Below the pieces are notes generated by a model, which ran no database searches, was not told where the DNA came from, and was given only the letters and a program-made list of their open reading frames with translations. The translations under genes were made by a program, and so were the position numbers. DNA of 64,000 nucleotides, taken from contig NZ_JAMXOD010000006.1 in the NCBI RefSeq assembly GCF_024721305.1, positions 62,001 to 126,000 on the forward strand, given 5' to 3'. Of this stretch, positions 1 to 64,000 are shown piece by piece; within the stretch, counting starts at the first letter, position 1; each line of letters starts with the position of its first letter. Source of the stretch: Aequitasia blattaphilus (lineage in GTDB: Bacteria > Bacillota > Clostridia > Lachnospirales > Lachnospiraceae).

Positions 1-1451
1 GTTTTATGGCATCTCTCTTTAATACAGGCATTAATCAGCCGAATAATTATACAGAGGAGTCCATTGAAGCAATCAGTAATAATGGAGAGATTACGAAATC
101 TGAGACAGGGAGAGCAACAGAAGCCCGTCCTAATATTATCGTGGTACAGCTGGAATCTTTTTTCGACGTAAGTGATGCAGAGTTTTTTGAAACATCTATT
201 GATGCCTTACCAAATCTGCGAGAGATGTTTGAAAACTACTCCACAGGATATTTTAAAGTTCCATCAGTAGGAGCAGGAACGGCAAATACGGAGTTTGAGG
301 TTTTAACAGGAATGAATCTGCGCTATTTTGGACCAGGGGAATATCCCTATAAGACTTATGCGAAGGAAACGCCCTTAGAAAGTGCTGCAACAGCCCTGAA
401 TGTCTTGGATTACGGAACACATGCCTTACATAATAATGGTGGAAATTTTTACAGTAGAGCCCAAGTGTTTGATCATATGGGATTTGATACCTTTATCAGC
501 AAGGAATTTATGAACATCCTTCAAACCACACCGAATGGATGGGCAAAGGATGATGTTTTGGTTCAGGGGATTTTAGATTCCATGGACACCACAGAGGGGA
601 AAGACTTTGTCTTTACAGTGAGTGTGCAGGGACATGGAGATTATCCGGAAGAAAAGATGATTGAAAATCCAGCGGTTACTGTAAGTGGTATCGAAGATGA
701 AGCTCTTAAAAATAAATGGGAATACTATGTCAATCAGGTCTATGAAATGGATCAGTTTGTTGGAAAGTTAAAAGAGAAGATTGAGGAACGTGGAGAGCCT
801 ACGGTTATGGTGTTTTACGGGGATCATTTGCCAACCCTTGGATTGCAGTCTGAGGATTTGAAAAGTCGTTATCTGTATAATACAAACTACGTAATATGGG
901 ATAATATTGGTTTAGAGAAGCGAGATGGGAATATCGCATCTTATCAACTTTTGGCCGATGTATTTGAGCGATTGGATATCCACTCAGGAACAGTCTTTAA
1001 TTATCATCAAGAGAGACGAAAAACGAAACATTATTTGGAGGATTTAGAACTTCTTCAATACGATCTTTTATATGGTAAGCAGTATGTATATGGAGACAAT
1101 TCACCAATTGATGAAGGTCATATGGTGATGGGAGTACGAGATGTAACGGTAACAGACATTACACCACAAATAAAAAAGGGATTTAGTTTGTACGGAACGA
1201 ATTTTACAAAATCCAGCAAAGTATATGTGAATGGTGAGAAGCAAAAGAGCAGCTTTTTGAATAATACACATATTAATCTGCCTGAAACGAATCTTGAAGA
1301 GGGAGATGTTTTGGTTGTAAAACAAATGGGCTCCAGCAATACGGAATTTAGGAGAAGTAATGAATATGTTTACCAGGATGGAACGTTGGTAGAAAGTCCG
1401 GGGACGGCAACAGATAAAGGTGTGTCATGGGCAAAGCAAGAACAAGAATAG
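1..1451 (+). CDS. LTA synthase-family sulfatase-fold protein, 5' truncated by window edge
   Basis: This is the extracellular catalytic part of a lipoteichoic acid synthase-like phosphoglycerol transferase. The frame is open back to the window start, so the N-terminal membrane helices expected of the family lie outside. The visible part shows RPNIIVVQLESFFDV, then GAGTANTEFEVLTG, whose Thr is the usual nucleophile position. FTVSVQGHGDYPE and FYGDHLPTLG follow as metal-binding segments. After the sulfatase fold, about 90 residues (FSLYGTNFTKSSKVYVNG and onward) look like a small beta-sandwich of IPT/TIG type; that is an inference. The gene is followed 11 bases later by folC. The family builds or modifies polyglycerolphosphate polymers on the outer membrane face. 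The exact substrate is not visible here. Confidence 0.85.
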   Translation, partial: FMASLFNTGINQPNNYTEESIEAISNNGEITKSETGRATEARPNIIVVQLESFFDVSDAEFFETSIDALPNLREMFENYSTGYFKVPSVGAGTANTEFEVLTGMNLRYFGPGEYPYKTYAKETPLESAATALNVLDYGTHALHNNGGNFYSRAQVFDHMGFDTFISKEFMNILQTTPNGWAKDDVLVQGILDSMDTTEGKDFVFTVSVQGHGDYPEEKMIENPAVTVSGIEDEALKNKWEYYVNQVYEMDQFVGKLKEKIEERGEPTVMVFYGDHLPTLGLQSEDLKSRYLYNTNYVIWDNIGLEKRDGNIASYQLLADVFERLDIHSGTVFNYHQERRKTKHYLEDLELLQYDLLYGKQYVYGDNSPIDEGHMVMGVRDVTVTDITPQIKKGFSLYGTNFTKSSKVYVNGEKQKSSFLNNTHINLPETNLEEGDVLVVKQMGSSNTEFRRSNEYVYQDGTLVESPGTATDKGVSWAKQEQE

Positions 1452-1462
1452 GAGAGTTAAAT

Positions 1463-2770
1463 ATGGATTATCAATCTGCCGTAGCTTATATTGAGAGCAT
1501 TCCAAAATTCACGAAGAAAAATTCACTTTCACATACAAGATATTTACTGATAAAGTTGAAATATCCAGGAGTTCTAAGAAAAATAACCCATGTGGCTGGA
1601 ACAAATGGAAAGGGCTCTGTATGTATTTATTTAAGAGATATACTTTTGGGGGAAAAGAAAAGTGTGGGGACTTTCACATCACCTCATTTGGTACGCATCA
1701 ATGAACGGTTTTTAATCGATAAAGATGAAGTATCCGATGAAGGATTTCTGGAGGCCTTTCATGAGGTTTATGATACGGTGAAAGAAATGGAAGCAGAGGG
1801 GTATGAACATCCCACTTACTTTGAATTTCTGTTTGTAATGGCCATGGTAATTTTTGAAAAAGCAGATGTGGAGTACATTGTTTTAGAAACAGGGCTGGGA
1901 GGCAGGCTGGATGCAACCAATAGTGTCATCAAGCCAACTCTTTCTATTATTACATCAATTGGACCGGATCACCAAAGTATTTTAGGGGAAACTATTGAAG
2001 AAATTGCAGGAGAAAAAGCTGGTATTATCAAAAGAAATGTTCCTCTTATCTTTGATGGACGAGAGAAAAAATCCCGTAAAATAATTGAGAATGCAGCTAA
2101 AAATGCAAGTGTTCCATATGAGATAGTGGATGATTCCTCTTATCAACTTATGAACATTCGTGGAAAAGTTATTGATTTTTTACCGTCGACTGGTTATGAT
2201 AAAAATGATGTTTGGAGCATAAACGTTTATGGAGAGTATCAAATTGTAAACGCTCTTTTAGCAATCAGGGCTGCTGCTTTGTTGCTGGAAACCCAGAGCT
2301 ATCCAGACAGCTTTAAAGAAACTGTAAAGAATACAGAAATTCCTGGGAGAATGGAGGAAGTAGTTCCAAATATTTTTGTGGATGGGGCTCACAATCTTCA
2401 GGCAGTTACAGAGGCATGTAAAGTGCTGAATCAGATTTCAGAAGAGGCAGAAGCATTACCGGTGGTTCTTTATAGTGCAGTATCCGATAAAGATTATCGG
2501 AAGATTATTCCGTATATTTGTACTCATACGAAGGCAAAGGAATATGCAGTCGTAGGTCTGACAAATTCAAGAGGTGTCTCTGGGAAAGAATTGGCGGAAG
2601 TATTTCACGAAAATACAAAGGAAAAGATTGTTGTCAAGGAAAATGTTCAAGAAACTATTGAGTATATAAAAAGCGAGTCCGAAAACAGACCCGTTTTTTG
2701 CTTTGGCTCTCTTTATTTAGTGGGAGAGATTAAAGCAGCGTTAGGAGGAAAATCCAATGCTAAATTTTGA
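1463..2770 (+). CDS. folC: Bifunctional folylpolyglutamate / dihydrofolate synthase
   Basis: This cytoplasmic ligase adds glutamate to dihydropteroate or tetrahydrofolate using ATP. The P-loop HVAGTNGKGSV lies near residues 43-53. The family motif TSIGPDHQSILGETIEEIAG and the following EKAGIIK lie near residue 165-190. The Mur-ligase C-terminal segment has VDGAHNLQA. The length of 435 residues is normal for FolC. I chose the start at 1463 because AGGAGAG sits a few bases upstream and the protein then begins MDYQSAVAYI; an ATG 36 bases earlier lies inside the end of the preceding gene. The 3' end overlaps the next small gene, so the two are probably translationally coupled. Confidence 0.93.
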   Translation: MDYQSAVAYIESIPKFTKKNSLSHTRYLLIKLKYPGVLRKITHVAGTNGKGSVCIYLRDILLGEKKSVGTFTSPHLVRINERFLIDKDEVSDEGFLEAFHEVYDTVKEMEAEGYEHPTYFEFLFVMAMVIFEKADVEYIVLETGLGGRLDATNSVIKPTLSIITSIGPDHQSILGETIEEIAGEKAGIIKRNVPLIFDGREKKSRKIIENAAKNASVPYEIVDDSSYQLMNIRGKVIDFLPSTGYDKNDVWSINVYGEYQIVNALLAIRAAALLLETQSYPDSFKETVKNTEIPGRMEEVVPNIFVDGAHNLQAVTEACKVLNQISEEAEALPVVLYSAVSDKDYRKIIPYICTHTKAKEYAVVGLTNSRGVSGKELAEVFHENTKEKIVVKENVQETIEYIKSESENRPVFCFGSLYLVGEIKAALGGKSNAKF

Positions 2771-2891
2771 AGAAGAATTAAAGAAGTTTCAACCAAGCTT
2801 AGAAGTAGAGGATATTGAAGATGCAGTTTATCAGGATGATTTAACAGATATGTCTGATATTCTTAAAGAGATGATTGAAAGCACCAAGTAG
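2757..2891 (+). CDS. Small acidic protein of unknown function (44 aa)
   Basis: This short frame begins inside the last codons of folC, with TTAGGAGGAAAA just upstream as a very good ribosome site. It encodes an acidic helix-rich peptide starting MLNFEEELKKF. It ends 14 bases before the next gene in the same direction. Its strong ribosome site, its 14-base overlap with folC and the conserved-looking operon spacing argue that it is real. I do not recognise a family. The sequence has no membrane segment and no cysteine. It may assist the TPR protein downstream, but that is only a guess from position. Confidence 0.6.
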   Translation: MLNFEEELKKFQPSLEVEDIEDAVYQDDLTDMSDILKEMIESTK

Positions 2892-2905
2892 AAGGGTACT
2901 TTAAA

Positions 2906-4228
2906 ATGGATTATAAAACGAAACTGTTGTATCAGTCTAATTACTGGTACAATGATGGCCTTAGAAAAGCCAATATTAGAGATTTATCAGGTGCCATTGT
3001 GTCCCTTAGGAGGAGTCTGCAATATAACAGTGACAATATTGCAACAAGAAATCTGCTTGGTCTCGTCTATTATGGACGGGGAGATATAGTAGAAGGTCTT
3101 GTAGAGTGGATATTAAGTAAAAATTTGCAGCCTCAGGAAAACATAGCCAATTATTTTATTCACAAGATTCAAGAGGATTTAGTCTGGCTTAAAACAATCA
3201 ATCAAGGGATTAAGAAGTATAATCAGGCACTTGTTTATGCCAATCAAAATGGAGAAGATTTGGCTACGATTCAGTTAAAGCAGGTAGTAAAAGACCATCC
3301 TACCTTTGTGAAGGCATATCAACTTCTAACTTTATTGTTAATCGATGTTGAGGAATACGAAGAGGCTAAGAAGTACATTCGCACGGCTCATCAACTTGAT
3401 AAGACCAGCGATATTACCTTAAGCTATATGCAGGAAATAACAGAGGGGCAGAAAGAACAGCGAAAAACTGCGAAGATTGTACGAGAGAAGACGAAAGCGA
3501 ATCAAAGTGTGGAATATATGGTGGGAAATGAGACCATTATTGCCCCGGTTAATTCTGGAATTAAAGAGCATATGGGGACTCATACGCTGCTCAATATATT
3601 GCTTGGAGCGGTGTTGGGCGTAGCTGTAGTGCTCTTTCTTATTATGCCTTCTGTGGTATCAGATAAGCAGAAGGAGTTGAATGGCAAAACCATTTCCTTC
3701 AGTGAAAGAATTGCAACACAGGAAGCTCAGATTAGTGCATTGAAAAAGGAATTGGAAAGTTATCGGGCAGATGCCCCGGCAGAAGATGCTCAAGAAACTG
3801 CCGCGTCGACGCAAAACAGCTATGAAGTTGTTATGGGAGTCTATACCCATTATGTAGCACAAGATGTTTCAGATTCTGAAATGATAGAGGAGCTGTTTAA
3901 AGTAAGTGTGCCTTCCCTGGGACCTTTGGGAAAAAGTACTTATGATGAGGTGGCGGGAGGTGTATTCCCAAGAGCATGCCAAAGCTTAATTGCATCAGGA
4001 GAAGCAAGCCTCAATGCAGGAGAAGTAGACGCCGCTATTACCGATTTGGAAAAAGTAATCCGTATGAATGATGGGTATGAGGACGGAAAAGCCTTGTATC
4101 TGCTAGGTCAGGCCTATGGACAAAAGGGTGATAGTGAGTGGGCAAGGGAATATTACAATAGATTGGTGGAGCAGTATGGAGGCTCACAATATGTGCAGGG
4201 TGCTCAGGAGGCATTGAATGCGCTTTAA
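2906..4228 (+). CDS. Membrane-anchored tetratricopeptide-repeat protein
   Basis: This is a 440-residue protein with TPR-like helices in residues about 1-190 (for example DLSGAIVSLRRSLQYNSDN). One transmembrane helix lies near residues 228-250 (LLGAVLGVAVVLFLIM) and a coiled coil near 255-290. A second TPR pair occupies residues about 340-440 (AGEVDAAITDLEKVIR, GQKGDSEWAREYYNRL). There is no signal peptide, so the N-terminal TPR block is likely cytoplasmic and the C-terminal block outside. TPR proteins are scaffolds, and this one may organise envelope enzymes such as the upstream sulfatase. That role is inferred from the neighbourhood only. It lies in the same-strand run from the LTA synthase-like gene to the phosphate cotransporter. 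Confidence 0.75.
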   Translation: MDYKTKLLYQSNYWYNDGLRKANIRDLSGAIVSLRRSLQYNSDNIATRNLLGLVYYGRGDIVEGLVEWILSKNLQPQENIANYFIHKIQEDLVWLKTINQGIKKYNQALVYANQNGEDLATIQLKQVVKDHPTFVKAYQLLTLLLIDVEEYEEAKKYIRTAHQLDKTSDITLSYMQEITEGQKEQRKTAKIVREKTKANQSVEYMVGNETIIAPVNSGIKEHMGTHTLLNILLGAVLGVAVVLFLIMPSVVSDKQKELNGKTISFSERIATQEAQISALKKELESYRADAPAEDAQETAASTQNSYEVVMGVYTHYVAQDVSDSEMIEELFKVSVPSLGPLGKSTYDEVAGGVFPRACQSLIASGEASLNAGEVDAAITDLEKVIRMNDGYEDGKALYLLGQAYGQKGDSEWAREYYNRLVEQYGGSQYVQGAQEALNAL

Positions 4229-4251
4229 TGGAATGTGGAGGATAAGAAGGA

Positions 4252-5895
4252 ATGGATAATCTTAGTATTATTTTAGGGTTTGCCGGTGGACTTGGTATGT
4301 TCATCTATGGTATGCAAATCATGGCTCAGGGCCTGGAAAATGCAGCAGGAAATAAGATGAAGTCTCTTTTAGAGGCCTTGACGAAAAATAAGCTAATGGG
4401 AGTGTTACTAGGTGCGGCAATTACGGCTGTTATCCAAAGCTCCTCTGCAACTACCGTTATGGTGGTTGGTTTTGTAAATGCAGGAATCATGAATTTACAG
4501 CAAGCCATGGGCGTTATCATGGGCGCAAATGTAGGAACTACAATAACAGGTTGGTTAGTGTCTTCTGTAGAGTGGGCAGAGTTCTTAAGTCCGGCTAAGA
4601 TTGCACCGGTTGCAGTTATCTGTGGTGTCATCCTGATGATTAGCGGAAAACGCCGTTCATCAAAAGAAATTGCGAACATTATTATTGGATTTGGGCTCCT
4701 GTTTATCGGAATCACAACCATGTCCAGTGCAGTTGAACCTTTGCAGAGTTCGCCGGTTTTCAGGGAAGTGTTTGTAAAGTTAGGCTCGAATCCATTTCTG
4801 GGAGTATTTGCCGGTTTTGCAATTACGGCAATTATTCAAAGCTCCTCGGCATCGGTGGGTATCTTACAGTCATTAGCTGCAGCAGGACTGGTACCTTTTA
4901 GTGCAGCATTGTATATCATCATGGGTCAAAATATTGGAACCTGTGTGACAGCGATTCTATCAAGTATCGGTGCCAAGAAAAATGCGAAGACAGCGGCAAT
5001 CATGCATTTACTCTTCAATGTTTTAGGAACGGTTATTTTAGGAAGTATCACCATTGCGTACTTTTGGATTCTTCAGCCGGAAGCAGGAAATGGACAGATT
5101 ACTCAGACTCAAATCAGTGTGATTCATACGGTATTTAATATTGCTACAACGGTTATGCTCTTCCCGCTTTCGAACTGGATTATTAAATTGGCGAAGAAGA
5201 TTGGAAGGATTGATGAGGCAGCCGTTGAAGTAAGTGATGTACAGTTAGATGATCGTATGTTAGAAACACCAGGAATTGCACTTCAATCAACTGTTAATGA
5301 AGTAGTACGCCTTGGGTATATCGTAAAGGGAGCCATGGCTGTATCGAAAAGAGTTCTTTTTACACAGAAGAGCGAAGATATAGAATATCTGAAAAATGAA
5401 GAAAAGACAGCAGATAAGCTGACTGCCGGAATTACGGAATATCTTATTAAAATTAATACGAAACAGATTGGTGAAAAAGAGCATCAGGAAGTAGCCCATA
5501 TGCTTCAAATTATATCCGATATGGAGCGTGTAAGTGATTATACAGAAAACATTTCTGAATTCGCAGAAAATATGCGTGAAAAAAATATAAAGTTCTCTGA
5601 AATTGGTGGAACTCAATTGAAAGAAATGCTTGAGGTATGCGCAGACAGTTACACGTATGCGTTGGAAGCCTATGAAAACCAGGATCGTGATAAAGCGCTA
5701 AAGGTAATTGAAGAAGAGACAAGAGCAGATGATTTAGAGGTTTCATTGAGAAATCAACATATTAAGCGACTGGCCAAGAATCAATGTGAAACCCAGGCAG
5801 GTATCGTCTTTTTAGATGCATTAGTATGTCTGGAACGTATTTCAGATCATGCTAGAAATATTGCAGAGGAAGTATTGCAGCAGATAGAGGAATAA
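4252..5895 (+). CDS. Na+/phosphate cotransporter, NptA/YjbB type with PhoU-like tail
   Basis: This is a polytopic membrane transporter of 547 residues. Two inverted repeats carry the family signature: AAITAVIQSSSATTVMVVG near residue 54 and AITAIIQSSSASVGILQS near residue 200. The C-terminal 200 residues form a PhoU-like helical bundle (DMERVSDYTENISEF, CLERISDHARNIAEE), as in many bacterial NptA proteins. The family couples sodium to inorganic phosphate movement, often export. The start has GGATAAGAAGG upstream. It is followed 28 bases later by a lipoprotein gene. The window also carries a separate high-affinity Pst system near 21.5-26.5 kb, so the cell has two phosphate routes. Confidence 0.9.
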   Translation: MDNLSIILGFAGGLGMFIYGMQIMAQGLENAAGNKMKSLLEALTKNKLMGVLLGAAITAVIQSSSATTVMVVGFVNAGIMNLQQAMGVIMGANVGTTITGWLVSSVEWAEFLSPAKIAPVAVICGVILMISGKRRSSKEIANIIIGFGLLFIGITTMSSAVEPLQSSPVFREVFVKLGSNPFLGVFAGFAITAIIQSSSASVGILQSLAAAGLVPFSAALYIIMGQNIGTCVTAILSSIGAKKNAKTAAIMHLLFNVLGTVILGSITIAYFWILQPEAGNGQITQTQISVIHTVFNIATTVMLFPLSNWIIKLAKKIGRIDEAAVEVSDVQLDDRMLETPGIALQSTVNEVVRLGYIVKGAMAVSKRVLFTQKSEDIEYLKNEEKTADKLTAGITEYLIKINTKQIGEKEHQEVAHMLQIISDMERVSDYTENISEFAENMREKNIKFSEIGGTQLKEMLEVCADSYTYALEAYENQDRDKALKVIEEETRADDLEVSLRNQHIKRLAKNQCETQAGIVFLDALVCLERISDHARNIAEEVLQQIEE

Positions 5896-5923
5896 AAGGG
5901 ATAAAAAGGAAGGAAAAAGGAAA

Positions 5924-6646
5924 ATGAAAAAAAGATTATTGATGGCAGTAGTAGCACTGATGCTATTGACTGTAACAGCATGCTCAAAACCGGCTCAGGA
6001 AAAGAAGGAAGAGCCAGTGCAAGAGGAGCAGCAAAAGGCGGAAGAGCCAAAAGAAGAGGAAAAAGTAGAAGAGAAAAAGGTTGAAGAAAAAAAAGAGACG
6101 GGAACAGTGGACAGTGAGTGGACTGAAATGGAGTTTATATTTGATGGGGTTAATATGAAACTATTAGAAACTCCTTATAAGACTCTTGAGGAAAATGGAT
6201 GGACCTTTAATATGGCTGACTACGGCTATGAGGATGGTTACATACTGAATCCAAAGGATAAGCTGACTTCAACCATTGATTTGACGAATGAAAAATATCT
6301 GGAAGATAAGTATGCTGTCCGGGTTTCAGCAGGATTTATCAATACCACAGATGGAGCTGTCGATGTGACTGAGAGTAATGTATGGGCAATTCAGGCAGAT
6401 GTTTCCAGTGCAATGAAAAAGGGAGAGCCTTACCCAGATTTTGTTCTTGCAGGTGGAATTACCTGGGGTGCAACTTACGAGGAAATAAAAGCAGCATATG
6501 GAGAACCTTCTGAGGAGCCCTATCGCTCAGAGGATTTGGGATACTATACATACGAATATAAAAACGAATACTCGCAAAACATGCGATTTGTCGTATATGA
6601 TGAAATGGGATTGACAGAGATCGATATACATAATTACGGTAACTAA
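5924..6646 (+). CDS. Lipoprotein of unknown function (240 aa)
   Basis: The protein starts with MKKRLLMAVVALMLLTVTAC, a lipoprotein signal with the lipidated cysteine at residue 20. A very charged linker rich in Lys and Glu (residues about 25-62) follows, then a globular domain of about 175 residues. That domain contains repeated acidic/aromatic segments such as YGYEDGYILNP and ITWGATYEEIKAAYG, which recall small secreted lipoproteins common in Lachnospiraceae. No enzyme motif is visible. It is the last gene of the run and ends just before a terminator. Confidence 0.75.
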   Translation: MKKRLLMAVVALMLLTVTACSKPAQEKKEEPVQEEQQKAEEPKEEEKVEEKKVEEKKETGTVDSEWTEMEFIFDGVNMKLLETPYKTLEENGWTFNMADYGYEDGYILNPKDKLTSTIDLTNEKYLEDKYAVRVSAGFINTTDGAVDVTESNVWAIQADVSSAMKKGEPYPDFVLAGGITWGATYEEIKAAYGEPSEEPYRSEDLGYYTYEYKNEYSQNMRFVVYDEMGLTEIDIHNYGN

Positions 6647-6657
6647 CAAAAGTGCAA

Positions 6658-6696
6658 AATAAAACTGGTTGAATTTTCAATCAGTTTTATTTTTTA
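6658..6696 (+). terminator. Intrinsic terminator, probably bidirectional
   Basis: The stem AATAAAACTGGTTGA pairs with TCAATCAGTTTTATT across an ATTT loop, with one G-T pair, and is followed by TTTTT. It lies between two convergent genes (lipoprotein on plus, LacI-kinase on minus) and is A/T-symmetric enough to serve both. Confidence 0.8.
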
Positions 6697-6709
6697 CCTT
6701 ATAAGAAAC

Positions 6710-8608
6710 TTAATCCGCTTCTAGCAGAAGGGCAGGGTCATTCTGCTTAATATAAGATTCTAAAGTATTAAGGTCAACAAGAGAAGGAACAACACCTTCC
6801 CGGGAAATGCAGAATCCGGCAGCATAAGAAGCAATCTTCACAGCATTTGGTAAAGAGACTCCTTTTTGTAGATAAACAGCAAAAGCACTGATAAAAGCAT
6901 CAGCGGCGCCTGTATTATCAATGGATTTAAAATCATAGGCAGGAAAGTACATGGAGTCTGTTTGTGTCCGCAGATAAGACCCTTCTGAACCAAGGGTGAT
7001 AATAACTGTAGAAACACCTTTCCCTAAAAAGTATAAAGCTTTCTCTTCCACGGTATTGGAATCCGGGCAAAGGGTACTTGCTTCATCCAGATTCGGAATT
7101 AATATATCGATAGTAGACAACAGTTCGTCACTTAAATGATTGCAGGCGGCAGGCTTTAGTATCGTAGTAGCACCATGCTTTTTCGCAAGAGCGGCACCAG
7201 ACTCAATGACGGGCATAGGAACTTCGGTCTGTAAAAGACAGTATGCAGTATTTTCAAAGAGAGACTCCAGCTTTTGGATGGAGTCTCTTTTGAGACTATC
7301 CGTTGCACCGGATAAAATAGTAATTGTAGATTCTCCGGAGTCACTTAAAACAATGTATGCTTTTCCAGTAATCGCGTTAGGAATTCGACAGATTCCACTG
7401 GAATTAATGCTGAGTTCATTGAGCGAAGATAGGATGATTTCGGATTCCGGATCATTTCCAACGGTTCCGATTAAAGCAACTCTGGCGCCTAATTTTGCGG
7501 CTCCGATTGCTTCGTTGATTCCTTTTCCACCGGGATAGGAATAAAGTGAAGAGGCAATCGTTGATTTCCCACTCTTGGGCAATTCCTTTACACGCATGTA
7601 GTAATCAATATTTACACTTCCAATCACCAAAATCTTCTCAGGACTTAATTCTTTTGGGATTCCAATTGTACTTCCCGTATCTAAGATGAATTCCTTTGAA
7701 AAATTTAAGTTTGGTTTCTTCTTGGTCTCTAGATGAAAAATCATTTTCTCGCAAATACTCTCACCGAAGGCATGGTTTGGAATCAAGAGTGAAGTTATGG
7801 ATGGGTGATGGATATGATTTAAGGATTCTTCCTTTAGGGAAATTATCGAAACATCATCGGGAGTTTTCAGATGCAGGGAAATTAGTTTTTCGTAGAGCGA
7901 CAAAGCCATGTCGTAATTGGAAACCGCAATGGCACTGATGCGTCGTGAGGTAATTCGTTGTATTAAGCTTTCGTCTACATGATGAAAGACATTTGCCTGA
8001 TCAAATGGAATCTGTTGTTCATATAAACAGCTTTTGTATCCATCTAGGAAGCAGGTTTCCCAAAAGTTCTCTTTACCCAGAAAGGCGATATCAGTATGCT
8101 CGTATTCGAATAAGGTTTTCGCTGCCAAAAATCCTGCCTTCTCAAAGTTTTGATTGATCGATTTTTCGTAGAAAAAAGCATTTAGTATGAAATATGGAAT
8201 ATTATTGTCCTTAAGAAGAGATGTATGCTGGATACTTTCGGAGGAAATAGGCTCCCATAAGAGTCCATCTACCTGATGGTGACAAACGGATGTTATGGCC
8301 TTTAATTCACGCGTTTGATCCATAGAAGATTCATAGAGCATAACGGAATACCCATTTTTTTGCGCAACATTAATAACACCGGAAACGATGCTGTCATTAG
8401 TTGCACTATTTAAAATCAAACCTATGGTAAAAGTCTTTGTGTTACTCTGAGAAGCAATATTATACCTTGGTGCATAATTATATTCTTTTATAATCTGTAA
8501 TACTTTTTCTCTTGTGGCCTCGCTGATGCTCTCGTCCTTTTGGTTCATGACTTTTGAAACCGTAGAGATAGAGACACCTGCCAGCCGGGCGATATCTTTA
8601 ATTGTCAT
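6710..8608 (-). CDS. LacI-family repressor fused to a PfkB/ribokinase domain
   Basis: One 632-residue frame holds three parts. Residues 1-55 are a LacI helix-turn-helix (TIKDIARLAGVSISTVSKVM). Residues about 60-310 are a periplasmic-binding-protein-like effector domain. Residues about 325-620 form a complete PfkB sugar kinase, with the opening ILVIGSVNIDYYMRV, the glycine motif YPGGKGINEAIGAAKLGA and the active-site segment DNTGAADAFISAF. The catalytic aspartate is kept; the family's usual GAGD is GAAD here. LacI regulators are normally about 330 residues, so this is a true fusion. The reading frame is continuous. It is divergent from the nucleoside-uptake operon, which it probably represses. 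The kinase part could phosphorylate ribose or a nucleoside and so consume or sense the inducer; that is inference. Confidence 0.88.
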   Translation of the reverse strand: MTIKDIARLAGVSISTVSKVMNQKDESISEATREKVLQIIKEYNYAPRYNIASQSNTKTFTIGLILNSATNDSIVSGVINVAQKNGYSVMLYESSMDQTRELKAITSVCHHQVDGLLWEPISSESIQHTSLLKDNNIPYFILNAFFYEKSINQNFEKAGFLAAKTLFEYEHTDIAFLGKENFWETCFLDGYKSCLYEQQIPFDQANVFHHVDESLIQRITSRRISAIAVSNYDMALSLYEKLISLHLKTPDDVSIISLKEESLNHIHHPSITSLLIPNHAFGESICEKMIFHLETKKKPNLNFSKEFILDTGSTIGIPKELSPEKILVIGSVNIDYYMRVKELPKSGKSTIASSLYSYPGGKGINEAIGAAKLGARVALIGTVGNDPESEIILSSLNELSINSSGICRIPNAITGKAYIVLSDSGESTITILSGATDSLKRDSIQKLESLFENTAYCLLQTEVPMPVIESGAALAKKHGATTILKPAACNHLSDELLSTIDILIPNLDEASTLCPDSNTVEEKALYFLGKGVSTVIITLGSEGSYLRTQTDSMYFPAYDFKSIDNTGAADAFISAFAVYLQKGVSLPNAVKIASYAAGFCISREGVVPSLVDLNTLESYIKQNDPALLLEAD

Positions 8609-8712
8609 TATCTATGCCTCCCATTTGTAAGCTATTTCATATTTTAACCTTAAATATTCGTTTCGGTCAAGTGGATAAAAAGAAAGTGATACCATTTTAT
8701 AGTGGATATTGT

Positions 8713-8735
8713 ACAACGTTGTGAGTTGTGCACAA
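8713..8735. promoter_or_regulatory. Twin palindromic operator candidates
   Basis: Two perfect 10-bp palindromes lie three bases apart: ACAACGTTGT (8713-8722) and TTGTGCACAA (8726-8735). A central CG as in the first is typical of LacI-family operators. They lie in the gap between the LacI-kinase fusion and the divergent nucleoside operon, upstream of that operon's promoter. They are good candidates for binding by the fusion protein. Confidence 0.5.
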
Positions 8736-8767
8736 TATAAAGTGGTAAATATGTACAAGACTTACAA

Positions 8768-8797
8768 TTGACATTTGAGGAAGTAAAATGATATTCT
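8768..8797 (+). promoter_or_regulatory. Promoter of the nucleoside-uptake operon
   Basis: A consensus -35 TTGACA is followed 18 bases later by TATTCT. It is placed about 54 bases upstream of the first gene. Confidence 0.6.
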
Positions 8798-8814
8798 AAG
8801 TTTACGAAAACAGT

Positions 8815-8834
8815 TTAGGAAAATGATTTCCTAA
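8815..8834. promoter_or_regulatory. Perfect inverted repeat between promoter and ribosome site
   Basis: TTAGGAAA and TTTCCTAA are separated by four bases and lie just upstream of the AAAGGAGG ribosome site of the BMP gene. It could be a second operator placed downstream of the transcription start, or a small mRNA hairpin. Confidence 0.4.
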
Positions 8835-8850
8835 GAAAAGGAGGATATTA

Positions 8851-9927
8851 ATGAAAAAGATATTAAGTGTTTTACTGGTAGCAGTGATGTGTTTCTCTTT
8901 GGTGGCATGTGGTGGATCGGATTCAGACAGCGGGGCATCTGGTGGATCATCGGATGAAAAAGGAAAAGATAAGATTCGGGTGTGTATTGTTTATACGGGG
9001 AATTTGGGAGACAAAAGCTACAATGATTCATGTAATGAAGGCGCACAGCGTGCAGTCGAAGAGCTTGGTGTAGAAGTAAAGAGTTTGGAAGGTGCGACAG
9101 CAGAAGAGTGGGAATCCAATTTGGTTTCTGCTTGTGAAGAAGGATATGATCTGATTATCGGAGCTTCTTCTAATATAGCTGATTACATCACGGAGCATGG
9201 TCCAAACTACCCAGAAACAAAGTTTGCGGTAATTGATACAACGGTAGACTTAGATAATGTACAGTCTATAAGCTTTGCACAGAACCAAGGTTCATTCTTA
9301 GCAGGAGCAGCAGCGGCAATGTTTACAACAAAGACGGATATTGAAGGTGTAAACAAAGAGAAGATTATTGGATGGGTTGGAGGAATGGACATTCCTGTAC
9401 TACATGATTTTTACACCGGATATGAGCAAGGTGCGAAGTATATAGATCCTGATATTAAGATTTTACAAGCTTTCGCAGGAACATGGACGGATCCACTAAA
9501 AGGAAAAGAGCTGACGCTAGCACAGTATGAACAAGGTGCTGATATCGTAATGAACGTTGCATCCGGAACGGGTCCTGGAATCTTAGAGGCAGCAAAAGAA
9601 GCGGGAAAATATGCAATTGGAGTGGATTTGAATCAGGACAATGATCAACCGGGATCTATCTTGACATCAATGGTAAAACGAGTAGACAATGCATGTTATC
9701 TTGTTATCGAATCTGTAGTAAATGATACTTTTGCTGGTGGAACAACACAGTATCTGTCATTAGAAGAAGGTGGCGTCAGTCTGACAGATTTCGCTGTAAT
9801 CAAGGAATCTTTAGGAGATAAATTCCCACAGGATATCGTGGATAAATGCGATGAGTTGGCAGAAAAGATTATTGCGGGTGAAATTGTGGTAGAAAATTAT
9901 GAAGGGTTTGGACCGGAAGCACAATAA
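8851..9927 (+). CDS. BMP-family nucleoside-binding lipoprotein of an ABC importer
   Basis: This is the extracellular binding component of a nucleoside importer (BMP/PnrA/NupN group). A lipoprotein signal ends in LVACGGS, and a Gly/Ser/Asp linker follows. The body has the BMP hallmarks: IRVCIVYTGNLGDKSYND near the N-terminus, EGYDLIIGASSNIADYI, and FAQNQGSFLAGAAAAMF. The length of 358 residues is usual. The ribosome site AAAAGGAGG is strong. The following ATPase and two permeases complete the transporter. A strong hairpin after this gene probably lowers expression of the downstream genes relative to the binding protein. Confidence 0.92.
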   Translation: MKKILSVLLVAVMCFSLVACGGSDSDSGASGGSSDEKGKDKIRVCIVYTGNLGDKSYNDSCNEGAQRAVEELGVEVKSLEGATAEEWESNLVSACEEGYDLIIGASSNIADYITEHGPNYPETKFAVIDTTVDLDNVQSISFAQNQGSFLAGAAAAMFTTKTDIEGVNKEKIIGWVGGMDIPVLHDFYTGYEQGAKYIDPDIKILQAFAGTWTDPLKGKELTLAQYEQGADIVMNVASGTGPGILEAAKEAGKYAIGVDLNQDNDQPGSILTSMVKRVDNACYLVIESVVNDTFAGGTTQYLSLEEGGVSLTDFAVIKESLGDKFPQDIVDKCDELAEKIIAGEIVVENYEGFGPEAQ

Positions 9928-9949
9928 TTGCTTTTCTAAATAAGAATTT

Positions 9950-9985
9950 GAAAGGGAGTGTTGCAGCTGCAACATCCCTTTCTTT
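9950..9985 (+). terminator. Intra-operon hairpin / partial terminator
   Basis: GAAAGGGA pairs with TCCCTTTC around the perfect palindrome TGTTGCAGCTGCAACA, giving about 15 paired bases with one bulged G. A short T run follows. It sits between the binding-protein gene and the ATPase gene, where such hairpins commonly stabilise the upstream mRNA and let only part of the transcription pass. Confidence 0.65.
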
Positions 9986-10002
9986 AAAAAGAGGGACAAA
10001 GA

Positions 10003-11517
10003 ATGAGCGAATATGTAGTGGAAATGAAAGATATTCAGAAATCATTTGGCAGCGTAAAAGCTGTTAAAAATGGATTTTTTACTGCTAAGAAGGGAGAAAT
10101 CCATTCCCTGATTGGAGAAAACGGAGCAGGTAAGTCAACGATGATGAAGCTTCTGTTTGGCATGTATCCTATTGATGAAGGGGAAATTTTGATTAATGGT
10201 AACAATACGGACAAACTGACGCCTAAAATTGCGATTGACCATGGAATTGGAATGGTACATCAAGAATTCATGCTGGTAGGCGAGCTTACCGTTCTGGAAA
10301 ATATCATATTGGGATTTGAACCCCAAAAGGGTTTGAAGATAGATTTCGATGCGGCAAAAAAAGAAGTAAAGAAGTATATTGAGCAATACCATATGGATAT
10401 TCAGTTAGAGAAAAAAGTGAATCAGATTTCTGTTGGTGAAGCGCAAAGAGTTGAGATTATCAAAACATTGATGAGAGGTGCGGAAATCATTATTTTAGAT
10501 GAACCAACGGCGGTACTAACACCTCAGGAAGCACAGCATCTGTTTAAGATATTAATGAATTTGAAAAAAGACCATAAGACCATTGTCTTTATTTCTCATA
10601 AGTTAAATGAGGTAATGAATATTTCAGATCGTATTTCTGTTATGAGACAAGGGCAATACATAGATACAGTGGAAAAAGGCAATACATCACCATTAGAGTT
10701 AACAAAGCTTATGATTGGACGTGAAGTATTTTTAAATATTGACAAAACCTATTCAAAAGCAGGGAAAACAGTATTAGAGGTAGAAGATGTATGGATTCCG
10801 AGTCAGAAAGAGACTTCAAAGATAAGAGGAATGTCGTTCCATGTAAATGAGGGTGAAATCGTAGGAGTTGCAGGCATCGATGGAAATGGACAAAGTGAAC
10901 TGGTAGAAGCAATCATAGGCCTGCGGGAAGTGGAAAAAGGAAGCATTAAGCTATCCGGTAAAAACATTGCGAACAAGAAAACAAGAGCGATTCGGAAAAG
11001 CGGACTCTCTGTGATTCCGGAGGACCGAAATACACAAGGGTTAAACAGGGAAATGAGTATTGCAGATAATCTTGCGGCTGTTGAGATGGATCGCGTACCG
11101 TATTCAAAGGGATTTATGATTCGTCAGGAAGCAATTGTGCAAAATGCGAAAGAAAAGGTAGAAGCTTTTGATATCCGTCCAGACGATTATAATCTGCCTA
11201 CCTCCTCTTTATCAGGAGGAAATGCACAAAAGGTAGTAGTAGCGCGAGAGGTATCCATGGACAACAAACTTCTTATAGCAGCGCAGCCAACAAGAGGTGT
11301 AGACATTGGTGCAATAGAATCAATACGAAATTCTTTAGAAAAGGCAAAAAAAGAAGGGACGGCGGTGCTTTTAGTATCGGCGGAATTGGAAGAAATCATC
11401 TCGTTGTCGGATCGAATTATTGTTATTCATGAAGGGAAAATCACTGGAGAGATGCCGGCGGATGAAGCGAATGAGAATAATTTAGGCCTGCTCATGATGG
11501 GAGGAACACACGAATGA
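10003..11517 (+). CDS. Nucleoside ABC importer, double ATPase subunit
   Basis: The protein of 504 residues carries two ABC domains in tandem, as in RbsA/NupO. The first has Walker A GENGAGKST, a degenerate signature SVGEAQRVEI and Walker B IIILDEPTAVL. The second has a Walker A-like GIDGNGQSELVEA and the signature LSGGNAQKVVVAREV. The second P-loop lacks the standard GKS/T, as is normal for the weak site in this group. It energises uptake through the two permeases encoded next. Its stop codon overlaps the start of the first permease by four bases (ATGA). Confidence 0.93.
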   Translation: MSEYVVEMKDIQKSFGSVKAVKNGFFTAKKGEIHSLIGENGAGKSTMMKLLFGMYPIDEGEILINGNNTDKLTPKIAIDHGIGMVHQEFMLVGELTVLENIILGFEPQKGLKIDFDAAKKEVKKYIEQYHMDIQLEKKVNQISVGEAQRVEIIKTLMRGAEIIILDEPTAVLTPQEAQHLFKILMNLKKDHKTIVFISHKLNEVMNISDRISVMRQGQYIDTVEKGNTSPLELTKLMIGREVFLNIDKTYSKAGKTVLEVEDVWIPSQKETSKIRGMSFHVNEGEIVGVAGIDGNGQSELVEAIIGLREVEKGSIKLSGKNIANKKTRAIRKSGLSVIPEDRNTQGLNREMSIADNLAAVEMDRVPYSKGFMIRQEAIVQNAKEKVEAFDIRPDDYNLPTSSLSGGNAQKVVVAREVSMDNKLLIAAQPTRGVDIGAIESIRNSLEKAKKEGTAVLLVSAELEEIISLSDRIIVIHEGKITGEMPADEANENNLGLLMMGGTHE

Positions 11518-12563
11518 ATATAAAAGCATCAGGGTTAAAAAGAATTCTATTTACTGTAGTGATTGCGTTAGTTATCGGTGCGGTTCTGATATTAATGATA
11601 GGAGAAAATCCGATTGAAGCATACCAAGCATTATTTAAAGGAGCGTTCAAAGGAAAATTTGGATTTGGAAATACTGTTGCGACGTTTACCCCGCTGCTCT
11701 TGACTTCCATTGCCTTTGCGGTAGCTGCTCAGGCAGGAGCATTTAATGTAGGAGTGGAAGGTGAGGTTTTTCTGGGAGGAATCGCAGCGGCCTATATAGG
11801 GGTTAATTTCACCTTTCTACCAAAGCCCATTCTACTAATTACTTGCTTCTTAGGTGCGATGGTGGTTGCCGGAGCATGGGCGACAATACCGGCAGTACTA
11901 AAGGCTTATTATGGAGTAAGTGAGGTGTGTACGACAATTTTAATGAACACCGTAGCAGTTTATATTACGTCCTATTTGGTAAGTGGTCCGATGAGTGCTG
12001 GGACAGCAAATGCACAGTCTCATTCGGTAGCAGTAAATCTTCCTCAGTTTATGAAGCCAAGTAGTGCGAATGTAGGTGTGTTCATTGCCATTGTTATAGT
12101 TGTACTAGTGGCAATTATGCTTTATAAAACTAAATTTGGTTACAAGATACGTGTAGTAGGAACGAACCCGGCGTTTGCAGATTGCATTGGAATTAATTCG
12201 AAGAAAGTATTCATTAATTCCATGATTCTATCCGGTGCGATAGGTGGAATCGCAGGATGTATCGAGGTGTTAGGAGTGCATGGATATTTTCTGAATAACT
12301 TTGCAGTTGGATTGGGATCAAATGGTATGCTGGCAGCCTTAATTGCCAGATCAAATGTAGTTCTCACACCATTTTTGGCATTCTTCCTTTCTATATTAAA
12401 GGCCGGTGCAATGGGAATGCAGCAAAGTACAGGAGTTCCAAAGGCGCTTGTAGACACAATCATAGCAATCTTCATTATAGTAGCGACGATGGAGACGTTG
12501 TTCGAATTTAAAAAGAAGATCAAAAGAAAAGTGAAGAAAGAGAAAGGAGAGGCAAAAGCATGA
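11514..12563 (+). CDS. Nucleoside ABC importer permease 1
   Basis: A hydrophobic 349-residue protein of the BPD_transp_2 type (NupP/YufP-like). The first helix is residues about 9-28. The family segment QAGAFNVGVEGEVFLGG follows at about residue 70, and SGAIGGIAGCIEVLGVHG lies near residue 240. It has about ten predicted membrane spans and a basic C-terminal tail (KKKIKRKVKKEK). It pairs with the next gene to form the channel. Its start overlaps the ATPase stop and its own stop overlaps the next start, so the transporter genes are translationally coupled. Confidence 0.92.
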   Translation: MNIKASGLKRILFTVVIALVIGAVLILMIGENPIEAYQALFKGAFKGKFGFGNTVATFTPLLLTSIAFAVAAQAGAFNVGVEGEVFLGGIAAAYIGVNFTFLPKPILLITCFLGAMVVAGAWATIPAVLKAYYGVSEVCTTILMNTVAVYITSYLVSGPMSAGTANAQSHSVAVNLPQFMKPSSANVGVFIAIVIVVLVAIMLYKTKFGYKIRVVGTNPAFADCIGINSKKVFINSMILSGAIGGIAGCIEVLGVHGYFLNNFAVGLGSNGMLAALIARSNVVLTPFLAFFLSILKAGAMGMQQSTGVPKALVDTIIAIFIIVATMETLFEFKKKIKRKVKKEKGEAKA

Positions 12564-13531
12564 GTGCGATAATTGAAAATGTCGATAAAATATTTAATGT
12601 TTCCCTAATTTATGCAACGTTTCGTTCTGCCACTCCCATTATATTTGCAGCTCTTTGTGCAGCACTTACTCAACAAGCGAATATTTTAAATATTGGAACA
12701 GAAGGAATTATGCTGGTAGGTTCTTTCACTGCGGTTGGAGTATCTTATCTGACGGGAAATTGGGTAATAGGAGTTTTGGCGGCAATGATATCAGGGGCTT
12801 TCATAGCATCCATTATGGCGGTGGGGCATATCAAATATAATGCAGAGATATGTGCCATAGGTATGGGAATTAATATGTTGGCTTTGGCGGTGACGAAGCT
12901 GCTACTAAACGTTATTTTTAAAACCAATGGAACTTTCTCAGATCCGAAGATTGTTCCGATTCCAAAGGTGCATTTTGCATTTATGGATGATATACCTGTA
13001 TTAAACCAATTGCTGAATAATTGGAGTATTACGGAATGGTTAGCTATTGTATTGATTTTAGTATTACAATTTCTATTCTACAAAACCGTTTGGGGACTTC
13101 GTCTTCGTGCAGTAGGACAGTTTGCAATGGCAGCCCAGACAGCAGGAATAAAGGTAACACAGATTAAATACCAAGCGATGATAGCGTCGGGACTTATGGG
13201 AGGACTTGCAGGCGCACATCTTTCTTTGGGATACAGTACACAGTTTGTGGAAAATATGACAAATAATCGTGGGTTTATGGGTGTTGCAGCAATGTATTTC
13301 GGTGGCGCCAATCCAATTCTTACGGCTCTTGGCTGTTTGCTCTTTGGATTTGCAGATTCAGTGGGAGCCAGATTACAAGCTTATGGAATACCATCCCAAT
13401 TTGTACTGATGATGCCTTATATTGTTACAATTGTTATATTGGCGATTTCAATGTATGTGAAATATAGAAACAATAAAAGGAAGGAATCTTCCTTGCTTGC
13501 ACCGAAAGCACAATTAAAAACACAAGGATAA
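12560..13531 (+). CDS. Nucleoside ABC importer permease 2
   Basis: A hydrophobic 323-residue permease (NupQ/YufQ-like) with the family segment QQANILNIGTEGIMLVG near residue 41 and SGLMGGLAGAHLSLGYS near residue 213. It overlaps the preceding permease gene by four bases. A nucleoside hydrolase follows 12 bases after the stop, which supports nucleosides rather than sugars as substrate. Confidence 0.92.
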   Translation: MSAIIENVDKIFNVSLIYATFRSATPIIFAALCAALTQQANILNIGTEGIMLVGSFTAVGVSYLTGNWVIGVLAAMISGAFIASIMAVGHIKYNAEICAIGMGINMLALAVTKLLLNVIFKTNGTFSDPKIVPIPKVHFAFMDDIPVLNQLLNNWSITEWLAIVLILVLQFLFYKTVWGLRLRAVGQFAMAAQTAGIKVTQIKYQAMIASGLMGGLAGAHLSLGYSTQFVENMTNNRGFMGVAAMYFGGANPILTALGCLLFGFADSVGARLQAYGIPSQFVLMMPYIVTIVILAISMYVKYRNNKRKESSLLAPKAQLKTQG

Positions 13532-13543
13532 AGGAGAACGAAA

Positions 13544-14473
13544 ATGGGAAAACAAAAAATGATCTTGGATTGTGATCCGGGACATGATGATGCGGTAGCC
13601 ATTCTATTGGCGGCAAAGAATGATGTTTTAGAGTTAATTGGAATAACGGTAGTGGCTGGAAATCAAACCATAGATAATACAGTACGAAATGCTTTGAATG
13701 TTTGTCAGGCGTTAGAACTTGAGATTCCGGTATATGCAGGATGTGGCGGGCCGATGGTAAGAGAGCAGGTGGTTGCAGGTGATATTCACGGAGAATCAGG
13801 GCTTGATGGACCGGTTTTTGAACCCCTAAAAAAAGAGCGGGAAGAAGAACATGCGGTTAACTACATAGTTCGGGCTTTAATGGAGTCGGATGAGAAAATA
13901 ACAATAGTAACAACAGGACCCATGACAAACCTTGCTATGGCAATGCGCATGGAGCCGAAGATTAAAGAAAAGATTAAGGAAATTGTGTTGATGGGTGGCT
14001 GCTACCAGAACGGAAATGTAACCCCTGCTGCAGAATTTAATATATTTGCGGACGGGGAGGCAGCATATGCTTGCTTTAATAGCGGACTCCCAATTACAAT
14101 GGTAGGTCTCGATGTGACGAGAAAAGCTTTATGCTATCCGGCTATTGTAGATCGCATGGAAAAAATCGGAACAAAAGCTTCTAAGTTATTTGTTGACCTT
14201 ATGCGCCATTTTAACAAATCTCAAAAAGAGGTATTTGGATGGGATGGAGGTCCACTCCACGATCCAATTACAATTGCTTATTTGATTGATCCAACTGTTC
14301 TGACTGTAAAACCGATGCACTCGGAGATTGAAATAAGAAGTGAACAGTCTTATGGAAGAACGAATTGCGATTTCTTTGATTATCAGCAAAAAGATCATAA
14401 TTCGGATATTGCAATTGATATCGATACAGATAAGTTCTGGGATATTGTGGAGGATGCTCTTAAACGCTACTAA
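13544..14473 (+). CDS. Inosine-uridine-type nucleoside hydrolase
   Basis: This cytoplasmic enzyme cleaves the N-glycosidic bond of ribonucleosides to give ribose and a base. The calcium-binding motif DCDPGHDDAVAILLA is at residues 8-22. VTTGPMTNLAMAM lies near residue 124 and NIFADGEAAYAC near residue 166. GGPLHDPITIAYLI, with the conserved catalytic His-Asp, lies near residue 241. The length of 309 residues is typical. The ribosome site AAAGGAGAA precedes the start. Released ribose would be phosphorylated by one of the two kinases at this locus. Confidence 0.94.
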   Translation: MGKQKMILDCDPGHDDAVAILLAAKNDVLELIGITVVAGNQTIDNTVRNALNVCQALELEIPVYAGCGGPMVREQVVAGDIHGESGLDGPVFEPLKKEREEEHAVNYIVRALMESDEKITIVTTGPMTNLAMAMRMEPKIKEKIKEIVLMGGCYQNGNVTPAAEFNIFADGEAAYACFNSGLPITMVGLDVTRKALCYPAIVDRMEKIGTKASKLFVDLMRHFNKSQKEVFGWDGGPLHDPITIAYLIDPTVLTVKPMHSEIEIRSEQSYGRTNCDFFDYQQKDHNSDIAIDIDTDKFWDIVEDALKRY

Positions 14474-14490
14474 AGTGAAGGGAGTTTTGA

Positions 14491-15768
14491 ATGAATTTAA
14501 AAGAGGTATTAGAACAAAATAAAGAGGAGTATATTCAAGAACTTCTGGAACTTCTTTCGATTGATACCCACGATATTGGACATGGGATAAAGGGCGGACT
14601 GGAAAAAGAAGGACAGGAATATTTGATTCAACGAATGGAATCTATGGGAGCAGATGAGATTATCTGTGATTCGTTAAAGGAAGAGGACATTAAAAAAAGT
14701 CTGATTCTTCATAATGAAGGCAATGTTGGACATGACCTTACAAATCGCTTTAATGTATACGGAAGATTTAAAGGAAATAAACCGGGAAAGAGTCTTTTGT
14801 TTAACAGCCATATGGATGTAATGCCTGCGAATGAAGACGAGTGGGACTATCCTCCGTTTAAAGGAACGGTGGAAGACGGACGTATCTATGGACGCGGTGC
14901 CGCTGATATGAAAGGCGGTCTTATGGCTTCACTAATGGCAGTAAAGCTTTTGAAGGATGCCAAGGTATCCTTTCCGGGAGAAGTAATCATTACCTCTGTA
15001 TGCGATGAGGAGGGTGGAGGCAATGGCTCAATCCAAGCTGTAATGAGTGGGATGACAGCAGATGCAGTTGTAAACTGTGAGCCAAGTAATGAAGAATTAA
15101 TTCTTGCTCATATGGGCTGGGTATTCTTCCGGGTAGAGTTTGAGGGGAAGGCTTGCCACTCTGGAACAAAGAATGATGGAGTCAGTGCAATTGATAAGGC
15201 ACTAAAGGTGATAGAGGCATTAAATGAAAAGGAGCATCACTGGCTTCTCACTTATAAGCACCCTCTGTTACCAGCGCCAAATTTAAATATTGGTGTACTA
15301 AAAGGAGGCACTGAAGGATCAACAGTCCCCGGAAAATGTGTATTTGAAACTTGTGTTCACTACGTACCGGGGCTTATGAGCCACGAGCAGGTAGTAAAAG
15401 AATTTGAAGATGTGGTCTATCGAACAGCGAGAGCAGACGAATGGATGGAAAAGCATCTGCCTAAGATTACCTTGTATCAACAGGGAAATGGTTTTGAGAT
15501 GGAAAAGAATCATCCCTTCGTAAAAAGTTTTCACAAGGTTTATCAGGAAGTGAAAGAAGAACAAGTAAAGATGGTAGGCTCTCCCAGTGGATGTGATTCC
15601 AGGCTTTGGAGAAATATTGCGAAGCTGCCGACGATTCAATTTGGTCCGGGAACCTTAGAAGCGTGTCACGCGGTGAATGAATCCATAGAAGTACGGGATT
15701 ATCTACAGTCTATATTAATTTATGCAGAACTCATTTTAGAATGGTGTCAAAATAAGGAGGAAAATTAG
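14491..15768 (+). CDS. M20 family metallo-amidohydrolase (ArgE/DapE type) 1
   Basis: A 425-residue di-zinc peptidase/deacylase. Metal and catalytic motifs are visible: LLFNSHMDVMP (His-x-Asp), GRGAADMKGGLMA (bridging Asp), CDEEGGGNG (catalytic Glu) and a final histidine in EACHAVNESIEV. A dimerisation/lid domain (HMGWVFFRVEFEGKACHSG) lies in the middle. The family hydrolyses amide bonds of acylated amino acids or small peptides. Its place in a nucleoside operon suggests an amide-linked nucleoside derivative as substrate, which is an inference. The gene begins 17 bases after the hydrolase with GAAGGGAG upstream. Confidence 0.85.
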   Translation: MNLKEVLEQNKEEYIQELLELLSIDTHDIGHGIKGGLEKEGQEYLIQRMESMGADEIICDSLKEEDIKKSLILHNEGNVGHDLTNRFNVYGRFKGNKPGKSLLFNSHMDVMPANEDEWDYPPFKGTVEDGRIYGRGAADMKGGLMASLMAVKLLKDAKVSFPGEVIITSVCDEEGGGNGSIQAVMSGMTADAVVNCEPSNEELILAHMGWVFFRVEFEGKACHSGTKNDGVSAIDKALKVIEALNEKEHHWLLTYKHPLLPAPNLNIGVLKGGTEGSTVPGKCVFETCVHYVPGLMSHEQVVKEFEDVVYRTARADEWMEKHLPKITLYQQGNGFEMEKNHPFVKSFHKVYQEVKEEQVKMVGSPSGCDSRLWRNIAKLPTIQFGPGTLEACHAVNESIEVRDYLQSILIYAELILEWCQNKEEN

Positions 15769-15769
15769 A

Positions 15770-16510
15770 ATGAAAAAAATATTATTAGCCGGAGAATCAT
15801 GGATGAGCTATACCACTCACGTAAAAGGCTTTGATTCATTTTATACATCGGTATACGAAACGGGAGAAAAATATATAAAGAGAGCTTATGAAGAGGGAGG
15901 CTATGATTTTACATTTCTGCCCAATCACCTTGCGACAGAGGAATTTCCTTTTACGATAGAAGAATTAAAAGAATATGACATGATTATCCTATCGGATATC
16001 GGAGCAAATACCCTGCTGTTACCGGGAGCAACATTTACAAGCAGTATAAAAAGACCAAACAGATGTAATCTGATCAGAGATTACGTGCTGGAAGGCGGAG
16101 CTTTATTTATGGTTGGAGGATATCTGACATTTTCAGGAGTGGATGCAAAGGGAAAATGGCAGGATACCGCGGTTCAAGAAGTACTACCGGTACAGGTACT
16201 TCCAACAGATGACAGAATGGAGCACTGTGAAGGAATCACCCCGGTTACGACGAAATCCCATGCGATTGTGGATGGATTGGGAGAGTGGCCAAGCATTCTG
16301 GGATACAACCGAACACTTCCAAAAGAAGATGGGGAAGTCATTGCAGAGGTAGAGGGAAATCCATTCATTGCAGTCGGTGAATATGGTAAAGGCAGATCAG
16401 CAGCATTTACAACGGATTGTGCACCGCACTGGGCACCACCGGAATTCTGCGAATGGGAAGACTATAATAAACTATTCTTAAATATTGCAAAATGGTTAAT
16501 GAAAGAATAA
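15770..16510 (+). CDS. Class I glutamine amidotransferase-like protein
   Basis: A 246-residue Rossmann-like protein starting MKKILLAGESWMSYTTHVKG, with GGALFMVGGYLTFSG in the middle and YGKGRSAAFTTDCAPHW near the end. This matches the GATase1-like group (PF07090-type), whose cytoplasmic members lack a clear ammonia-channel partner. I see no classical GxCxG nucleophile elbow: the corresponding stretch reads MVGGYL, so the usual catalytic Cys is absent. Function is unknown. It is tightly packed between two M20 amidohydrolases: one base follows the preceding stop and the next gene overlaps by 19 bases. Confidence 0.7.
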   Translation: MKKILLAGESWMSYTTHVKGFDSFYTSVYETGEKYIKRAYEEGGYDFTFLPNHLATEEFPFTIEELKEYDMIILSDIGANTLLLPGATFTSSIKRPNRCNLIRDYVLEGGALFMVGGYLTFSGVDAKGKWQDTAVQEVLPVQVLPTDDRMEHCEGITPVTTKSHAIVDGLGEWPSILGYNRTLPKEDGEVIAEVEGNPFIAVGEYGKGRSAAFTTDCAPHWAPPEFCEWEDYNKLFLNIAKWLMKE

Positions 16511-17610
16511 GATTACTCCTGGACCTGTTGGAGATTCCCTCAGTCAATGGGCAGGGTGGTGAAATAAAAAAAGCAGAATATTTGATGCAATATTTTAAAG
16601 ACCATGGAATTGATTCCAAAATTCAAATAATCGATGAAAAAAGAGGAAATGTACTGGCAAGAATAAAGGGGCGCGATTCCAGTAAGACGATGGTTTTAAA
16701 TGGTCATATCGATACAGTTCCTTATGGAGATTTAAAAAGCTGGGAGACAGATCCCCAAACACCGGTTTTGAAAGACGGAAAGCTATATGCCAGAGGAGCC
16801 TGTGATATGCAAAGTGGATTGGCGGCTCTTACCTATGCTCTGACACATTTAGAGAAAGAACCGGCCTTTGATCTTTTGTTTATTGGAACTTGTGATGAGG
16901 AAAAGGGAGGAGCTGGAGCATCAAAGCTTCTTGAGGAGCAGATCATTCCTACAAATGCTGAGATTATATTGATTGGAGAACCGACCAATCTAAACGTTGG
17001 GGTTGTACAAAAAGGCTGTTTGTGGTTGTCTTGTACATTCCATGGAAAGGCAAGCCACGGCGCTTATCCCAAAGAAGGAAGAAATGCAATTGAAGATGCA
17101 TATAAATTTGCCTTTGGTATTTCAGAGTATGTGAAAGGATTTTCTCATCCCTTAGCAGGAGAATCAACAGCTCAAATCACAGAGATTACAGGTGGAATTG
17201 CACAAAATATTACACCGGATTTATGTGAGATGACAATGGATATTCGCATGGTACCAGGACTGACAGAAGAAATGGTTTTGAAAGAAGCATCTCTATATGG
17301 AAATGAGAAAGAGATTACAGTTGAAATAATAAACAGTAGAGAAGCAGTAGAAATTGAACCGGGAAATACGTTTTTGAAAAGTCTGAAAGAGGAAGTACAA
17401 GGAAGTAAAGTAAGCTGTGATAATATAGGAACCGCTTATTTTACGGACGGTTCTATCTTAAAGGGTGAGAACAGAAAAGTTCTGCTTTTTGGCCCAGGAG
17501 ACCCAAAGCTTTGCCATCAGCCAAATGAGTGTGTTTCTCTGGATGAGTATGAAAAAGCAATTATGATTCTGCAGAACTTCTTAATAAAAGAAAAGGAAAA
17601 AACACAATGA
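16492..17610 (+). CDS. M20 family metallo-amidohydrolase 2
   Basis: This second M20 enzyme has 372 residues and clear motifs: VLNGHIDTVPYGD, ARGACDMQSGLAALT, TCDEEKGGAGASK, IGEPTNLNVGVVQKG and, at the C-terminus, DPKLCHQPNECVSL. It is related to acetylornithine deacetylase/DapE but only distantly to the first M20 gene here. The start overlaps the preceding gene by 19 bases without a clear ribosome site, so it is probably expressed by translational coupling. Its stop overlaps the start of the kinase gene (ATGA). Confidence 0.85.
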   Translation: MVNERIRLLLDLLEIPSVNGQGGEIKKAEYLMQYFKDHGIDSKIQIIDEKRGNVLARIKGRDSSKTMVLNGHIDTVPYGDLKSWETDPQTPVLKDGKLYARGACDMQSGLAALTYALTHLEKEPAFDLLFIGTCDEEKGGAGASKLLEEQIIPTNAEIILIGEPTNLNVGVVQKGCLWLSCTFHGKASHGAYPKEGRNAIEDAYKFAFGISEYVKGFSHPLAGESTAQITEITGGIAQNITPDLCEMTMDIRMVPGLTEEMVLKEASLYGNEKEITVEIINSREAVEIEPGNTFLKSLKEEVQGSKVSCDNIGTAYFTDGSILKGENRKVLLFGPGDPKLCHQPNECVSLDEYEKAIMILQNFLIKEKEKTQ

Positions 17611-18500
17611 AGATATTAGTATTTGGAGCATTGAATATTGACTACACGTACAGTGTGGATCATTTTGTACAAAAAGGAGAGACGATATCCTCAAGTGAGC
17701 TTTCAGTATTTAGTGGAGGTAAAGGCTTGAATCAAGCGATTGCTTTTTCGAAAGCAGGAGCAAATGTTTATCAGGCAGGCTGTATAGGTACTGACGGGAA
17801 AGTTCTGCTTTCTACTTTGGAAGAGGCGGGTGTAAACACATCCTATGTTCATGTGAGTCAGGAATATCGATCCGGTAATGCCATTATTCAAAATGATAAG
17901 GAAGGTGATAATTGTATTATTTTGTATGGTGGTTCTAATCAAGAGATTAAAAAGGAATATGTAGATGAAGTTCTTTCCCATTTTGCAGAGGGAGACTATA
18001 TTGTTCTGCAAAATGAAATAAACGAGATGTCCTATATTATAGAAAGAGCAAAGGAAGTTGGAATGGTGGTTGTTTTAAATCCTTCTCCAATGGATGAGAA
18101 GGTGTTTACTTTTCCCCTTGCCTGTGTGGATTATCTTATTTTAAATGAGGTGGAGGCGTGTCAGCTTCTTGATATTCCATCAGAAGACTATAATGAAGGA
18201 GAAATTCTAGTGAGTCTTCACGAGAAGTTTCCAAATATGAAGATTGTACTTACTCTGGGAAGCTTGGGATCGAGGTATTTAGATAATGAAGAAACGGTAA
18301 ATCAGAGCTGTTATAAAGTAAAGGCAGTCGATACAACAGCGGCAGGGGATACCTATACAGGATATTTTATTGCCTCAGTTATACAGAATAAGTCCGTCAA
18401 AGAAGCTATGGATATCGCGTCAAAGGCATCTGCAATTGCAGTTGGACGAAAAGGCGCATCCTCTTCCATACCGACTTATAATGAAGTAATACGTTCTTAA
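17607..18500 (+). CDS. PfkB-family ribokinase-like sugar kinase
   Basis: A 297-residue carbohydrate kinase. It opens with KILVFGALNIDYTYSV, carries FSGGKGLNQAIAFSKAGA (sugar-binding GG motif) near residue 35, and ends with VDTTAAGDTYTGYF, where the Asp is the catalytic base. Family members phosphorylate ribose, nucleosides or related sugars. Last gene of the nucleoside operon, it most likely handles the ribose released by the hydrolase. The locus encodes a second PfkB domain in the divergent regulator, and the two are clearly different in sequence. Confidence 0.88.
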   Translation: MKILVFGALNIDYTYSVDHFVQKGETISSSELSVFSGGKGLNQAIAFSKAGANVYQAGCIGTDGKVLLSTLEEAGVNTSYVHVSQEYRSGNAIIQNDKEGDNCIILYGGSNQEIKKEYVDEVLSHFAEGDYIVLQNEINEMSYIIERAKEVGMVVVLNPSPMDEKVFTFPLACVDYLILNEVEACQLLDIPSEDYNEGEILVSLHEKFPNMKIVLTLGSLGSRYLDNEETVNQSCYKVKAVDTTAAGDTYTGYFIASVIQNKSVKEAMDIASKASAIAVGRKGASSSIPTYNEVIRS

Positions 18501-18505
18501 AAAAC

Positions 18506-18556
18506 AAGGACCAGGGTTAAGATGTATAAAATTACATTTTCCCTGGTCTTCTTATT
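18506..18556 (+). terminator. Terminator at the end of the nucleoside operon
   Basis: GACCAGGG (18509-18516) pairs with CCCTGGTC (18541-18548), with a 24-base A/T-rich loop, and is followed by TTCTTATTCTT. It overlaps the 3' edge of the convergent small gene. Confidence 0.65.
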
Positions 18557-18815
18557 CTTCAATGACATGTATTTCCAAAAAATCAAAATCAATAGAATCA
18601 ATAAAGCTATCTTGATAAAATCTTGCCTTATCATGTCTTTTAAACTCTTCAATGGTGGAATCCAGCCATATGGGTTTGCTGAGGTCGAAGTCGTAGGCTA
18701 TTTTTTCAATAGCATTAAAGACTTTATGAGTCCTTGTGTCCTTGCTGTCATCTTCGATTACCATATCTTTTACCATGCGATTGTCCTTGAATTCCTTAGC
18801 CCATAAACGAAACAT
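18552..18815 (-). CDS. Conserved small protein of unknown function (87 aa)
   Basis: On the minus strand, a start codon at 18815 with GGGAGG upstream opens a protein beginning MFRLWAKEFKDNRMVKDM and ending FDFLEIHVIEE. I recognise this as a widespread small Lachnospiraceae hypothetical, with a conserved middle WLDSTIEEFKRHDKARF. It is soluble, acidic and without cysteine. No function is known to me. A longer frame extends upstream, but the added residues are not family-like and cross a strong hairpin, so I prefer the shorter start. The gene stands alone between convergent and divergent neighbours. Confidence 0.75.
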   Translation of the reverse strand: MFRLWAKEFKDNRMVKDMVIEDDSKDTRTHKVFNAIEKIAYDFDLSKPIWLDSTIEEFKRHDKARFYQDSFIDSIDFDFLEIHVIEE

Positions 18816-18881
18816 ATATATCCTCCCAATATCAAATAGTGAATCTATCATACCACAGAAAAAAGAAGTATGCATCCAAAA

Positions 18882-18910
18882 AAAAGATGCGGCTCGGCGC
18901 CGCATCTTTT
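18882..18910 (-). terminator. Perfect 12-bp hairpin with long T run on the minus strand
   Basis: AAAAGATGCGGC and GCCGCATCTTTT flank the loop TCGGC. On the minus strand it is followed by eight T residues, so it reads as a strong terminator about 67 bases upstream of the small minus-strand gene. No minus-strand gene precedes it, so it may be a leader attenuator or end a small RNA. Confidence 0.6.
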
Positions 18911-19170
18911 AGGAAAGGAAATGAAAAAAATATAAATATTTAAAGGATAAAAAGGAATTCGTAAATAAATGTTTTATTTATTTACTTGAGTTCATTATAG
19001 AAAGGAAATATGTCCAACTTATGACGAATTAGTTAAAATAATATAAAAGAATATAAAATGGACTTTATTCTTTTAAACAGGGGCTTTATAATTAAATAGT
19101 CTTGTATTCAATACATCCATGTGATAATATGCAGAGGACGTAGAAATAGAGAGAAGGAACGGAGAAAATC
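18911..19170 (+). promoter_or_regulatory. AT-rich intergenic region with inverted repeat and promoter
   Basis: No gene is visible. GTAAATAAAT and ATTTATTTAC (18961-18985) form a perfect 10-bp inverted repeat with a 5-base spacer and could be an operator. A promoter-like pair, TTGTAT (19102-19107) and TAATAT (19125-19130) with 17-bp spacing, points at the PTS-like gene. The ribosome site there is AGAAGGAACGGAG. Confidence 0.45.
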
Positions 19171-20253
19171 ATGAGTCAAGGGAAAGGTCAAACGAATACG
19201 AAAAACATTTTTACAAGGATATTTATAGATGGATTAAGTGCCATGGCACTGGGGTTATTTGCAACCCTTATTATTGGTACCATTATTCAGCAAATCGGGC
19301 TGTTTATTGGAGGGAGATGGGGCGATTTAATCTTTCTTTTAGGAAAGGTAGCGGCTTCTTTAACAGGAGCGGGAATTGGTGTGGCTGTAGCATCAAGATT
19401 TGAGAAGTCTCCTTTGGTAGTGGTATCAGCTGGAGCCTGTGGTATGATAGGAGCCTTTGCTTCTGGAATATTAAGTGGAAGTCTGTTAGTGGAAGGAGCA
19501 ATTGTATATTCTGGCCCAGGAGAACCACTGGGAGCCTTTCTTGCAGCATATATTGGCATTGTTATAGGTGGATTTGTGTCAGGGAAGACAAAGGTTGATA
19601 TCATTGTGACTCCCCTTGTAACCATTGGTTCAGGTGGAGCTGTTGGACTACTTCTAGGACCAAGCATATCCTCCTTTATGATATGGTTAGGTTCCTTGAT
19701 TAACTGGGGAACGGAGCAGCAGCCATTTTTAATGGGTGTTATTGTATCCGTATTGATGGGAATGGTTTTAACACTTCCAATCAGTTCGGCAGCAATTGGA
19801 ATTATATTGAATTTGTCCGGACTTGCAGCAGGAGCAGCAACAGTAGGATGCTGCTGTAATATGATTGGTTTTGCTGTTGCAAGTTATAGAGAGAATAAGG
19901 TGGGAGGTCTTCTTGCCCAAGGAATCGGGACATCTATGCTACAGGTTCCAAACATTGTCCGCAAGCCTACAATTTGGCTTCCGGCTATTTTATCCAGTGC
20001 AATTTTAGGTCCTGTGGGAACCATGCTTTTTCAAATGACGAGTAATGCAACAGGTTCTGGTATGGGAACAGCAGGATTAGTAGGTCCGATTATGGTATAT
20101 CAGACCATGATAACAAGTGAAGACCCAATTGTAGTTTTAATTAAAATAGTTGTACTTTTATTTGTACTTCCTGCAATTGTTACTTTATTTTTCTCTGAAT
20201 GTATGAGAAAATTAGGTTGGATCAAAGATGGAGACATGAAGCTAGATCTGTAG
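19171..20253 (+). CDS. PTS EIIC-like membrane protein (PTS_EIIC_2 family)
   Basis: A very hydrophobic 360-residue protein with about nine or ten membrane spans rich in Gly and Ala. Segments such as LTGAGIGVAVASRFEKSPLV and PISSAAIGIILNLSGLAAG match the PTS_EIIC_2 family of stand-alone sugar-PTS IIC-like proteins found in Firmicutes. No IIA or IIB domain is fused or encoded nearby, so transport by the PTS is not shown and the substrate is unknown. The C-terminus ends in a short charged tail. A corrinoid adenosyltransferase gene starts 12 bases later. Confidence 0.8.
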   Translation: MSQGKGQTNTKNIFTRIFIDGLSAMALGLFATLIIGTIIQQIGLFIGGRWGDLIFLLGKVAASLTGAGIGVAVASRFEKSPLVVVSAGACGMIGAFASGILSGSLLVEGAIVYSGPGEPLGAFLAAYIGIVIGGFVSGKTKVDIIVTPLVTIGSGGAVGLLLGPSISSFMIWLGSLINWGTEQQPFLMGVIVSVLMGMVLTLPISSAAIGIILNLSGLAAGAATVGCCCNMIGFAVASYRENKVGGLLAQGIGTSMLQVPNIVRKPTIWLPAILSSAILGPVGTMLFQMTSNATGSGMGTAGLVGPIMVYQTMITSEDPIVVLIKIVVLLFVLPAIVTLFFSECMRKLGWIKDGDMKLDL

Positions 20254-20265
20254 GGGGAATAGTCG

Positions 20266-20790
20266 ATGGCAGGAACAGGGAGAATACACGTTTACTATGG
20301 GGATGGAAAAGGAAAGACGACAGCAGCAGTAGGTGCAGCAATTCGTGGGGCAGGAAGTGGAATGAAGGTGCTGTTTTATCAATTTCTAAAGGATAATTCT
20401 TCCAGTGAGAGAAGGGTATTAGAGATGATACCTTTGATTACGTGTCTGCCAGGAAAGGATCGAGTGAAATTCTTTAAGCAGTTAAGTCAGGAAGAGAAAA
20501 AAGAGCTTCGTCGTTATTATACGAAGGCCTTGGATGAAATTGTTAAATTTTGTTCTTCATTTGACTTGCTTATTTTGGATGAGATTTTGGACGCAGTTTC
20601 TTTAAATCTTCTAAGTGAGGAAAAAGTCTTTCGGTTTTTGGAGCATAAGCCGCAAGGTCTGGAAATCATTTTGACGGGGCATGTGATAACGGAAGAGATG
20701 AAGGCAAGAGGCCAATACGTTACGCAAATGAAAAAAATAAAGCATCCCTATGATGAGGGAACTACAGCGAGAGAGGGTATTGAATATTAG
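20266..20790 (+). CDS. Corrinoid adenosyltransferase, CobO/BtuR type
   Basis: A 174-residue P-loop enzyme that transfers adenosyl from ATP to the cobalt of a corrinoid. The motif VYYGDGKGKTTAAVGAAIRG at residues 9-28 is the family's nucleotide-binding loop. LLILDEILDAV (about residue 103) is the Walker-B-like acidic segment, and ILTGHVITEEM near residue 143 fits the family. The C-terminal KKIKHPYDEGTTAREGIEY matches the usual ending. No other cobalamin gene or B12 riboswitch is visible in the window, so it may simply recharge salvaged corrinoid. Confidence 0.9.
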   Translation: MAGTGRIHVYYGDGKGKTTAAVGAAIRGAGSGMKVLFYQFLKDNSSSERRVLEMIPLITCLPGKDRVKFFKQLSQEEKKELRRYYTKALDEIVKFCSSFDLLILDEILDAVSLNLLSEEKVFRFLEHKPQGLEIILTGHVITEEMKARGQYVTQMKKIKHPYDEGTTAREGIEY

Positions 20791-20801
20791 GAGGTGACAA
20801 A

Positions 20802-21443
20802 ATGGAGGAACTAAATGGAGGATATGAAACAGTAGATAGTTGGAAAACAATTATGTTTTTATATAATGCAGCGTTGAAAGAAGTGGGAACAAAGCTTGAG
20901 ATTTTAAATGATGAGTTTCAATACGTGCATCAATATAATCCAATTGAACATATTAAAACCAGAATAAAGACAGCAGAAAGCATTGTTCATAAACTAAGAA
21001 GATATGGGCATGAATCCAGTATCGAAAACATGGTAAAATATGTAAATGATATCGCGGGAGTTCGTTTGATTTGTTCTTTTACATCGGATATTTACCGGTT
21101 GGCCGAAATGATTGGAAAACAGAGCGATTTGAAAGTAATCTCGATTAAGGATTATATTAAGAGCCCTAAGGAAAGCGGATACAAAAGCTATCATATGCTG
21201 GTGGCAGTGCCGATTTTTTTGTCGGACAGTGTGGTAGATACAAAGGTGGAAATACAGATTCGTACGATTGCAATGGACTTTTGGGCAAGTCTGGAGCATA
21301 AGATTTACTATAAGTTTGAAGGACACGCTCCGACACATATTAGCAAAGAACTCAAAGAGTGTGCAGAGATGATATCGGCTTTGGATGAGAAGATGTTATC
21401 ATTAAATAATGAAATACTGGGATTTACACAGGATGTGCAATAG
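20802..21443 (+). CDS. Small alarmone synthetase, RelQ-like (p)ppGpp synthetase
   Basis: A 213-residue protein with only the RelA/SpoT synthetase domain. IEHIKTRIKTAESIVHKLRR, VNDIAGVRLICSF, KESGYKSYHMLVAVPI and VEIQIRTIAMDFWASLEHKIYY are the family motifs in the correct order. There is no HD hydrolase, TGS or ACT domain, so it is a synthetase only. Such enzymes make (p)ppGpp under envelope or nutrient stress. The stop codon lies within a terminator loop. The next operon is the phosphate regulon. Confidence 0.92.
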   Translation: MEELNGGYETVDSWKTIMFLYNAALKEVGTKLEILNDEFQYVHQYNPIEHIKTRIKTAESIVHKLRRYGHESSIENMVKYVNDIAGVRLICSFTSDIYRLAEMIGKQSDLKVISIKDYIKSPKESGYKSYHMLVAVPIFLSDSVVDTKVEIQIRTIAMDFWASLEHKIYYKFEGHAPTHISKELKECAEMISALDEKMLSLNNEILGFTQDVQ

Positions 21444-21459
21444 CTGCACATCCTTTTTT
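21431..21459 (+). terminator. Intrinsic terminator overlapping the RelQ-like stop codon
   Basis: GGATGTGCA pairs with TGCACATCC around a 5-base loop that contains the stop codon, followed by six T residues. Confidence 0.85.
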
Positions 21460-21468
21460 GACCTAAAT

Positions 21469-21498
21469 TTTACATTCTCCTCATGAAAACTTAATACA
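21469..21498 (+). promoter_or_regulatory. Candidate Pho box upstream of the first pstS
   Basis: TTTACA (21469) and TTAATACA (21491) are spaced 22 bases apart, two helical turns, which resembles the TTAACA-like direct repeats bound by PhoP in Firmicutes. It lies between the RelQ terminator and the pst operon, whose own PhoP/PhoR pair is encoded downstream. Confidence 0.4.
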
Positions 21499-21548
21499 AC
21501 CAGCTTATGATACACCATGTAAAGAAAAGTAAAAGGAGAATGAAAAAG

Positions 21549-22397
21549 ATGAAAAAAAGAATAGTAACGATATGTCTAATGTTATCAATGTTGGTAGTTG
21601 GAGCAACAGGATGTGGCAAGCAAGCAAAAGCTTCAGAAGGAATTACGATTATTTCAAGAGAAGATGGATCGGGAACGAGAGGAGCTTTTGTAGAATTAAT
21701 TGGAATAGAAGAAGAGGAAATGACGACAGAGGCACAAATCACAAACTCTACATCTGTAATGATGACAACTGTTGCAGAAGATGAAAGTGCAATTGGATAC
21801 ATATCACTAGGCTCTTTAAACGATACTGTAAAAGCAATTGATGTGGATGGGGTGACAGCCAACGAAGAGAATATCAAAAATGGAAGCTATGGAGTAAAGA
21901 GACCGTTTAACGTTGTTCGAAAAGAAGGGGAAGAAAATGAGATTATTGATGATTTTGTGGGATTCATTTTAAGCGAAGAAGGACAGAAAGTCGTTCAGGA
22001 AAATGGATATATTTCAATTGATGATGTTCAGGAATTTACAACAGCAGCACCAAAAGGAAAAGCTATTGTAGGAGGATCTTCTTCTGTATCTCCTTTAATG
22101 GAAAAATTGGTAGAAGCATATAGTAAGGTAAACCCAGAAGCAACACTTGAGCTTCAGACCTCAGATTCTACAACTGGTGTTACCAATGTAATAGAAGGAA
22201 CTTATGATTTGGGAATGGCTTCAAGAGAAGTGAAAGAAGAGGAAGCATTAGAAGGAGCTGATCCAATCGTAATTGCCACAGATGGAATCGCAGTAATTGT
22301 GAATCAAGCCAGTCAGATAGACGGATTGACAAAGGATGAAATCAAAGGAATCTATACCGGGGAAATTACATCCTGGGATTCGGTAGGACAAGAATAA
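21549..22397 (+). CDS. pstS: Phosphate-binding lipoprotein with permuted domain order, copy 1
   Basis: The 282-residue lipoprotein has its lipidated Cys at residue 22 (VVGATGC). In ordinary PstS, a GSSS segment and the DGIAVIVN and TGxxxxW segments come first, and the REDGSGTRGAF and AIGYISLGS segments follow. Here REDGSGTRGAF (37-47) and AIGYISLGS (81-89) come first, and VGGSSSVSPLMEKL (174-187), DGIAVIVN (245-252) and IYTGEITSWDSVG (268-280) come last. The protein ends exactly where the canonical first half would join the second. All phosphate-contact segments are present, so it should still bind phosphate. I chose the start at 21549 because AGGAG lies at a suitable distance. It heads the pst operon. 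Confidence 0.88.
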   Translation: MKKRIVTICLMLSMLVVGATGCGKQAKASEGITIISREDGSGTRGAFVELIGIEEEEMTTEAQITNSTSVMMTTVAEDESAIGYISLGSLNDTVKAIDVDGVTANEENIKNGSYGVKRPFNVVRKEGEENEIIDDFVGFILSEEGQKVVQENGYISIDDVQEFTTAAPKGKAIVGGSSSVSPLMEKLVEAYSKVNPEATLELQTSDSTTGVTNVIEGTYDLGMASREVKEEEALEGADPIVIATDGIAVIVNQASQIDGLTKDEIKGIYTGEITSWDSVGQE

Positions 22398-22398
22398 T

Positions 22399-22450
22399 TT
22401 TACATAGATTTAACATAATAAAGACAAGAGCTTTACACGGATTTAATATA
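22399..22450 (+). promoter_or_regulatory. Candidate double Pho box between the two pstS genes
   Basis: TTTACATAGATTTAACATA (22399-22417) and TTTACACGGATTTAATATA (22432-22450) are near-copies whose starts are 33 bases apart, three helical turns, and each carries two TTTA-type half-sites. This fits binding by PhoP. It suggests that the second pstS has its own phosphate-controlled start. Confidence 0.5.
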
Positions 22451-22488
22451 CTGAACCTAATCAAGGAAGCTTAGATTAGGAGAATGTA

Positions 22489-23358
22489 ATGAAGAGAAAG
22501 ACGTATTTGATTATATCCCTGTTGATTGCTCTTGTTTTTTTGAGCGGTTGTGGACAAAGTGAAAAATTTGATTCCTCCAACGATATTACAATTGTTTCAA
22601 GAGAGGAAGGATCTGGTACAAGAGGGGCTTTTGTAGAGCTCCTTAATGTAGTGCAGAAAAAGAAGAATAAGGATATTGATATGATTACTTTAGAAGCACA
22701 GATTACGAATAGCACGGCGGTTACGATGACGACGGTTGCTGAGGATGAATATGCAATCGGATATATTTCCCTGGGTTCAATGAATAGTCAGGTAAAAGCT
22801 TTGGAAGTAGATGGGGTTCCTATAAGTGAAGCAAATATAGTAAGTGGAGATTATAAAATCTCGAGACCCTTTAATATTGTTACGAAAGAGGGAACAGAGA
22901 ATCCGGCAAGAGAGGATTTTATCCGCTTTGTTTTAAGTGAGCAAGGTCAGAAGGTAGTAGGGGAAGCAGGATATATCCCATTAAAAGATACCGTGCCCTA
23001 CAAGCCACAAACTGTAAAAGGGAAAGTCGTGGTAGGAGGATCTTCTTCCGTAGCACCTGTTATGGAAAAAATGATAGAAGCATACCAAAGGGTTAACAAG
23101 GGAGCACAAGTCGAGCTGCAGGCAACCGACTCCACCACAGGAGCCACAGCGGTAACAGAAGGTGGCTATGATATAGGGATGCTTTCCAGAGAAGTAAAAG
23201 ACAGCGAAAAAAAGCAGGGATTGGTGCCACAAGTAATGGCAATCGATGGAATTGCAATTATCGTAAACCAGCTCAATGATATTGACGGGTTAAGCAGTGA
23301 TGCGATAAGAGAAGTCTATTTAGGAAATGATTTAACCTGGGATGAGGTGATGAAGTAA
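22489..23358 (+). CDS. pstS: Phosphate-binding lipoprotein with permuted domain order, copy 2
   Basis: A second 289-residue PstS-like lipoprotein (FLSGCGQS, Cys 21) with the same swapped order as its neighbour: REEGSGTRGAF (39-48) and AIGYISLGS first, then VGGSSSVAPVMEK (from 182), DGIAIIVN and VYLGNDLTWDEVMK last. It differs from copy 1 throughout, including an insert of basic residues after the first motif (VVQKKKNKDID). The pair is therefore an old duplication rather than an assembly artefact. It has its own AGGAGAATGTA ribosome site, and its stop overlaps the start of pstC by one base. The two copies may differ in affinity or in the phosphate levels at which they are made. Confidence 0.88.
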   Translation: MKRKTYLIISLLIALVFLSGCGQSEKFDSSNDITIVSREEGSGTRGAFVELLNVVQKKKNKDIDMITLEAQITNSTAVTMTTVAEDEYAIGYISLGSMNSQVKALEVDGVPISEANIVSGDYKISRPFNIVTKEGTENPAREDFIRFVLSEQGQKVVGEAGYIPLKDTVPYKPQTVKGKVVVGGSSSVAPVMEKMIEAYQRVNKGAQVELQATDSTTGATAVTEGGYDIGMLSREVKDSEKKQGLVPQVMAIDGIAIIVNQLNDIDGLSSDAIREVYLGNDLTWDEVMK

Positions 23359-24218
23359 TGAAAGAAAAAATAATGAAGGGTGTATTCCTCTTTGCTGCTT
23401 GTGCATCTATTTTAGCAGTTGGGCTGATTTGCTATTTTCTATTGGTAAATGGAATACCTGGGATGGCAAAGATAGGGGTAGGTAAATTTCTCGGCGGTAA
23501 AATCTGGCGGCCGAACAATGACGAATTTGGAATTCTTCCTATGATTGTAGGAAGCTTATACGTAACGGCGGGTGCAATTATTTTTGGAGTCCCTATTGGA
23601 ATCTTAACATCTGTTTTTATGGCAAAGTACTGTCCAAAGACGATTTACAGACCATTAAAGACAGCAATTGAATTACTGTCTGGAATTCCTTCCGTAGTTT
23701 ATGGTTTCTTTGGGTTGGTTGTATTAGTTCCATTTGTGAGAAATGTGGGAAGAAGCTTAGGGCTTGGCGGAAATGGGAGCAGTATTTTTACTGCCTCGCT
23801 ACTTTTGGGAATGATGATACTGCCCACAATTATCGGCGTAACCGAGTCCGCCATAAGAGCAGTTCCAGCTGCGTATTATGAAGGTGCACTGGCACTAGGA
23901 GCTACCCATGAGGGAGCTGTGTTTAAGGTGGTGCTTCCAGCGGCAAAATCAGGGGTTGTAGCAGGAGTAGTTCTTGGAATCGGGCGAGCCATAGGAGAAA
24001 CCATGGCAGTTATCATGGTGGCAGGAAACCAGGCCAGACTGCCCAATGGAATCTTTAGAGGAATTCGAACTTTGACGGCGAATATCGTATTAGAAATGGG
24101 ATATGCAACAGATTTACACCGGGAAGCTTTAATTGCAACAGGGGTGGTACTCTTCGTATTTATTCTGGCAATTAATGTAAGTGTTTCTTTATTAAACAGG
24201 AGGGGACAGAATGGATAA
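23358..24218 (+). CDS. pstC: Phosphate ABC importer permease PstC
   Basis: A 286-residue inner-membrane permease. It has a first helix at residues about 7-30, IELLSGIPSVVYGFFGLVVLV near residue 107, and the coupling-helix EAA-type motif EGALALGATHEGAVFKVVLP near residue 175 with GIGRAIGETMAVIMVAGN after it. This order and length are those of PstC. It forms the membrane channel with PstA. Its start overlaps the second pstS stop and its end overlaps pstA by eight bases. Confidence 0.93.
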   Translation: MKEKIMKGVFLFAACASILAVGLICYFLLVNGIPGMAKIGVGKFLGGKIWRPNNDEFGILPMIVGSLYVTAGAIIFGVPIGILTSVFMAKYCPKTIYRPLKTAIELLSGIPSVVYGFFGLVVLVPFVRNVGRSLGLGGNGSSIFTASLLLGMMILPTIIGVTESAIRAVPAAYYEGALALGATHEGAVFKVVLPAAKSGVVAGVVLGIGRAIGETMAVIMVAGNQARLPNGIFRGIRTLTANIVLEMGYATDLHREALIATGVVLFVFILAINVSVSLLNRRGQNG

Positions 24219-25068
24219 TTTAAAACAAAAACTCTCAGCCTATAAAAAGCATCCTGGATCACTGGTTGTAATGCTTTTGGTCATGTTTGCATCTTTAATT
24301 ACCTTTTTGGTACTGTTTTTTCTGGTGATTTATATTCTTGCGAAGGGAATTCCCCATTTAAAGCCTTCCTTGTTTTCTTTTACTTACACATCAGAAAACG
24401 TATCTCTTATGCCGGCACTGATTAATACCATTATTATGACACTTCTTTCCTTACTGATTGCCGTTCCCTTTGGTATTTTTTCGGCAATTTACTTGATAGA
24501 ATATGCCAGCAAGAAAAACAAGTTTGTGAGTATTATAAGAATTACAACGGAAACTCTGACAGGAATTCCTTCCATTATCTATGGTCTTTTTGGAATGCTT
24601 TTCTTCGTCACAAAACTGCAGTGGGGATTTTCTATTCTTGCAGGAGCATTTACACTTGCTATCATGATCCTTCCTCTGATTATGAAAACGACAGAAGAAG
24701 CATTGAAATCAGTGCCGGATTCCTTTCGGGAAGGAAGCTTTGGATTGGGAGCAGGAAAGCTTCGTACCGTATTCCGCATTGTACTTCCCTCGGCAATTCC
24801 CGGTATTTTGGCCGGAATTATATTGGCTGTAGGAAGAATTGTAGGAGAGACAGCGGCACTAATATATACTGCAGGAACGGTAACGAAAATTCCGAAGGGA
24901 GTAATGGAGTCCGGAAGAACCTTGGCGGTACATATGTATAACTTATCCAGTGAAGGACTGTACATGGATCAGGCTTATGCAACGGCTGTAGTATTACTTG
25001 TCTTGGTACTGGGAATTAATACCCTATCGGGATTTATTGCAAAGAAATTGACAAAGGAGAGAAGCTAG
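24211..25068 (+). CDS. pstA: Phosphate ABC importer permease PstA
   Basis: A 285-residue permease with the PstA layout: a basic N-terminus, a first helix from about residue 17, [20 protein letters not shown] near residue 112, and the coupling motif [21 protein letters not shown] near residue 173 followed by [15 protein letters not shown]. It overlaps pstC by eight bases, and pstB starts one base after its stop. Confidence 0.93.
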
Positions 25069-25069
25069 G

Positions 25070-25816
25070 ATGAAGATAGAAGTAAAAGATATGAATCTTT
25101 ATTATGGAGATTTCCATGCGCTGAAAGATATTAATATCGGAATCGAGGAAAAGAAAATAACAGCATTTATCGGTCCCTCGGGATGTGGAAAATCAACCCT
25201 TCTCAAATCCATAAACAGGATGAATGATTTAGTGGAAAATTGCCGCATTAAAGGAGATATCTTTCTGGACGGAGAAAATATTTATAAGGATCTGGATGTA
25301 AACTTGTTACGAAAAAGGGTAGGTATGGTATTTCAGAAGCCGAATCCCTTTCCAATGAGCATTTATGATAATGTGGCATACGGTCCAAGAACCCATGGGA
25401 TTAAATCCAAGGCCATGCTGGATGATATTGTGGAAAAATCTCTCCGGGATGCAGCGATTTGGGAAGATACAAAGGATCGGTTAAAGAAAAGTGCACTGGG
25501 GATGTCAGGCGGGCAGCAGCAAAGACTTTGCATTGCAAGAGCCTTGGCTGTTCAGCCGGAGGTTCTGTTAATGGATGAGCCGACTTCTGCACTAGATCCC
25601 ATTTCTACCACGAAGATTGAAGACCTTGCGATGGAACTTAAAAAAGACTATACTATTGTCATGGTAACCCACAATATGCAGCAGGCACTTCGAATCTCTG
25701 ATAATACAGCATTTTTCTTGTTGGGAGAAATAGTAGAATACAATGATACTGAGAAGTTATTCTCGATTCCTTCGGATCAAAGAACGGAGGATTACATCAC
25801 AGGGAGGTTTGGATAA
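25070..25816 (+). CDS. pstB: Phosphate ABC importer ATPase PstB
   Basis: A 248-residue ATPase with Walker [14 protein letters not shown] (residue 34 on), the PstB-typical [20 protein letters not shown]-loop [13 protein letters not shown], signature [15 protein letters not shown], Walker [13 protein letters not shown] and H-loop MVTHNM. It powers phosphate uptake through PstC/PstA. Its stop overlaps the phoU start by a base. Confidence 0.96.
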
Positions 25817-26466
25817 TGAGAAGAAGATTAGACATGCAGCTTGATGAATTGAATGAGCTTCTTACCCACATGGGAGAGCTTTGTCAAGTGGCGATTAATA
25901 AGGCTACAAAGGCATTGAAAAATGGTGACGTATCTCAGGCAAAGAAGGTGCAAAAGGCAGATATGAAAATCGATCAGATTGAAAAAGATATTGAAAGTCT
26001 TTGTATGAAGATGCTTTTGGAGCAACAGCCTGTGGCAAGAGATTTACGTCAGGTATCGGCAGCTTTAAAGATGATTACAGATATGGAGCGAATCGGAGAT
26101 CAAACCTCGGATATAGCAGAAATTGTTATTTCAGAGAACATAACGGAATCCATGGAATTGGTGGAATTGACTCAGATGGCAGAAGCAGCAGGAAAAATGG
26201 TAAAGGATAGTGTCAGGGCATATGTAAACCAAGATTTATCTTTAACTCGTAAGGTCATTGAGGCAGATGATGAGGTGGACCGTATGTTTGTGGAAAATAA
26301 AAAAGAACTAGTAGAGTATATTGCAAAAGATAAAGGGAAGCATGGAGAGCGAGCCATGGATTTAATCATGGTGGCGAAGTATTTAGAACGAATCGGGGAT
26401 CATGCAACAAACATTGCGGAGTGGGTGGAATATTCCATTACAGGAATTCGAATCGAAGGGAATTAG
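25816..26466 (+). CDS. phoU: Phosphate-uptake regulator PhoU
   Basis: A 216-residue helical protein with two PhoU repeats. Each carries the acidic metal-binding signature: KMITDMERIGDQTSDIAEI near residue 90 and KYLERIGDHATNIAEWV near residue 190. PhoU links Pst transport to PhoR and keeps the regulon off when phosphate is plentiful. It is placed between pstB and the regulator pair, as in many Firmicutes. Confidence 0.95.
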   Translation: MRRRLDMQLDELNELLTHMGELCQVAINKATKALKNGDVSQAKKVQKADMKIDQIEKDIESLCMKMLLEQQPVARDLRQVSAALKMITDMERIGDQTSDIAEIVISENITESMELVELTQMAEAAGKMVKDSVRAYVNQDLSLTRKVIEADDEVDRMFVENKKELVEYIAKDKGKHGERAMDLIMVAKYLERIGDHATNIAEWVEYSITGIRIEGN

Positions 26467-26471
26467 TTTAT

Positions 26472-27149
26472 ATGACCATGATTTACTGTGTAGAAGATGA
26501 TGATAATATTAGGGAATTAGTGGTATACACTTTAGAAAGTACGGGCTTTCAAGGAAAAGGGTTTGGAGAAGGGGCTTCTTTTTATGATGGAATCAAAAAG
26601 GAGAAACCGGATTTGATTCTCTTAGATATCATGCTCCCAAAGGAGGATGGGTTATCCATTCTGAAGAAGCTAAAAAGTAATCGAGATACGAAAAACATAC
26701 CGGTTATTATGCTGACGGCCAAAAGCACAGAATATGACAAGGTATTGGGGCTGGATCTGGGGGCAGATGACTACATTGCCAAGCCTTTCGGTATGATGGA
26801 GCTGGTTTCCAGGGTGAAGGCAGTTTTAAGAAGAGGTGCGCCAGTGGAGAAAAGCAGTGAAACACTCGTTTTTGACACCTTGGTCATGAATCAAAAAAAG
26901 CATGAAGTGAAATCAGAAGGGGAAAGTATCCCTCTTACCTTTAAGGAATATGAGCTTTTAAAACGTCTTATGACCCATCCAAACCAAGTGCTGACCAGAG
27001 ATCAGCTATTAGAAGAGATTTGGGGGTACGATTTTGATGGTGAAACCAGAACGGTAGATGTCCATGTGCGGACATTGCGGCAAAAGCTTGGAAAAAATGC
27101 AGATAAAATAGAGACCGTGCGAGGGGTGGGTTATCGCATAAGTGATTAG
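26472..27149 (+). CDS. phoP: Phosphate response regulator, OmpR/PhoB family
   Basis: A 225-residue response regulator. The receiver has the acidic pocket VEDDDN at the start, the phosphorylation site DLILLDIMLPKEDG, and the conserved MLTAKS and DDYIAKPFG. The C-terminal winged helix shows LTFKEYELLKRLMTHPN and the recognition helix region TRTVDVHVRTLRQKLG. It is probably activated by the histidine kinase encoded just downstream, and probably binds the two Pho boxes noted upstream. The start is at 26472 just after phoU. The ribosome site is weak, so coupling to phoU is likely. Confidence 0.93.
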   Translation: MTMIYCVEDDDNIRELVVYTLESTGFQGKGFGEGASFYDGIKKEKPDLILLDIMLPKEDGLSILKKLKSNRDTKNIPVIMLTAKSTEYDKVLGLDLGADDYIAKPFGMMELVSRVKAVLRRGAPVEKSSETLVFDTLVMNQKKHEVKSEGESIPLTFKEYELLKRLMTHPNQVLTRDQLLEEIWGYDFDGETRTVDVHVRTLRQKLGKNADKIETVRGVGYRISD

Positions 27150-27159
27150 GAGAGAATCT

Positions 27160-28470
27160 ATGAAACTACAGAAGAAAATATCCAGAAGTACAATCATAAT
27201 TGTATTGGCTGCATTAATTGTATCTTATTTGCTTACAATTTTAGTCGTGTACAGACAAACCTTAAGATTAGTAGAGGATGAACTGGTAAGTGAAGCAGAC
27301 TATATGATTGCAGCGGTTAACATAGCTGGAGAGGATTATCTGGAAGATTTGGACGCAGTACGACGGTCTACCAGAGTAACTTTAATTGATGAGCAAGGTG
27401 ATGTTCTTTATGATTATGTAGGAGGAGCAAAAGAAGAGAATCATAAAAGACGTCCAGAGGTCATCGAGGTATTAAAAAGTGGAAGCGGAAAAGATGTAAG
27501 AAAATCTGCGACGACAGGAAAAGATACCGTATACTTTGCGAAGAAGATGGAGGATGGAAGAATATTCCGTGTTTCAAAATCCATCGATACAGCACTGGTT
27601 ATTTCCCTGCGTATTTTGCCATGGATCGGGTTGATTATGCTGGTGATGTGCGGGGTATCCTGGAGAATATCAAAGTGGCAGGTGAAGAAGATTATTGCAC
27701 CTCTTAACCAGATGGACTTAGAAGATCCAATGAAGAACCAGGTGTATGAGGAATTGACACCTCTCCTGGTGAACATAGATGAATTAAATAAAGAAAAAGA
27801 AAAGATTGGGAAAATGCGGAAAGAATTTACAGCAAATGTTTCCCATGAATTGAAGACACCATTAACATCTATATCCGGTTATGCAGAGTTAATGAAGGAC
27901 GGATTGGTGAAAAAAGAGGATATGGCAGAATTCTCCAATCGAATCTATGGAGAATCAAAGAGAATGATTTCCTTGATAGAAGATGTAATCCAACTCTCAA
28001 GATTGGATGAAGAAGTTGAGGTTGAGAAGGAAGAAATTGACTTGTTTGAGCTTACTCTGATGACAGTAAACCGCCTCTCACCAATGGCTGCGAAGTATAA
28101 AGTCCATATAAAAATGACAGGAGAGCCAGTTACGATTACAGGGATAAAAAAGGTAATCGAAGAAATGGTGCAAAATCTTTGTGAAAATGCCATTAAGTAT
28201 AATAAAGAAAATGGCGAGGTAACGGTTTGGGTAGGGAAAACCTTACAGGGAATAAAGATTTCAGTAGCCGATACAGGAATCGGAATACCAAAGAATCAGC
28301 TGGATCGGGTATTTGAGAGATTTTATCGAGTAGACGTTAGTCATTCCAAAGAAGTAGAAGGAACTGGATTAGGCCTTTCAATCGTAAAACATGGGGCAAT
28401 CTTGCATGATGCTAAAATACAAATTGACAGTGAGAAGGATCAGGGAACCAAGGTTGAGATTGTATTTTGA
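27160..28470 (+). CDS. phoR: Phosphate sensor histidine kinase
   Basis: A 436-residue membrane kinase. A first helix spans about residues 12-32, a short extracytoplasmic domain of about 110 residues follows, and a second helix lies near residues 150-168. The H-box FTANVSHELKTPLTSISGYAE lies near residue 225, the N-box NLCENAIKYN near residue 338, the G1 box VADTGIGIPK and the G2 box GTGLGLSIVKH. The extracellular domain lacks an obvious PAS pocket. Sensing presumably goes through PhoU and the Pst transporter, as in other bacteria. The start at 27160 has TTAGGAGAG upstream. The last bases contain the promoter of the next operon. Confidence 0.93.
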   Translation: MKLQKKISRSTIIIVLAALIVSYLLTILVVYRQTLRLVEDELVSEADYMIAAVNIAGEDYLEDLDAVRRSTRVTLIDEQGDVLYDYVGGAKEENHKRRPEVIEVLKSGSGKDVRKSATTGKDTVYFAKKMEDGRIFRVSKSIDTALVISLRILPWIGLIMLVMCGVSWRISKWQVKKIIAPLNQMDLEDPMKNQVYEELTPLLVNIDELNKEKEKIGKMRKEFTANVSHELKTPLTSISGYAELMKDGLVKKEDMAEFSNRIYGESKRMISLIEDVIQLSRLDEEVEVEKEEIDLFELTLMTVNRLSPMAAKYKVHIKMTGEPVTITGIKKVIEEMVQNLCENAIKYNKENGEVTVWVGKTLQGIKISVADTGIGIPKNQLDRVFERFYRVDVSHSKEVEGTGLGLSIVKHGAILHDAKIQIDSEKDQGTKVEIVF

Positions 28471-28488
28471 CAGTAGATTGACTATAAT
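28460..28488 (+). promoter_or_regulatory. Promoter of the hydrolase-cyclase pair
   Basis: TTGTAT and TATAAT are separated by exactly 17 bases. The -35 lies inside the last codons of phoR, and the start codon of the hydrolase is 36 bases downstream of the -10. Confidence 0.6.
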
Positions 28489-28524
28489 AGAACCAGTTAA
28501 AAATATGTCAGGAGGAAAAGCACT

Positions 28525-29409
28525 ATGAACATTACAGAAGGATATATGCCTTATTTAGGGTATCAGACGTATTACCGTATCGTTGGGGATTTAGAAAGCG
28601 GAAAAGCACCATTGGTTTTGCTGCATGGAGGTCCGGGATCGACTCATAACTATTTTGAGGTTTTAGATCGTTTAGCAGAGGAAGATGGCAGAGCGCTGAT
28701 TATGTATGATCAAATCGGCTGTGGGAACTCCTACGTAGAGAATCGTAAGGATTTATGGAATGCAAAAGTATGGGTTGAAGAGCTGATTGCATTGCGTGAT
28801 CACCTGAATTTAAAAGAAATTCATTTATTAGGACAATCCTGGGGAGGAATGCTTCTTTTGGATTATATCTGTAATTATAAGCCAGAAGGAATCAAAAGTA
28901 TTATCTTATCCAGTACCTTACCGGCTTCATGGATGTGGGGAATTGAGCAGCACCGTATGATTAAGGAACTGCCAATTGAAATGCAGGAAGCAATTGAAAA
29001 AGCGACTTCTACAGGAAATTATGATGACCCCATGTATGCAAAAGCTGAGGCAGAATATATGCTGCGACATGCAGCGGGTGCTGTGACAGAAGAATCTCCA
29101 GAGCCCCTTAGACGTCCAGTGAAAAAGGGCGTGGAAAGTTACGTGGTAGGCTGGGGACCAAATGAATATACCCCACAGGGAACTTTAAAGGATTATGATG
29201 TAACAGAGCAGCTAAAGGATATTAAGGAGCCAGCGTTGGTAATTAATGGCGGAAATGATTTGTGTACACCTTATATTGCAAAGTATATGTATGATCGTAT
29301 TCCAAACAGCGAGTGGGAACTGTTTAGAACTTGCCGGCATATGTGTTTTGTCGAAGATAATGAAAAATATGTGGAACGAATGAAGGAGTGGCTGAACCCA
29401 AGAGATTAG
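28525..29409 (+). CDS. Proline-iminopeptidase-like alpha/beta hydrolase
   Basis: A 294-residue cytoplasmic serine hydrolase. The oxyanion strand LLHGGPGSTHNYFEVL near residue 34 is the prolyl aminopeptidase form of HGGPG. The nucleophile elbow LLGQSWGGMLLLDY carries the serine near residue 110, the acid is likely in VINGGNDLCTP, and the histidine lies in FRTCRHMCFVED near the C-terminus. Family members release N-terminal proline from peptides, so this is the best guess; other small amide or ester substrates are possible. The ribosome site is TCAGGAGGAAAA. It is followed by a cyclase gene 13 bases on. Confidence 0.85.
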   Translation: MNITEGYMPYLGYQTYYRIVGDLESGKAPLVLLHGGPGSTHNYFEVLDRLAEEDGRALIMYDQIGCGNSYVENRKDLWNAKVWVEELIALRDHLNLKEIHLLGQSWGGMLLLDYICNYKPEGIKSIILSSTLPASWMWGIEQHRMIKELPIEMQEAIEKATSTGNYDDPMYAKAEAEYMLRHAAGAVTEESPEPLRRPVKKGVESYVVGWGPNEYTPQGTLKDYDVTEQLKDIKEPALVINGGNDLCTPYIAKYMYDRIPNSEWELFRTCRHMCFVEDNEKYVERMKEWLNPRD

Positions 29410-29422
29410 AGGAGAAGCACCA

Positions 29423-29995
29423 ATGAAAATTTATGATATAACAAAAGAATTATTTTCAACACCAGAGTACCCAGGGGATCCGTCGCCTGGGTTTACTCAG
29501 GTTTATGACATGAAGCAAGGAGACACCTGCAATTTGACCAATATTACATTTGGAGCCCATAACGGAACCCATCTGGATGCACCAAAGCACTTTGTGCAAA
29601 ATGGGAAGGATGTCGAAAGTATGGAATTATCTCGCTGTATTGGAGAATGCAAGGTGGTATCTCATCAAGGAGATTTGACGAAAGAGGCTGTTCAGGACTA
29701 TTTGGAAGATGGTACCAAAAAGCTATTACTGAAAGGAAGCTATACCATTACAAAGGAAGCAGCAAAAGAGATGACCTTGAAAGGCATGGAGCTTTTAGGA
29801 GTGGTAGATCCAACCGTTGGAGCCGAAGAGGGAGTTACGGTACATAAAATTCTCTTGCGTAATGAAGTGGTTATTTTAGAAAATCTCAATTTGGATGGAA
29901 TTACAGAAGGGAAATACTTCATCAGTGCACTGCCTCTCAGGATGAGAGGAATTGAAGGGTCACCAGTAAGGGCAGTACTAATCGACTTTACATAG
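29423..29995 (+). CDS. Cyclase-family (KynB-like) metal hydrolase
   Basis: A 190-residue protein of the kynurenine formamidase/cyclase fold. The metal-binding motif AHNGTHLDAPKHF near residue 47 is the family's HxGTHxDxPxH. The rest of the chain fits the usual size, with GVVDPTVGAEEG in the middle. The fold hydrolyses formyl-amides or lactone/lactam-type bonds with zinc or manganese. The real substrate is not evident, since no tryptophan-degradation genes are nearby. It is transcribed with the preceding hydrolase. Confidence 0.85.
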   Translation: MKIYDITKELFSTPEYPGDPSPGFTQVYDMKQGDTCNLTNITFGAHNGTHLDAPKHFVQNGKDVESMELSRCIGECKVVSHQGDLTKEAVQDYLEDGTKKLLLKGSYTITKEAAKEMTLKGMELLGVVDPTVGAEEGVTVHKILLRNEVVILENLNLDGITEGKYFISALPLRMRGIEGSPVRAVLIDFT

Positions 29996-30015
29996 AAGTA
30001 TAAACTATTTATAAT
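29987..30015 (+). promoter_or_regulatory. Promoter of fprA and probably of the glnA-dapL run
   Basis: TTTACA and TATAAT with a 17-base spacer start at the last codons of the cyclase gene and lie 42 bases upstream of the fprA start, with AGAAGGAGG in between. Confidence 0.6.
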
Positions 30016-30056
30016 AGATGCTGAATAAAAGACACACAGAAGGAGGAACATAAAGT

Positions 30057-31259
30057 ATGCACACAACTAGAAAAGTTACCGACGATTTATACTATATAGG
30101 ATGTAATGACCGGAAACTGGAACGTTTCGAAAATCTTTTTACTCTGCCCAATGGGGTTTCTTATAACTCCTATTTAATCATGGATGAAAAGGTGGCATTA
30201 ACAGATACCATAGATGCAGATGTAACAGACCAGTTTATTGAAAATATAAATTACGTATTGAATGGAAGGAATATTGATTACTTAATCATTCACCATATGG
30301 AGCCAGATCATGGAGCAAATATTAAAAGACTTATGGATTTGTACCCGGATATGACTTTGGTTGGCAACGTAAAAACAAAGAAGATGGTTGATCAGTTTTT
30401 TGATTTTGATTGTGAGGACTGCATACAGATTGTAAAAGAGGGAGACAGTTTAAACCTTGGAAGCCATACCCTGACATTTTATATGGCGCCTATGGTTCAC
30501 TGGCCAGAGGTGATGGTTTCTTATGACGAAAAGGATAAGGTTCTTTTTTCGGCAGATGGATTCGGAACTTTTGGAGCATTAGATGGTGGAATCTTTAATG
30601 ATGAAGCGAATTTTGAAGAAAAATATTTGGATGAAGCAAGAAGATATTATGGAAATATTGTTGGGAAATACGGTATGCAGACAGCAAACCTTCTTAAAAA
30701 GGCAGCAGGACTGGACATTCAAATGATTTGTCCTTTGCATGGCCCAATTTGGAGAAGTGATTTGAGTTATTTCTTAGAGAAATATGATAGATGGAGTACT
30801 TATACTCCAGAGACAGAAGGGGTACTCATTCTCTGTGGAAGTGTCTATGGACATACGATGGCGGCAGCGGAGAAAATCGCTTTAAAGCTGAAAGAAAAGG
30901 GTGTTAAAGAAGTCGTTCTTTATGATGTATCAAAGACGGAGGTATCCTATCTGATAGCTGAAATTTTCAAGTATTCTCATCTTATTTTTGCATGTGCTAC
31001 CTATAATAACGGAATCTTCCCGAAAATGGCAGATTTACTTCACGATATGAAAGCATTGGCTTTGCAAAAGAGAACGGTAGGTATTGTACAGAATGGTACA
31101 TGGGCTCCGGCATCAGGCAAGCTGATACGAGAAGAGCTGGAGTCTATGAAGGATATGAAGATTGTGGATAAGCAGGTGAATATACTTTCGGCACTGAAGG
31201 CGGCACAAGAAAGTGAAGTGGATGACTTTGTTTCTGCTTTTACTGAGTCAATGAAATAG
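30057..31259 (+). CDS. fprA: A-type flavodiiron protein
   Basis: A 400-residue soluble flavoprotein that reduces oxygen or nitric oxide and so protects anaerobes. The N-terminal metallo-beta-lactamase domain has the di-iron ligands HHMEPDHGANI near residue 79, FYMAPMVHWPEVMVSY and CPLHGPIWR. The C-terminal flavodoxin domain starts at about residue 255 with ILCGSVYGHTMAAAEKIA. There is no rubredoxin extension, so it is class A. It is followed closely by glutamine synthetase with a 13-base gap. Confidence 0.94.
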   Translation: MHTTRKVTDDLYYIGCNDRKLERFENLFTLPNGVSYNSYLIMDEKVALTDTIDADVTDQFIENINYVLNGRNIDYLIIHHMEPDHGANIKRLMDLYPDMTLVGNVKTKKMVDQFFDFDCEDCIQIVKEGDSLNLGSHTLTFYMAPMVHWPEVMVSYDEKDKVLFSADGFGTFGALDGGIFNDEANFEEKYLDEARRYYGNIVGKYGMQTANLLKKAAGLDIQMICPLHGPIWRSDLSYFLEKYDRWSTYTPETEGVLILCGSVYGHTMAAAEKIALKLKEKGVKEVVLYDVSKTEVSYLIAEIFKYSHLIFACATYNNGIFPKMADLLHDMKALALQKRTVGIVQNGTWAPASGKLIREELESMKDMKIVDKQVNILSALKAAQESEVDDFVSAFTESMK

Positions 31260-31272
31260 GAGGAGAAGTTGG

Positions 31273-32553
31273 ATGAAAAAGTACACAAGAGAAGAAATAC
31301 TGGAACTTGTCGAGGAGGAGGATGTGGAATTTATCCGACTACAATTTACTGATATTTTTGGAATGATGAAAAATATGGCAATTACTACCAGCCAGCTTGA
31401 AAAGGCACTGGATAATAAGTGTATGTTTGACGGCTCTTCAATTGAAGGCTATGCCAGAGTGGAGGAGACGGATATGTATCTCTATCCTGATTTAGATACC
31501 TTTGAAATCTTTCCATGGAGACCACAGCAAGGAAAAGTTGCCCGGTTAATTTGTGATATTTATAAACCAGACGGGACACCTTTTGAAAGGGATCCCAGAT
31601 ATATTTTACGAAATGTGATAGCTGAGGCAAAGGAGATGGGGTATACTTTTTTTGCGAAGCCAGAATGCGAGTTTTTTCTGTTTGATGTGGATGACAAAGG
31701 ATTGCCTACGACTCATACAAACGAAAACGCAGGTTACTTTGACTTAGGACCTTTGGATTTTGGTGAAAATGCCAGAAGAGATATGGTGCTCATGCTTGAG
31801 GAGATGGGATTTGTTATTGAGGCGTCTCATCATGAAAGTGCCCCGGCACAGCATGAAATTGATTTTCAGCATGATGAAGTGTTGAAAACGGCAGATAATA
31901 TTATGACCTTTAAGCTTGTGGTAAAAACCATTGCAAAGAGACACGGCCTTCATGCTACATTTATGCCGAAGCCAACGAGTGGACGTCATGGTTCTGGAAT
32001 GCACATCAATATGTTTTTGAAAAAAGATGGAAAAAATGTATTTGAGGATAAAAGTGATGAAAGTGGATTAAGTAAAGAGGCTTATTACTTTATAGCAGGT
32101 TTGTTAAAGCACATTAAAGCGATCACCTTCTTGGCAAATCCAATTGTCAATTCATATAAAAGACTTGTTCCAGGATATGAAGCTCCTACTTACATTGCAT
32201 GGTCTGCTACAGACCGGACACCTCTTATTTGTATTCCTACGAATCAGGGAGATTTAACCAGAATTGAGCTTACCAGCCCGGACTCCACTTCGAATCCATA
32301 TTTAACACTTGCAGCGTGTTTAAAGGCAGGCTTAGATGGAATAAGAGAGCAGAAAATGCCTACTGAAAAAATCGACGCTCTTCCCGGAAATCTATTAGAG
32401 GCAACGGAGGAGTTTGAAAAGGATGAGTTGATTAGAAGTGTTCTGGGAGATGATTTTGCACGAAAGCTGATTCGTGTAAAAAAAGAAGAGTATCAAGATT
32501 ATGATATGGAAGTAACACAATGGGAAATTAATAAATACTTACATCGATTTTAA
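31273..32553 (+). CDS. glnA: Type I glutamine synthetase
   Basis: A 426-residue enzyme that joins ammonia and glutamate with ATP. It shows FDGSSIEGYARVEETDMYLY near the N-terminus, the ATP-site KPTSGRHGSGMHINM near residue 235, NPIVNSYKRLVPGYEAPTY and the Glu flap-like segment YLTLAACLKAGLDGI. The chain has no adenylylation-site loop of the beta type, and the length matches the short Firmicutes GSI-alpha form. The gene sits between fprA and an ANTAR regulator. The start has TAGGAGGAGAAG upstream. Confidence 0.96.
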   Translation: MKKYTREEILELVEEEDVEFIRLQFTDIFGMMKNMAITTSQLEKALDNKCMFDGSSIEGYARVEETDMYLYPDLDTFEIFPWRPQQGKVARLICDIYKPDGTPFERDPRYILRNVIAEAKEMGYTFFAKPECEFFLFDVDDKGLPTTHTNENAGYFDLGPLDFGENARRDMVLMLEEMGFVIEASHHESAPAQHEIDFQHDEVLKTADNIMTFKLVVKTIAKRHGLHATFMPKPTSGRHGSGMHINMFLKKDGKNVFEDKSDESGLSKEAYYFIAGLLKHIKAITFLANPIVNSYKRLVPGYEAPTYIAWSATDRTPLICIPTNQGDLTRIELTSPDSTSNPYLTLAACLKAGLDGIREQKMPTEKIDALPGNLLEATEEFEKDELIRSVLGDDFARKLIRVKKEEYQDYDMEVTQWEINKYLHRF

Positions 32554-32583
32554 GCCATGAAAAAACAACAGGAGGTGTAAGCT

Positions 32584-33132
32584 TTGTTCGGTATTATTAT
32601 CGTATTTCCCAATAAAGACAATGCAGTTCAGATTCAGAACATGCTGATGCATCAAGGACTTCCGGTGAAAGAAGTCTGTACAACAGGTGCCCAGGCTTTA
32701 AAGGCTGCAGAAACATTAGATGAAGGAATTGTAATCTGTGGTTATAAATACAACGATATGGTGTATACAGAGCTGAGAGAATATCTCTCAGAGGCTATGG
32801 AGATGGTGTTAATTGCTTCAGCAGACCGATGGAGCAGTGGTCACGCCTCAGGTGTTTTAGGACTCTCAATGCCTTTTCGAGCGTATGATCTTGTCAATAC
32901 AGTAAATATGTTGACTGTGTCGATGCAGAAGAAGCGGAAAAAGAAGAGGTTTGTAAAGAAAGAAAGAGAGCCGAAAGAACAAGCATTGATTGACCAAGCT
33001 AAAAATTTACTTATGAGTCGAAACAATATGACAGAGGAACAGGCACATAAGTATTTGCAAAAAACCAGTATGGATAATCAAACCACTCTGATTGAGACTG
33101 CTCAGATGGTTTTGAGTATAATGTCAGAATAG
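32584..33132 (+). CDS. ANTAR-domain RNA-binding antiterminator with TTG start
   Basis: A 182-residue protein. The first about 115 residues form a receiver-like fold (IIIVFPNKDNAVQIQNML), but the usual phosphorylated aspartate is not in place (the strand reads GIVICGYKYND). A basic linker KKRKKKRFVKKEREPKE follows. The last about 55 residues are an ANTAR three-helix domain (ALIDQAKNLLMSRNNMTEEQAHKYLQKTSM). ANTAR proteins bind paired hairpins in nitrogen-related leader RNAs and stop termination. The best start is a TTG at 32584, with AGGAGGTG seven bases upstream. Location directly after glnA fits nitrogen control. Confidence 0.9.
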   Translation: MFGIIIVFPNKDNAVQIQNMLMHQGLPVKEVCTTGAQALKAAETLDEGIVICGYKYNDMVYTELREYLSEAMEMVLIASADRWSSGHASGVLGLSMPFRAYDLVNTVNMLTVSMQKKRKKKRFVKKEREPKEQALIDQAKNLLMSRNNMTEEQAHKYLQKTSMDNQTTLIETAQMVLSIMSE

Positions 33133-33151
33133 GAAAGAAAAGGAGATATTT

Positions 33152-34366
33152 ATGTTTAAAATTAATGAGGATTATTTGAAATTACCGGGAAGCTATTTGT
33201 TCTCTACTATTGGAAAAAAAGTGAATGCATTTCAGGATGCAAATCCAGACAAGTCTTTGATTCGTTTGGGAATTGGTGATGTGACTCAGCCTCTTGTACC
33301 AGCAATTATTGATGCATTGCACGATGCAGTAAGTGAAATGGGAAGACCAGATGGATTCCATGGATATGCACCGGATCTTGGATATGAATTTCTAAGAAGT
33401 GCCATGGCTCAGAATGATTATCAGGTAAGAGGGTGTGATATTAAAGCAGATGAGATCTTTATTTCAGACGGAGCAAAGTGTGATTCAGGAAATATCCAGG
33501 AGATATTTGCAAAAGACAGTAAAATCGCTGTTTGTGATCCAGTTTATCCAGTCTATGTAGATACAAACGTAATGGCAGGAAGAACCGGAACTTATGATCC
33601 TGCTACAGAGAAGTGGAGCGATGTGATTTATATGCCTTGTACCAAGGAAACCAATTTTGCACCAGAGCTTCCAAAAGAAACTCCTGATGTAATCTATCTC
33701 TGTTTTCCAAATAACCCTACAGGTTCTACGATTTCTAAGGCGGAGCTTCAAACCTGGGTAGATTATGCAAACAAGGTAGGAGCAGTAATTATCTATGATG
33801 CGGCCTATGAAGCGTATATTACAGAAGAAGATGTGCCTCATACGATATATGAGTGTGAAGGCGCAAGAACCTGCGCAATTGAGCTGAGAAGTTTTTCGAA
33901 AAATGCTGGATTCACAGGGGTAAGACTTGGAGCGGCTGTGGTACCGAAGGATATTAAATCGGGAGACACAACTCTTCACCAGCTTTGGGCAAGACGTCAT
34001 GGAACCAAGTATAATGGAGCACCTTATATTGTACAAAGAGCAGGAGAAGCCGTTTATTCACCAGATGGAAAGGCTCAAATCAAGGAGCAGGTTGGCTACT
34101 ATATGAATAATGCGAAGGTAATCTATAATGGCCTTAAGGAAGCGGGATATAATGTATCAGGAGGTGTCAATGCACCTTATATCTGGTTGGAGACACCAAC
34201 GGGAATGAGTTCATGGGAATTCTTTGACTATTTACTTGAAAAAGCAAATGTTGTAGGAACTCCGGGGTCGGGATTTGGTCCAAGCGGAGAAGGATACTTT
34301 AGACTGACTGCATTTGGTACTTATGAGAACACAGTAGCAGCGATTAATCGAATTAAGAATATCTAA
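33152..34366 (+). CDS. dapL: LL-diaminopimelate aminotransferase
   Basis: A 404-residue pyridoxal-phosphate fold type I aminotransferase. It starts FKINEDYLKLPGSYLFSTIG, the DapL N-terminal signature, and has LGIGDVTQPL, LCFPNNPTGSTI and the PLP lysine in ELRSFSKNAGFTGVRLGAA. It makes LL-diaminopimelate directly from tetrahydrodipicolinate, for lysine and peptidoglycan. It is the last gene of the run that starts at fprA and ends in a terminator. Confidence 0.95.
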   Translation: MFKINEDYLKLPGSYLFSTIGKKVNAFQDANPDKSLIRLGIGDVTQPLVPAIIDALHDAVSEMGRPDGFHGYAPDLGYEFLRSAMAQNDYQVRGCDIKADEIFISDGAKCDSGNIQEIFAKDSKIAVCDPVYPVYVDTNVMAGRTGTYDPATEKWSDVIYMPCTKETNFAPELPKETPDVIYLCFPNNPTGSTISKAELQTWVDYANKVGAVIIYDAAYEAYITEEDVPHTIYECEGARTCAIELRSFSKNAGFTGVRLGAAVVPKDIKSGDTTLHQLWARRHGTKYNGAPYIVQRAGEAVYSPDGKAQIKEQVGYYMNNAKVIYNGLKEAGYNVSGGVNAPYIWLETPTGMSSWEFFDYLLEKANVVGTPGSGFGPSGEGYFRLTAFGTYENTVAAINRIKNI

Positions 34367-34382
34367 AGATTATAGTAAAATG

Positions 34383-34438
34383 ACTCTCTCTAAGCAAAGG
34401 TTTTGATGCTCTATTTTCCGGTGTTTAGAGAGGGTTTT
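34383..34438 (+). terminator. Terminator after dapL
   Basis: ACTCTCTCTAA and TTAGAGAGGGT pair across a 31-base loop, with one T-G pair, and are followed by TTTAA. Confidence 0.65.
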
Positions 34439-34469
34439 AACATTTAATTGTATAATCTAAAAAAAAGTA

Positions 34470-34497
34470 TTGATTTTTGGATTTATTTTGATATAAT
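34470..34497 (+). promoter_or_regulatory. Promoter of the tRNA pair
   Basis: TTGATT and TATAAT lie 16 bases apart. The -10 ends 21 bases before the 5' end of tRNA-Gln. Confidence 0.65.
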
Positions 34498-34518
34498 AAG
34501 AATGTTCGTTATAACCAA

Positions 34519-34589
34519 TGCGGATTGGTGTAATGGTAGCACAACAGACTCTGACTCTGTTTGTAGAGGTTCGAGTCCTCTATCCGTAG
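34519..34589 (+). tRNA. tRNA-Gln (CTG)
   Basis: The acceptor stem TGCGGAT pairs with ATCCGTA. The anticodon stem ACAGA/TCTGT holds the loop CTCTGAC, giving anticodon CTG. The T arm is GAGGTTCGAGTCCTC. CCA is not encoded. Confidence 0.92.
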
Positions 34590-34595
34590 TCTGTT

Positions 34596-34630
34596 ATAAG
34601 CCGGATGATAATTCATCTGGCTTATACTTT
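34596..34630 (+). terminator. Hairpin after tRNA-Gln
   Basis: ATAAGCCGGATGA and TCATCTGGCTTAT pair over the loop TAAT, with one G-T pair, followed by ACTTTT. It separates the two tRNA genes and may act as a processing or partial termination site. Confidence 0.6.
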
Positions 34631-34641
34631 TAAAAGAATAC

Positions 34642-34715
<74 letters not shown>

Positions 34716-34743
34716 TTCGGCGAAAAGCCAGTAAAACAGAGGG

Positions 34744-34773
34744 TTTGCAGAAAATTGCAAAGCTTCTTTTTTT
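34744..34773 (+). terminator. Terminator downstream of tRNA-Pro
   Basis: TTTGCA and TGCAAA pair over GAAAAT, followed by GCTTCTTTTTTTG. The rest of 34774-34915 is AT-rich without a visible gene. Confidence 0.6.
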
Positions 34774-34915
34774 GTCTAAAACGATTTTTTCTAATAATAA
34801 GTTCTAATAATGTTTGCAATAAAGCACGATAGACAGAAATACTCATAAGAGGTTTATTAACAATTCCTCTGTGGATTCTGTGTTGTCACTTGCCCTTTGT
34901 ATAAAGAAATTAAGG

Positions 34916-34944
34916 TTGCAAATATGCACTTATTTTGCTACTAT
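34916..34944 (+). promoter_or_regulatory. Promoter of the small toxin mRNA
   Basis: TTGCAA and TACTAT lie exactly 17 bases apart. A leader of about 60 bases leads to the toxin ribosome site GAAAGAAGGGGGTGAG. Confidence 0.6.
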
Positions 34945-35009
34945 GCGTATAGAGCAATCGTATATCAGGGTGGTTCTCGCTCCCAGAATGAAAGAAGGGG
35001 GTGAGGCTT

Positions 35010-35102
35010 ATGGAATTTGGCGAAGTAATATCTCTATTATTTATTGCCGGAACGTTTCTAATTGCCTTGCTGTCTTACATAGACCGTAGGAATAGAGACT
35101 AA
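35010..35102 (+). CDS. Putative holin-like type I toxin (30 aa)
   Basis: The peptide starts MEFGEVISLLFIAGTFLIAL and ends LSYIDRRNRD: one membrane helix followed by a short charged tail. This is the pattern of the 'putative holin-like toxin' family of type I toxin-antitoxin systems in Firmicutes. A strong ribosome site (AAGGGGGTGAG), its own promoter and paired hairpins downstream fit that system. Such toxins depolarise the membrane unless an antisense RNA blocks the mRNA. It lies between the attachment site and the integrase, so it could make loss of the element costly. The antitoxin RNA has not been located with certainty. Confidence 0.75.
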   Translation: MEFGEVISLLFIAGTFLIALLSYIDRRNRD

Positions 35103-35112
35103 ACATAACAAA

Positions 35113-35204
35113 AGACTTCCCTGAACTTGACGGAACGGGAAGTCTATTAGTATGATATAGATTTATTCTGGGAGTCAACCACTCTGTTGTGGGGTTGCTC
35201 TCTT
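35113..35204. ncRNA. Toxin mRNA 3' hairpins and likely antisense-RNA region
   Basis: AGACTTCCC and GGGAAGTCT (35113-35145) form a perfect 9-bp stem. Read on the minus strand it is followed by TTTT, so it could end an antisense RNA made from the right. A second imperfect hairpin (35172-35200, GAGTCAACC with GGTTGCTC) is followed by TCTTTAT on the plus strand and could end the toxin mRNA. Overlapping convergent transcripts of this kind are the norm for holin-like toxin loci. The RNA itself is inferred. Confidence 0.4.
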
Positions 35205-35254
35205 TATATACATAGTTTAACATTGAAGTTATATAATTTCAAGTATTATGTTTT

Positions 35255-35271
35255 GTACCGAATTTCGGTAC
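35255..35271. repeat. Dispersed palindrome, copy 1 (next to integrase 3' end)
   Basis: GTACCGAATTTCGGTAC, perfect 7-bp arms around a 3-base centre, followed by seven T residues on the plus strand. It lies 10 bases beyond the integrase stop codon. Other copies are listed separately. Confidence 0.9.
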
Positions 35272-35281
35272 TTTTTTTATG

Positions 35282-36445
35282 CTAGTCAATAATAATGTCG
35301 GACATTAAATCTAAAGCTGTATCTGACATTTTCTCAACAATATGTGCATAGTTCCGCATAATGGTTTCAACAGAGTCCCCCATGATTTCACCAACAACTT
35401 TAATATGTACTTTCTTAATAAGTGCAAGTGTCGCAAAGGTATGTCGAAAACCATAAGGTGTTATGGGATTAAGGAAAAAACGTTCTTCTGTATTTCCTTT
35501 CTTTTCTTCCGCTTTATTTATTCTTGCTATCAGTCGACGAAGGTGATTTCGATAATTACTGGTTGATATACACTCGCCATGCTCATCCACAAAAAGATAC
35601 TGATACTCGTCAGAAGAAGAGCGTAATGAATTGCTCAATTTTATTTGAGTTTCAAGTAGTGGAATTACTTTATCTGGAAGTCGAAGACTTCTCTGTGCAC
35701 CAGAGTTTTTTAAGTCTGTTTTTCGCTTTTTATGGTCTAATCCATAATTCAAGGTTAATAGCTTGTTTTTAAGAAGAACGTCTCGTATACTGATTCCGCA
35801 AATCTCGCCGGGACGCATCCCAAAGGTTGCATGAATACGATACAGATTATAGTAGTGATCCTGTTTAGTAAGAGGGTGATTCATAAAAAACATGAGCGCT
35901 TCTTCGGTCCAATACTTATCGCTTTCCACCCCTTTTGACTTCCGTGTTGGGCGCTGTATATTGGCTTTACAGGGGTTTTTAGATATTACCCTTAAAGGTT
36001 CTATGCAATATTCAAAAACTTGTGATAAGAGGTTAAAGGCATCGTTTACAGTTGCAGCAGCATATCTTTCAGTTAAGAAAGTAACCCAATCTTGAATTAC
36101 TTCAGGAGTAAGTTCTTTAAAACTATAATCATCCAGTATCCCCAAGTAAATATTAGCATAATTTGTGTCGCGTTCTTGGGTGGATTTATCTTTTGTAATT
36201 CTTGTTTTCAGCCAGAGTTCTTTCCCAATCTTGAATAAGGTGTTTTCTTTTTCTTTAAGCTGTAATGAATCTTTTGATATTTCGAGCTTCATACGAGCTT
36301 CTTCTTTTACAGCATCACCGTGTCTCAAATAGGCATTTCCCCATTTATATTTTTTCTCTCCGGTAATTGCATATAAAGAAATCACAGGATAATAGTAGGT
36401 AACTGTTTTCCCATTAGATTTCCTTTTCTTTTTTTGAATACTCAT
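35282..36445 (-). CDS. int: Tyrosine recombinase / integrase of the element
   Basis: A 387-residue phage-type integrase. A basic N-terminal region is followed by a SAM-like core-binding domain (about 90-185) and a catalytic domain. Visible catalytic positions are the first Arg in FGMRPGEICGI, the Arg of box II in TPYGFRHTFATLAL, and the nucleophile Tyr in VETIMRNYAHIVEK. The box II first His is Tyr here, and the later His/Trp position is Asp (IMGDSVET); both occur in some active relatives, but they are worth noting. It lies next to tRNA-Pro and points toward it. It should insert and, with the excisionase, excise the element. Confidence 0.93.
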   Translation of the reverse strand: MSIQKKKRKSNGKTVTYYYPVISLYAITGEKKYKWGNAYLRHGDAVKEEARMKLEISKDSLQLKEKENTLFKIGKELWLKTRITKDKSTQERDTNYANIYLGILDDYSFKELTPEVIQDWVTFLTERYAAATVNDAFNLLSQVFEYCIEPLRVISKNPCKANIQRPTRKSKGVESDKYWTEEALMFFMNHPLTKQDHYYNLYRIHATFGMRPGEICGISIRDVLLKNKLLTLNYGLDHKKRKTDLKNSGAQRSLRLPDKVIPLLETQIKLSNSLRSSSDEYQYLFVDEHGECISTSNYRNHLRRLIARINKAEEKKGNTEERFFLNPITPYGFRHTFATLALIKKVHIKVVGEIMGDSVETIMRNYAHIVEKMSDTALDLMSDIIID

Positions 36446-36516
36446 CGTTTATTCTTACCTTAATTTTATAGTATCTCATCGTCTAATTTTCCACTCATCA
36501 ATAGAAATAACATTAG

Positions 36517-36912
36517 TTAGGAGATTTTGTCTCCTACATACTCCGTGTCAGTCGTATTTTCGCCTTTTCGGATGAGGTCAATCATTTGACCGATAATCCA
36601 TTGCTTATCCATTTTACTAAGTTGAGAATAGTATAGAAGCAACTCTTTCTCTTCATCATTTAATAGAGGAGTGTTCTCTTGCATAAAATTTATAGTATCC
36701 TCTTTTCTTTGGTCGGAAATACCGGCAAGATAATCCAAGGTGACATTAAAGTATTTACATATTTCTTTTTTGATTTGGTCGTTGGGCGTACTATTATTGT
36801 TTTCATACAAAGAAACTGTGGATTTTACAACACCAAAAATATGACCAAATTCCTCTTGAGTTAGTTCTTTTGATAATCTAAGTTCTTTTATCCTAGATCC
36901 CATCGTTGACAT
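36517..36912 (-). CDS. XRE-family repressor 1
   Basis: A 131-residue protein. The N-terminal helix-turn-helix (GSRIKELRLSKELTQEEFGH to STVSLYENN) is of the XRE/Cro type. The C-terminal tail LLLYYSQLSKMDKQWIIGQMI is shared with the next minus-strand regulator. I chose the start at 36912 because AAGGAGG lies just upstream and the helix-turn-helix then sits at the usual place. It is probably a repressor that keeps the element silent. It is a paralogue of the gene to its right. Confidence 0.85.
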   Translation of the reverse strand: MSTMGSRIKELRLSKELTQEEFGHIFGVVKSTVSLYENNNSTPNDQIKKEICKYFNVTLDYLAGISDQRKEDTINFMQENTPLLNDEEKELLLYYSQLSKMDKQWIIGQMIDLIRKGENTTDTEYVGDKIS

Positions 36913-37103
36913 AGTAAACCTCCTTACTTGAAGTTGAAAGTTATTAAACATAAGAACGGATACTTTTGATGACATCTTTTTTTCATACGTAAGAAGGTTA
37001 ATGTTGTATATGGATAGAAAGTAACTTTCAATATTTACGTTTGTGTTAATCGTTTTCGGCATTTTCCGTCAGTGTATTTACAAATAGTCAGTAATATCAA
37101 TAA

Positions 37104-37502
37104 TCACGCCGTTGATTTTCCCTCTTTATCGGAGGAATCCTTTTTGACATTATCATATTCTTTAATCAGGTCAACAATTTGTCCTAAAATCCATTGCTGA
37201 TCCATCTTGTTAAGTTGACTGAAGTAAATCAATAAGTCGTTTTCAGTTTCCGACAATTTCCGATATTGATGAGCAGGAGAAGATTCATTGCTATTTAGAG
37301 AATTTGTACGCAACCCTAAAATATAATCTGTTGAAACAGAAAAAATTTCAGAATACATGATAAGGGTGTCAAGATTTGGTTCCAGAACATTTGATTCGTA
37401 TCTGGAAACAATGGATGCAGAAACACCAAGCAAATCCCCTAGATATTTTTGTGTGTAATTTTGTGATGTTCTAATTTCTTTTAGCTTATATCCGATTTCC
37501 AT
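37104..37502 (-). CDS. XRE-family repressor 2
   Basis: A 132-residue XRE regulator: MEIGYKLKEIRTSQNYTQKYLG, then VSASIVSRYESN as the recognition helix region, and the tail LIYFSQLNKMDQQWILGQIV. It is divergent from a small Cro-like gene, with a promoter and three AAAACGTA sites in between. This is the layout of a phage CI/Cro switch. The presence of two tail-sharing repressors in a row suggests duplication. Confidence 0.88.
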   Translation of the reverse strand: MEIGYKLKEIRTSQNYTQKYLGDLLGVSASIVSRYESNVLEPNLDTLIMYSEIFSVSTDYILGLRTNSLNSNESSPAHQYRKLSETENDLLIYFSQLNKMDQQWILGQIVDLIKEYDNVKKDSSDKEGKSTA

Positions 37503-37585
37503 GTAACCACCTCACTTTACTTGATTTTAAGTGTAAACAAACAAATAACACAACGGTAAATTCGTCAATGGTACGCAAATTGCAA

Positions 37586-37656
37586 AAAACGTATATTAAC
37601 ACTTGACATATACGTAAAACGTAAGTATAATTAAGATATAAGTTACGGAAAACGTA
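37586..37656 (+). promoter_or_regulatory. Consensus promoter with three repeated operator sites
   Basis: TTGACA (37603-37608), a 17-base spacer and TATAAT (37626-37631) form a perfect consensus promoter for the Cro-like gene. AAAACGTA occurs at 37586, 37616 and 37649, spaced 30 and 33 bases, about three helical turns. The second and third form near-palindromes TACGTAAAACGTA and TACGGAAAACGTA. One site overlaps the spacer and one follows the start, as in phage operators. Confidence 0.75.
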
Positions 37657-37675
37657 CAAAGGAGATAATAATAAG

Positions 37676-37897
37676 ATGAATAGAAGATTACAGGAAATTA
37701 GGCTAAAGAATGGAATAAAACAATCTGAAATGGCTCAAAAATTAGACATCACGGTTGCCTCATATTCTAGAAAAGAGAATGGTAAATTGCGATTTTCACT
37801 TTCAGAGGCAATAAAAATAGCTAGTATATTCGAAATGACTGTAGAGGAGATATTTGACACAAGACACTTTCACGTTTTAGAAAAACAAGAATTGTAA
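37676..37897 (+). CDS. Small XRE/Cro-like regulator (73 aa)
   Basis: A 73-residue protein that is nearly all helix-turn-helix: MNRRLQEIRLKNGIKQSEMA followed by LDITVASYSRKENGK. It has AAAGGAGATAAT upstream and follows a consensus promoter. It is divergent from repressor 2. It is the likely Cro-type partner that tips the switch toward excision and transfer; this is inferred from layout only. Confidence 0.85.
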   Translation: MNRRLQEIRLKNGIKQSEMAQKLDITVASYSRKENGKLRFSLSEAIKIASIFEMTVEEIFDTRHFHVLEKQEL

Positions 37898-37983
37898 TTT
37901 CCCCAAAGAGCAAGAATGATAAGGCGTCAACTGATTATGAGGTTCTACGAATAGAAATGTATTCAAAAGAAAGGAGCAACTTT

Positions 37984-38313
37984 ATGGCTTATTTAGAAGA
38001 ACGAATCGATAAATTGGAGAAATTAGTGATACAACAAGCAGCGGAGATAGAAGGTCTGAAATCCCAAAATATGGAACAGTTACTTCTAACACCAGAAGAG
38101 TTTTCAAAAGTAGCAAAGATAAACCTTAACACAGTATATACATGGATTAGAGAAGGAAGAATAAAAAAAGCGGAAGCATTAGGACGTGCGATACGAATAC
38201 CAATGTCACAATTTTCTGATAGTTCACCTGAAGAAATTAAGTATAAACGAGAACGGTGTGAGACTAAGAACAAGAAAGATGATTTGAAAGAAAACTTTAG
38301 ATTACGAGCATAA
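37984..38313 (+). CDS. Excisionase-like helix-turn-helix protein
   Basis: A 109-residue protein with a short N-terminal coiled coil (LEERIDKLEKLVIQQAAEIE) and a MerR/Xis-like DNA-binding domain: LTPEEFSKVAKINLNTVYTWIREGRI followed by ALGRAIRIPMSQF, as in HTH_17 excisionases. I chose the start at 37984 because AAAGGAGCAA sits just upstream. A longer frame starts at 37957 but lacks a ribosome site. It probably directs the integrase toward excision, or serves as a regulator. Confidence 0.75.
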   Translation: MAYLEERIDKLEKLVIQQAAEIEGLKSQNMEQLLLTPEEFSKVAKINLNTVYTWIREGRIKKAEALGRAIRIPMSQFSDSSPEEIKYKRERCETKNKKDDLKENFRLRA

Positions 38314-38335
38314 GAAACAGGTAAAGGAGGAAAAC

Positions 38336-38917
38336 ATGAAATCTATAACTGAAAACGAAATAAAGAAAGTCCTCCAGAGCTATGAAAAATTCAAGGAGCA
38401 TATTACTAAACGGATAATGTCGTTATATAAAGAAATGGAAGATACAGACAGTCAGATTGCAACCGTGGCTTATAAAAAACCAAGTCTGGATGGATATGGA
38501 GGATTTCAGTCAGAGAAAAAAGACTTGTTTGATATTTTAGAAAAACATGAAAAAAATGTAAGAATGCAGGCTATTGAAATACGGACGGAAATACAAAGAT
38601 TGGTAGAAGAGGAAGAAAATTACAATCGTGTATGGGCTGGTTATCGAAGTTTACGTGGAGATGAATACTCGATTATAACTGCATTGTATATAAGATTAGA
38701 GCCATACAAGGCAGTAGAGGCAGAGTATGAGGGAAGCCATCGTAAGTTTGAGTTTGTGAGAAAGAGTGCATTAAATCACATAAAGATGCTATATGAGAGC
38801 GAATTTACCAACCTGCAGATTGTTCAGCATAAATATTGTCGACCCAAAAATAAAAGTGGGAGACAAGATGAGACCAAGGATGATAAATCCTATGTTCAAT
38901 TAAAATTAAGTATCTAA
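38336..38917 (+). CDS. Unknown helical protein, possibly a sigma-like regulator
   Basis: A 193-residue, highly charged helical protein. The N-terminal two thirds look coiled (EKFKEHITKRIMSLYKEMED). The C-terminal part DEYSIITALYIRLEPYKAVEAEYEGS followed by VRKSALNHIKMLYE recalls the region-4-like fold of phage ArpU/RinA regulators, but the match is weak. The ribosome site TAAAGGAGGAAAAC is very strong. It lies between the excisionase-like gene and parA and is co-directional with both. No function is assigned. Confidence 0.6.
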   Translation: MKSITENEIKKVLQSYEKFKEHITKRIMSLYKEMEDTDSQIATVAYKKPSLDGYGGFQSEKKDLFDILEKHEKNVRMQAIEIRTEIQRLVEEEENYNRVWAGYRSLRGDEYSIITALYIRLEPYKAVEAEYEGSHRKFEFVRKSALNHIKMLYESEFTNLQIVQHKYCRPKNKSGRQDETKDDKSYVQLKLSI

Positions 38918-38927
38918 AAGATACGGC

Positions 38928-38944
38928 GTGCCGAAGGACGGTAC
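38928..38944. repeat. Dispersed palindrome, degenerate copy upstream of parA
   Basis: GTGCCGAAGGACGGTAC keeps the GTRCCG/CGGTAC stem with a G-T pair and a 5-base loop. It ends 16 bases before the parA start and abuts its ribosome site GGAAAGGAG. Found by comparison with the perfect copies. Confidence 0.65.
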
Positions 38945-38960
38945 CGGAAAGGAGTTACAT

Positions 38961-39695
38961 ATGATTATTTCAGTTTACAACTTAAAGGGCGGTGTCGGTA
39001 AATCCACTACCGCTATTAATTTGCTTTATAACCTAGCATTAGAGGGAAATAAAGTACTTGGGATTGATTTAGACCCACAATGTAATTTGACACCTTTTTA
39101 TGCACAGGCAAATGAAATGAACACCATTGCTGATGCATTGATAGAACCTAATAGATTTGATGACATAATTGAGGATACAAAATATAAAGGCATTTCCCTA
39201 ATCAAAGGAAGTACAAAATTGAAAGATGAGCTTTTTGAGCCAAGTAGTTTACTAAATATGTTGAAAGTGTCAAAGAGAAAACAAGAGTTTGATTACGTTA
39301 TTATTGATTGTCGAACGTCTTGTGAGAATTTAACACTTGCTGCCCTAATGGCAACGGATATGGTACTGACACCAATAATTCTCGACGGATATTGTAGAGA
39401 TAATCTTATAGAGGTGCAAAATATTATTGAGAACGTGAAAGAGGAAAATCCAAAACTACAGTGGAATGTATTTGTGAATAAATTGAAACATAGAAAAGCA
39501 CAACGTAGTATTCTGGAAGATTTAATTGCTCATTACGAGTATCCAATTTTCGATATTTGCGTTATGGAGCGTGCTGCTGTTGAGAATTCTTTGGCACTTA
39601 GAAAACCCTTGGTACGTCATGCAAGTAAAAATCAAGCGACTTTAGATTTCCAAGATCTTGCGAGAAGGGTGATGGAAGAAGAGGGAGGAATCTAA
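38961..39695 (+). CDS. parA: ParA-type partition ATPase
   Basis: A 244-residue Walker-type ATPase. The deviant P-loop YNLKGGVGKSTTAINLLYNL is at residues 5-24, GIDLDPQCNLTPF near residue 36, and DYVIIDCRTSCENL near residue 113. It belongs to the Soj/ParA group used for plasmid and element segregation. I chose the start at 38961 because the good GGAAAGGAG lies upstream. An earlier in-frame ATG-like start would run through the palindrome. parB follows two bases after the stop, so both are co-translated. Confidence 0.9.
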   Translation: MIISVYNLKGGVGKSTTAINLLYNLALEGNKVLGIDLDPQCNLTPFYAQANEMNTIADALIEPNRFDDIIEDTKYKGISLIKGSTKLKDELFEPSSLLNMLKVSKRKQEFDYVIIDCRTSCENLTLAALMATDMVLTPIILDGYCRDNLIEVQNIIENVKEENPKLQWNVFVNKLKHRKAQRSILEDLIAHYEYPIFDICVMERAAVENSLALRKPLVRHASKNQATLDFQDLARRVMEEEGGI

Positions 39696-39697
39696 TA

Positions 39698-40858
39698 ATG
39701 GCAAATTTAGAAAGTGTTTTTAAGAAAAATATACAGAAACAAACACACCCCACGCGGAAAACAAGCTGGATTCACTATACAAAGCTAAAGCAAAGTAAGT
39801 ACCAGTATCGTGATAGGGACAGGGAGACAGTTAGAGATTTTGCGGACATTGTAAAGATGGATGGACAGATTCTTCAAAATTTAGTGGTAAGAAAATTGGA
39901 TATAGATGAATATGAGATTATCTCCGGTCATAAACGTCATGCTGCAGCTACTCTATTAACAGAGGAAGACAAACTCGAGGAGTATGCATTTCTCCCCTGT
40001 ATGTTGGTAGATAGTGGTGATATACGTACGAGATTTTCTGTAATATCAACAAATTCTTTTGATGAAAAAACACCATATGAGTTAATGCATGAAATTGAAG
40101 AGGCTGCATACTTAATAGAAAATTTTCCAGAAGAGTTTCCAGATATTCCAGAAAAGGGACGTTTAGTTGAGAAGTTAGCGTGTAAGCTAAAAATGAAAAA
40201 AAGCACTATCGGGGAATATCGAGCTATTGCGAAAAGTCTTAGTGATAAGGGGATGGAGGCTTTTGAAAAAGGAGACCTTGGGAAAAGTGCAGCACATACT
40301 TTGTCACGTTTGACTCCGGAGGAGCAAGAAGAAGTTTTGGAGCAAGGGATTATCACCAATAAGGAAATTAAAGATTATAAGGAAAAGAAAGAGAATGTAC
40401 CGAAATTCGGTACAACAATGGAATCAGAAGACGATGAACTGACAGTGCCGGGACAACTTAAAATTATAAATGTAGATATGGAAGTCCAAGAAGACGATAC
40501 TCAACTTTTACCGAGAGAAAAGCCATTAGAACGAAATGGAATCAATAAAAGTCGTTATCATATTGATTTGCCAGTCATGAAAAATATGGATCAGCGTGAA
40601 GAGTTTTTACGAAATTATAAGGAATGGAACATCTGGACAACTAATCAATATACAGAGGAGACATTTTATCGATTAGATTTACCAGATGACTCATATATTG
40701 TTGTAAGGCATTTCCCCTATAGCAGTTATTGGGGAGGAGCTGAAAAACACGAAGGAAGCACTTATTATCTCATGACAGAAGACAAGAAGTTTTTTAAAGA
40801 TGGTGAAACGAATATGACACAACTTAAAGAACATTTAAAAGCTATATTACGAAAGTAG
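39698..40858 (+). CDS. parB: ParB-like DNA-binding protein with extra C-terminal domain
   Basis: A 386-residue protein. The N-terminal ParB nuclease-like domain holds YQYRDRDRETVRDFADIVK and the CTPase motif-like SGHKRHAAATLL. A helix-turn-helix region (KLACKLKMKKSTIGEYRAIAKS) follows. Residues about 285-386 form an unusual C-terminal extension (YHIDLPVMKNMDQREEFLRN, YRLDLPDDSYIVVRHFPYSS), which looks like a separate, possibly DNA-independent domain. It lies in an operon with parA and most likely binds repeated sites on the element. The palindrome at 40397 is inside its own coding region and encodes VPKFGT. Confidence 0.85.
   Translation: MANLESVFKKNIQKQTHPTRKTSWIHYTKLKQSKYQYRDRDRETVRDFADIVKMDGQILQNLVVRKLDIDEYEIISGHKRHAAATLLTEEDKLEEYAFLPCMLVDSGDIRTRFSVISTNSFDEKTPYELMHEIEEAAYLIENFPEEFPDIPEKGRLVEKLACKLKMKKSTIGEYRAIAKSLSDKGMEAFEKGDLGKSAAHTLSRLTPEEQEEVLEQGIITNKEIKDYKEKKENVPKFGTTMESEDDELTVPGQLKIINVDMEVQEDDTQLLPREKPLERNGINKSRYHIDLPVMKNMDQREEFLRNYKEWNIWTTNQYTEETFYRLDLPDDSYIVVRHFPYSSYWGGAEKHEGSTYYLMTEDKKFFKDGETNMTQLKEHLKAILRK
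40397..40413. repeat. Dispersed palindrome, copy within parB
   Basis: GTACCGAAATTCGGTAC, perfect, in frame in parB and read as part of VPKFGT. Confidence 0.9.
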
Positions 40859-40910
40859 CACCTCTAGCAGGGTTATTGTATCACAGACATAGCCATTGCT
40901 GTTTTCAATA

Positions 40911-40933
40911 CTCCCTTCCGAAATGGAAGGGAG
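40911..40933 (+). promoter_or_regulatory. Perfect hairpin upstream of the small peptide gene
   Basis: CTCCCTTCC and GGAAGGGAG pair around GAAAT. No T run follows, so it is unlikely to terminate transcription; it may control mRNA life or translation of the next genes. It lies 28 bases before the small frame at 40962. Confidence 0.4.
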
Positions 40934-40961
40934 CCTACAAAAAGATAAGGAGGAATAAATT

Positions 40962-41036
40962 ATGAAATTATTATTTTATATATTTGCACCATTTTATTTA
41001 GTATTTAAGATTATTGAATCATGTATGCATTTTTAA
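40962..41036 (+). CDS. Small membrane-type peptide (24 aa)
   Basis: The frame starts MKLLFYIFAPFYLVFKIIES and ends CMHF. It follows AAGGAGGAATAAATT, an excellent ribosome site, and consists almost entirely of hydrophobic residues. It ends a few bases before the palindrome and the sortase gene. It may be a small membrane peptide that helps the sortase, or a leader peptide. I cannot assign a family. Confidence 0.45.
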   Translation: MKLLFYIFAPFYLVFKIIESCMHF

Positions 41037-41040
41037 AAAT

Positions 41041-41057
41041 GTACCGAAATTCGGTAC
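41041..41057. repeat. Dispersed palindrome, copy upstream of sortase
   Basis: GTACCGAAATTCGGTAC, perfect. It ends 17 bases before the sortase start codon and abuts the GGAAAGG ribosome site. Confidence 0.9.
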
Positions 41058-41074
41058 GGAAAGGATTATTAATA

Positions 41075-41827
41075 ATGAGTATTGGGAAAAAGATATTGAT
41101 AGGTATTATGATTGTTTGCGTTGTAATGGCAGCATATTTTGGATACGCTGCTTTCAAGGAAGATAAGCCCTATAGAGACAGTGAACAAAAGACGGAAAAA
41201 GTAAAAGAAGATTTTATTGCATCTGGAGATGAAAAGGACTCTCCGTTAGAACGTCAGATAGATTTTAAGGGATTGAGAGACATTAATGTAGATATTGTTG
41301 GGTGGATTTACATTCCAGGGACAGGAATTGACTATCCTATTTGTCAAGGAACAGATAATGAATACTATCTCAATCATGATTTTACAAAGGCGTTTAATCC
41401 GTTAGGTGCGATTTATATGGATTTTAAGGAAGCAGCAGATTTTTCCGGATTGCACACATTAGTGTATGGACACTATGTAAATGAAAGTCAACTTTTTGGA
41501 GAATTGTCAAAGTATAACGATCCTGCATTTGGAAAAGAACATTCCAGTATTTATATTTACACACCAAAACAGGCGATAAGATATCAAATTTTTAGTGTAG
41601 AGACCATTTCCAGCAATAACGAAATATACAACATACAATTCAAGGAGGAAACTAAAGAAAAGTATAAAGAATGGATTAAGGATAGTATTGAAAACGCATT
41701 ATATAAAGAGACTGTAATTCCTACAGAAACAGATAAAACGCTAACGCTGTCAACATGTACCAGTGAATATTCAGAGACATCGCGTTTTGTTGTCCATTCA
41801 CTAGGAATAGAGTTTAAGCAGCAGTAA
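41075..41827 (+). CDS. srtB: Class B sortase
   Basis: A 250-residue membrane transpeptidase. The N-terminal anchor helix is about residues 4-23 (ILIGIMIVCVVMAAYFGYA). The class B core has IVGWIYIPGTGIDYPICQG, the catalytic His in TLVYGHYVNESQLFG, the catalytic Cys in TLTLSTCTSEYSE and the Arg in TSRFVVHSLG. It should cleave a sorting signal and join the protein to the wall or to another subunit. Likely substrates are the large adhesin and the small protein at 50322, both carrying PxTG-like motifs. I chose the start at 41075 because GGAAAGG lies at the right distance. Confidence 0.92.
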   Translation: MSIGKKILIGIMIVCVVMAAYFGYAAFKEDKPYRDSEQKTEKVKEDFIASGDEKDSPLERQIDFKGLRDINVDIVGWIYIPGTGIDYPICQGTDNEYYLNHDFTKAFNPLGAIYMDFKEAADFSGLHTLVYGHYVNESQLFGELSKYNDPAFGKEHSSIYIYTPKQAIRYQIFSVETISSNNEIYNIQFKEETKEKYKEWIKDSIENALYKETVIPTETDKTLTLSTCTSEYSETSRFVVHSLGIEFKQQ

Positions 41828-41844
41828 TATTTAGGAGGACAAAT

Positions 41845-42000
41845 ATGAGAAAAACGAAATCATTGTGGGCATATATCGATGGCGAGAAACTTGTTGATGT
41901 GGTTGAAGTGGCTCTTGACAGAAACATGATGCTCGAAGAAGTGAAGCAATTGCTTATTGCGGAGAATCAAGGGCATGAAGTTGTTTTTAAAATAGAATAA
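41845..42000 (+). CDS. Small soluble protein of unknown function (51 aa)
   Basis: The frame starts MRKTKSLWAYIDGEKLVDVV after the strong ribosome site TTAGGAGGACAAA and ends with QGHEVVFKIE. It is acidic and helical, has no membrane segment, and lies 17 bases after srtB. I do not recognise it. Its very good start makes it likely to be real. Confidence 0.55.
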   Translation: MRKTKSLWAYIDGEKLVDVVEVALDRNMMLEEVKQLLIAENQGHEVVFKIE

Positions 42001-42066
42001 AAACGATATGCAAAGAATGAATGAGAGAAAATAAGTAAATGCTTAACTAAGGCTTAGGAGAATGCT

Positions 42067-42228
42067 ATGAAAGAAGGATTAAACTTAGTGGTATCAGACG
42101 ATAGAACGAAAATTGAAAAGCAGATTGCAGCTTTAGAGTGGCAACTTGGAAAGGGATTGGATGAGAAAAGCAAGTTGATTTTTGAGGAGTCACTGAAGCA
42201 GCTTAAAAAGCAACTCAGAAACTTATAA
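42067..42228 (+). CDS. Small helical protein of unknown function (53 aa)
   Basis: The frame starts MKEGLNLVVSDDRTKIEKQI and ends LKQLKKQLRNL. It follows CTTAGGAGAATGCT. The highly charged helix pattern suggests a short coiled coil. It lies in a run of small co-directional genes between srtB and ssb. No family is known to me. Confidence 0.55.
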   Translation: MKEGLNLVVSDDRTKIEKQIAALEWQLGKGLDEKSKLIFEESLKQLKKQLRNL

Positions 42229-42274
42229 ACTGAAATTTGGAAAGGAACATAGCAAGAATTTGAGGAGATTTAAC

Positions 42275-42571
42275 ATGAATAATAAGAAAAGATTTAAAGC
42301 TATAAAGAAAATGATATTTACTGTGAGTGTAATCCTACTAGTACTACTTCTATGTCTTGTTTTTGCAAAAAAAGTCATAGAAGAAAACTCATATATCTTG
42401 TATATGATTGCTGTTTTTATTTCCCCAATTATAGGGACTTTGGTAGGATATTTAAACTTTGGGAGACCTAATAGTTTAGCGGAAACAATTATAACCTGTC
42501 CAAACTGTCGTAAAAGAATCAAAGTTAGACAATCCATAGAATTGGCAGAGGAGGTAGATGATGAAATTTGA
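42275..42571 (+). CDS. Membrane protein with C-terminal zinc-ribbon half-site
   Basis: A 98-residue protein with a basic start (MNNKKRFKAIKKM) and two hydrophobic segments at about residues 13-33 and 43-65. A cytoplasmic tail contains CPNCRKR, a CxxC knuckle that could bind zinc as a dimer. The start at 42275 has GAGGAGATTTAAC upstream. It overlaps the next gene slightly. Function is unknown. The layout of two helices plus a CxxC tail is seen in accessory proteins of several integrative elements. Confidence 0.55.
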   Translation: MNNKKRFKAIKKMIFTVSVILLVLLLCLVFAKKVIEENSYILYMIAVFISPIIGTLVGYLNFGRPNSLAETIITCPNCRKRIKVRQSIELAEEVDDEI

Positions 42572-42776
42572 AACGCATAAGTCTATTATCAATGTAGAAA
42601 ATGGGGAATCGTACGATATTGGTGACGTAGTAACAATTAAGAGACTGGATGGTAGTGGAGCTGGCTCATGCAAGATTGTAAAAATCACAGACACGGGATT
42701 TCATTACAGTCAGGGTGGCAGTAAGAAAAAGAACGTACAGTATAAGGATATTGAAGGATTAGATAAGTACAAGTAA
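42561..42776 (+). CDS. Small beta-rich protein of unknown function (71 aa)
   Basis: A soluble protein starting MKFETHKSIINVENGESYDI and containing VVTIKRLDGSGAGSCKIVKITD, a beta-strand pattern like a small SH3/Tudor-type barrel. GGAGG lies six bases before the chosen start. Its start overlaps the preceding gene, so translation is probably coupled. No family is recognised. Confidence 0.5.
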   Translation: MKFETHKSIINVENGESYDIGDVVTIKRLDGSGAGSCKIVKITDTGFHYSQGGSKKKNVQYKDIEGLDKYK

Positions 42777-42817
42777 TTAGGAACCCAAACATGATTAATA
42801 AATGAGGAGGAAATAGG

Positions 42818-43225
42818 ATGTTAAATAGTGTAATACAAATGGGAAGATTGGTAAAAGATCCAGATATTTATAGCAATAATAAAGATGGTCAGGAGAAGAC
42901 GTGGGGTCGCTACCGTCTGGCAGTCGAACGAGATGTAAAAAGAGAGTCCGGACAAGACTGTGACTTCTTTAATTGTATAGTAACTGGATCAAAAGCAAAA
43001 TTTGCAGCCAAATATCTTAATAAGAGCAGTAAAATTGTTGTACAAGGAAGATTACAGTCTGGTAGCTACGAGGATTCTGAAACTGGAAAGAAAATTCCAA
43101 CCGTAGAAATTTTTGTTTTGAATCAATATTTTGCAGATGGATTTAAGAGAAGCACAGATAGTGAAAATGGATATGACAATAGCATTGAAGAGAAAGGGGG
43201 AAATGAAGGGTATTACATGGAGTAA
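42818..43225 (+). CDS. ssb: Single-stranded DNA-binding protein
   Basis: A 135-residue OB-fold SSB. The family pattern is clear: MLNSVIQMGRLVKDPDIYSN, DFFNCIVTGSKAKFAAKYLN and IVVQGRLQSGSYED. The tail is acidic but lacks a classical DDIPF-type tip; it ends with GGNEGYYME. It is probably used during replication or transfer of the element. The ribosome site is GAGGAGGAAATAGG. The rep gene follows 27 bases later. Confidence 0.9.
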   Translation: MLNSVIQMGRLVKDPDIYSNNKDGQEKTWGRYRLAVERDVKRESGQDCDFFNCIVTGSKAKFAAKYLNKSSKIVVQGRLQSGSYEDSETGKKIPTVEIFVLNQYFADGFKRSTDSENGYDNSIEEKGGNEGYYME

Positions 43226-43252
43226 TGATTAGAATAAACGGGGGATATAGAG

Positions 43253-44359
43253 ATGGAATTTAATTACTACTATGGAAGTGAAAGTGAGATGTTTAGCTTT
43301 TTCAGACTTCCGAAGATGCTTATTCAAGATAAACGCTTTTCAAACCTTAAATCAGACTCAAAGCTCCTTTATGGCATTATGCTTGATAGAATGTCATTAT
43401 CTCAAAAGAATGGCTGGTTAGACGATGAAAACAGAGTATATATAATATTTACAGTTAAGAATATTACGGAGGAATTTAATTGCTCCGAAAGAAAAGCAAT
43501 TATGCTTCTGCAGGAGTTAGAGCAGATACACTTAATTGAAAAAAGAAGGCAAGGGCAAGGATTACCGAATATTATATACGTTAATAATATTTTCGTTGCT
43601 GCAGAGCATATTGAAGAGGCTGCAGATAGAAGTAAAGAAAAGGAAAATGAAGGAATAGTATCTAAAAAAAGAGATGAAGATGTAGAAGTAGTGCTGCGAC
43701 AAAAGCAAAACATTACAGTCAGTAAAAGTTCATATGCAAAAAAAGACAGTACTCTTTCCCCGGGAGAAGTAAACAAATTTCAGACATGCAAAAACGTGCA
43801 GGTCAAGAAGTGCAAATTCTTGCAGGTCAAGAGGTGCAAAAACATGCGGGTCAAGAAGTGCAAATTCTTGCAGGTCAAGAAGTGCAAAAACGTGCACCCT
43901 AATAAGACTAATAATAACAAGACTGATAATAGTATTAAAGATACCCTAAAACTGAAAGATAAATTAAGGCGCGTAGAAGAGTATGAGCCTTGGTTTGATC
44001 CAGAGAGCCCAGAGGTTTCTTTGACGAGACAATTTATAAATCAACTTCAAGTTGACCAGTTACCAACAGAGCGTTTTCCAGAATACGGGGAATTGTTTGA
44101 TATGTGGGTTACTCCGATATCACAGTTATTGCGAGCTGGATTCACCGCAGGGCAAATTGCAAAGACCATTGAATATTTAAACCTAGATGATTTTTGGAAG
44201 CCCCAAATAAGAAATACAAGAAAGTTTAAAACGGAGTTTGAAAGACTATACTTGAAAGCTAAAAACAGTAATATCTACAAGGAGGGCAAGAGTAAGTTTA
44301 GCAACTTTTCAGAGCGAGAATATGATATGGATGAACTGCAGAGACGATTGATTCAATAA
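43253..44359 (+). CDS. RepA_N-type replication initiator with internal iterons
   Basis: A 368-residue protein. The first about 100 residues match the RepA_N winged-helix domain (FFRLPKMLIQDKRFSNLKS, SKLLYGIMLDRMSLSQKNGW, FNCSERKAIMLLQELEQI). A variable linker follows. Residues 179-218 contain five 8-residue repeats (CKNVQVKK, CKFLQVKR and so on), which are encoded by tandem 24-bp DNA repeats. The C-terminal domain (LRAGFTAGQIAKTIEYLNLD) resembles the usual host-adapted C-terminal domain. RepA_N plasmids often carry their origin inside the rep gene, so this element may replicate as a circle after excision. Confidence 0.88.
   Translation: MEFNYYYGSESEMFSFFRLPKMLIQDKRFSNLKSDSKLLYGIMLDRMSLSQKNGWLDDENRVYIIFTVKNITEEFNCSERKAIMLLQELEQIHLIEKRRQGQGLPNIIYVNNIFVAAEHIEEAADRSKEKENEGIVSKKRDEDVEVVLRQKQNITVSKSSYAKKDSTLSPGEVNKFQTCKNVQVKKCKFLQVKRCKNMRVKKCKFLQVKKCKNVHPNKTNNNKTDNSIKDTLKLKDKLRRVEEYEPWFDPESPEVSLTRQFINQLQVDQLPTERFPEYGELFDMWVTPISQLLRAGFTAGQIAKTIEYLNLDDFWKPQIRNTRKFKTEFERLYLKAKNSNIYKEGKSKFSNFSEREYDMDELQRRLIQ
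43787..43906 (+). repeat. Five tandem 24-bp iterons within rep (candidate oriV)
   Basis: Units start at 43787, 43811, 43835, 43859 and 43883. Each begins TGCAAA, and four keep GGTCAAGARG at the end. Units 2 and 4 have TGCAAATTCTTGCA; units 1, 3 and 5 have TGCAAAAACRTGC. The fifth unit is degenerate in its second half. The alternation of two unit types suggests dimer-wise expansion. The frame is preserved because 24 is a multiple of three. Confidence 0.9.
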
Positions 44360-44714
44360 ATATGTGTAAGTGAAAAAAGCGGAAGTAAATGTACCTAAAT
44401 GTACCTAGATATGAAAAATCGAATATGTTATATTAGACTTAAGAAGGTGTATCTATAGCAGATACATGGATACGGAGAACACGAAGAGTCTAATAATCAT
44501 TGGGCTCTTTTTTTGATGATTTGGAGATGATATGAAAAACAGAGACCCACCAAAATGGTAAAAGACGTTGGATGTTCAAGTAAAAGTAAGATTAATTGCA
44601 AGAAACATAATTTCATGATATCTTATATTATATGATGTGAAATGCAAAATATTCTTACGTAAAGAAGTTAGAAGGAAGAGAGTAAAATCAAATCACTTGT
44701 AAAGGAGGACAATT
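44360..44714 (+). promoter_or_regulatory. 355-bp non-coding region: repeated leader motif, terminator and AT-rich upstream DNA
   Basis: No convincing gene lies here. At 44381 GGAAGTAAATGTACCT is followed by a second copy of AAATGTACCT and TAGAT; a related copy stands at 62419. GTATCT and AGATAC (about 44446-44465) form a small hairpin. AAGAGTC and GGCTCTT (44484-44509) form a terminator stem followed by TTTTT. The region may make a small RNA or act as an attenuator. The remaining 44515-44714 is AT-rich and contains a possible promoter for the wall-binding protein, followed by its strong AAAGGAGGACAATT ribosome site. Confidence 0.5.
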
Positions 44715-45695
44715 ATGAAGATGACATTAACAAATTTAAGAAAAAAACTAATTGCCGGAATGGCGATGATGTTAGCTGGGGTATTTTTGTTTAGTAGTGT
44801 TGCAATGGCAGCACCAAAAAACTCTTGGTATAACGAGGGCAATACTTGGTGGTACTATAACAGCAAGGGAAAGAATGTGGTAAACGATTGGATCTGGACG
44901 GGATATGCGTGGTACTATATGGGTGCTGACGGTGTTATGAAAGATAACGCTTTCATCGAAAACAATGGAAAAACATATTTCCTACAGCCTGGGGGCGCAA
45001 TGAAACAAGGCTGGCTAGACCGTGGAAATGGTGACTGGAACTTCTTTAACAATTCCGGTGATATGGCAAAAAACCAATGGGTACTGTCAAGTGGACTTTG
45101 GTACTACATGGGAGCTGATGGATACATGGTTCGTAACAGATTCATCACTTTGGATACCGAATACTTTATCAACAATCAGGGGGTAATGTTGACGGGATGG
45201 ATCGACTGCGGTAACGGCGATTGGAAATATTACAAAGCCGACGGTCGAAGTGCAAAGAGCCAGTGGATCGGCAACTACTACATCGGTTATGATGGATGGA
45301 TGTGGAGAGATTGCTGGATCGGCAATTACTATGTAGACATTACAGGTAAATGGGTTCCCGGAGCAGTTAAAGAAACAACTAAGCCAACTAATCCCGGAGG
45401 CACAACAAATCCCGGTGGAACAACCAACCCCGGTGGAACAACGAATCCCGGTGGTACAACCAACCCCGGCGGAACAAATCCCGGCGGTGAAATCGTAGAT
45501 GACGAAACAGCAGATTGGGCGTTTAGAGATTTATACATGTATTATGCAGCTAAACGTACAGATGCATGGGAAAATACATTCCGTAACGATTTTAAGAAAA
45601 ATGATCCAGTATTTTACAACGCAATTATCAATAAAACGCTAGATCAATGGTATGAAGGTTGCTATGAATGGGGAACTTTACGAACAGATATGTAA
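44715..45695 (+). CDS. Secreted protein with cell-wall/choline-binding-type repeats
   Basis: A 326-residue cargo protein. It has a signal peptide (ends VAMAAPKN, cleavage near residue 32). At least six aromatic wall-binding repeats follow (GNTWWYYNSKGKNV, GYAWYYMGADGVMK, GNGDWNFFNNSGDM, SGLWYYMGADGYMV and others), residues about 36-215. A linker of NPGGTT repeats follows. The 70-residue tail (WAFRDLYMYYAAKRTDAW) is unlike anything I know. The wall-binding repeats should hold it to teichoic acid or similar polymers without sortase. The base composition of the repeat part looks richer in G and C than neighbouring element genes, which suggests a separate origin. Confidence 0.82.
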   Translation: MKMTLTNLRKKLIAGMAMMLAGVFLFSSVAMAAPKNSWYNEGNTWWYYNSKGKNVVNDWIWTGYAWYYMGADGVMKDNAFIENNGKTYFLQPGGAMKQGWLDRGNGDWNFFNNSGDMAKNQWVLSSGLWYYMGADGYMVRNRFITLDTEYFINNQGVMLTGWIDCGNGDWKYYKADGRSAKSQWIGNYYIGYDGWMWRDCWIGNYYVDITGKWVPGAVKETTKPTNPGGTTNPGGTTNPGGTTNPGGTTNPGGTNPGGEIVDDETADWAFRDLYMYYAAKRTDAWENTFRNDFKKNDPVFYNAIINKTLDQWYEGCYEWGTLRTDM

Positions 45696-45718
45696 TGATT
45701 TAAATAATTTAAAGCAAA

Positions 45719-45757
45719 AGAGACTTGAGTGAATTTTCACTTAAGTCTCTTTTTATT
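45719..45757 (+). terminator. Terminator after the wall-binding protein gene
   Basis: AGACTTGAGTG and CACTTAAGTCT pair over AATTTT with one G-T pair, followed by CTTTTTATT. Confidence 0.85.
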
Positions 45758-45786
45758 ATAAATTTTATAATCGAAAGGAGAACTAT

Positions 45787-48700
45787 ATGAAAAAAAGTAA
45801 ACAGAAACAAAAAAGCATTTTTGTCAGAATAACATCTATGTTTTTATTGCTGGTAATGATGTTGTCACTTGTATCACCGGGATTAAGGGAGGTAGAAGCA
45901 GCAGATCAATTGTATCCTCCCGGAAGATTTGAACGATGGAAAGATTTAGTTATGCCGGGAAACAACACAGGGATGTCATCTTCAAGTTCGGGAATAGAAC
46001 AGATAACAGTTACGCAAAGTGATCGGAGTCAATTTCTTTCTGATCCTCGCCATTATCACGGATTTGCAGCTGGACGAGCAGAGAATTTTTTTCCGACTAA
46101 TAACACTGGTTCAATAGAGGTTAACTATGAAGGGGTTCTTGAGATGCCAGATGGTCGTCCTGTTGGACTAAGACTAACAGTAAGTAATTTTTCGCTAACA
46201 GGACCAAGTATAGGTGGTGTAGCAGAACCCATTCCTTTTATCTCGTTTTCAGAAGATATAAAAGAAGGACATAATTCTAATGGGATTAGTTCATTTGATA
46301 TTCATGCTGAGTTCTATTATGGGGACACAGGAGAAAAATATCTTGGGAGTGGCATGTACTTCTATTACGGTTCACTAAATCTTGGAGAAGGTGTTATTTT
46401 CAAGTCAGGTAATGTTGTAGATACAATAAGATTAACAGATACTAATGTACAAACACTAGACTTGGGATGGGAAGGTCTAAGTGATAATTTCGTGGACGTT
46501 ATGACTGATCCTACGTTTAACCGAAATACTATCGTTGCAAAAACTAATTCGGCTGAGTTGTTTTACACTGTATACACGAGATCCCTAAAGTATACACAAG
46601 GGCGAGGGTTATTAGATCCAAGCTTTGAACTTCCTGATTCTAATTTGGTTAAAGAATGGTCGGGTTATAACTCAGATTTATGGTGTGCCATTTCATTTAG
46701 TCCGATGGCAGCAACAGCTCCAATGCCAGAAAAAGATATGAAAGTTGCAGGAAGTGACTGGATAAGAGAATATGATGGTGTCAAGCTTGGAGAAGAAATA
46801 ACATATCAAGTAAAACAGAGGGTAGAAACTCTTGGTTACAATGGAGCCTATAAATATGATTCTTTCTCTTTTTCAGATAAGTTGCCAGCAGAAGTTGATT
46901 ATTCAAGTGCAACCATTTGCAAAAATGGGACAGACATTGGTAGTGGAAATTATACTATTAATTATGAGCCGAATAGTCATACAGTAACGGGAACCATCAA
47001 TGCTAATTATTTAGCAAATGGGGTGGATTATAAAGGTGAAACCTATCAGTTTGTAATCAAGACAAAGGTAAATAAAAAGGCATTTGACACAGGTGCAGCG
47101 TTTACCAATAAAGGAACGACGACAATCAACGGAGATAAGGCTGAAACAAATGTTACAACAGTTAAGCCTGTTATGCCAAAACTTTCCATTGAAAAAACGA
47201 TAAATGGAAAGAAATATGAAGAGTATAAAGTCGGAGAGAAAATCCCCTACAAATTAGTAATTAAAAACACAACGGCTGGATCAGTAGCAAAGGGAGTTGT
47301 CATAAAAGACCATTCACTTCCAACGGATTTAGAGATTGATGTATCAAGTGTTAAAGTCTCAGGAATTCAAGGTGCCACAGCTTCTGTAACTAATAACAAA
47401 TTAACGGTTAATATTGCTGAACTTACAACAGAGACGGTAACTGTAACATTTACAGGGGTTGCAAATAAAACTCTTAATGGTAAAGAGACAATAAATACTG
47501 CAAGCGTTTCGGCGAAGAATGTTCCAGACGAACCAAAAGATACGAGTAAGGTATATGTCAATTCACCGGAAATCACATTATCAAAAGAAGTTGAAAAATA
47601 TGAGTATCAAGTAGGAGATGATATAAAGTACACATTGAAAGGCAAACAGACAATTTCAGGTGCGACTGCTAAAAACGTCGTAATAAAAGATGAAAGTCTT
47701 CCGGCAGATATGAGTATTGATCCAAAATCTGTTAAGGTAACAGGACAAGCTAATGTTGTACTGAACGGGAAAACCTTGGAAAATAAGCCAACAGTGAATG
47801 TAGATGGAAGTAAAATTTCCGTTAGCTGGCCATATCTACAGAATGAAGAGGTTGCTGTAAGCTTTACAGTAAAAGCTCCAGCCGATAAAAATGGGATGGA
47901 GATTATCAATACAGCAATTATGTCTGCATCGAACGTTGAGAAAAATAATATCGAAGCAAAGGCTAAGGTGTGGATTAACACTCCTAAACTTGTTTTAGAC
48001 AAGAGAGCGGATCGAGAGTCAAAAGAATATAAGGTAAGTGATTTGGTGACCTATACGATTGATTTAACCAATAAGCAGGTCGGTACGATTGCTCGTAATA
48101 TTATCATAAAAGACGAGATCAAAACGGAAGGAGTAAAACTCCAAAAGGGCAGTATTGTCTTTACCGACTCAAAGGGAAAAGTGATTAAGCCAATAAGTAT
48201 TGAAATTGTCGGAAATACCTTCACGGCAGTGTTAGAAAAAGACAGTGTTAATCCAGACAACTATAGCATTTATGAAAACGGCAAAGTGACAGAACAAAAG
48301 AAACAGAATCCAGAGGAGTTGAAAACGGAGACCCTTATCACTTGTGAGTATCAAGTTGCAATTGTGAGTGAAAGCCTAGCTGGAAAATCGGTTGAAAATG
48401 TTGCAACAGCTTCATCTGATAATACGCCAGACGAAAAAGATGACGAAGTTGTCATTGTTCCAAAGGATGAAAAATTCCCGGGATTATCAATTGTAAAAAC
48501 CGCAGATAAAGCGGAGTATAACATAGGTGATACTTTCCATTATCAATTGGATATAAGTAATAAAGTTCCAGGCACAAATGCAAAAGAGGTTGTAATCGAA
48601 GATGCATTCCAAGTTGATGGTGCAGTAATTGATCAAGAAAGTATTAAAGTAACATTTAATGGAAAAGAATTTGAACCCAAAGAAGTTACTTTTAGTGATG

Positions 48701-50259
48701 ACGGTAAGAGTTTCAAAATTGTAACAGGGAAAAACTTAACACAGGATGATCGTCTTAAGGTTCGTTATAAAGGTACTTTTGAAGAAGCAGCTCTTGTACA
48801 AGACGATGGAATTATTAACATTGCGACTGCTAGTGCAACAGAGGTTCCCCCAGTTAGTGATGATAATATTGTCTATATTAAGCAGAAAAATGGACTTTTA
48901 AACATTGAAAAATCATCTGATAAAGAAACTTATTGCGTAGGTGAAACAGGTAAGTACAAAATAACTGTTATGAATAAAGTCCCAGATTCTAAAGTCCTTG
49001 ATGTAACGATTGAAGATGCTTTCCAAACGAAGGGAGTAAAAGCGATTTCATCAAGTCTTAAGCTCTATTTTAATGATGAAGAGATAAAGCTTACAGAAAA
49101 GATGTTAAAAGTAAAAGATGGAGTATTCTCCATTGTTACAGGTAAGAATTTGACTGATCAAGATAAAATAACGGTGACTTATGATGTTCTCTTTGACACA
49201 GCTGTGACAGATAATACAGTAGTAAATAAAGCTGTAGCGGAAGGAAAAGAAGTTCCTAAGGTTGATACAGATAATAAAGTGACACTTCTTGAACCATCCC
49301 TGAATCTTATAAAGACTGTGGATAAGGAGGTCTATCAAGTAGGAGAAACAGGAAAGTATACTTTGGAGATTACAAATCTTGTTGCAGATACTGTTGCAAA
49401 GAAAATTATTGTCACAGATGAAAATTTGACAAAGGGAAGTGAATTAAAGGCAGATACTATTAAAGTGTTTTTCAATGGGGAGGCTCTAAAGCTCTCAGAG
49501 GAGCAAGTTAAGGTTAAAGGCAATAAATTCACCATAGAAACAAGAAAAGACCTGTCAGATAAAGATAAGATTGTTGTAACCTATGATGTTGTATTTACGG
49601 ATGAAATAGAAGCGGATACTATTGTTAATAAAGCTAGTGTGAAGAGTGAGAATACTCCACCGGCGGAAGCAGAGCATATGACAAAAGTTTTGAGACCTTT
49701 ATTGCAAATTCAAAAAGCTGCAGATAAGGAATCTTATGTACGAGGAGAAACTGCAAATTACCGTCTGACTGTAGTAAATACGGTAGAGGGATCCGTTGTA
49801 AAAAATGTTATTATTACAGATGAAAATGTGACAAAGGGAAGTGAATTAAAAGCGGATACTATTAAATTGTTTTTCAATGGTGAGGCTTTGGAACTTAAAA
49901 AGGAGCAAATCATAGTAGAAGGTAATAAATTCACAATAGAAACAGGTAAAGATTTAACCGTAAAGGATAAGCTGGAGGTGACATATTCAACCTTGCTAAA
50001 AGAGGAAATTGAGGAAGATGTTGTTACAAATAAGGCAACAGCAAAAGGAGATAATGTGCCACCATCAGAAACAGAGCTTAAAGTTAAATTGCCGAAGCCG
50101 GGTGCACCTGAAACAGTGAATGGTGAAGCACCAGCGACAGGTCTTAGAAATAATAAGAATCTATATTTAGGAATTGCAGTTGGATTTTTGATTATAGCGT
50201 TCATTAGTTATTTGATTTACCGGAAACAAGGGAAAAAGAGCTATAATAAAAAAATCTAA
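45787..50259 (+). CDS. Large multi-domain surface adhesin with sortase-type anchor
   Basis: A 1490-residue protein. The signal peptide is followed by the mature N-terminus at about residue 40 (VEAADQLYPP). Residues about 45-315 form a unique head. A first DUF11-like domain at about 318-465 (LGEEITYQVKQRV) is followed by seven related beta-sandwich repeats beginning near residues 468, 593, 733, 898, 1036, 1171 and 1305. Each has the pattern xLxIxKxxDKxxYxVGExxxY and ends in NxAxxxxxNxPP. Such domains often carry Lys-Asn isopeptide bonds. The C-terminus has EAPATG (about residue 1446), a membrane helix and KKSYNKKI. It is probably attached to the wall by the element's sortase and used to bind mating partners or host surfaces. 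Confidence 0.88.
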   Translation: MKKSKQKQKSIFVRITSMFLLLVMMLSLVSPGLREVEAADQLYPPGRFERWKDLVMPGNNTGMSSSSSGIEQITVTQSDRSQFLSDPRHYHGFAAGRAENFFPTNNTGSIEVNYEGVLEMPDGRPVGLRLTVSNFSLTGPSIGGVAEPIPFISFSEDIKEGHNSNGISSFDIHAEFYYGDTGEKYLGSGMYFYYGSLNLGEGVIFKSGNVVDTIRLTDTNVQTLDLGWEGLSDNFVDVMTDPTFNRNTIVAKTNSAELFYTVYTRSLKYTQGRGLLDPSFELPDSNLVKEWSGYNSDLWCAISFSPMAATAPMPEKDMKVAGSDWIREYDGVKLGEEITYQVKQRVETLGYNGAYKYDSFSFSDKLPAEVDYSSATICKNGTDIGSGNYTINYEPNSHTVTGTINANYLANGVDYKGETYQFVIKTKVNKKAFDTGAAFTNKGTTTINGDKAETNVTTVKPVMPKLSIEKTINGKKYEEYKVGEKIPYKLVIKNTTAGSVAKGVVIKDHSLPTDLEIDVSSVKVSGIQGATASVTNNKLTVNIAELTTETVTVTFTGVANKTLNGKETINTASVSAKNVPDEPKDTSKVYVNSPEITLSKEVEKYEYQVGDDIKYTLKGKQTISGATAKNVVIKDESLPADMSIDPKSVKVTGQANVVLNGKTLENKPTVNVDGSKISVSWPYLQNEEVAVSFTVKAPADKNGMEIINTAIMSASNVEKNNIEAKAKVWINTPKLVLDKRADRESKEYKVSDLVTYTIDLTNKQVGTIARNIIIKDEIKTEGVKLQKGSIVFTDSKGKVIKPISIEIVGNTFTAVLEKDSVNPDNYSIYENGKVTEQKKQNPEELKTETLITCEYQVAIVSESLAGKSVENVATASSDNTPDEKDDEVVIVPKDEKFPGLSIVKTADKAEYNIGDTFHYQLDISNKVPGTNAKEVVIEDAFQVDGAVIDQESIKVTFNGKEFEPKEVTFSDDGKSFKIVTGKNLTQDDRLKVRYKGTFEEAALVQDDGIINIATASATEVPPVSDDNIVYIKQKNGLLNIEKSSDKETYCVGETGKYKITVMNKVPDSKVLDVTIEDAFQTKGVKAISSSLKLYFNDEEIKLTEKMLKVKDGVFSIVTGKNLTDQDKITVTYDVLFDTAVTDNTVVNKAVAEGKEVPKVDTDNKVTLLEPSLNLIKTVDKEVYQVGETGKYTLEITNLVADTVAKKIIVTDENLTKGSELKADTIKVFFNGEALKLSEEQVKVKGNKFTIETRKDLSDKDKIVVTYDVVFTDEIEADTIVNKASVKSENTPPAEAEHMTKVLRPLLQIQKAADKESYVRGETANYRLTVVNTVEGSVVKNVIITDENVTKGSELKADTIKLFFNGEALELKKEQIIVEGNKFTIETGKDLTVKDKLEVTYSTLLKEEIEEDVVTNKATAKGDNVPPSETELKVKLPKPGAPETVNGEAPATGLRNNKNLYLGIAVGFLIIAFISYLIYRKQGKKSYNKKI
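49413..49947 (+). repeat. Recent duplication inside the adhesin gene
   Basis: The segment starting near 49413 is repeated at 49815, exactly 402 bases (134 codons) later. Stretches such as GACAAAGGGAAGTGAATTAA are identical and most differences are single bases, unlike the older repeats upstream. The last two adhesin domains therefore arose or were homogenised recently. Confidence 0.8.
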
Positions 50260-50264
50260 GGTAG

Positions 50265-50287
50265 AGCAGGGATGACCTGCTTTTTTT
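50265..50287 (+). terminator. Terminator after the adhesin gene
   Basis: AGCAGG and CCTGCT pair around GATGA, followed by a T run that runs directly into the palindrome at 50288. Confidence 0.75.
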
Positions 50288-50304
50288 GTGCCGAATTTCG
50301 GTAC
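50288..50304. repeat. Dispersed palindrome, copy upstream of the small sorted protein
   Basis: GTGCCGAATTTCGGTAC. The single change from the consensus makes a G-T pair in the stem. It ends 17 bases before the start codon at 50322 and directly follows a terminator. Confidence 0.85.
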
Positions 50305-50321
50305 AAAGAAAGGGTAGATTA

Positions 50322-50864
50322 ATGAAGAGATGGTGTGTTTTATTTATTGCACTCTTTGTCTTATGTACAGGGGGTGCAATTCTCTTCTTAAACTTAAGTA
50401 AGAAAGAAGAGATAAAAAAAGAAGAACCGGATATTATCCTAACTAGTGAGTTAAATATGAAGAGATGTGATGATTTTCCGAACATAGAAAAGGAGTTAAA
50501 GGTTAAAAAAGGGATAAAAAAGATATCAGTTGATTTGACGCAGGTAGATAGCGAAACAGCAGGTACATATCCAATTATCATCACTTATGAAAAAAATGGG
50601 AAGATGTTCTCAAAAAGAGAACAACTTATTGTTCTTTCAGAAAAAAAAGAAGAAATTGAAGTTAAAGAAAAAAATGTCGCAGATTACGGAGATATAGAAG
50701 GAAAGCAACTAGAAAGCCGCCAAACAGACGAGATACCAGTTAAAACAGGTGATGAAGAGAATTTGGTTCTTCTGCTTATTGCCGAGGTTTTATCTGGTGT
50801 GATTATTACTATGGAAAGTATGGGTATTTATCAGGAAAAAAGGTATAAAAGATTAAGAATCTGA
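50322..50864 (+). CDS. Small sortase-anchored surface protein
   Basis: A 180-residue protein with a signal/anchor helix at residues 4-25, a beta-rich middle (VDLTQVDSETAGTYPIIITYE, a bacterial Ig-like strand pattern), and a C-terminal sorting-type signal. That signal is IPVKTGDEEN followed by a hydrophobic stretch (LVLLLIAEVLSGVIITM) and the basic end KRYKRLRI. PVKTG is a common sortase B/D type variant in Clostridia. It follows the adhesin and may form part of the same surface assembly. The start has AAAGAAAGGG upstream and abuts a palindrome. Confidence 0.75.
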   Translation: MKRWCVLFIALFVLCTGGAILFLNLSKKEEIKKEEPDIILTSELNMKRCDDFPNIEKELKVKKGIKKISVDLTQVDSETAGTYPIIITYEKNGKMFSKREQLIVLSEKKEEIEVKEKNVADYGDIEGKQLESRQTDEIPVKTGDEENLVLLLIAEVLSGVIITMESMGIYQEKRYKRLRI

Positions 50865-50895
50865 TTAATACCGAATTAGAAAAAGGAGGTAAAAG

Positions 50896-51933
50896 ATGCA
50901 AGCAGCAGAACAGATAATGCAAAAGATGCAAGCAATTCATGCAGAGCGAGAAGAACAGTATAAGGCGCGTGATGCAGAATTCCGTCAACGTAATGACGAG
51001 TTAAAAAAGGCGTTGTTACAATTGGACAAGAAAATGAAAGATATTCAAATTTCGAGAGAGCAGCTCAATGAAGAGCAACAAAGAATTGACGGACTAAATG
51101 CAAAATACCAATTAAGAGAGGGGCAATTAAGCGCGAAAGAGGATGAGCTAAGGGTACTTCAAGAGCAAATTAATCAGGATCGTATAGCAATGGAGGAGGA
51201 TATATCAACACTTAAGCTAAAGGCGCAAATGGAAAGTGAAAAAGTCACTACACTCCGCATTGAAGCAGAGCGTATTAAGGATCGCTTAGAGTATGATTTA
51301 AGCTTAAAGGAGAGCGGAATTGAAATAGAGATTAATGCCCTAGGACAGAGTGATGATATGATTTCTATTGAGGAACACCAGAAAGAGGTAGACTCATTAA
51401 ATGGGCAAATTCAGAATCTCGTCAATGAGAAAGCAGAATTACTAAAAAAAATGATTTCTCAACAGATTACTAGTCCACAAGAAAATGAGCGACCAACAGA
51501 AGAAATAGCAGTTGTTGAGGAAAATTATACCGAGCAATTGAAGCAGGAAAAAATGGAGCCAGTAGCAGGCACGGAGAATAAAGAGGATATTACACCAATG
51601 GTAATATACAATTATCTTTCCTCAAATGACGAATATTCCGATGTGGAGAAACGCCACGGAGTAGATGGTGAGATTGTAACGGCTAAAAAGAACGGATTGG
51701 ATTACTATTTTCTATTTACTGATATTCCTCGCTTTGAAATCCTGAAGGAGCGGAAGTATGATAGAGCACTGAAAAAAGCATTTACAGAATTGAATCAATT
51801 ATATCCAGAGACTAAGTTTGATTATGAAGATGGAAAGGCAATTGCATCTACTTATTTTATGAAAGATTTGCCTCTTTATAATCTTGTTGAAGCGGTAGAT
51901 CAGGTAAGCAATGCATTTAAACCCAAGGAATAG
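50896..51933 (+). CDS. Coiled-coil protein of unknown function with C-terminal globular domain
   Basis: A 345-residue soluble protein. Residues about 1-200 are almost continuous coiled coil rich in Glu, Lys and Gln (REEQYKARDAEFRQRNDELK). An acidic linker follows. The last about 115 residues are a folded domain (VIYNYLSSNDEYSDVEKRHG, GLDYYFLFTDIPRFEILKE) that I do not recognise. It has the strong ribosome site AAAAGGAGGTAAAAG. It stands between the surface-protein genes and the transfer genes, which suggests a scaffold role, but that is only positional. Confidence 0.65.
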   Translation: MQAAEQIMQKMQAIHAEREEQYKARDAEFRQRNDELKKALLQLDKKMKDIQISREQLNEEQQRIDGLNAKYQLREGQLSAKEDELRVLQEQINQDRIAMEEDISTLKLKAQMESEKVTTLRIEAERIKDRLEYDLSLKESGIEIEINALGQSDDMISIEEHQKEVDSLNGQIQNLVNEKAELLKKMISQQITSPQENERPTEEIAVVEENYTEQLKQEKMEPVAGTENKEDITPMVIYNYLSSNDEYSDVEKRHGVDGEIVTAKKNGLDYYFLFTDIPRFEILKERKYDRALKKAFTELNQLYPETKFDYEDGKAIASTYFMKDLPLYNLVEAVDQVSNAFKPKE

Positions 51934-51939
51934 CTGCCT

Positions 51940-52338
51940 ATGAATAGTTATAGCATAATTGGAATCGTATTGGCAGTAATAGCTGGGGGCTGCTTAGTTG
52001 TTTTTGGGTATATAGTGAAAAGCACCCAAAAGAAAACAGGATATGAAATACCAAGAGGAAAAATTGCTTTCGGATCAGATTTCTATACAGATCTTAGTGA
52101 CATGTACTTTGTTACAGAGGATTTTCGTTGTGCATTAGATAGTATGTTGGTGAGATATAAGGAAGGAGGAATAAAAAAACGTCTGCAGGCAGCACAAGCC
52201 TATTTATCTAAAAGTCGTTATAAAGACATTGAAACGGCATTAGAATGTTATTTGAAAGAAGATAGTCACGACTATCTTGAGACGTATTGGAAAATCGTTC
52301 AAAATGAAGAAATGAAATGCCGGAGACTTCCCGGATAA
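51940..52338 (+). CDS. Membrane-anchored protein of unknown function (132 aa)
   Basis: An N-terminal helix (IIGIVLAVIAGGCLVVFGYIV, residues 5-25) is followed by about 100 soluble, helical residues (RCALDSMLVRYKEGGIKKRL, YLSKSRYKDIETALECYLKE). There is no signal-peptide cleavage site, so the body should be cytoplasmic. It starts six bases after the coiled-coil gene, without a good ribosome site of its own, so the two are probably translationally coupled. Unknown family. Confidence 0.6.
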   Translation: MNSYSIIGIVLAVIAGGCLVVFGYIVKSTQKKTGYEIPRGKIAFGSDFYTDLSDMYFVTEDFRCALDSMLVRYKEGGIKKRLQAAQAYLSKSRYKDIETALECYLKEDSHDYLETYWKIVQNEEMKCRRLPG

Positions 52339-52352
52339 AAAGTAACCATGAT

Positions 52353-52376
52353 AAAGACCTAAAGGGTCTTTTTTTT
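52353..52376 (+). terminator. Terminator before the transfer genes
   Basis: AAGACC and GGTCTT pair around TAAAG, followed by a run of T residues that reaches the palindrome at 52377. Confidence 0.8.
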
Positions 52377-52393
52377 GTACCGAATTTCGGTAC
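52377..52393. repeat. Dispersed palindrome, copy upstream of the transfer operon
   Basis: GTACCGAATTTCGGTAC, perfect. It directly follows a terminator T run and ends 23 bases before the start at 52417. Confidence 0.9.
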
Positions 52394-52416
52394 ATCAAAA
52401 TAAGGAGGATTATTTT

Positions 52417-52632
52417 ATGAGAAATAATGGATTTGGAATTAAAGATAAGATTATCACAGTGTTAGTTTTAATAGTTGCGCTTGTATTAGCGTATTTAATA
52501 GTAACGTACCTGTTGCCGATTACACCACTCGCATTTTTACTTGTAAAAGGAAAAATGCTGGTATTTTTTGTAATCGCATTATTTCTATTACTAATTTTTG
52601 GATTTATAGCTAGAAAAATTAATAGACGATAA
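52417..52632 (+). CDS. Small double-helix membrane protein (71 aa)
   Basis: MRNNGFGIKDKIITVLVLIV begins the chain. Two membrane helices lie at residues about 11-32 and 44-65, followed by RKINRR. A small membrane protein at the head of a conjugation operon is common, but I cannot name it. It starts with AATAAGGAGGATTATTTT upstream. The pilin-like gene follows 12 bases after. Confidence 0.6.
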   Translation: MRNNGFGIKDKIITVLVLIVALVLAYLIVTYLLPITPLAFLLVKGKMLVFFVIALFLLLIFGFIARKINRR

Positions 52633-52644
52633 GAGGAGAAGAAA

Positions 52645-53013
52645 ATGAAGATGGTAAAGAAAAACATTAATGTAAAAATGACAGAAGAAAAAAGTAAGTT
52701 AATTAGAAAAAAAGCATTTGAACGATTTGTAGCATTTGTGTTTGTAGCTGGAGTAATGATTTTTGCATCTCCAATGACAACATTTGCAGCGACTGGAGGC
52801 GGAGCTGCTGTTACTGCAGGACTTGGTAGTTTACAAGAGCTTGTTTTAGCCTTTGTATCGGCGATTGGCATGATTCTTTGTGCCTGGGGAATTGGTGAAT
52901 GGGGAATTAGTACAAGTTCACAAGATGGTACAACACAAGCAAGTGCCCTGAAACGGATTGGTGGCGGTATTGTTATGGTACTTGCACCGCAAATTTTGGC
53001 AACCTTAGTATAA
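52645..53013 (+). CDS. VirB2/Maff2-like transfer-channel subunit
   Basis: A 122-residue protein with a basic start, a cleavable-type signal region (VAGVMIFASPMTTFAATGGG) and then two hydrophobic stretches around LGSLQELVLAFVSAIGMILC and GGGIVMVLAPQILATLV, separated by a short Gly/Ser loop. That is the size and plan of pilin-like VirB2/Maff2 proteins in Firmicutes conjugative elements. It lies just before a VirB6-like gene. Polymerisation is not shown. Confidence 0.7.
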   Translation: MKMVKKNINVKMTEEKSKLIRKKAFERFVAFVFVAGVMIFASPMTTFAATGGGAAVTAGLGSLQELVLAFVSAIGMILCAWGIGEWGISTSSQDGTTQASALKRIGGGIVMVLAPQILATLV

Positions 53014-53027
53014 AATGGAGGTTTTAA

Positions 53028-53855
53028 ATGGATAAATTGATGGATATATTGACAGGATTCTTAATGGGACCGGCATTTTCCATTGGCAACCTAATATGGC
53101 AATTTTTAATGGGAATGGTAACAGGGGTGATGACAACATCACCCTCTGCATTCTCACAAGAAGCATGGGACTATGTAAGACTTGTGTTATACCCTTGGGC
53201 ACAGAGTATAGGGATTGCACTTTTAAATACTTGGTTCTTTATTGGATTTATAAAACAGAATACAGATTTAAAACAAAACTTTACTTTTGAGGTATTTGTA
53301 AAATTGTGTATAAATGTTATTGCTGCCAACGCATTAATTTTGGGAATGATTAGAATTATACATGGCTTCTTCTGGATGGCTAGTGCTCTTACAGGACAAG
53401 TTCTACATGGTAGTTCTATATCATTTAGTAATGCAGATTTAGATGTCGGCACATGGGCATTTTTCGCCATATTTGGATTCATATATGTTTTAGTTGCTTT
53501 GATATGCGGTGGAATGATTTTTTTAACCGTGTATAGCCGTTACATAAAAATATTATTTATGGTTGCAACTGGACCAATTGCATTAAGTACGATTGCCGGC
53601 GGACAAGGAATCAGTAATACCGCGATTGCTTGGGTCAAAACCTTTTTGGGCTATTTATTTGAAATCGTAGCAATAGCGATTGTTTTGACGATTGGTAGTA
53701 AACTTATTCATTCAATTAATTGGATGACAGGCGGTGCTCTTGATTCCTACATGAATGGATTTTGGGGAGCGATTCAATCCCTTATCACCATGATTATTCT
53801 TGCTGCATCCGTAAAGGGAACAGATGGTATGCTGCGTAGGGCATTTGCGTTATAA
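53028..53855 (+). CDS. VirB6/TrbL-like polytopic transfer protein
   Basis: A 275-residue membrane protein with about six helices. The central YSRYIKILFMVATGPIALST and the end GFWGAIQSLITMIILAASVKG fit the TrbL/VirB6 group of type IV secretion channels. It should form part of the inner-membrane channel. The ribosome site is AAATGGAGGTTTTAA. Confidence 0.8.
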   Translation: MDKLMDILTGFLMGPAFSIGNLIWQFLMGMVTGVMTTSPSAFSQEAWDYVRLVLYPWAQSIGIALLNTWFFIGFIKQNTDLKQNFTFEVFVKLCINVIAANALILGMIRIIHGFFWMASALTGQVLHGSSISFSNADLDVGTWAFFAIFGFIYVLVALICGGMIFLTVYSRYIKILFMVATGPIALSTIAGGQGISNTAIAWVKTFLGYLFEIVAIAIVLTIGSKLIHSINWMTGGALDSYMNGFWGAIQSLITMIILAASVKGTDGMLRRAFAL

Positions 53856-53869
53856 AGGAGGAAAACTAA

Positions 53870-54259
53870 ATGATAATACCGATTAATAAGGACTTTGAAA
53901 AAGAATATCAAAATAACTCGTGGAAGGGGCTGACATTGCGCCAGACGATTAGTGGTCTCATTGCATTCTTAGTGAGCATAGGTATTGCAATCCTACTCTA
54001 CTTGAAGTTTGGATTTTCACCAGTAGCATGTGTTTATCTTTGCACACCACTTATGGGAGGAATTATCTTTTTGGGAGTCTATCGTTATCAGGATTTAAGT
54101 CTTATTGAACTTTTAAAATGTATGTTATTTACAAAAAACACAAAGGAACTTTCTATGATTTTAGAGGAGTACGATCCCGCAAATCAAAAAGTCTATGCGA
54201 TGGAATATCCAAAGACAAAAAAGAAGAAAATCAAAAAATCTAAAAGGAGGAAAAAATAA
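53870..54259 (+). CDS. PrgI/VirB3-like protein
   Basis: A 129-residue protein with two helices at about residues 25-65 (ISGLIAFLVSIGIAILLYLK, then CVYLCTPLMGGIIFLGVYR). The N-terminal IPINKDFEKEYQNNSWKGLT matches the start of PrgI family proteins. A very basic tail (KTKKKKIKKSKRRKK) follows. PrgI proteins act with the VirB4 ATPase, whose gene starts directly after the stop codon. Confidence 0.85.
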   Translation: MIIPINKDFEKEYQNNSWKGLTLRQTISGLIAFLVSIGIAILLYLKFGFSPVACVYLCTPLMGGIIFLGVYRYQDLSLIELLKCMLFTKNTKELSMILEEYDPANQKVYAMEYPKTKKKKIKKSKRRKK

Positions 54260-56932
54260 ATGGGAATATTCAATGCCACAAGTACATTTCTGGAACGTAA
54301 AAAGAAAACAACTCCAGTATATAAGACACCGAAAAGTATTTATCAAGCATTACAAGTTTCGGACTATGAGCCAACAGGCCTGTTTAAACTAGAGCCAAAG
54401 GGAGGTGTAGGTTTATATGACTGCTGTTACATCTTCGAAGACATTAATTATAGCGCGAAAAATGAAGAACAGAAAGAATCAACTTTAGTGAAAATGATGC
54501 GCTGGTTAAATGCAATGAATACGGATTTTAAAATTAGCATAGCAAATGAATATAGGAATATGGATGAATACTTTAAAAAAATGTTCATTGAAAAAAACAA
54601 AGAGGAATACCTAGCTCTTAGTGACGGAATAAGTCAGTGGCGAGTAGAGAAGGTAGGTCAGGAAGCAAATGTTAATAAGATGATGTATTTGGTTGTGACA
54701 ACAAGAGCAAAAGATTTTGAGGAAGCAGGGTTCTACTTTAAGACAATTGATTCGGAACTAAATAAGAACTTTGAATCTTGGGGATCTCGCCTTCATAAAA
54801 TGACTGCTTTTGAGCGATTCGCAAGTTTGCGGTCGTTCTTCCGTCAGGAAGAAAACAACTTGGCTGAGATTCTTCCAAAGCTCAAGAATGGAGATATTAA
54901 AAACAATGTATTACCAATATCATTAAAAAGCTATAGCAATTTTATGCTGATGGGCGAGACCTATGTTTCTGTTCTTTTTGGACATGACTATGGAAGTTCT
55001 GTAGATGCAGATAAATTTGTCCATGAGTTTATTGATGTGCCCTTTCCGCTATATCTGACGTTAGATTATGCTCCAATTGAGCGACAAACTTTAAAGGATC
55101 GGTTAGCGGCAGCACATACAAATAACGAGAGAGCAATACAAGAGGAGGCAGATGCAAAGGCTAAAGCAGGAGCAAAGGTTATCAGTACGTCATATCGTAA
55201 AGAAAAAATCAAAGATGAGTTAGAAGCTTACCGTGATCAAGTGGATGATAACTCGGAGAAAGCATTTTATATGGGACTGCTTCTTGTAGTTGTAGCAGAT
55301 AGTGAAGAGGAACTGGCGCAACGGATTCAACGTATGCAATCAATTGGCAGACAAAACAGTGTACGTCTGGATATCTACAATTTCCAACAACTCAATGCTT
55401 TAAATACGGCACTTCCAATTGGTGGGCGGCAAGTAAATCATATGCGTAGCTTCTTAACATCCTCTATTGTGGCTTTTCATCCATATTATGCTCAGGACAT
55501 TCAAGAAATTGGAGGTATTTTTTATGGCATCAATCGAAAGACAAAAAGAGCAATTCTAGCAGACCGAAAAAAGTTAAAGAGTCCACATGGAATTGTTGTG
55601 GGTCACACTGGAGCGGGAAAGTCGATGCTTCTAAAAAGTACAGAAATTTCTCAAGTATTGTTGTCAACAGATGATGATATTCTTGCAATTGATCCACAGA
55701 ACGAGTTGGAAGGTGTAACCCCGGAATGGGGAGGGACATTTATTGATTTCACACCAAAAGCAGAAATATACCTGAATTCTTTTGAAATTCCAGAAGAGAT
55801 TTTTAACGGATCGAATAAGAAGAAAGAAAAATTCGTTGCAAATCAAAGTGATTATGCAAAATCTTTTTGTACTGCAACCATGACAAATATCTTAGTGACA
55901 CAGGAACATTTGTCAATCATTGGGCGGTGTGTGAGACAGATGTATGAAGAATCTTTTGAGCAGAAACGACTAAAAAAACAGCCAACACTTATTATCCTAC
56001 GAGAGAAGTTACGACTGGAAATGGAGTCGGCGGGAGACACTGGAGATAAGCGAAGAATTCAAGAAATCTATAATTCTTTAGAAGAATATACAGACGGTGG
56101 TTATGATATGTTCTCACATCCTACAAATATTAAAATTAATAACCGCTTTACGGTCTTTGGAATTGCAAATGTTCCTGAAAATATGTGGGAAGTATCAATG
56201 ATTACAATAATGAATTATCTTCAGACAAGAATTGATTATAACCAAGACCTTCAGAGAGCAACAAGATTTATTGTAGATGAAACACAAGTAGTGTCAGAAA
56301 AGCCAACCAGTGCTGCTATGCTTGTAAAGGCTACCGTTACATTTAGAAAATACGGTGGGATCTGCACTTTTCTTATGCAGAATGCATCGAAAGCAATTGA
56401 GAATAAGGCGTTAAAAGACATGTTTGCAAACTGTGGATACAAATGTTTCTTGGATCAATCTGGAGGAGATGCGAGGGCAATTAGTGAGATTATTGAATTT
56501 AGTGAAGAGGAATTTAATTCTCTTGCCGAAGAAAAGCCGGGACATGGAGTTATGGTATGGGGAAAGAAGACAATTCTTTTTGATGCGTATATGGACCCAG
56601 CTAATCCGATCTATGATTTGATAAGTACAAACTTCCACGAAAAAGCTTCAAGAGCAAAGAAGAATCAAGAGAGTGTACCGAATTTCGGTACAAAAGAAAT
56701 AGAATTAGATCCAGAGCAAATAAAAGAAACCGAGACTCTAGTAATCGATGAAGTGGATAAGGAAATCATATGTCAGGCAGCGAGTCTGAGTGCAATTTCA
56801 GTAAGAGATGCAGCAGCAATACTTTCCAAATCAGAAGATGAAGCTGTGGACATTCTTTCTTCCTTGGTTTCTGCGAAAATACTTCAATCCGAAGGTGAGG
56901 ATTTTAATAGACAGTATCGGAAATGTAGCTAA
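54260..56932 (+). CDS. VirB4-type conjugation ATPase
   Basis: An 890-residue motor protein of the type IV secretion system. The N-terminal domain (about 1-400) is the CagE/TrbE-like part. The Walker A GHTGAGKSMLLKS lies near residue 447, the Walker B RFIVDETQVV near residue 669, and TFRKYGGICTFLMQNASKA follows. A C-terminal extension of about 90 residues contains the palindrome-encoded VPNFGT and a small helical/winged-helix region (SLSAISVRDAAAILSKSEDE), which is not part of the standard VirB4. It starts right after prgI with an AAAAGGAGG site inside that gene. Confidence 0.92.
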   Translation: MGIFNATSTFLERKKKTTPVYKTPKSIYQALQVSDYEPTGLFKLEPKGGVGLYDCCYIFEDINYSAKNEEQKESTLVKMMRWLNAMNTDFKISIANEYRNMDEYFKKMFIEKNKEEYLALSDGISQWRVEKVGQEANVNKMMYLVVTTRAKDFEEAGFYFKTIDSELNKNFESWGSRLHKMTAFERFASLRSFFRQEENNLAEILPKLKNGDIKNNVLPISLKSYSNFMLMGETYVSVLFGHDYGSSVDADKFVHEFIDVPFPLYLTLDYAPIERQTLKDRLAAAHTNNERAIQEEADAKAKAGAKVISTSYRKEKIKDELEAYRDQVDDNSEKAFYMGLLLVVVADSEEELAQRIQRMQSIGRQNSVRLDIYNFQQLNALNTALPIGGRQVNHMRSFLTSSIVAFHPYYAQDIQEIGGIFYGINRKTKRAILADRKKLKSPHGIVVGHTGAGKSMLLKSTEISQVLLSTDDDILAIDPQNELEGVTPEWGGTFIDFTPKAEIYLNSFEIPEEIFNGSNKKKEKFVANQSDYAKSFCTATMTNILVTQEHLSIIGRCVRQMYEESFEQKRLKKQPTLIILREKLRLEMESAGDTGDKRRIQEIYNSLEEYTDGGYDMFSHPTNIKINNRFTVFGIANVPENMWEVSMITIMNYLQTRIDYNQDLQRATRFIVDETQVVSEKPTSAAMLVKATVTFRKYGGICTFLMQNASKAIENKALKDMFANCGYKCFLDQSGGDARAISEIIEFSEEEFNSLAEEKPGHGVMVWGKKTILFDAYMDPANPIYDLISTNFHEKASRAKKNQESVPNFGTKEIELDPEQIKETETLVIDEVDKEIICQAASLSAISVRDAAAILSKSEDEAVDILSSLVSAKILQSEGEDFNRQYRKCS
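56675..56691. repeat. Dispersed palindrome, copy within virB4
   Basis: GTACCGAATTTCGGTAC, perfect, in frame in virB4 at the start of the C-terminal extension and read as part of VPNFGT. Confidence 0.9.
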
Positions 56933-56953
56933 TACAAAACGGAGAACTGAAAA

Positions 56954-58687
56954 ATGAAACTAATGAAAGAAAGCCAAACCAATCTTAAAATTGTAGAAGA
57001 TGGTGTGACAAAAGGTGTCCAGGAAGTAAAAAGAAAAACAGAAGAAATTGGAAAGCAAACGGCGCCGGAAAAGGAAGGAGAACAAGAGAAAGAGAAGACG
57101 AATACCTTGAATCCTAATCCATATCTTAAAATGAAAGAAAAAAGGAAATGGGATCGGTTAAGTGCCAGTAAAAAGAATAAATACTACCGAAAAGCGAATA
57201 GATATAATGGGAAGACGGTTCTTCAAAAAAAATCTTCTGTTCTAAACGTCAATGGTGAGAAGAAAAACTCGGCTAACAATTCTTCTATGCTTCATTCATC
57301 AGGTGTTGGGAATGGTGTTCAAGCAGGAAAGATTGGTAAAAAAGAAATATCTGTTGCCTCAAAAGAAGGGACATTAAAAACAATTGAAACAGGAGTGAAG
57401 CAAGGGGCTAAGCAAGGTGTGAAGGTTGCTACAGAAGCAGGAGCAGGAGTCGCAACTGGAGTCGCAACAGGCGGTGTCAGCGTTGTTGCAGGAGCATCTC
57501 TTAAGGTTGCGAATAAATTTAAGGAGAGCTTACAACAAAAAGCGGCTACACAAAGTGCTCATCTTAACGAAATGCAGAAGAAGGCAAATGAACAGATTGA
57601 AAAAGGCATGGAGAAGAAAGGTTTTGGTGGAGCTGTTCAAGTTGCTCTTGGTGTGTTACTTGCAGGGGTAGGTAGCATTCTTTCATCGATCGTATCTTTC
57701 ACAGGAATTCTCATGGGATCATTGATTTCTCTTATTCTAGTAGGAGTGCTTGTTTTAATTATTACAATTACAATAGGTACAGCACAATTAAGTAGTGGTA
57801 CACAAAATGGAATGGCGAGAGTGGCAAAAGAGGAGTTGGCAAATGCAGATAAAAATGTAGGAGGTTCTAAGTATAAGGACTGGTATGGAATGAATGCAGA
57901 CTGGTGCGCTATATTTGTATCTTGGTGTGCGAATGAATGTGGTTACATAGAAGAAAAAATTGTTCCTAAGAGTGCATCAGTGGCAGGATACCGTAGTTGG
58001 TATCAAGGGAAGAATTTGTATAAAACAAAAGAAAGTGAGTATCACCCTAAGGCAGGAGATTTAATTGTATTTGAAAATGGTATGTCCCATATTGGAATTG
58101 TTGTAGGATATGATGCGGAGAGTGATCGGGTGGAAACAATTGAGGGAAACTCTGGCAATAGTTCTAGCAGCCCTTATCACGCAAGTAGTCATGTGACGCA
58201 TAATTATTATCCGAGAAGTTACTCAGCTATTTCTGGTTATTGTACTCCAGAATATCCAGAAGAAGATTCAATTGAGATTCCAGAGCCATATGGAACTGTA
58301 TATACCTATATGGGGTGGCAGACAATTACAAGTCCAAGCTCTAACCAATATAAATTACGGGAAGAAGCGGGTATGAATTTTGACGCAGATGGATTCGCAA
58401 AGATTGGAGAACGATATGTAATTGCGTGTACTACTAAATTTGGTAAAGTTGGAGATTATATTGATTGGGAGCTGGAAAACGGCGAGGTTATACGTTCTGT
58501 TGTAGGTGATATTAAAAACCAAAGTGATTCAGGAGCCAACGAATATGGACATCAAGAAGGTCGAGGGGTTGTTGAATTTGTTGTCGATAAATACTCATGG
58601 TATGGAACATCAAAACACCCCAAACAGTTTCATCCAGAATGGGATTCACGAGTTGTTCGAGCAATTAGATCGGGAAGTTATTGGTAG
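56954..58687 (+). CDS. Membrane-anchored CHAP-domain peptidoglycan hydrolase
   Basis: A 577-residue protein of the transfer operon. A long basic, disordered N-terminal part (residues about 1-140) is followed by a Gly/Ala stretch. A hydrophobic anchor lies around residues 225-275 (LISLILVGVLVLIITITIG). A CHAP domain follows (about 285-430), with the catalytic Cys in NADWCAIFVSWCANECG and the His in MSHIGIVVGY. The C-terminal 140 residues (YGTVYTYMGWQTIT to VVRAIRSG) form another domain that is not known to me; it could bind peptidoglycan. CHAP enzymes open the wall for the transfer apparatus. It lies 21 bases after virB4. Confidence 0.87.
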   Translation: MKLMKESQTNLKIVEDGVTKGVQEVKRKTEEIGKQTAPEKEGEQEKEKTNTLNPNPYLKMKEKRKWDRLSASKKNKYYRKANRYNGKTVLQKKSSVLNVNGEKKNSANNSSMLHSSGVGNGVQAGKIGKKEISVASKEGTLKTIETGVKQGAKQGVKVATEAGAGVATGVATGGVSVVAGASLKVANKFKESLQQKAATQSAHLNEMQKKANEQIEKGMEKKGFGGAVQVALGVLLAGVGSILSSIVSFTGILMGSLISLILVGVLVLIITITIGTAQLSSGTQNGMARVAKEELANADKNVGGSKYKDWYGMNADWCAIFVSWCANECGYIEEKIVPKSASVAGYRSWYQGKNLYKTKESEYHPKAGDLIVFENGMSHIGIVVGYDAESDRVETIEGNSGNSSSSPYHASSHVTHNYYPRSYSAISGYCTPEYPEEDSIEIPEPYGTVYTYMGWQTITSPSSNQYKLREEAGMNFDADGFAKIGERYVIACTTKFGKVGDYIDWELENGEVIRSVVGDIKNQSDSGANEYGHQEGRGVVEFVVDKYSWYGTSKHPKQFHPEWDSRVVRAIRSGSYW

Positions 58688-58704
58688 TAAGAAAGGAGAA
58701 ACGA

Positions 58705-59256
58705 ATGAAATTAAAAAGAGATGTGAAAATTCCAAGATATTATTTTCTGATTGTAGTGGGAATAATATCTTTACTTGCTGCAGTTATTGTCGGTGCACAA
58801 AGTGTCCGGACAAAAAAGAAAGAGGAACAGGCAAAGGTACAGGAAAAAGTACAGGTAGAATTTGAAGAGAAGGAAGAGAAAGAGACGTCATATAGTATTG
58901 ATTATGACGAGTATGTTGTGTTAGAAAACCGACAAGAGTTTGCAGATGCTCTACTTGGAAATTATGCAGCCTTTTTGGATCAAGAGGTCAATGTTTTTGT
59001 ACAGAAGAACGAGATTAAAGCGACAAGAGCAAAATGTGTAGATTCTTATATTCCGTATGATCATCCAGAAGAAACTTATATCTATATTTTCCTAGATGAT
59101 GAGGAAGAAACCATTTTAGAAGCACATATTGAACCAAAGAGTAAGGAGATTGAAATTGCACGGTCAGCACTTACAAAAGCTGATATCAAAGAGGGAGTAT
59201 GGAAACAAGAAAGTAATGCTCCAGCAATAAGAGATGTTCAAGAGGAGGATAAATGA
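58705..59256 (+). CDS. VirB8-like or accessory membrane protein (183 aa)
   Basis: A single N-terminal helix (residues about 14-33, YYFLIVVGIISLLAAVIVGA) is followed by a highly charged linker and an outside domain of about 125 residues (YDEYVVLENRQEFADALLGN, CVDSYIPYDHPEETYIYIFL). The plan of one helix plus a small extracytoplasmic domain next to a CHAP gene fits a channel accessory protein, perhaps VirB8-like, but I see no diagnostic motif. I chose the start at 58705 because AAGAAAGGAGAAACG precedes it. Its end overlaps the next gene. Confidence 0.6.
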   Translation: MKLKRDVKIPRYYFLIVVGIISLLAAVIVGAQSVRTKKKEEQAKVQEKVQVEFEEKEEKETSYSIDYDEYVVLENRQEFADALLGNYAAFLDQEVNVFVQKNEIKATRAKCVDSYIPYDHPEETYIYIFLDDEEETILEAHIEPKSKEIEIARSALTKADIKEGVWKQESNAPAIRDVQEEDK

Positions 59257-59531
59257 TGACGCTGCAAGAGAGAATGAATTATGAATGGGAAAGATTTTAC
59301 TTGGATTGTATGCGCACAACAAAAGAAGCGATTTTCACAAAAGCGGAAGAGATTTCTGTGAAAAGAAGAATTTGTGAGTACTTAAAAAAGAAAAAAATAT
59401 CAGAGTCTCAACAAGAAAAATTAGCATCATTAGGTAACATTTTAGAGAGCTGTTATTCATATATTTATGAGATGACAGACATAAAAAGCTTTGAGGACTC
59501 TTATATTCGTAAATGGATTCAACAATTGTAG
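59253..59531 (+). CDS. DUF3848-like small protein
   Basis: A 92-residue soluble protein: MTLQERMNYEWERFYLDCMR, then KEAIFTKAEEISVKRRICEYL and a conserved-looking Tyr-rich end. The length and the N-terminal pattern match small DUF3848-type proteins that accompany Tn1549-like elements. Function is unknown. It overlaps the preceding gene by four bases (ATGATG at the junction). Confidence 0.6.
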   Translation: MMTLQERMNYEWERFYLDCMRTTKEAIFTKAEEISVKRRICEYLKKKKISESQQEKLASLGNILESCYSYIYEMTDIKSFEDSYIRKWIQQL

Positions 59532-59543
59532 GGAGGAAAGCAA

Positions 59544-59756
59544 ATGGGAATAGCAATCCAAGATAATGTTGTAATCGGTCACTACAAGGAAGAGGCAGTT
59601 GTTTTAGTAGAGACTGGAGAACTTTTTTTGTTTCCAGGAGATAGAAATGAAACTCCGGTTGGAACAACCCTATCTACAAATAAGTACTTTATTCCGATTA
59701 TAAAAAAGAGTAAAAGAGATCAAGATGAAATCCTAAAGATCTATCACGATATTTGA
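59544..59756 (+). CDS. Small protein of unknown function (70 aa)
   Basis: The protein starts MGIAIQDNVVIGHYKEEAVV and has the beta-strand pattern of a small barrel. TAGGGAGGAAAGCAA precedes the start. It lies between the DUF3848-like gene and the ArdC-like gene, with a 12-base gap before and 13 after. No family is recognised. Confidence 0.55.
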   Translation: MGIAIQDNVVIGHYKEEAVVLVETGELFLFPGDRNETPVGTTLSTNKYFIPIIKKSKRDQDEILKIYHDI

Positions 59757-59769
59757 AGAGGAAAACAAA

Positions 59770-60846
59770 ATGAAAAAGCAATCATATAATAAAGAAGCAT
59801 GGAAGAAGAGTTTGATAGAAAAGGAGGAAAAAGCAAGGCAATATGTTGAGGAGTTCGGAAAGTCTTATCAGGAGAATCCTGAGAGGCTGGCCGAACTCTT
59901 TGAGTTTGGGGCTAAATTTCCTCGTTATAGCTATAAAAATCAAGTTTTAATTCAGAGTCAAAATGAGTTTGCTCTTTTCGTACAATCTTTTGATAGATGG
60001 AAAGATGAAGGGTGGCATGTCGAAAAAGGTGAAAAAGGGTTGATGGTTTGGGTTCCAGTTACAGCAACTTTTTTAAAGATAGATGGAAAAGAGATTCCTC
60101 TTATTGGGGCAACCAAGGAGCAAAAAGAGAATTATAAAAAAGGAATAATCGAAGGAGAACAACGACTAAGATTTAAATTGGGTACGGTTTTTGATATCTC
60201 ACAAACTGACTTTCCTAAAGAACGTTATCCGGAGTATTTTTCAGTGGGATATGATTCTAAAGAACACCAAGAATTAACACAGGCAATCATAGAATTTTCT
60301 AATGATGTATTACATTGCCCTGTCGAGTTTTCAAATGTTTCGTCAATCGCATTAAGAGGAATGTATTACCCAGATGAAAATAAGATTATCATAAACGAAA
60401 AGCTAAATGACACAGAAAAGTTAAGTACCCTATCTCATGAATTAGGACATGCTCTTATTCATCAGGGTGAAAATAGTTCAAGCGTTGCAAAAAAAGAATA
60501 TGAAGCGGATGCTGTGAGTATTTTGTTACAATCCCATCAGGGAATTCCATTATCGGAAAGTAGAAAAGCTCATTTTGCAAATCATTACAAGGAACATGTG
60601 AGTGAACTAGAAAGTAAATATTCTAACTTAAGTCAATTGTTGAAAGAAAAAAAGATACAAGAATCACTAGAAAAATCATTCAATGAAGCCCATTCTGTTT
60701 TCAAAGAACACATGCCAGCACTTGAGTATCGATATAAGAAAAATACATGTAAGGATATGAAAGAAAGTTTCTCCCCAAAAGCAGAAAGAAAAATGTCTAT
60801 ATCAAAAGCCTCATTAAATAGAGAGGAGAAAAAATTAAAATTGTGA
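59770..60846 (+). CDS. ArdC-like antirestriction protein with metallopeptidase domain
   Basis: A 358-residue protein. The N-terminal part (about 25-125) has the ArdC-type single-strand DNA-binding pattern: FPRYSYKNQVLIQSQNEFAL, then SFDRWKDEGWHVEKGEKGL and VWVPVT. A linker leads to an ImmA/IrrE-like zinc peptidase domain with the motif LSHELGHALIHQGEN near residue 221 and EYEADAVSILL as the third ligand region. A basic helical tail follows. ArdC-type proteins protect incoming single-stranded DNA from restriction and may cleave regulators. Its place in the transfer region fits that use. Confidence 0.85.
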   Translation: MKKQSYNKEAWKKSLIEKEEKARQYVEEFGKSYQENPERLAELFEFGAKFPRYSYKNQVLIQSQNEFALFVQSFDRWKDEGWHVEKGEKGLMVWVPVTATFLKIDGKEIPLIGATKEQKENYKKGIIEGEQRLRFKLGTVFDISQTDFPKERYPEYFSVGYDSKEHQELTQAIIEFSNDVLHCPVEFSNVSSIALRGMYYPDENKIIINEKLNDTEKLSTLSHELGHALIHQGENSSSVAKKEYEADAVSILLQSHQGIPLSESRKAHFANHYKEHVSELESKYSNLSQLLKEKKIQESLEKSFNEAHSVFKEHMPALEYRYKKNTCKDMKESFSPKAERKMSISKASLNREEKKLKL

Positions 60847-60858
60847 TGTTAAAGTACT

Positions 60859-60886
60859 TTGATTGTTCATGGTATTGAAATATGAT
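60859..60886 (+). promoter_or_regulatory. Promoter upstream of the two small membrane genes
   Basis: TTGATT and TATGAT lie 16 bases apart, 25 bases upstream of the start at 60912. This gives the two following genes their own start. Confidence 0.55.
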
Positions 60887-60911
60887 AGAATAAAGCAAGG
60901 AGCGTGTAAAA

Positions 60912-61385
60912 ATGGGTAAATTAAAGAAACGGTTTTTAGAAGCATTAAACAATATTTCATACCCTCAAAAGCGAAAAAGAGATGTTTCTAAATTTAAGAG
61001 AAGAGTAGCAACATATGAAGACATGACAGATGATGAATTAGACATGGAATTTGTTAATATAAATACAAAAGTAAATCATAAAAAAAGAGTTCTGTCAGTG
61101 GTTGGGATTGCATTTGTAATGTCTGTTTTTATGGATTTAGGAAAGTACCTGTTTGGTATTATTGAAAAAGCACTTATGGTGTATTTTACTGCCCCGGCGA
61201 GTGAGGCATTAAAAACAGAAGTAACAATATATGTTTTTGCTATATTTCTATTTTTTGTTTTTGCTTTATTTGTTATTGCGATAGGGATGATGTTGTATGA
61301 TCTTTACCGATTAGATGAGCAAAAAAATATAATTGAACTAGTTCGAGATAAAAGGAAAAAGGAAAATGAATCAAACAATGAATGA
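60912..61385 (+). CDS. Membrane protein of unknown function (157 aa)
   Basis: A basic N-terminal part (GKLKKRFLEALNNISYPQKR) and a short acidic patch (MTDDELDMEF) precede two membrane helices at about residues 60-80 and 105-130 (VYFTAPASEALK lies between). The C-terminus is charged (KRKKENESNNE). The ribosome site is AAGGAGCGTG. No family is recognised. It overlaps the next membrane gene by 20 bases, so the two are likely partners, perhaps an entry-exclusion or immunity pair; this is only a guess. Confidence 0.55.
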   Translation: MGKLKKRFLEALNNISYPQKRKRDVSKFKRRVATYEDMTDDELDMEFVNINTKVNHKKRVLSVVGIAFVMSVFMDLGKYLFGIIEKALMVYFTAPASEALKTEVTIYVFAIFLFFVFALFVIAIGMMLYDLYRLDEQKNIIELVRDKRKKENESNNE

Positions 61386-61776
61386 GCTTGTGAAGAGATT
61401 ATGGTATGTAGTTGTATATGCTATTTTTAATATTGGATTTTTGATATCATTAAATAAGTTAAATGCTGTTTTATTAAGTGAAGGATTGGATGAAAACCCA
61501 TGGGAACTTTTGGCTTACAATGATCATATTGCTTTAAAGTATTTTGGTTTTGCAGTAGTAATATTTCTAGTTGGAATACTTCTATTCGTTATACTTATGA
61601 AAAGAATACTTGGAGGAGAGTGTGATGTTGCTGAATTAATTGCAACTCTTTTTTCTGCTTTTGCCGTTTTAATGTTGTTAGTTATACTAATTATTTTAAT
61701 TGACAATCCGATTTTAAGAGCAGTAATGGGAATAGGAATAATTGGAGCATTTTTTTTATCAGCTCAGAGTAATTAA
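61366..61776 (+). CDS. Membrane protein of unknown function (136 aa)
   Basis: A hydrophobic protein with four likely helices: residues about 11-35 (WYVVVYAIFNIGFLISL), 55-75 (FAVVIFLVGILLFVILM), 85-108 (LIATLFSAFAVLMLLVILI) and 113-133 (AVMGIGIIGAFFLSA). It starts inside the previous gene with GGAAAAAGGAAA upstream; a second in-frame ATG lies 12 bases later. It is the last gene before the oriT region. Confidence 0.5.
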   Translation: MNQTMNELVKRLWYVVVYAIFNIGFLISLNKLNAVLLSEGLDENPWELLAYNDHIALKYFGFAVVIFLVGILLFVILMKRILGGECDVAELIATLFSAFAVLMLLVILIILIDNPILRAVMGIGIIGAFFLSAQSN

Positions 61777-61869
61777 GTTTTTGAAAGAAGATGTAGAGGT
61801 GAGAAATTTTCAAGTTGTTGAAGATGAAAAAAATGAAAAATCATCCTCACGAATAAAAAACACATTATT

Positions 61870-61907
61870 GGCAGCACAGCATTTTGAATGTATGTGCTGC
61901 CTTTTTA
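61870..61907 (+). terminator. Terminator at the left edge of oriT
   Basis: GGCAGCACA and TGTGCTGCC pair over a 14-base loop, followed by TTTTTATA. It ends the transfer operon before the origin of transfer. The stretch 61777-61869 before it holds no convincing gene. Confidence 0.85.
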
Positions 61908-61915
61908 TACATGTA

Positions 61916-62116
61916 TGTGCCCATCTAGGCACATGATATACGAGGGGTATTAGGGGATTTTCCCCTAACAAGAGGTATTTTGTAGCACAAAATGCGTATC
62001 TTGCCAATCTGACAAGCAGATTGGAGCCTGATTGGGTGTACAAATGAGCCTGAACAGGCGTACAGAGAAGCGCCTAAGTAGGCACACATGGGGGACGTGT
62101 GCGCCTATCTGGGCGC
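61916..62116. other. Probable origin of transfer (oriT) with nic-like site and palindrome array
   Basis: The core is ATTTTGT (61977-61983) and ACAAAAT (61987-61993), a 7-bp inverted repeat. It is followed by GCGTATCTTGCC, which resembles the RP4-type nick region (ATCCTG then C); the likely cut is between 62003 and 62004. AGGGGATTTTCCCCT (61952-61966) and CCAATCTGACAAGCAGATTG (62004-62023) are other hairpins. Five short units of the form GCC-6 bases-GG, some as clear palindromes (TGTGCC/GGCACA at 61916; GCGCC/GGCGC at 62101), flank the core and could bind accessory proteins. The mob genes follow directly. The exact nick was not tested. Confidence 0.75.
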
Positions 62117-62150
62117 AGATGAAAAAAACATAAGAAAGGGGGGATAAGAC

Positions 62151-62411
62151 ATGTCAATCAAGCAGAGAAAGCATTTCAGATTAACAATAGAGGCAGTCGC
62201 AGTTATTGAGAGACGTGATAAAGAAAAGTTTCCAGATGAAGTGGATTTAATTGAATTTCTTTTGATTAATTATAAAGAAAAGCTCAAACAAAAAGAAGTT
62301 CTTGAAAAGATAGAAGAGCTTTTCGATAAACAGAATGAGTACATAAGTGTCACATTAAAAAATAGAAGTATGAAGCAAGATTTGGAAACTGGAAACGAGT
62401 ATTATGTTTAA
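62151..62411 (+). CDS. Small DNA-binding-type accessory protein beside oriT (86 aa)
   Basis: The protein starts MSIKQRKHFRLTIEAVAVIE and is basic at the N-terminus. It then has a helical, charged middle (LINYKEKLKQKEVLEKIEEL). The short beta-like start before helices resembles ribbon-helix-helix proteins that bind oriT, but the match is not firm. It has GAAAGGGGGGATAAG upstream and lies 35 bases after the oriT palindromes, which fits an accessory relaxosome protein. Confidence 0.55.
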   Translation: MSIKQRKHFRLTIEAVAVIERRDKEKFPDEVDLIEFLLINYKEKLKQKEVLEKIEELFDKQNEYISVTLKNRSMKQDLETGNEYYV

Positions 62412-62418
62412 AAAGTTT

Positions 62419-62514
62419 GGAAGTAAATGAACCTAGATAGTAGAGTATGGAAGTGATAAAATATAATTAGAGAAGTAGAGGAAAGAGACTCCATGAAAAG
62501 GATTCTCTTTTTTT
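62419..62514 (+). promoter_or_regulatory. Second copy of the leader motif, promoter-like and terminator
   Basis: GGAAGTAAATGAACCTAGAT (62419-62438) repeats the element at 44381 with one copy of AAATGAACCT instead of two. A TATAAT (62462-62467) follows. Then AAAGAGA and TCTCTTT (62482-62510) form a stem followed by a T run. The next gene starts 11 bases later, so any transcript reaching it must pass this terminator. Confidence 0.5.
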
Positions 62515-62524
62515 GGTGGGAAAA

Positions 62525-63040
62525 ATGATAGGAAAAGTTCAGTTGTATTACTACATAAAGAAAAAAATTCCGGTAATCATAATTCAAAAAAAGTATGGAA
62601 GAGTTATGGGGGTGATTGAAGAAATTATAAGTGTAAATGACAGAAAAAAACTATTAATATTTGACTATGAGTTTATACAAAAATGTGTGATAGGACTTGA
62701 TGAAATCGCTATGATTTATGAAGCGAAAAAAGAAGGAGATGATTTTATGACAAAAGAAGAAAAGCTTGAAAAGCAAATTAATGAGCTAAAGAAAATCGAA
62801 GACAAGGAACTTGTGTTGAAAGGTAAAAAGAGAGAAATAAAAACAAAGATTCAGGAGATTGAAAAGGAAATTGAAGAAGATAAGCTTGTGAAAAAAATGG
62901 AACTTACGAAAGAATTGACAAAACAAATAGAGGAAACGTTTGGAGAAGTATCACCAGAAAGTATAAAAATGGTTGGTGAATTGTTGCAAGCCCAACCGGG
63001 AAAAGTCAATAGAAATGAAGAGCATTCTAATTCTATGTGA
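62525..63040 (+). CDS. Coiled-coil protein of the mobilisation region (171 aa)
   Basis: The N-terminal about 70 residues have beta-strand character (GKVQLYYYIKKKIPVIIIQK, LLIFDYEFIQKCVIGLDEIA). The rest is a long charged coiled coil (EEKLEKQINELKKIEDKELV) ending in a short helix with AQPGKVNRNEEH. I chose the start at 62525; the ribosome site is weak (GGTGGGAAAA), and a TTG 12 bases upstream is possible. It lies directly after a terminator and before mobC. It may help the relaxosome, but no family is recognised. Confidence 0.55.
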   Translation: MIGKVQLYYYIKKKIPVIIIQKKYGRVMGVIEEIISVNDRKKLLIFDYEFIQKCVIGLDEIAMIYEAKKEGDDFMTKEEKLEKQINELKKIEDKELVLKGKKREIKTKIQEIEKEIEEDKLVKKMELTKELTKQIEETFGEVSPESIKMVGELLQAQPGKVNRNEEHSNSM

Positions 63041-63060
63041 ATGAAAGGTGAGATTGTTTT

Positions 63061-63432
63061 ATGAAGACAAATCGAACGAACTATGTTCATTTGAGATTGA
63101 CAGAAAGAGAATTTGACATTCTAAAAAAACTTGCCGAAGAGGATATAGAATCTAAAACATTGGATGGAAAAGTTAATTTAAGTGCATATATCCGTAATGT
63201 GGTGTTTGTGAATGGTCGCCCCAAAGATATGAAACGTGAATTACGTAATTTGAATTTTCAAATAAGAAAAATAGGAGTGAACATTAACCAAGTTGTGAAG
63301 AGAATCAACAGTGGTTATTTTTTTCAAGATGATGCATTACATTTAGCAGAAGAGTTAAAAAAAATCGAAGAACTTGAAAATAAAATGCTCGCTCTACTGG
63401 AAGAAGGAATTTTATGGCAATCACAAAGCTAA
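63061..63432 (+). CDS. mobC: MobC-type relaxosome protein
   Basis: A 123-residue DNA-binding accessory protein. It begins TNRTNYVHLRLTEREFDILK, a ribbon-helix-helix-type start. The C-terminal segment LRNLNFQIRKIGVNINQVVK followed by INSGYFF is the bacterial mobilisation protein MobC signature (PF05713). MobC helps the relaxase open the DNA at oriT. Its end overlaps the relaxase start by 19 bases. Confidence 0.88.
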   Translation: MKTNRTNYVHLRLTEREFDILKKLAEEDIESKTLDGKVNLSAYIRNVVFVNGRPKDMKRELRNLNFQIRKIGVNINQVVKRINSGYFFQDDALHLAEELKKIEELENKMLALLEEGILWQSQS

Positions 63433-64000
63433 TGCATATTAAAGAGAATTCTCATCTTTACAATAATATCAAATACATCTTGGATGAAAAAAAAACAAAA
63501 GCTGGACAATTGGTAGGGGGGAATGCAGGATCCGAGGCAATCGAAATATATAATAACTTTATGGATACAAAAATAGATTTTGAAAAGACAGATGGACGTA
63601 AAGGATATCATTTTGTCATTTCCTTTAAGCCCGGCGAGGTTGATGAAGAGACTGCCTATAAAGTGGTTGAAGATTTCTGCAAAGCATATTTAGGAGAAAA
63701 TTATGATTATGTTTTTGTAATTCACACAGACCAAGCTCATATACATGGACATATTACTTTTAATTCAGTGAGTCGGACAACCGGATACAAATATCGTTAT
63801 GTGAAAGGTGACTGGCTAAAAAGTATTCAACCAATTACTGATAAGGTAAGTAAAAATTATAACCTATCAGAATTGACATATACAGAAAAAAGAAAGGGGG
63901 TTCATTATGCAGAATGGAAAAAGGGGGGATGGAAAACAGTATTAAAACTCGACATTGATTATGCGATTTCTAAAAGTAGCTCATGGGAAGAATTTCAAAA
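63414..64000 (+). CDS. Relaxase, MobP/MobA-type, 3' end beyond window
   Basis: The first 195 residues are visible. MAITKLMHIKENSHLYNNIK holds the likely nicking tyrosine in LYNNIKYIL. GYHFVISFKPGEVDEETAYK follows, then the HUH metal motif in VIHTDQAHIHGHITFNS. This order is that of MOBP relaxases such as those of Tn1549-like elements. The enzyme nicks oriT and leads the strand into the recipient. It starts inside mobC with no clear ribosome site of its own and runs off the window. Confidence 0.92.
   Translation, partial: MAITKLMHIKENSHLYNNIKYILDEKKTKAGQLVGGNAGSEAIEIYNNFMDTKIDFEKTDGRKGYHFVISFKPGEVDEETAYKVVEDFCKAYLGENYDYVFVIHTDQAHIHGHITFNSVSRTTGYKYRYVKGDWLKSIQPITDKVSKNYNLSELTYTEKRKGVHYAEWKKGGWKTVLKLDIDYAISKSSSWEEFQ

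Follow-up and report, generated by a model that had tools for sequence, protein, structure and literature searches.

Palindromes in the ICE are predicted ParB sites

A 17-bp palindrome repeated along an ICE of Aequitasia blattaphilus most probably marks the DNA sites of the ParB encoded by that ICE, forming a dispersed parS/operator set that resembles the KorB operators of RK2. The palindromes are confined to the ICE. Their co-occurrence with ParB in other genomes, a dialect that is common to both half-sites and covaries element by element, arrays in related elements, and sites inside parB itself support the suggestion of the initial annotation that the repeats are a new parS for the element's ParA and ParB. 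Binding, partition, and repression by ParB are predictions.

The window (the whole 64,000-nucleotide stretch of DNA that was analysed) holds the left end of the ICE. The element is 40.66 kb long and is flanked by a 46-bp tRNA-Pro direct repeat; positions past the window end are given on the window's scale. The features needed below are as follows.

34672..34717, + strand: ICE left end, 46-bp direct repeat formed by the 3' part of tRNA-Pro (34642-34715)
35282..36445, - strand: int, the ICE tyrosine integrase (PF00589)
36517 and 37104: XRE-type repressor genes
37957: gene for an HTH_17 protein
upstream of parA: orf193, no Pfam match
38961..39695, + strand: parA, Walker-type ATPase (KGGVGKST; PF13614, 116 bits vs 27)
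39698..40858, + strand: parB, with ParB_N (PF02195), a predicted helical DNA-binding domain, a low-confidence linker, and a C-terminal domain
54260..56932, + strand: VirB4-type conjugation ATPase of the CD1110 family (NF045971, 500 bits vs a cut-off of 325)
75336-75381, past the window end: right copy of the direct repeat

Genes for a relaxase, VirD4, and PrgI are also present in the ICE. The element encodes a RepA_N initiator, which makes a replicating circle plausible; the initiator was found in just 2 of 14 related site sets. Past the window end lie three successive 193-aa ORFs, the first two of which are unrelated.

The core pattern GTNCCG-N5-CGGNAC occurs at ten places in the 3,203,047-base assembly, all on one contig (C53) and all within the ICE, where base composition predicts 0.003 occurrences by chance. 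With up to two mismatches allowed, the pattern matched 14 times on the two strands, whereas 100 shuffles yielded 1.1 matches on average and never more than 6. The consensus GTnCCGrAwTyCGGnAC spans 17 bp and has an odd centre. Site collection relied solely on the core pattern and so misses weaker sites. Seven copies lie in the window.

35255..35271, site 1: GTACCGAATTTCGGTAC, just beyond the 3' end of int
38928..38944, site 2: GTGCCGAAGGACGGTAC, degenerate centre, ending 16 nt 5' of parA
40397..40413, site 3: GTACCGAAATTCGGTAC, within codons of the parB linker (VPKFGT)
41041..41057, site 4: GTACCGAAATTCGGTAC, ending 17 nt 5' of the srtB start at 41075
50288..50304, site 5: GTGCCGAATTTCGGTAC, flanked by a hairpin with a T-run on one side and by the Shine-Dalgarno (SD) sequence of the next gene on the other
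52377..52393, site 6: GTACCGAATTTCGGTAC, 3' of a hairpin with a T-run, start codon 23 nt on
56675..56691, site 7: GTACCGAATTTCGGTAC, within virB4 (VPNFGT)
65214, 67673, and 71641, past the window end: three further sites

The initial annotation had read these seven copies correctly, both in coordinates and in sequence, including the one beside int. Its spacings hold for parA (16 nt), srtB (17 nt), the 50.3-kb gene (17 nt), and the 52.4-kb gene (23 nt), as does its VPKFGT reading inside parB; VPNFGT in virB4 follows from the frame of the site in the ORF at 54260-56932. It had seen no copy in the chromosomal part and proposed a genome-wide count as a check, and that count extends the absence to the whole assembly. 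The copy at 38928 keeps the outer arms alone, its centre being lost; those at 67673 and 71641 read GTCCCGAAATTCGGTAC and GTACCGAATTTCGGCAC.

ParB and its predicted mode of action

The components of a ParABS system are found together here. A Walker-type ParA is encoded beside parB, with parA stopping 2 nt ahead of it, and repeated palindromic cis-sites lie near parAB (38928, 40397, and 41041, with arrays in relatives). ParB carries ParB_N (PF02195, 32.9 bits vs a cut-off of 26.3) and, judging by its structural model, an HTH DNA-binding fold. The AlphaFold model has a mean pLDDT of 62, with values of 57-89 over residues 21-230 and 74-89 over residues 161-230. Foldseek with this model returned Noc as the best match (7nfu, 5.6e-10, TM by target 0.56), together with KorB (8qa9, 3.7e-8, TM by target 0.55) and ParB. 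Box I is recognisable, with GHKR in place of GERR. In the putative recognition helix, Ser replaces Gly in 2 of 13 ParBs, exactly those whose main dialect is GTG.

In the proposed mechanism, each subunit of a ParB dimer would read one GTnCCGrA half-site, and ParB loaded at the ten sites could coat the 40-kb element. By analogy with the family, ParA and ParB would then keep the excised, replicating circle in dividing cells, and binding at the sites that abut ribosome-binding sites may allow ParB to damp transfer and maintenance genes in the quiescent element. If this is true, each element of this ICE family devotes ten to ~30 ParB sites to an organised nucleoprotein state, whether integrated or excised. 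The natural dialects with their matching ParBs would be a specificity series and possibly a source of orthogonal ParB-site pairs for DNA labelling, and a parB whose own sites are translated into a peptide repeat would be a case of overlapping information.

Association of the sites with ParB across genomes

We surveyed 34 genomes, corresponding to 35 of 70 loci and selected for Clostridia-like names, with one Lactobacillus among them. Of the 10 genomes with at least six sites, 8 encode a close ParB (E <= 1e-57), compared with 2 of the other 24 (Fisher p = 1e-4). The cut-off of six was picked after the counts were known, and ParB was the one element protein covered by the whole-genome search. 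In 12 of 12 cases, the close ParB shares a contig with a core site. No close ParB was found in the site-bearing genomes G310 (seven sites) and G323 (six sites), possibly owing to a missing contig. In G315, two core sites adjoin a distant ParB (27%). Among 22 element proteins, ParA and ParB were the most frequent in related site sets (12 of 14, in stretches partly collected around ParB matches), followed by orf193 and VirD4 at 10 of 14 each; this survey sets ParAB apart from such neighbours only modestly.

When 391 genomes of the class were searched with ParB, four matched at 1e-25, one of them the window's own. Core sites were not found in the examined stretches around the intermediate ParBs of G1099, G982, and G1037, and most of the more distant ParB loci examined likewise showed no such sites. 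The divergent ParB of G260 (31% identity) is accompanied by a palindrome of its own, GTGTCC-N5-GGACAC, in four copies, one of them within its parB. Among the 12 distant or intermediate ParB loci inspected, with parB coordinates approximate for G1099, G982, and G1037, no other locus had a genuine repeated palindrome that also occurs inside parB; the palindrome matches of G1037 proved to be AT runs. ParB was not confirmed by tblastn in G166 and G264. Tblastn with ParB in plasmid and phage collections gave one plasmid and one phage record, both partial, and none was confirmed in viral contigs. The exact motif was present in six viral stretches, at one site each, and tblastn with queries other than ParA revealed no element protein there.

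Half-site dialects and arrays in related elements

In each element, the most frequent repeated 17-bp palindrome is usually a variant of the window palindrome, and the half-sites are written in element-specific dialects (GTA, GTG, or GTT; CCGA or CCGG). For quantitative comparison, 178 sites were counted, leaving out G428, G315, and G442, as well as the few-site genomes except G322 and G324; G629, G709, and G141 are repeats of G329, G326, and G310 with identical coordinates. The G442 copies were rejected as part of a longer palindrome found on several contigs. The two half-sites agree at position 3 in 146 of the 178 sites, compared with 81 when half-sites are shuffled across elements. Shuffling within elements reproduces the observed agreement at both position 3 (146 observed vs 148.8 +/- 2.7) and position 7 (123 vs 122.1 +/- 3.8). 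Dialect correlates weakly with distance between ParB DNA-binding domains (Mantel r 0.37, p 0.04); the corresponding values are r 0.38, p 0.07 for the ParB N-terminal domain and r 0.16, p 0.25 for ParA.

Sites also occur in regular arrays, with seven spaced exactly 41 bp in G608 and three at 37-bp steps in G309. Inside parB, in-frame copies number 1-5 per gene, including arrays in G317 (5), G307 (3), and G324 (2).

Site placement and alternative readings

With genes in related elements called by an ORF script, 92 of the 178 sites are coding and 86 intergenic, compared with 12.8% of bases being intergenic. The G608 array (L213, nine sites) was scored as coding since all three + frames are open there; a period of 41 bp speaks against translation, and the intergenic fraction therefore probably exceeds 86 of 178. 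Among 78 co-directional intergenic sites, 37 end 5-30 nt 5' of a start (SD-proximal), where uniform placement in the gap predicts 25.2 +/- 3.4; site 52377 was scored without its downstream start because the examined piece ended there. Asymmetric SD-proximal sites are G..T in 13 cases and A..C in one, compared with 27 and 29 among all other sites (Fisher p = 0.002); the 13:1 ratio stems from seven related elements, one of which contributes 4 of the 13. An apparent A..C bias of coding sites disappeared once another caller was applied to a larger set of elements (18 vs 21).

These placements bear on a reading in which the repeat acts in mRNA, as a protein-bound or RNase-processed stem-loop near ribosome-binding sites. 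The initial annotation had called such a control hairpin an equally good model; as a general account, we regard it as very improbable. The 17-mer folds as RNA at -7.9 kcal/mol and its G-U form equally well, compared with only -3.3 for the A..C form found at 71641. The SD-proximal excess and its G..T bias also favour this reading. However, the gene calls place 92 of the 178 sites in coding sequence, each element keeps to one stem sequence, a constraint that a mere hairpin would not need, and the SD-proximal bias comes from few elements. Within an element, the half-sites vary independently. Pair covariation of the kind expected for an RNA hairpin is thus absent, and the compensatory changes proposed as a check in homologous elements did not appear. 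The same division applies to the argument that A-to-G variants preserve G-U pairing: it fails for the copies at 67673 and 71641, which break pairing, and stands in the G..T bias of the SD-proximal copies. For that over-represented subset, the hairpin idea retains force, since a plain DNA site does not predict the bias, and there is room for a second constraint there. Rfam at gathering thresholds detected two tRNAs and nothing else in the window. The SD-proximal copies might conceivably be dual-use, serving ParB at the DNA level and folding into a hairpin within the leader of the mRNA, with the partition complex or the hairpin gating operon-internal genes and so coupling segregation state to the conjugation genes, and with parB carrying its own centromere in its linker in the form of translated tandem repeats; we consider this combination unlikely.

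The sites could instead be operators of another element protein (an XRE protein, HTH_17, or orf193), amounting to a regulon and not a centromere. Many sites abut gene starts, the candidates are encoded beside parAB, and orf193 is nearly as frequent as ParAB in the related site sets. Yet HTH_17 is in 1 of the 14 sets, one XRE protein in 5 and the other in 6, orf193 lacks a Pfam match and was not found in the examined G309 and G329 stretches that carry ParAB and sites, and tandem arrays and in-gene sites would be unusual for a simple repressor. This leaves the operator reading quite improbable. Copies that are palindromic, scattered, and tolerated in coding sequence would also suit a tag read by no partition protein, such as a host nucleoid protein site or a DNA modification or uptake signal, but the lack of any copy elsewhere in the host assembly and the change of dialect between elements make such a tag extremely unlikely.

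Comparison with known systems

The predicted ParB sites share with chromosomal ParB-parS (Spo0J/parS) and Noc-NBS the ParB_N domain, a similar predicted fold, and dispersed palindromes. The canonical chromosomal parS is the 16-bp TGTTTCACGTGAAACA. By its sequence, the ICE site is not of this type, being 17 bp with an odd centre, different in sequence, and confined to a mobile element. The CD1110-family VirB4, above its NF045971 cut-off, and the relaxase, VirD4, and PrgI genes liken the element to Tn1549/CTn-type ICEs, an affiliation that we assume from the family name of the VirB4. Titles and abstract openings of the publications consulted on such ICEs name no parS. Five exact site strings (GTA, GTT, and one CCGG form, not GTG) had one match in the portion of literature text searched, a Medicago PIN-gene paper.

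A close parallel is KorB and its operator OB in RK2 (IncP-1), likewise a ParB-family protein of a conjugative element and a Foldseek match of the ICE ParB. In the available excerpts of one account, KorB represses replication and transfer genes, and the distance of OB from promoters is either 4-10 bp or between 45 and >1000 bp (PMC11790492). The ICE site differs in sequence from OB as given there, and the ICE sites, unlike those of RK2, are also found inside parB and in the stretch between a T-run hairpin and an SD sequence, on a chromosomal ICE as the carrier. SGI1 is likewise an integrative mobile element with parS-like sites, which aid its own partition; according to excerpts of its description, it has two copies and uses the ParABS of an IncC plasmid (PMC10954446), whereas the ICE has ten copies and its own ParB.

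Palindromic sites confined to one conjugative element

The initial annotation had claimed seven copies of a palindrome in the window and none in its chromosomal part. All seven are present at exactly the coordinates claimed (35255, 38928, 40397, 41041, 50288, 52377 and 56675), and a whole-assembly count bears out the confinement. The core GTNCCG-N5-CGGNAC occurs in 10 places in the 3.2-Mb assembly, all in one element on contig C53 (0.003 expected in the element from its base composition); three further sites lie past the window end, at window-scale 65214, 67673 and 71641. Judged by its gene content, the element is an integrative conjugative element (ICE), encoding a tyrosine integrase, XRE regulators, ParA, ParB, sortase B, SSB, a RepA_N initiator, surface proteins, PrgI, a CD1110-family VirB4, a relaxase and VirD4. 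It appears complete between two 46-bp tRNA-Pro repeats, which bound a length of 40,664 bp.

Landmarks of the ICE (window scale)
34672–34717: 3' part of tRNA-Pro
38961–39695 (+): parA
39698–40858 (+): parB
75336–75381: repeat of the 46 bp of tRNA-Pro

The cargo (window 41021–50259 and stretch L008 119–1636) includes sortase B, choline-binding-repeat proteins and a 1490-aa DUF11/AgI-II surface protein. The RepA_N initiator gene carries in-frame 24/48-bp tandem repeats (43787–43896, 4.6 copies of 24 bp). Since RepA_N plasmids have their origin within repA, these repeats may be origin iterons.

Co-occurrence with ParB

An exact-palindrome scan of a genome-contig collection of 84,980 species gave 70 stretches, among which all contigs with at least two exact copies come from Clostridia-type organisms. 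For 35 of the 70 loci, representing 34 genomes, sites were counted with up to two mismatches and ParB was sought in whole genomes. ParB at E ≤ 1e-57 was found in 8 of 10 genomes with at least six sites vs 2 of 24 with fewer (p = 1e-4), the cut at six having been picked after the counts were seen. Two genomes, G310 (7 sites) and G323 (6), are counter-examples in which whole-genome search found no close ParB. A degenerate-pattern search of overlapping sets of 392 order and 398 family genomes added two site-rich genomes, G608 (27 sites) and G614 (15), both with ParB. Any ParB match was seen in 34 of 299 family genomes, with E < 1e-50 only in the window's own genome and G057, both of which have the site. 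Counted as the initial annotation had proposed, the motif is confined to the ICE at home and recurs in related elements.

Searches for 22 element proteins in the stretches fetched for 14 related site sets found ParA and ParB most often (12 each), followed by orf193, encoded upstream of parA, and VirD4 (10 each), VirB4 (9), the relaxase (8), XRE proteins (5 and 6) and HTH_17 (1). This ranking supports ParAB as the partner and is not decisive, because the stretches were partly chosen through a ParB hit. On a 60-kb contig, G329 has ParAB with 13 sites; neither the relaxase nor orf193 is matched there, and VirD4 only distantly (25%). The sites of this contig therefore accompany ParAB rather than this conjugation set. 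The picture in G309 looks alike, with the caveat of broken contigs and of retained VirB4 and VirD4 fragments.

Half-site dialects and the RNA alternative

When perfect 8+1+8 palindromes were counted de novo, this site family was the commonest repeated one, and its half-sites differ between elements.

Half-site dialects (first three rows from the de novo palindrome count)
GTACCGAA: window element, G306, G307, G309, G310, G316
GTACCGGA: G313, G326
GTGCCGAA: G317
GTGCCGGA/GTGCCGAA: G608
GTTCCGAA: G614

G329 mixes GTACCGAA and GTTCCGAA halves, with a single perfect copy; G309 and G315 show additional palindromes when other centres are allowed. Over 178 pooled sites, position 3 is equal in both halves in 146 (across-element shuffle mean 81, maximum 101). 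Within-element shuffles reach the observed agreement at position 3 (146 vs 148.8 ± 2.7) and at position 7 (123 vs 122.1 ± 3.8), and the compensatory changes expected of an RNA stem, which had been suggested as an equally good model, did not appear. Because the halves covary between elements and not within them, the pattern is, on sequence comparison, that expected for a DNA-binding dimer whose subunits read their halves independently rather than for RNA base pairing.

One observation would also fit an RNA hairpin. Copies ending 5–30 nt before a start codon account for 37 of 78 co-directional intergenic sites (25.2 ± 3.4 if uniform in the gap) and, in gaps of at least 100 bp, for 14 of 49 (6.8 ± 2.4 expected). 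Their asymmetric sense-strand pairs are G..T in 13 and A..C in 1, vs 27 and 29 in the remaining copies (p = 0.002); these 13 come from 7 elements, 4 of them from G329, and kinship of elements inflates such counts. RNA folding keeps the hairpin in a G..T copy and mostly loses it in an A..C copy. The G..T excess is unexplained and no proof of an RNA role; a duller alternative is strand-biased mutation in leaders. Terminator-like T-run hairpins (50260–50288 and 52340–52377) lie directly 5' of sites 5 and 6, which on their other side directly precede the Shine-Dalgarno sequence of the next gene.

The putative ParB recognition helix also bears on the DNA-dimer reading. It reads TxGEY in 11 of 13 aligned proteins and TxSEY in 2, and the latter (G317, G608) are exactly those with GTG as main dialect, a coincidence of 1 chance in 78 under random placement that was noticed post hoc. 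GTG halves are found as a minority beside Gly ParBs as well, the window element included, and dialect correlates only weakly overall with distance between ParB DNA-binding domains (Mantel r 0.37, p 0.04).

Placement of sites

Sites occur singly along the whole element and in arrays, with 86 of 178 intergenic vs 12.8% of bases. G608 has seven at exact 41-bp spacing, an array that is probably non-coding despite the ORF script's call, as 41 is not divisible by three; G309 has three in 37-bp steps. In-frame sites lie inside parB (five in G317, three in G307, two in G324, as VPKVGTQ-/VPKSGT-type repeats; one in the window element). Among 92 coding-called sites the frame is unambiguous in 49, and 37 of these use the VPxxGT frame.

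ParB structure and putative mechanism

An AlphaFold model of ParB built with five homologues has a mean pLDDT of 62, with blocks of 57–89 across residues 21–230, 74–89 in the putative DNA-binding part (161–230) and below 50 in 234–300. In a Foldseek search of the PDB the top matches are Noc, ParB/Spo0J and RK2 KorB (TM-scores by target ~0.4–0.57), and a profile search likewise returns Noc, ParB and Spo0J. To the observed confinement, ParB co-occurrence, dialect covariation and arrays, established ParB/KorB biology adds a candidate mechanism: ParB would load at the sites, spread from them, help ParA to keep the excised circle, and might damp transcription where sites adjoin leaders. The RepA_N initiator suggests that this circle replicates. 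KorB of RK2 has been described as belonging to the ParB family and silencing replication and transfer genes (PMC11790492); ParBs and gene expression are treated more generally elsewhere (PMC7022226).

Limits of the site family

Among titles and abstract openings on ICE-encoded parS, with subscription literature thinly covered, no description of this ParB–site system was found; the five exact site strings gave a single match in the searchable literature, a Medicago paper. Three ParBs of intermediate similarity have neither the core site nor a comparable repeated palindrome nearby, and the family therefore seems tied to this ParB clade. The divergent ParB of G260 comes with a different palindrome, GTGTCC-N5-GGACAC, present in four copies of the same 6-5-6 geometry, one of them inside parB; 200 local shuffles never gave more than two. 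In another family, G442 carries a longer palindrome, GTACCGGAWTYCGGTAC within CTT...AAG flanks (21 to 25 bp), on five large contigs, which may represent another system that resembles this one in its core.

Palindromes in G260 and G442 (L, stretches of these genomes)
G260, within 10.5 kb around the divergent parAB: L194 2514, 3304, 8440, 9198
G442, one per stretch: L184 10049, L185 10368, L186 9994, L211 9676, L212 9854

In G282, three TACTTA-arm palindromes (L191 12602–12683, spacings 43 and 38 bp) lie ~2 kb from a divergent parB. Even-centred palindromes occur in G315 (GGTGCCAA-NN-TTGGCACC, five copies, L178 7733–9911) and G309 (CTTGCCAA-NN-TTGGCAAG, three copies, L139 280–2384), and may be terminators or another protein's sites.
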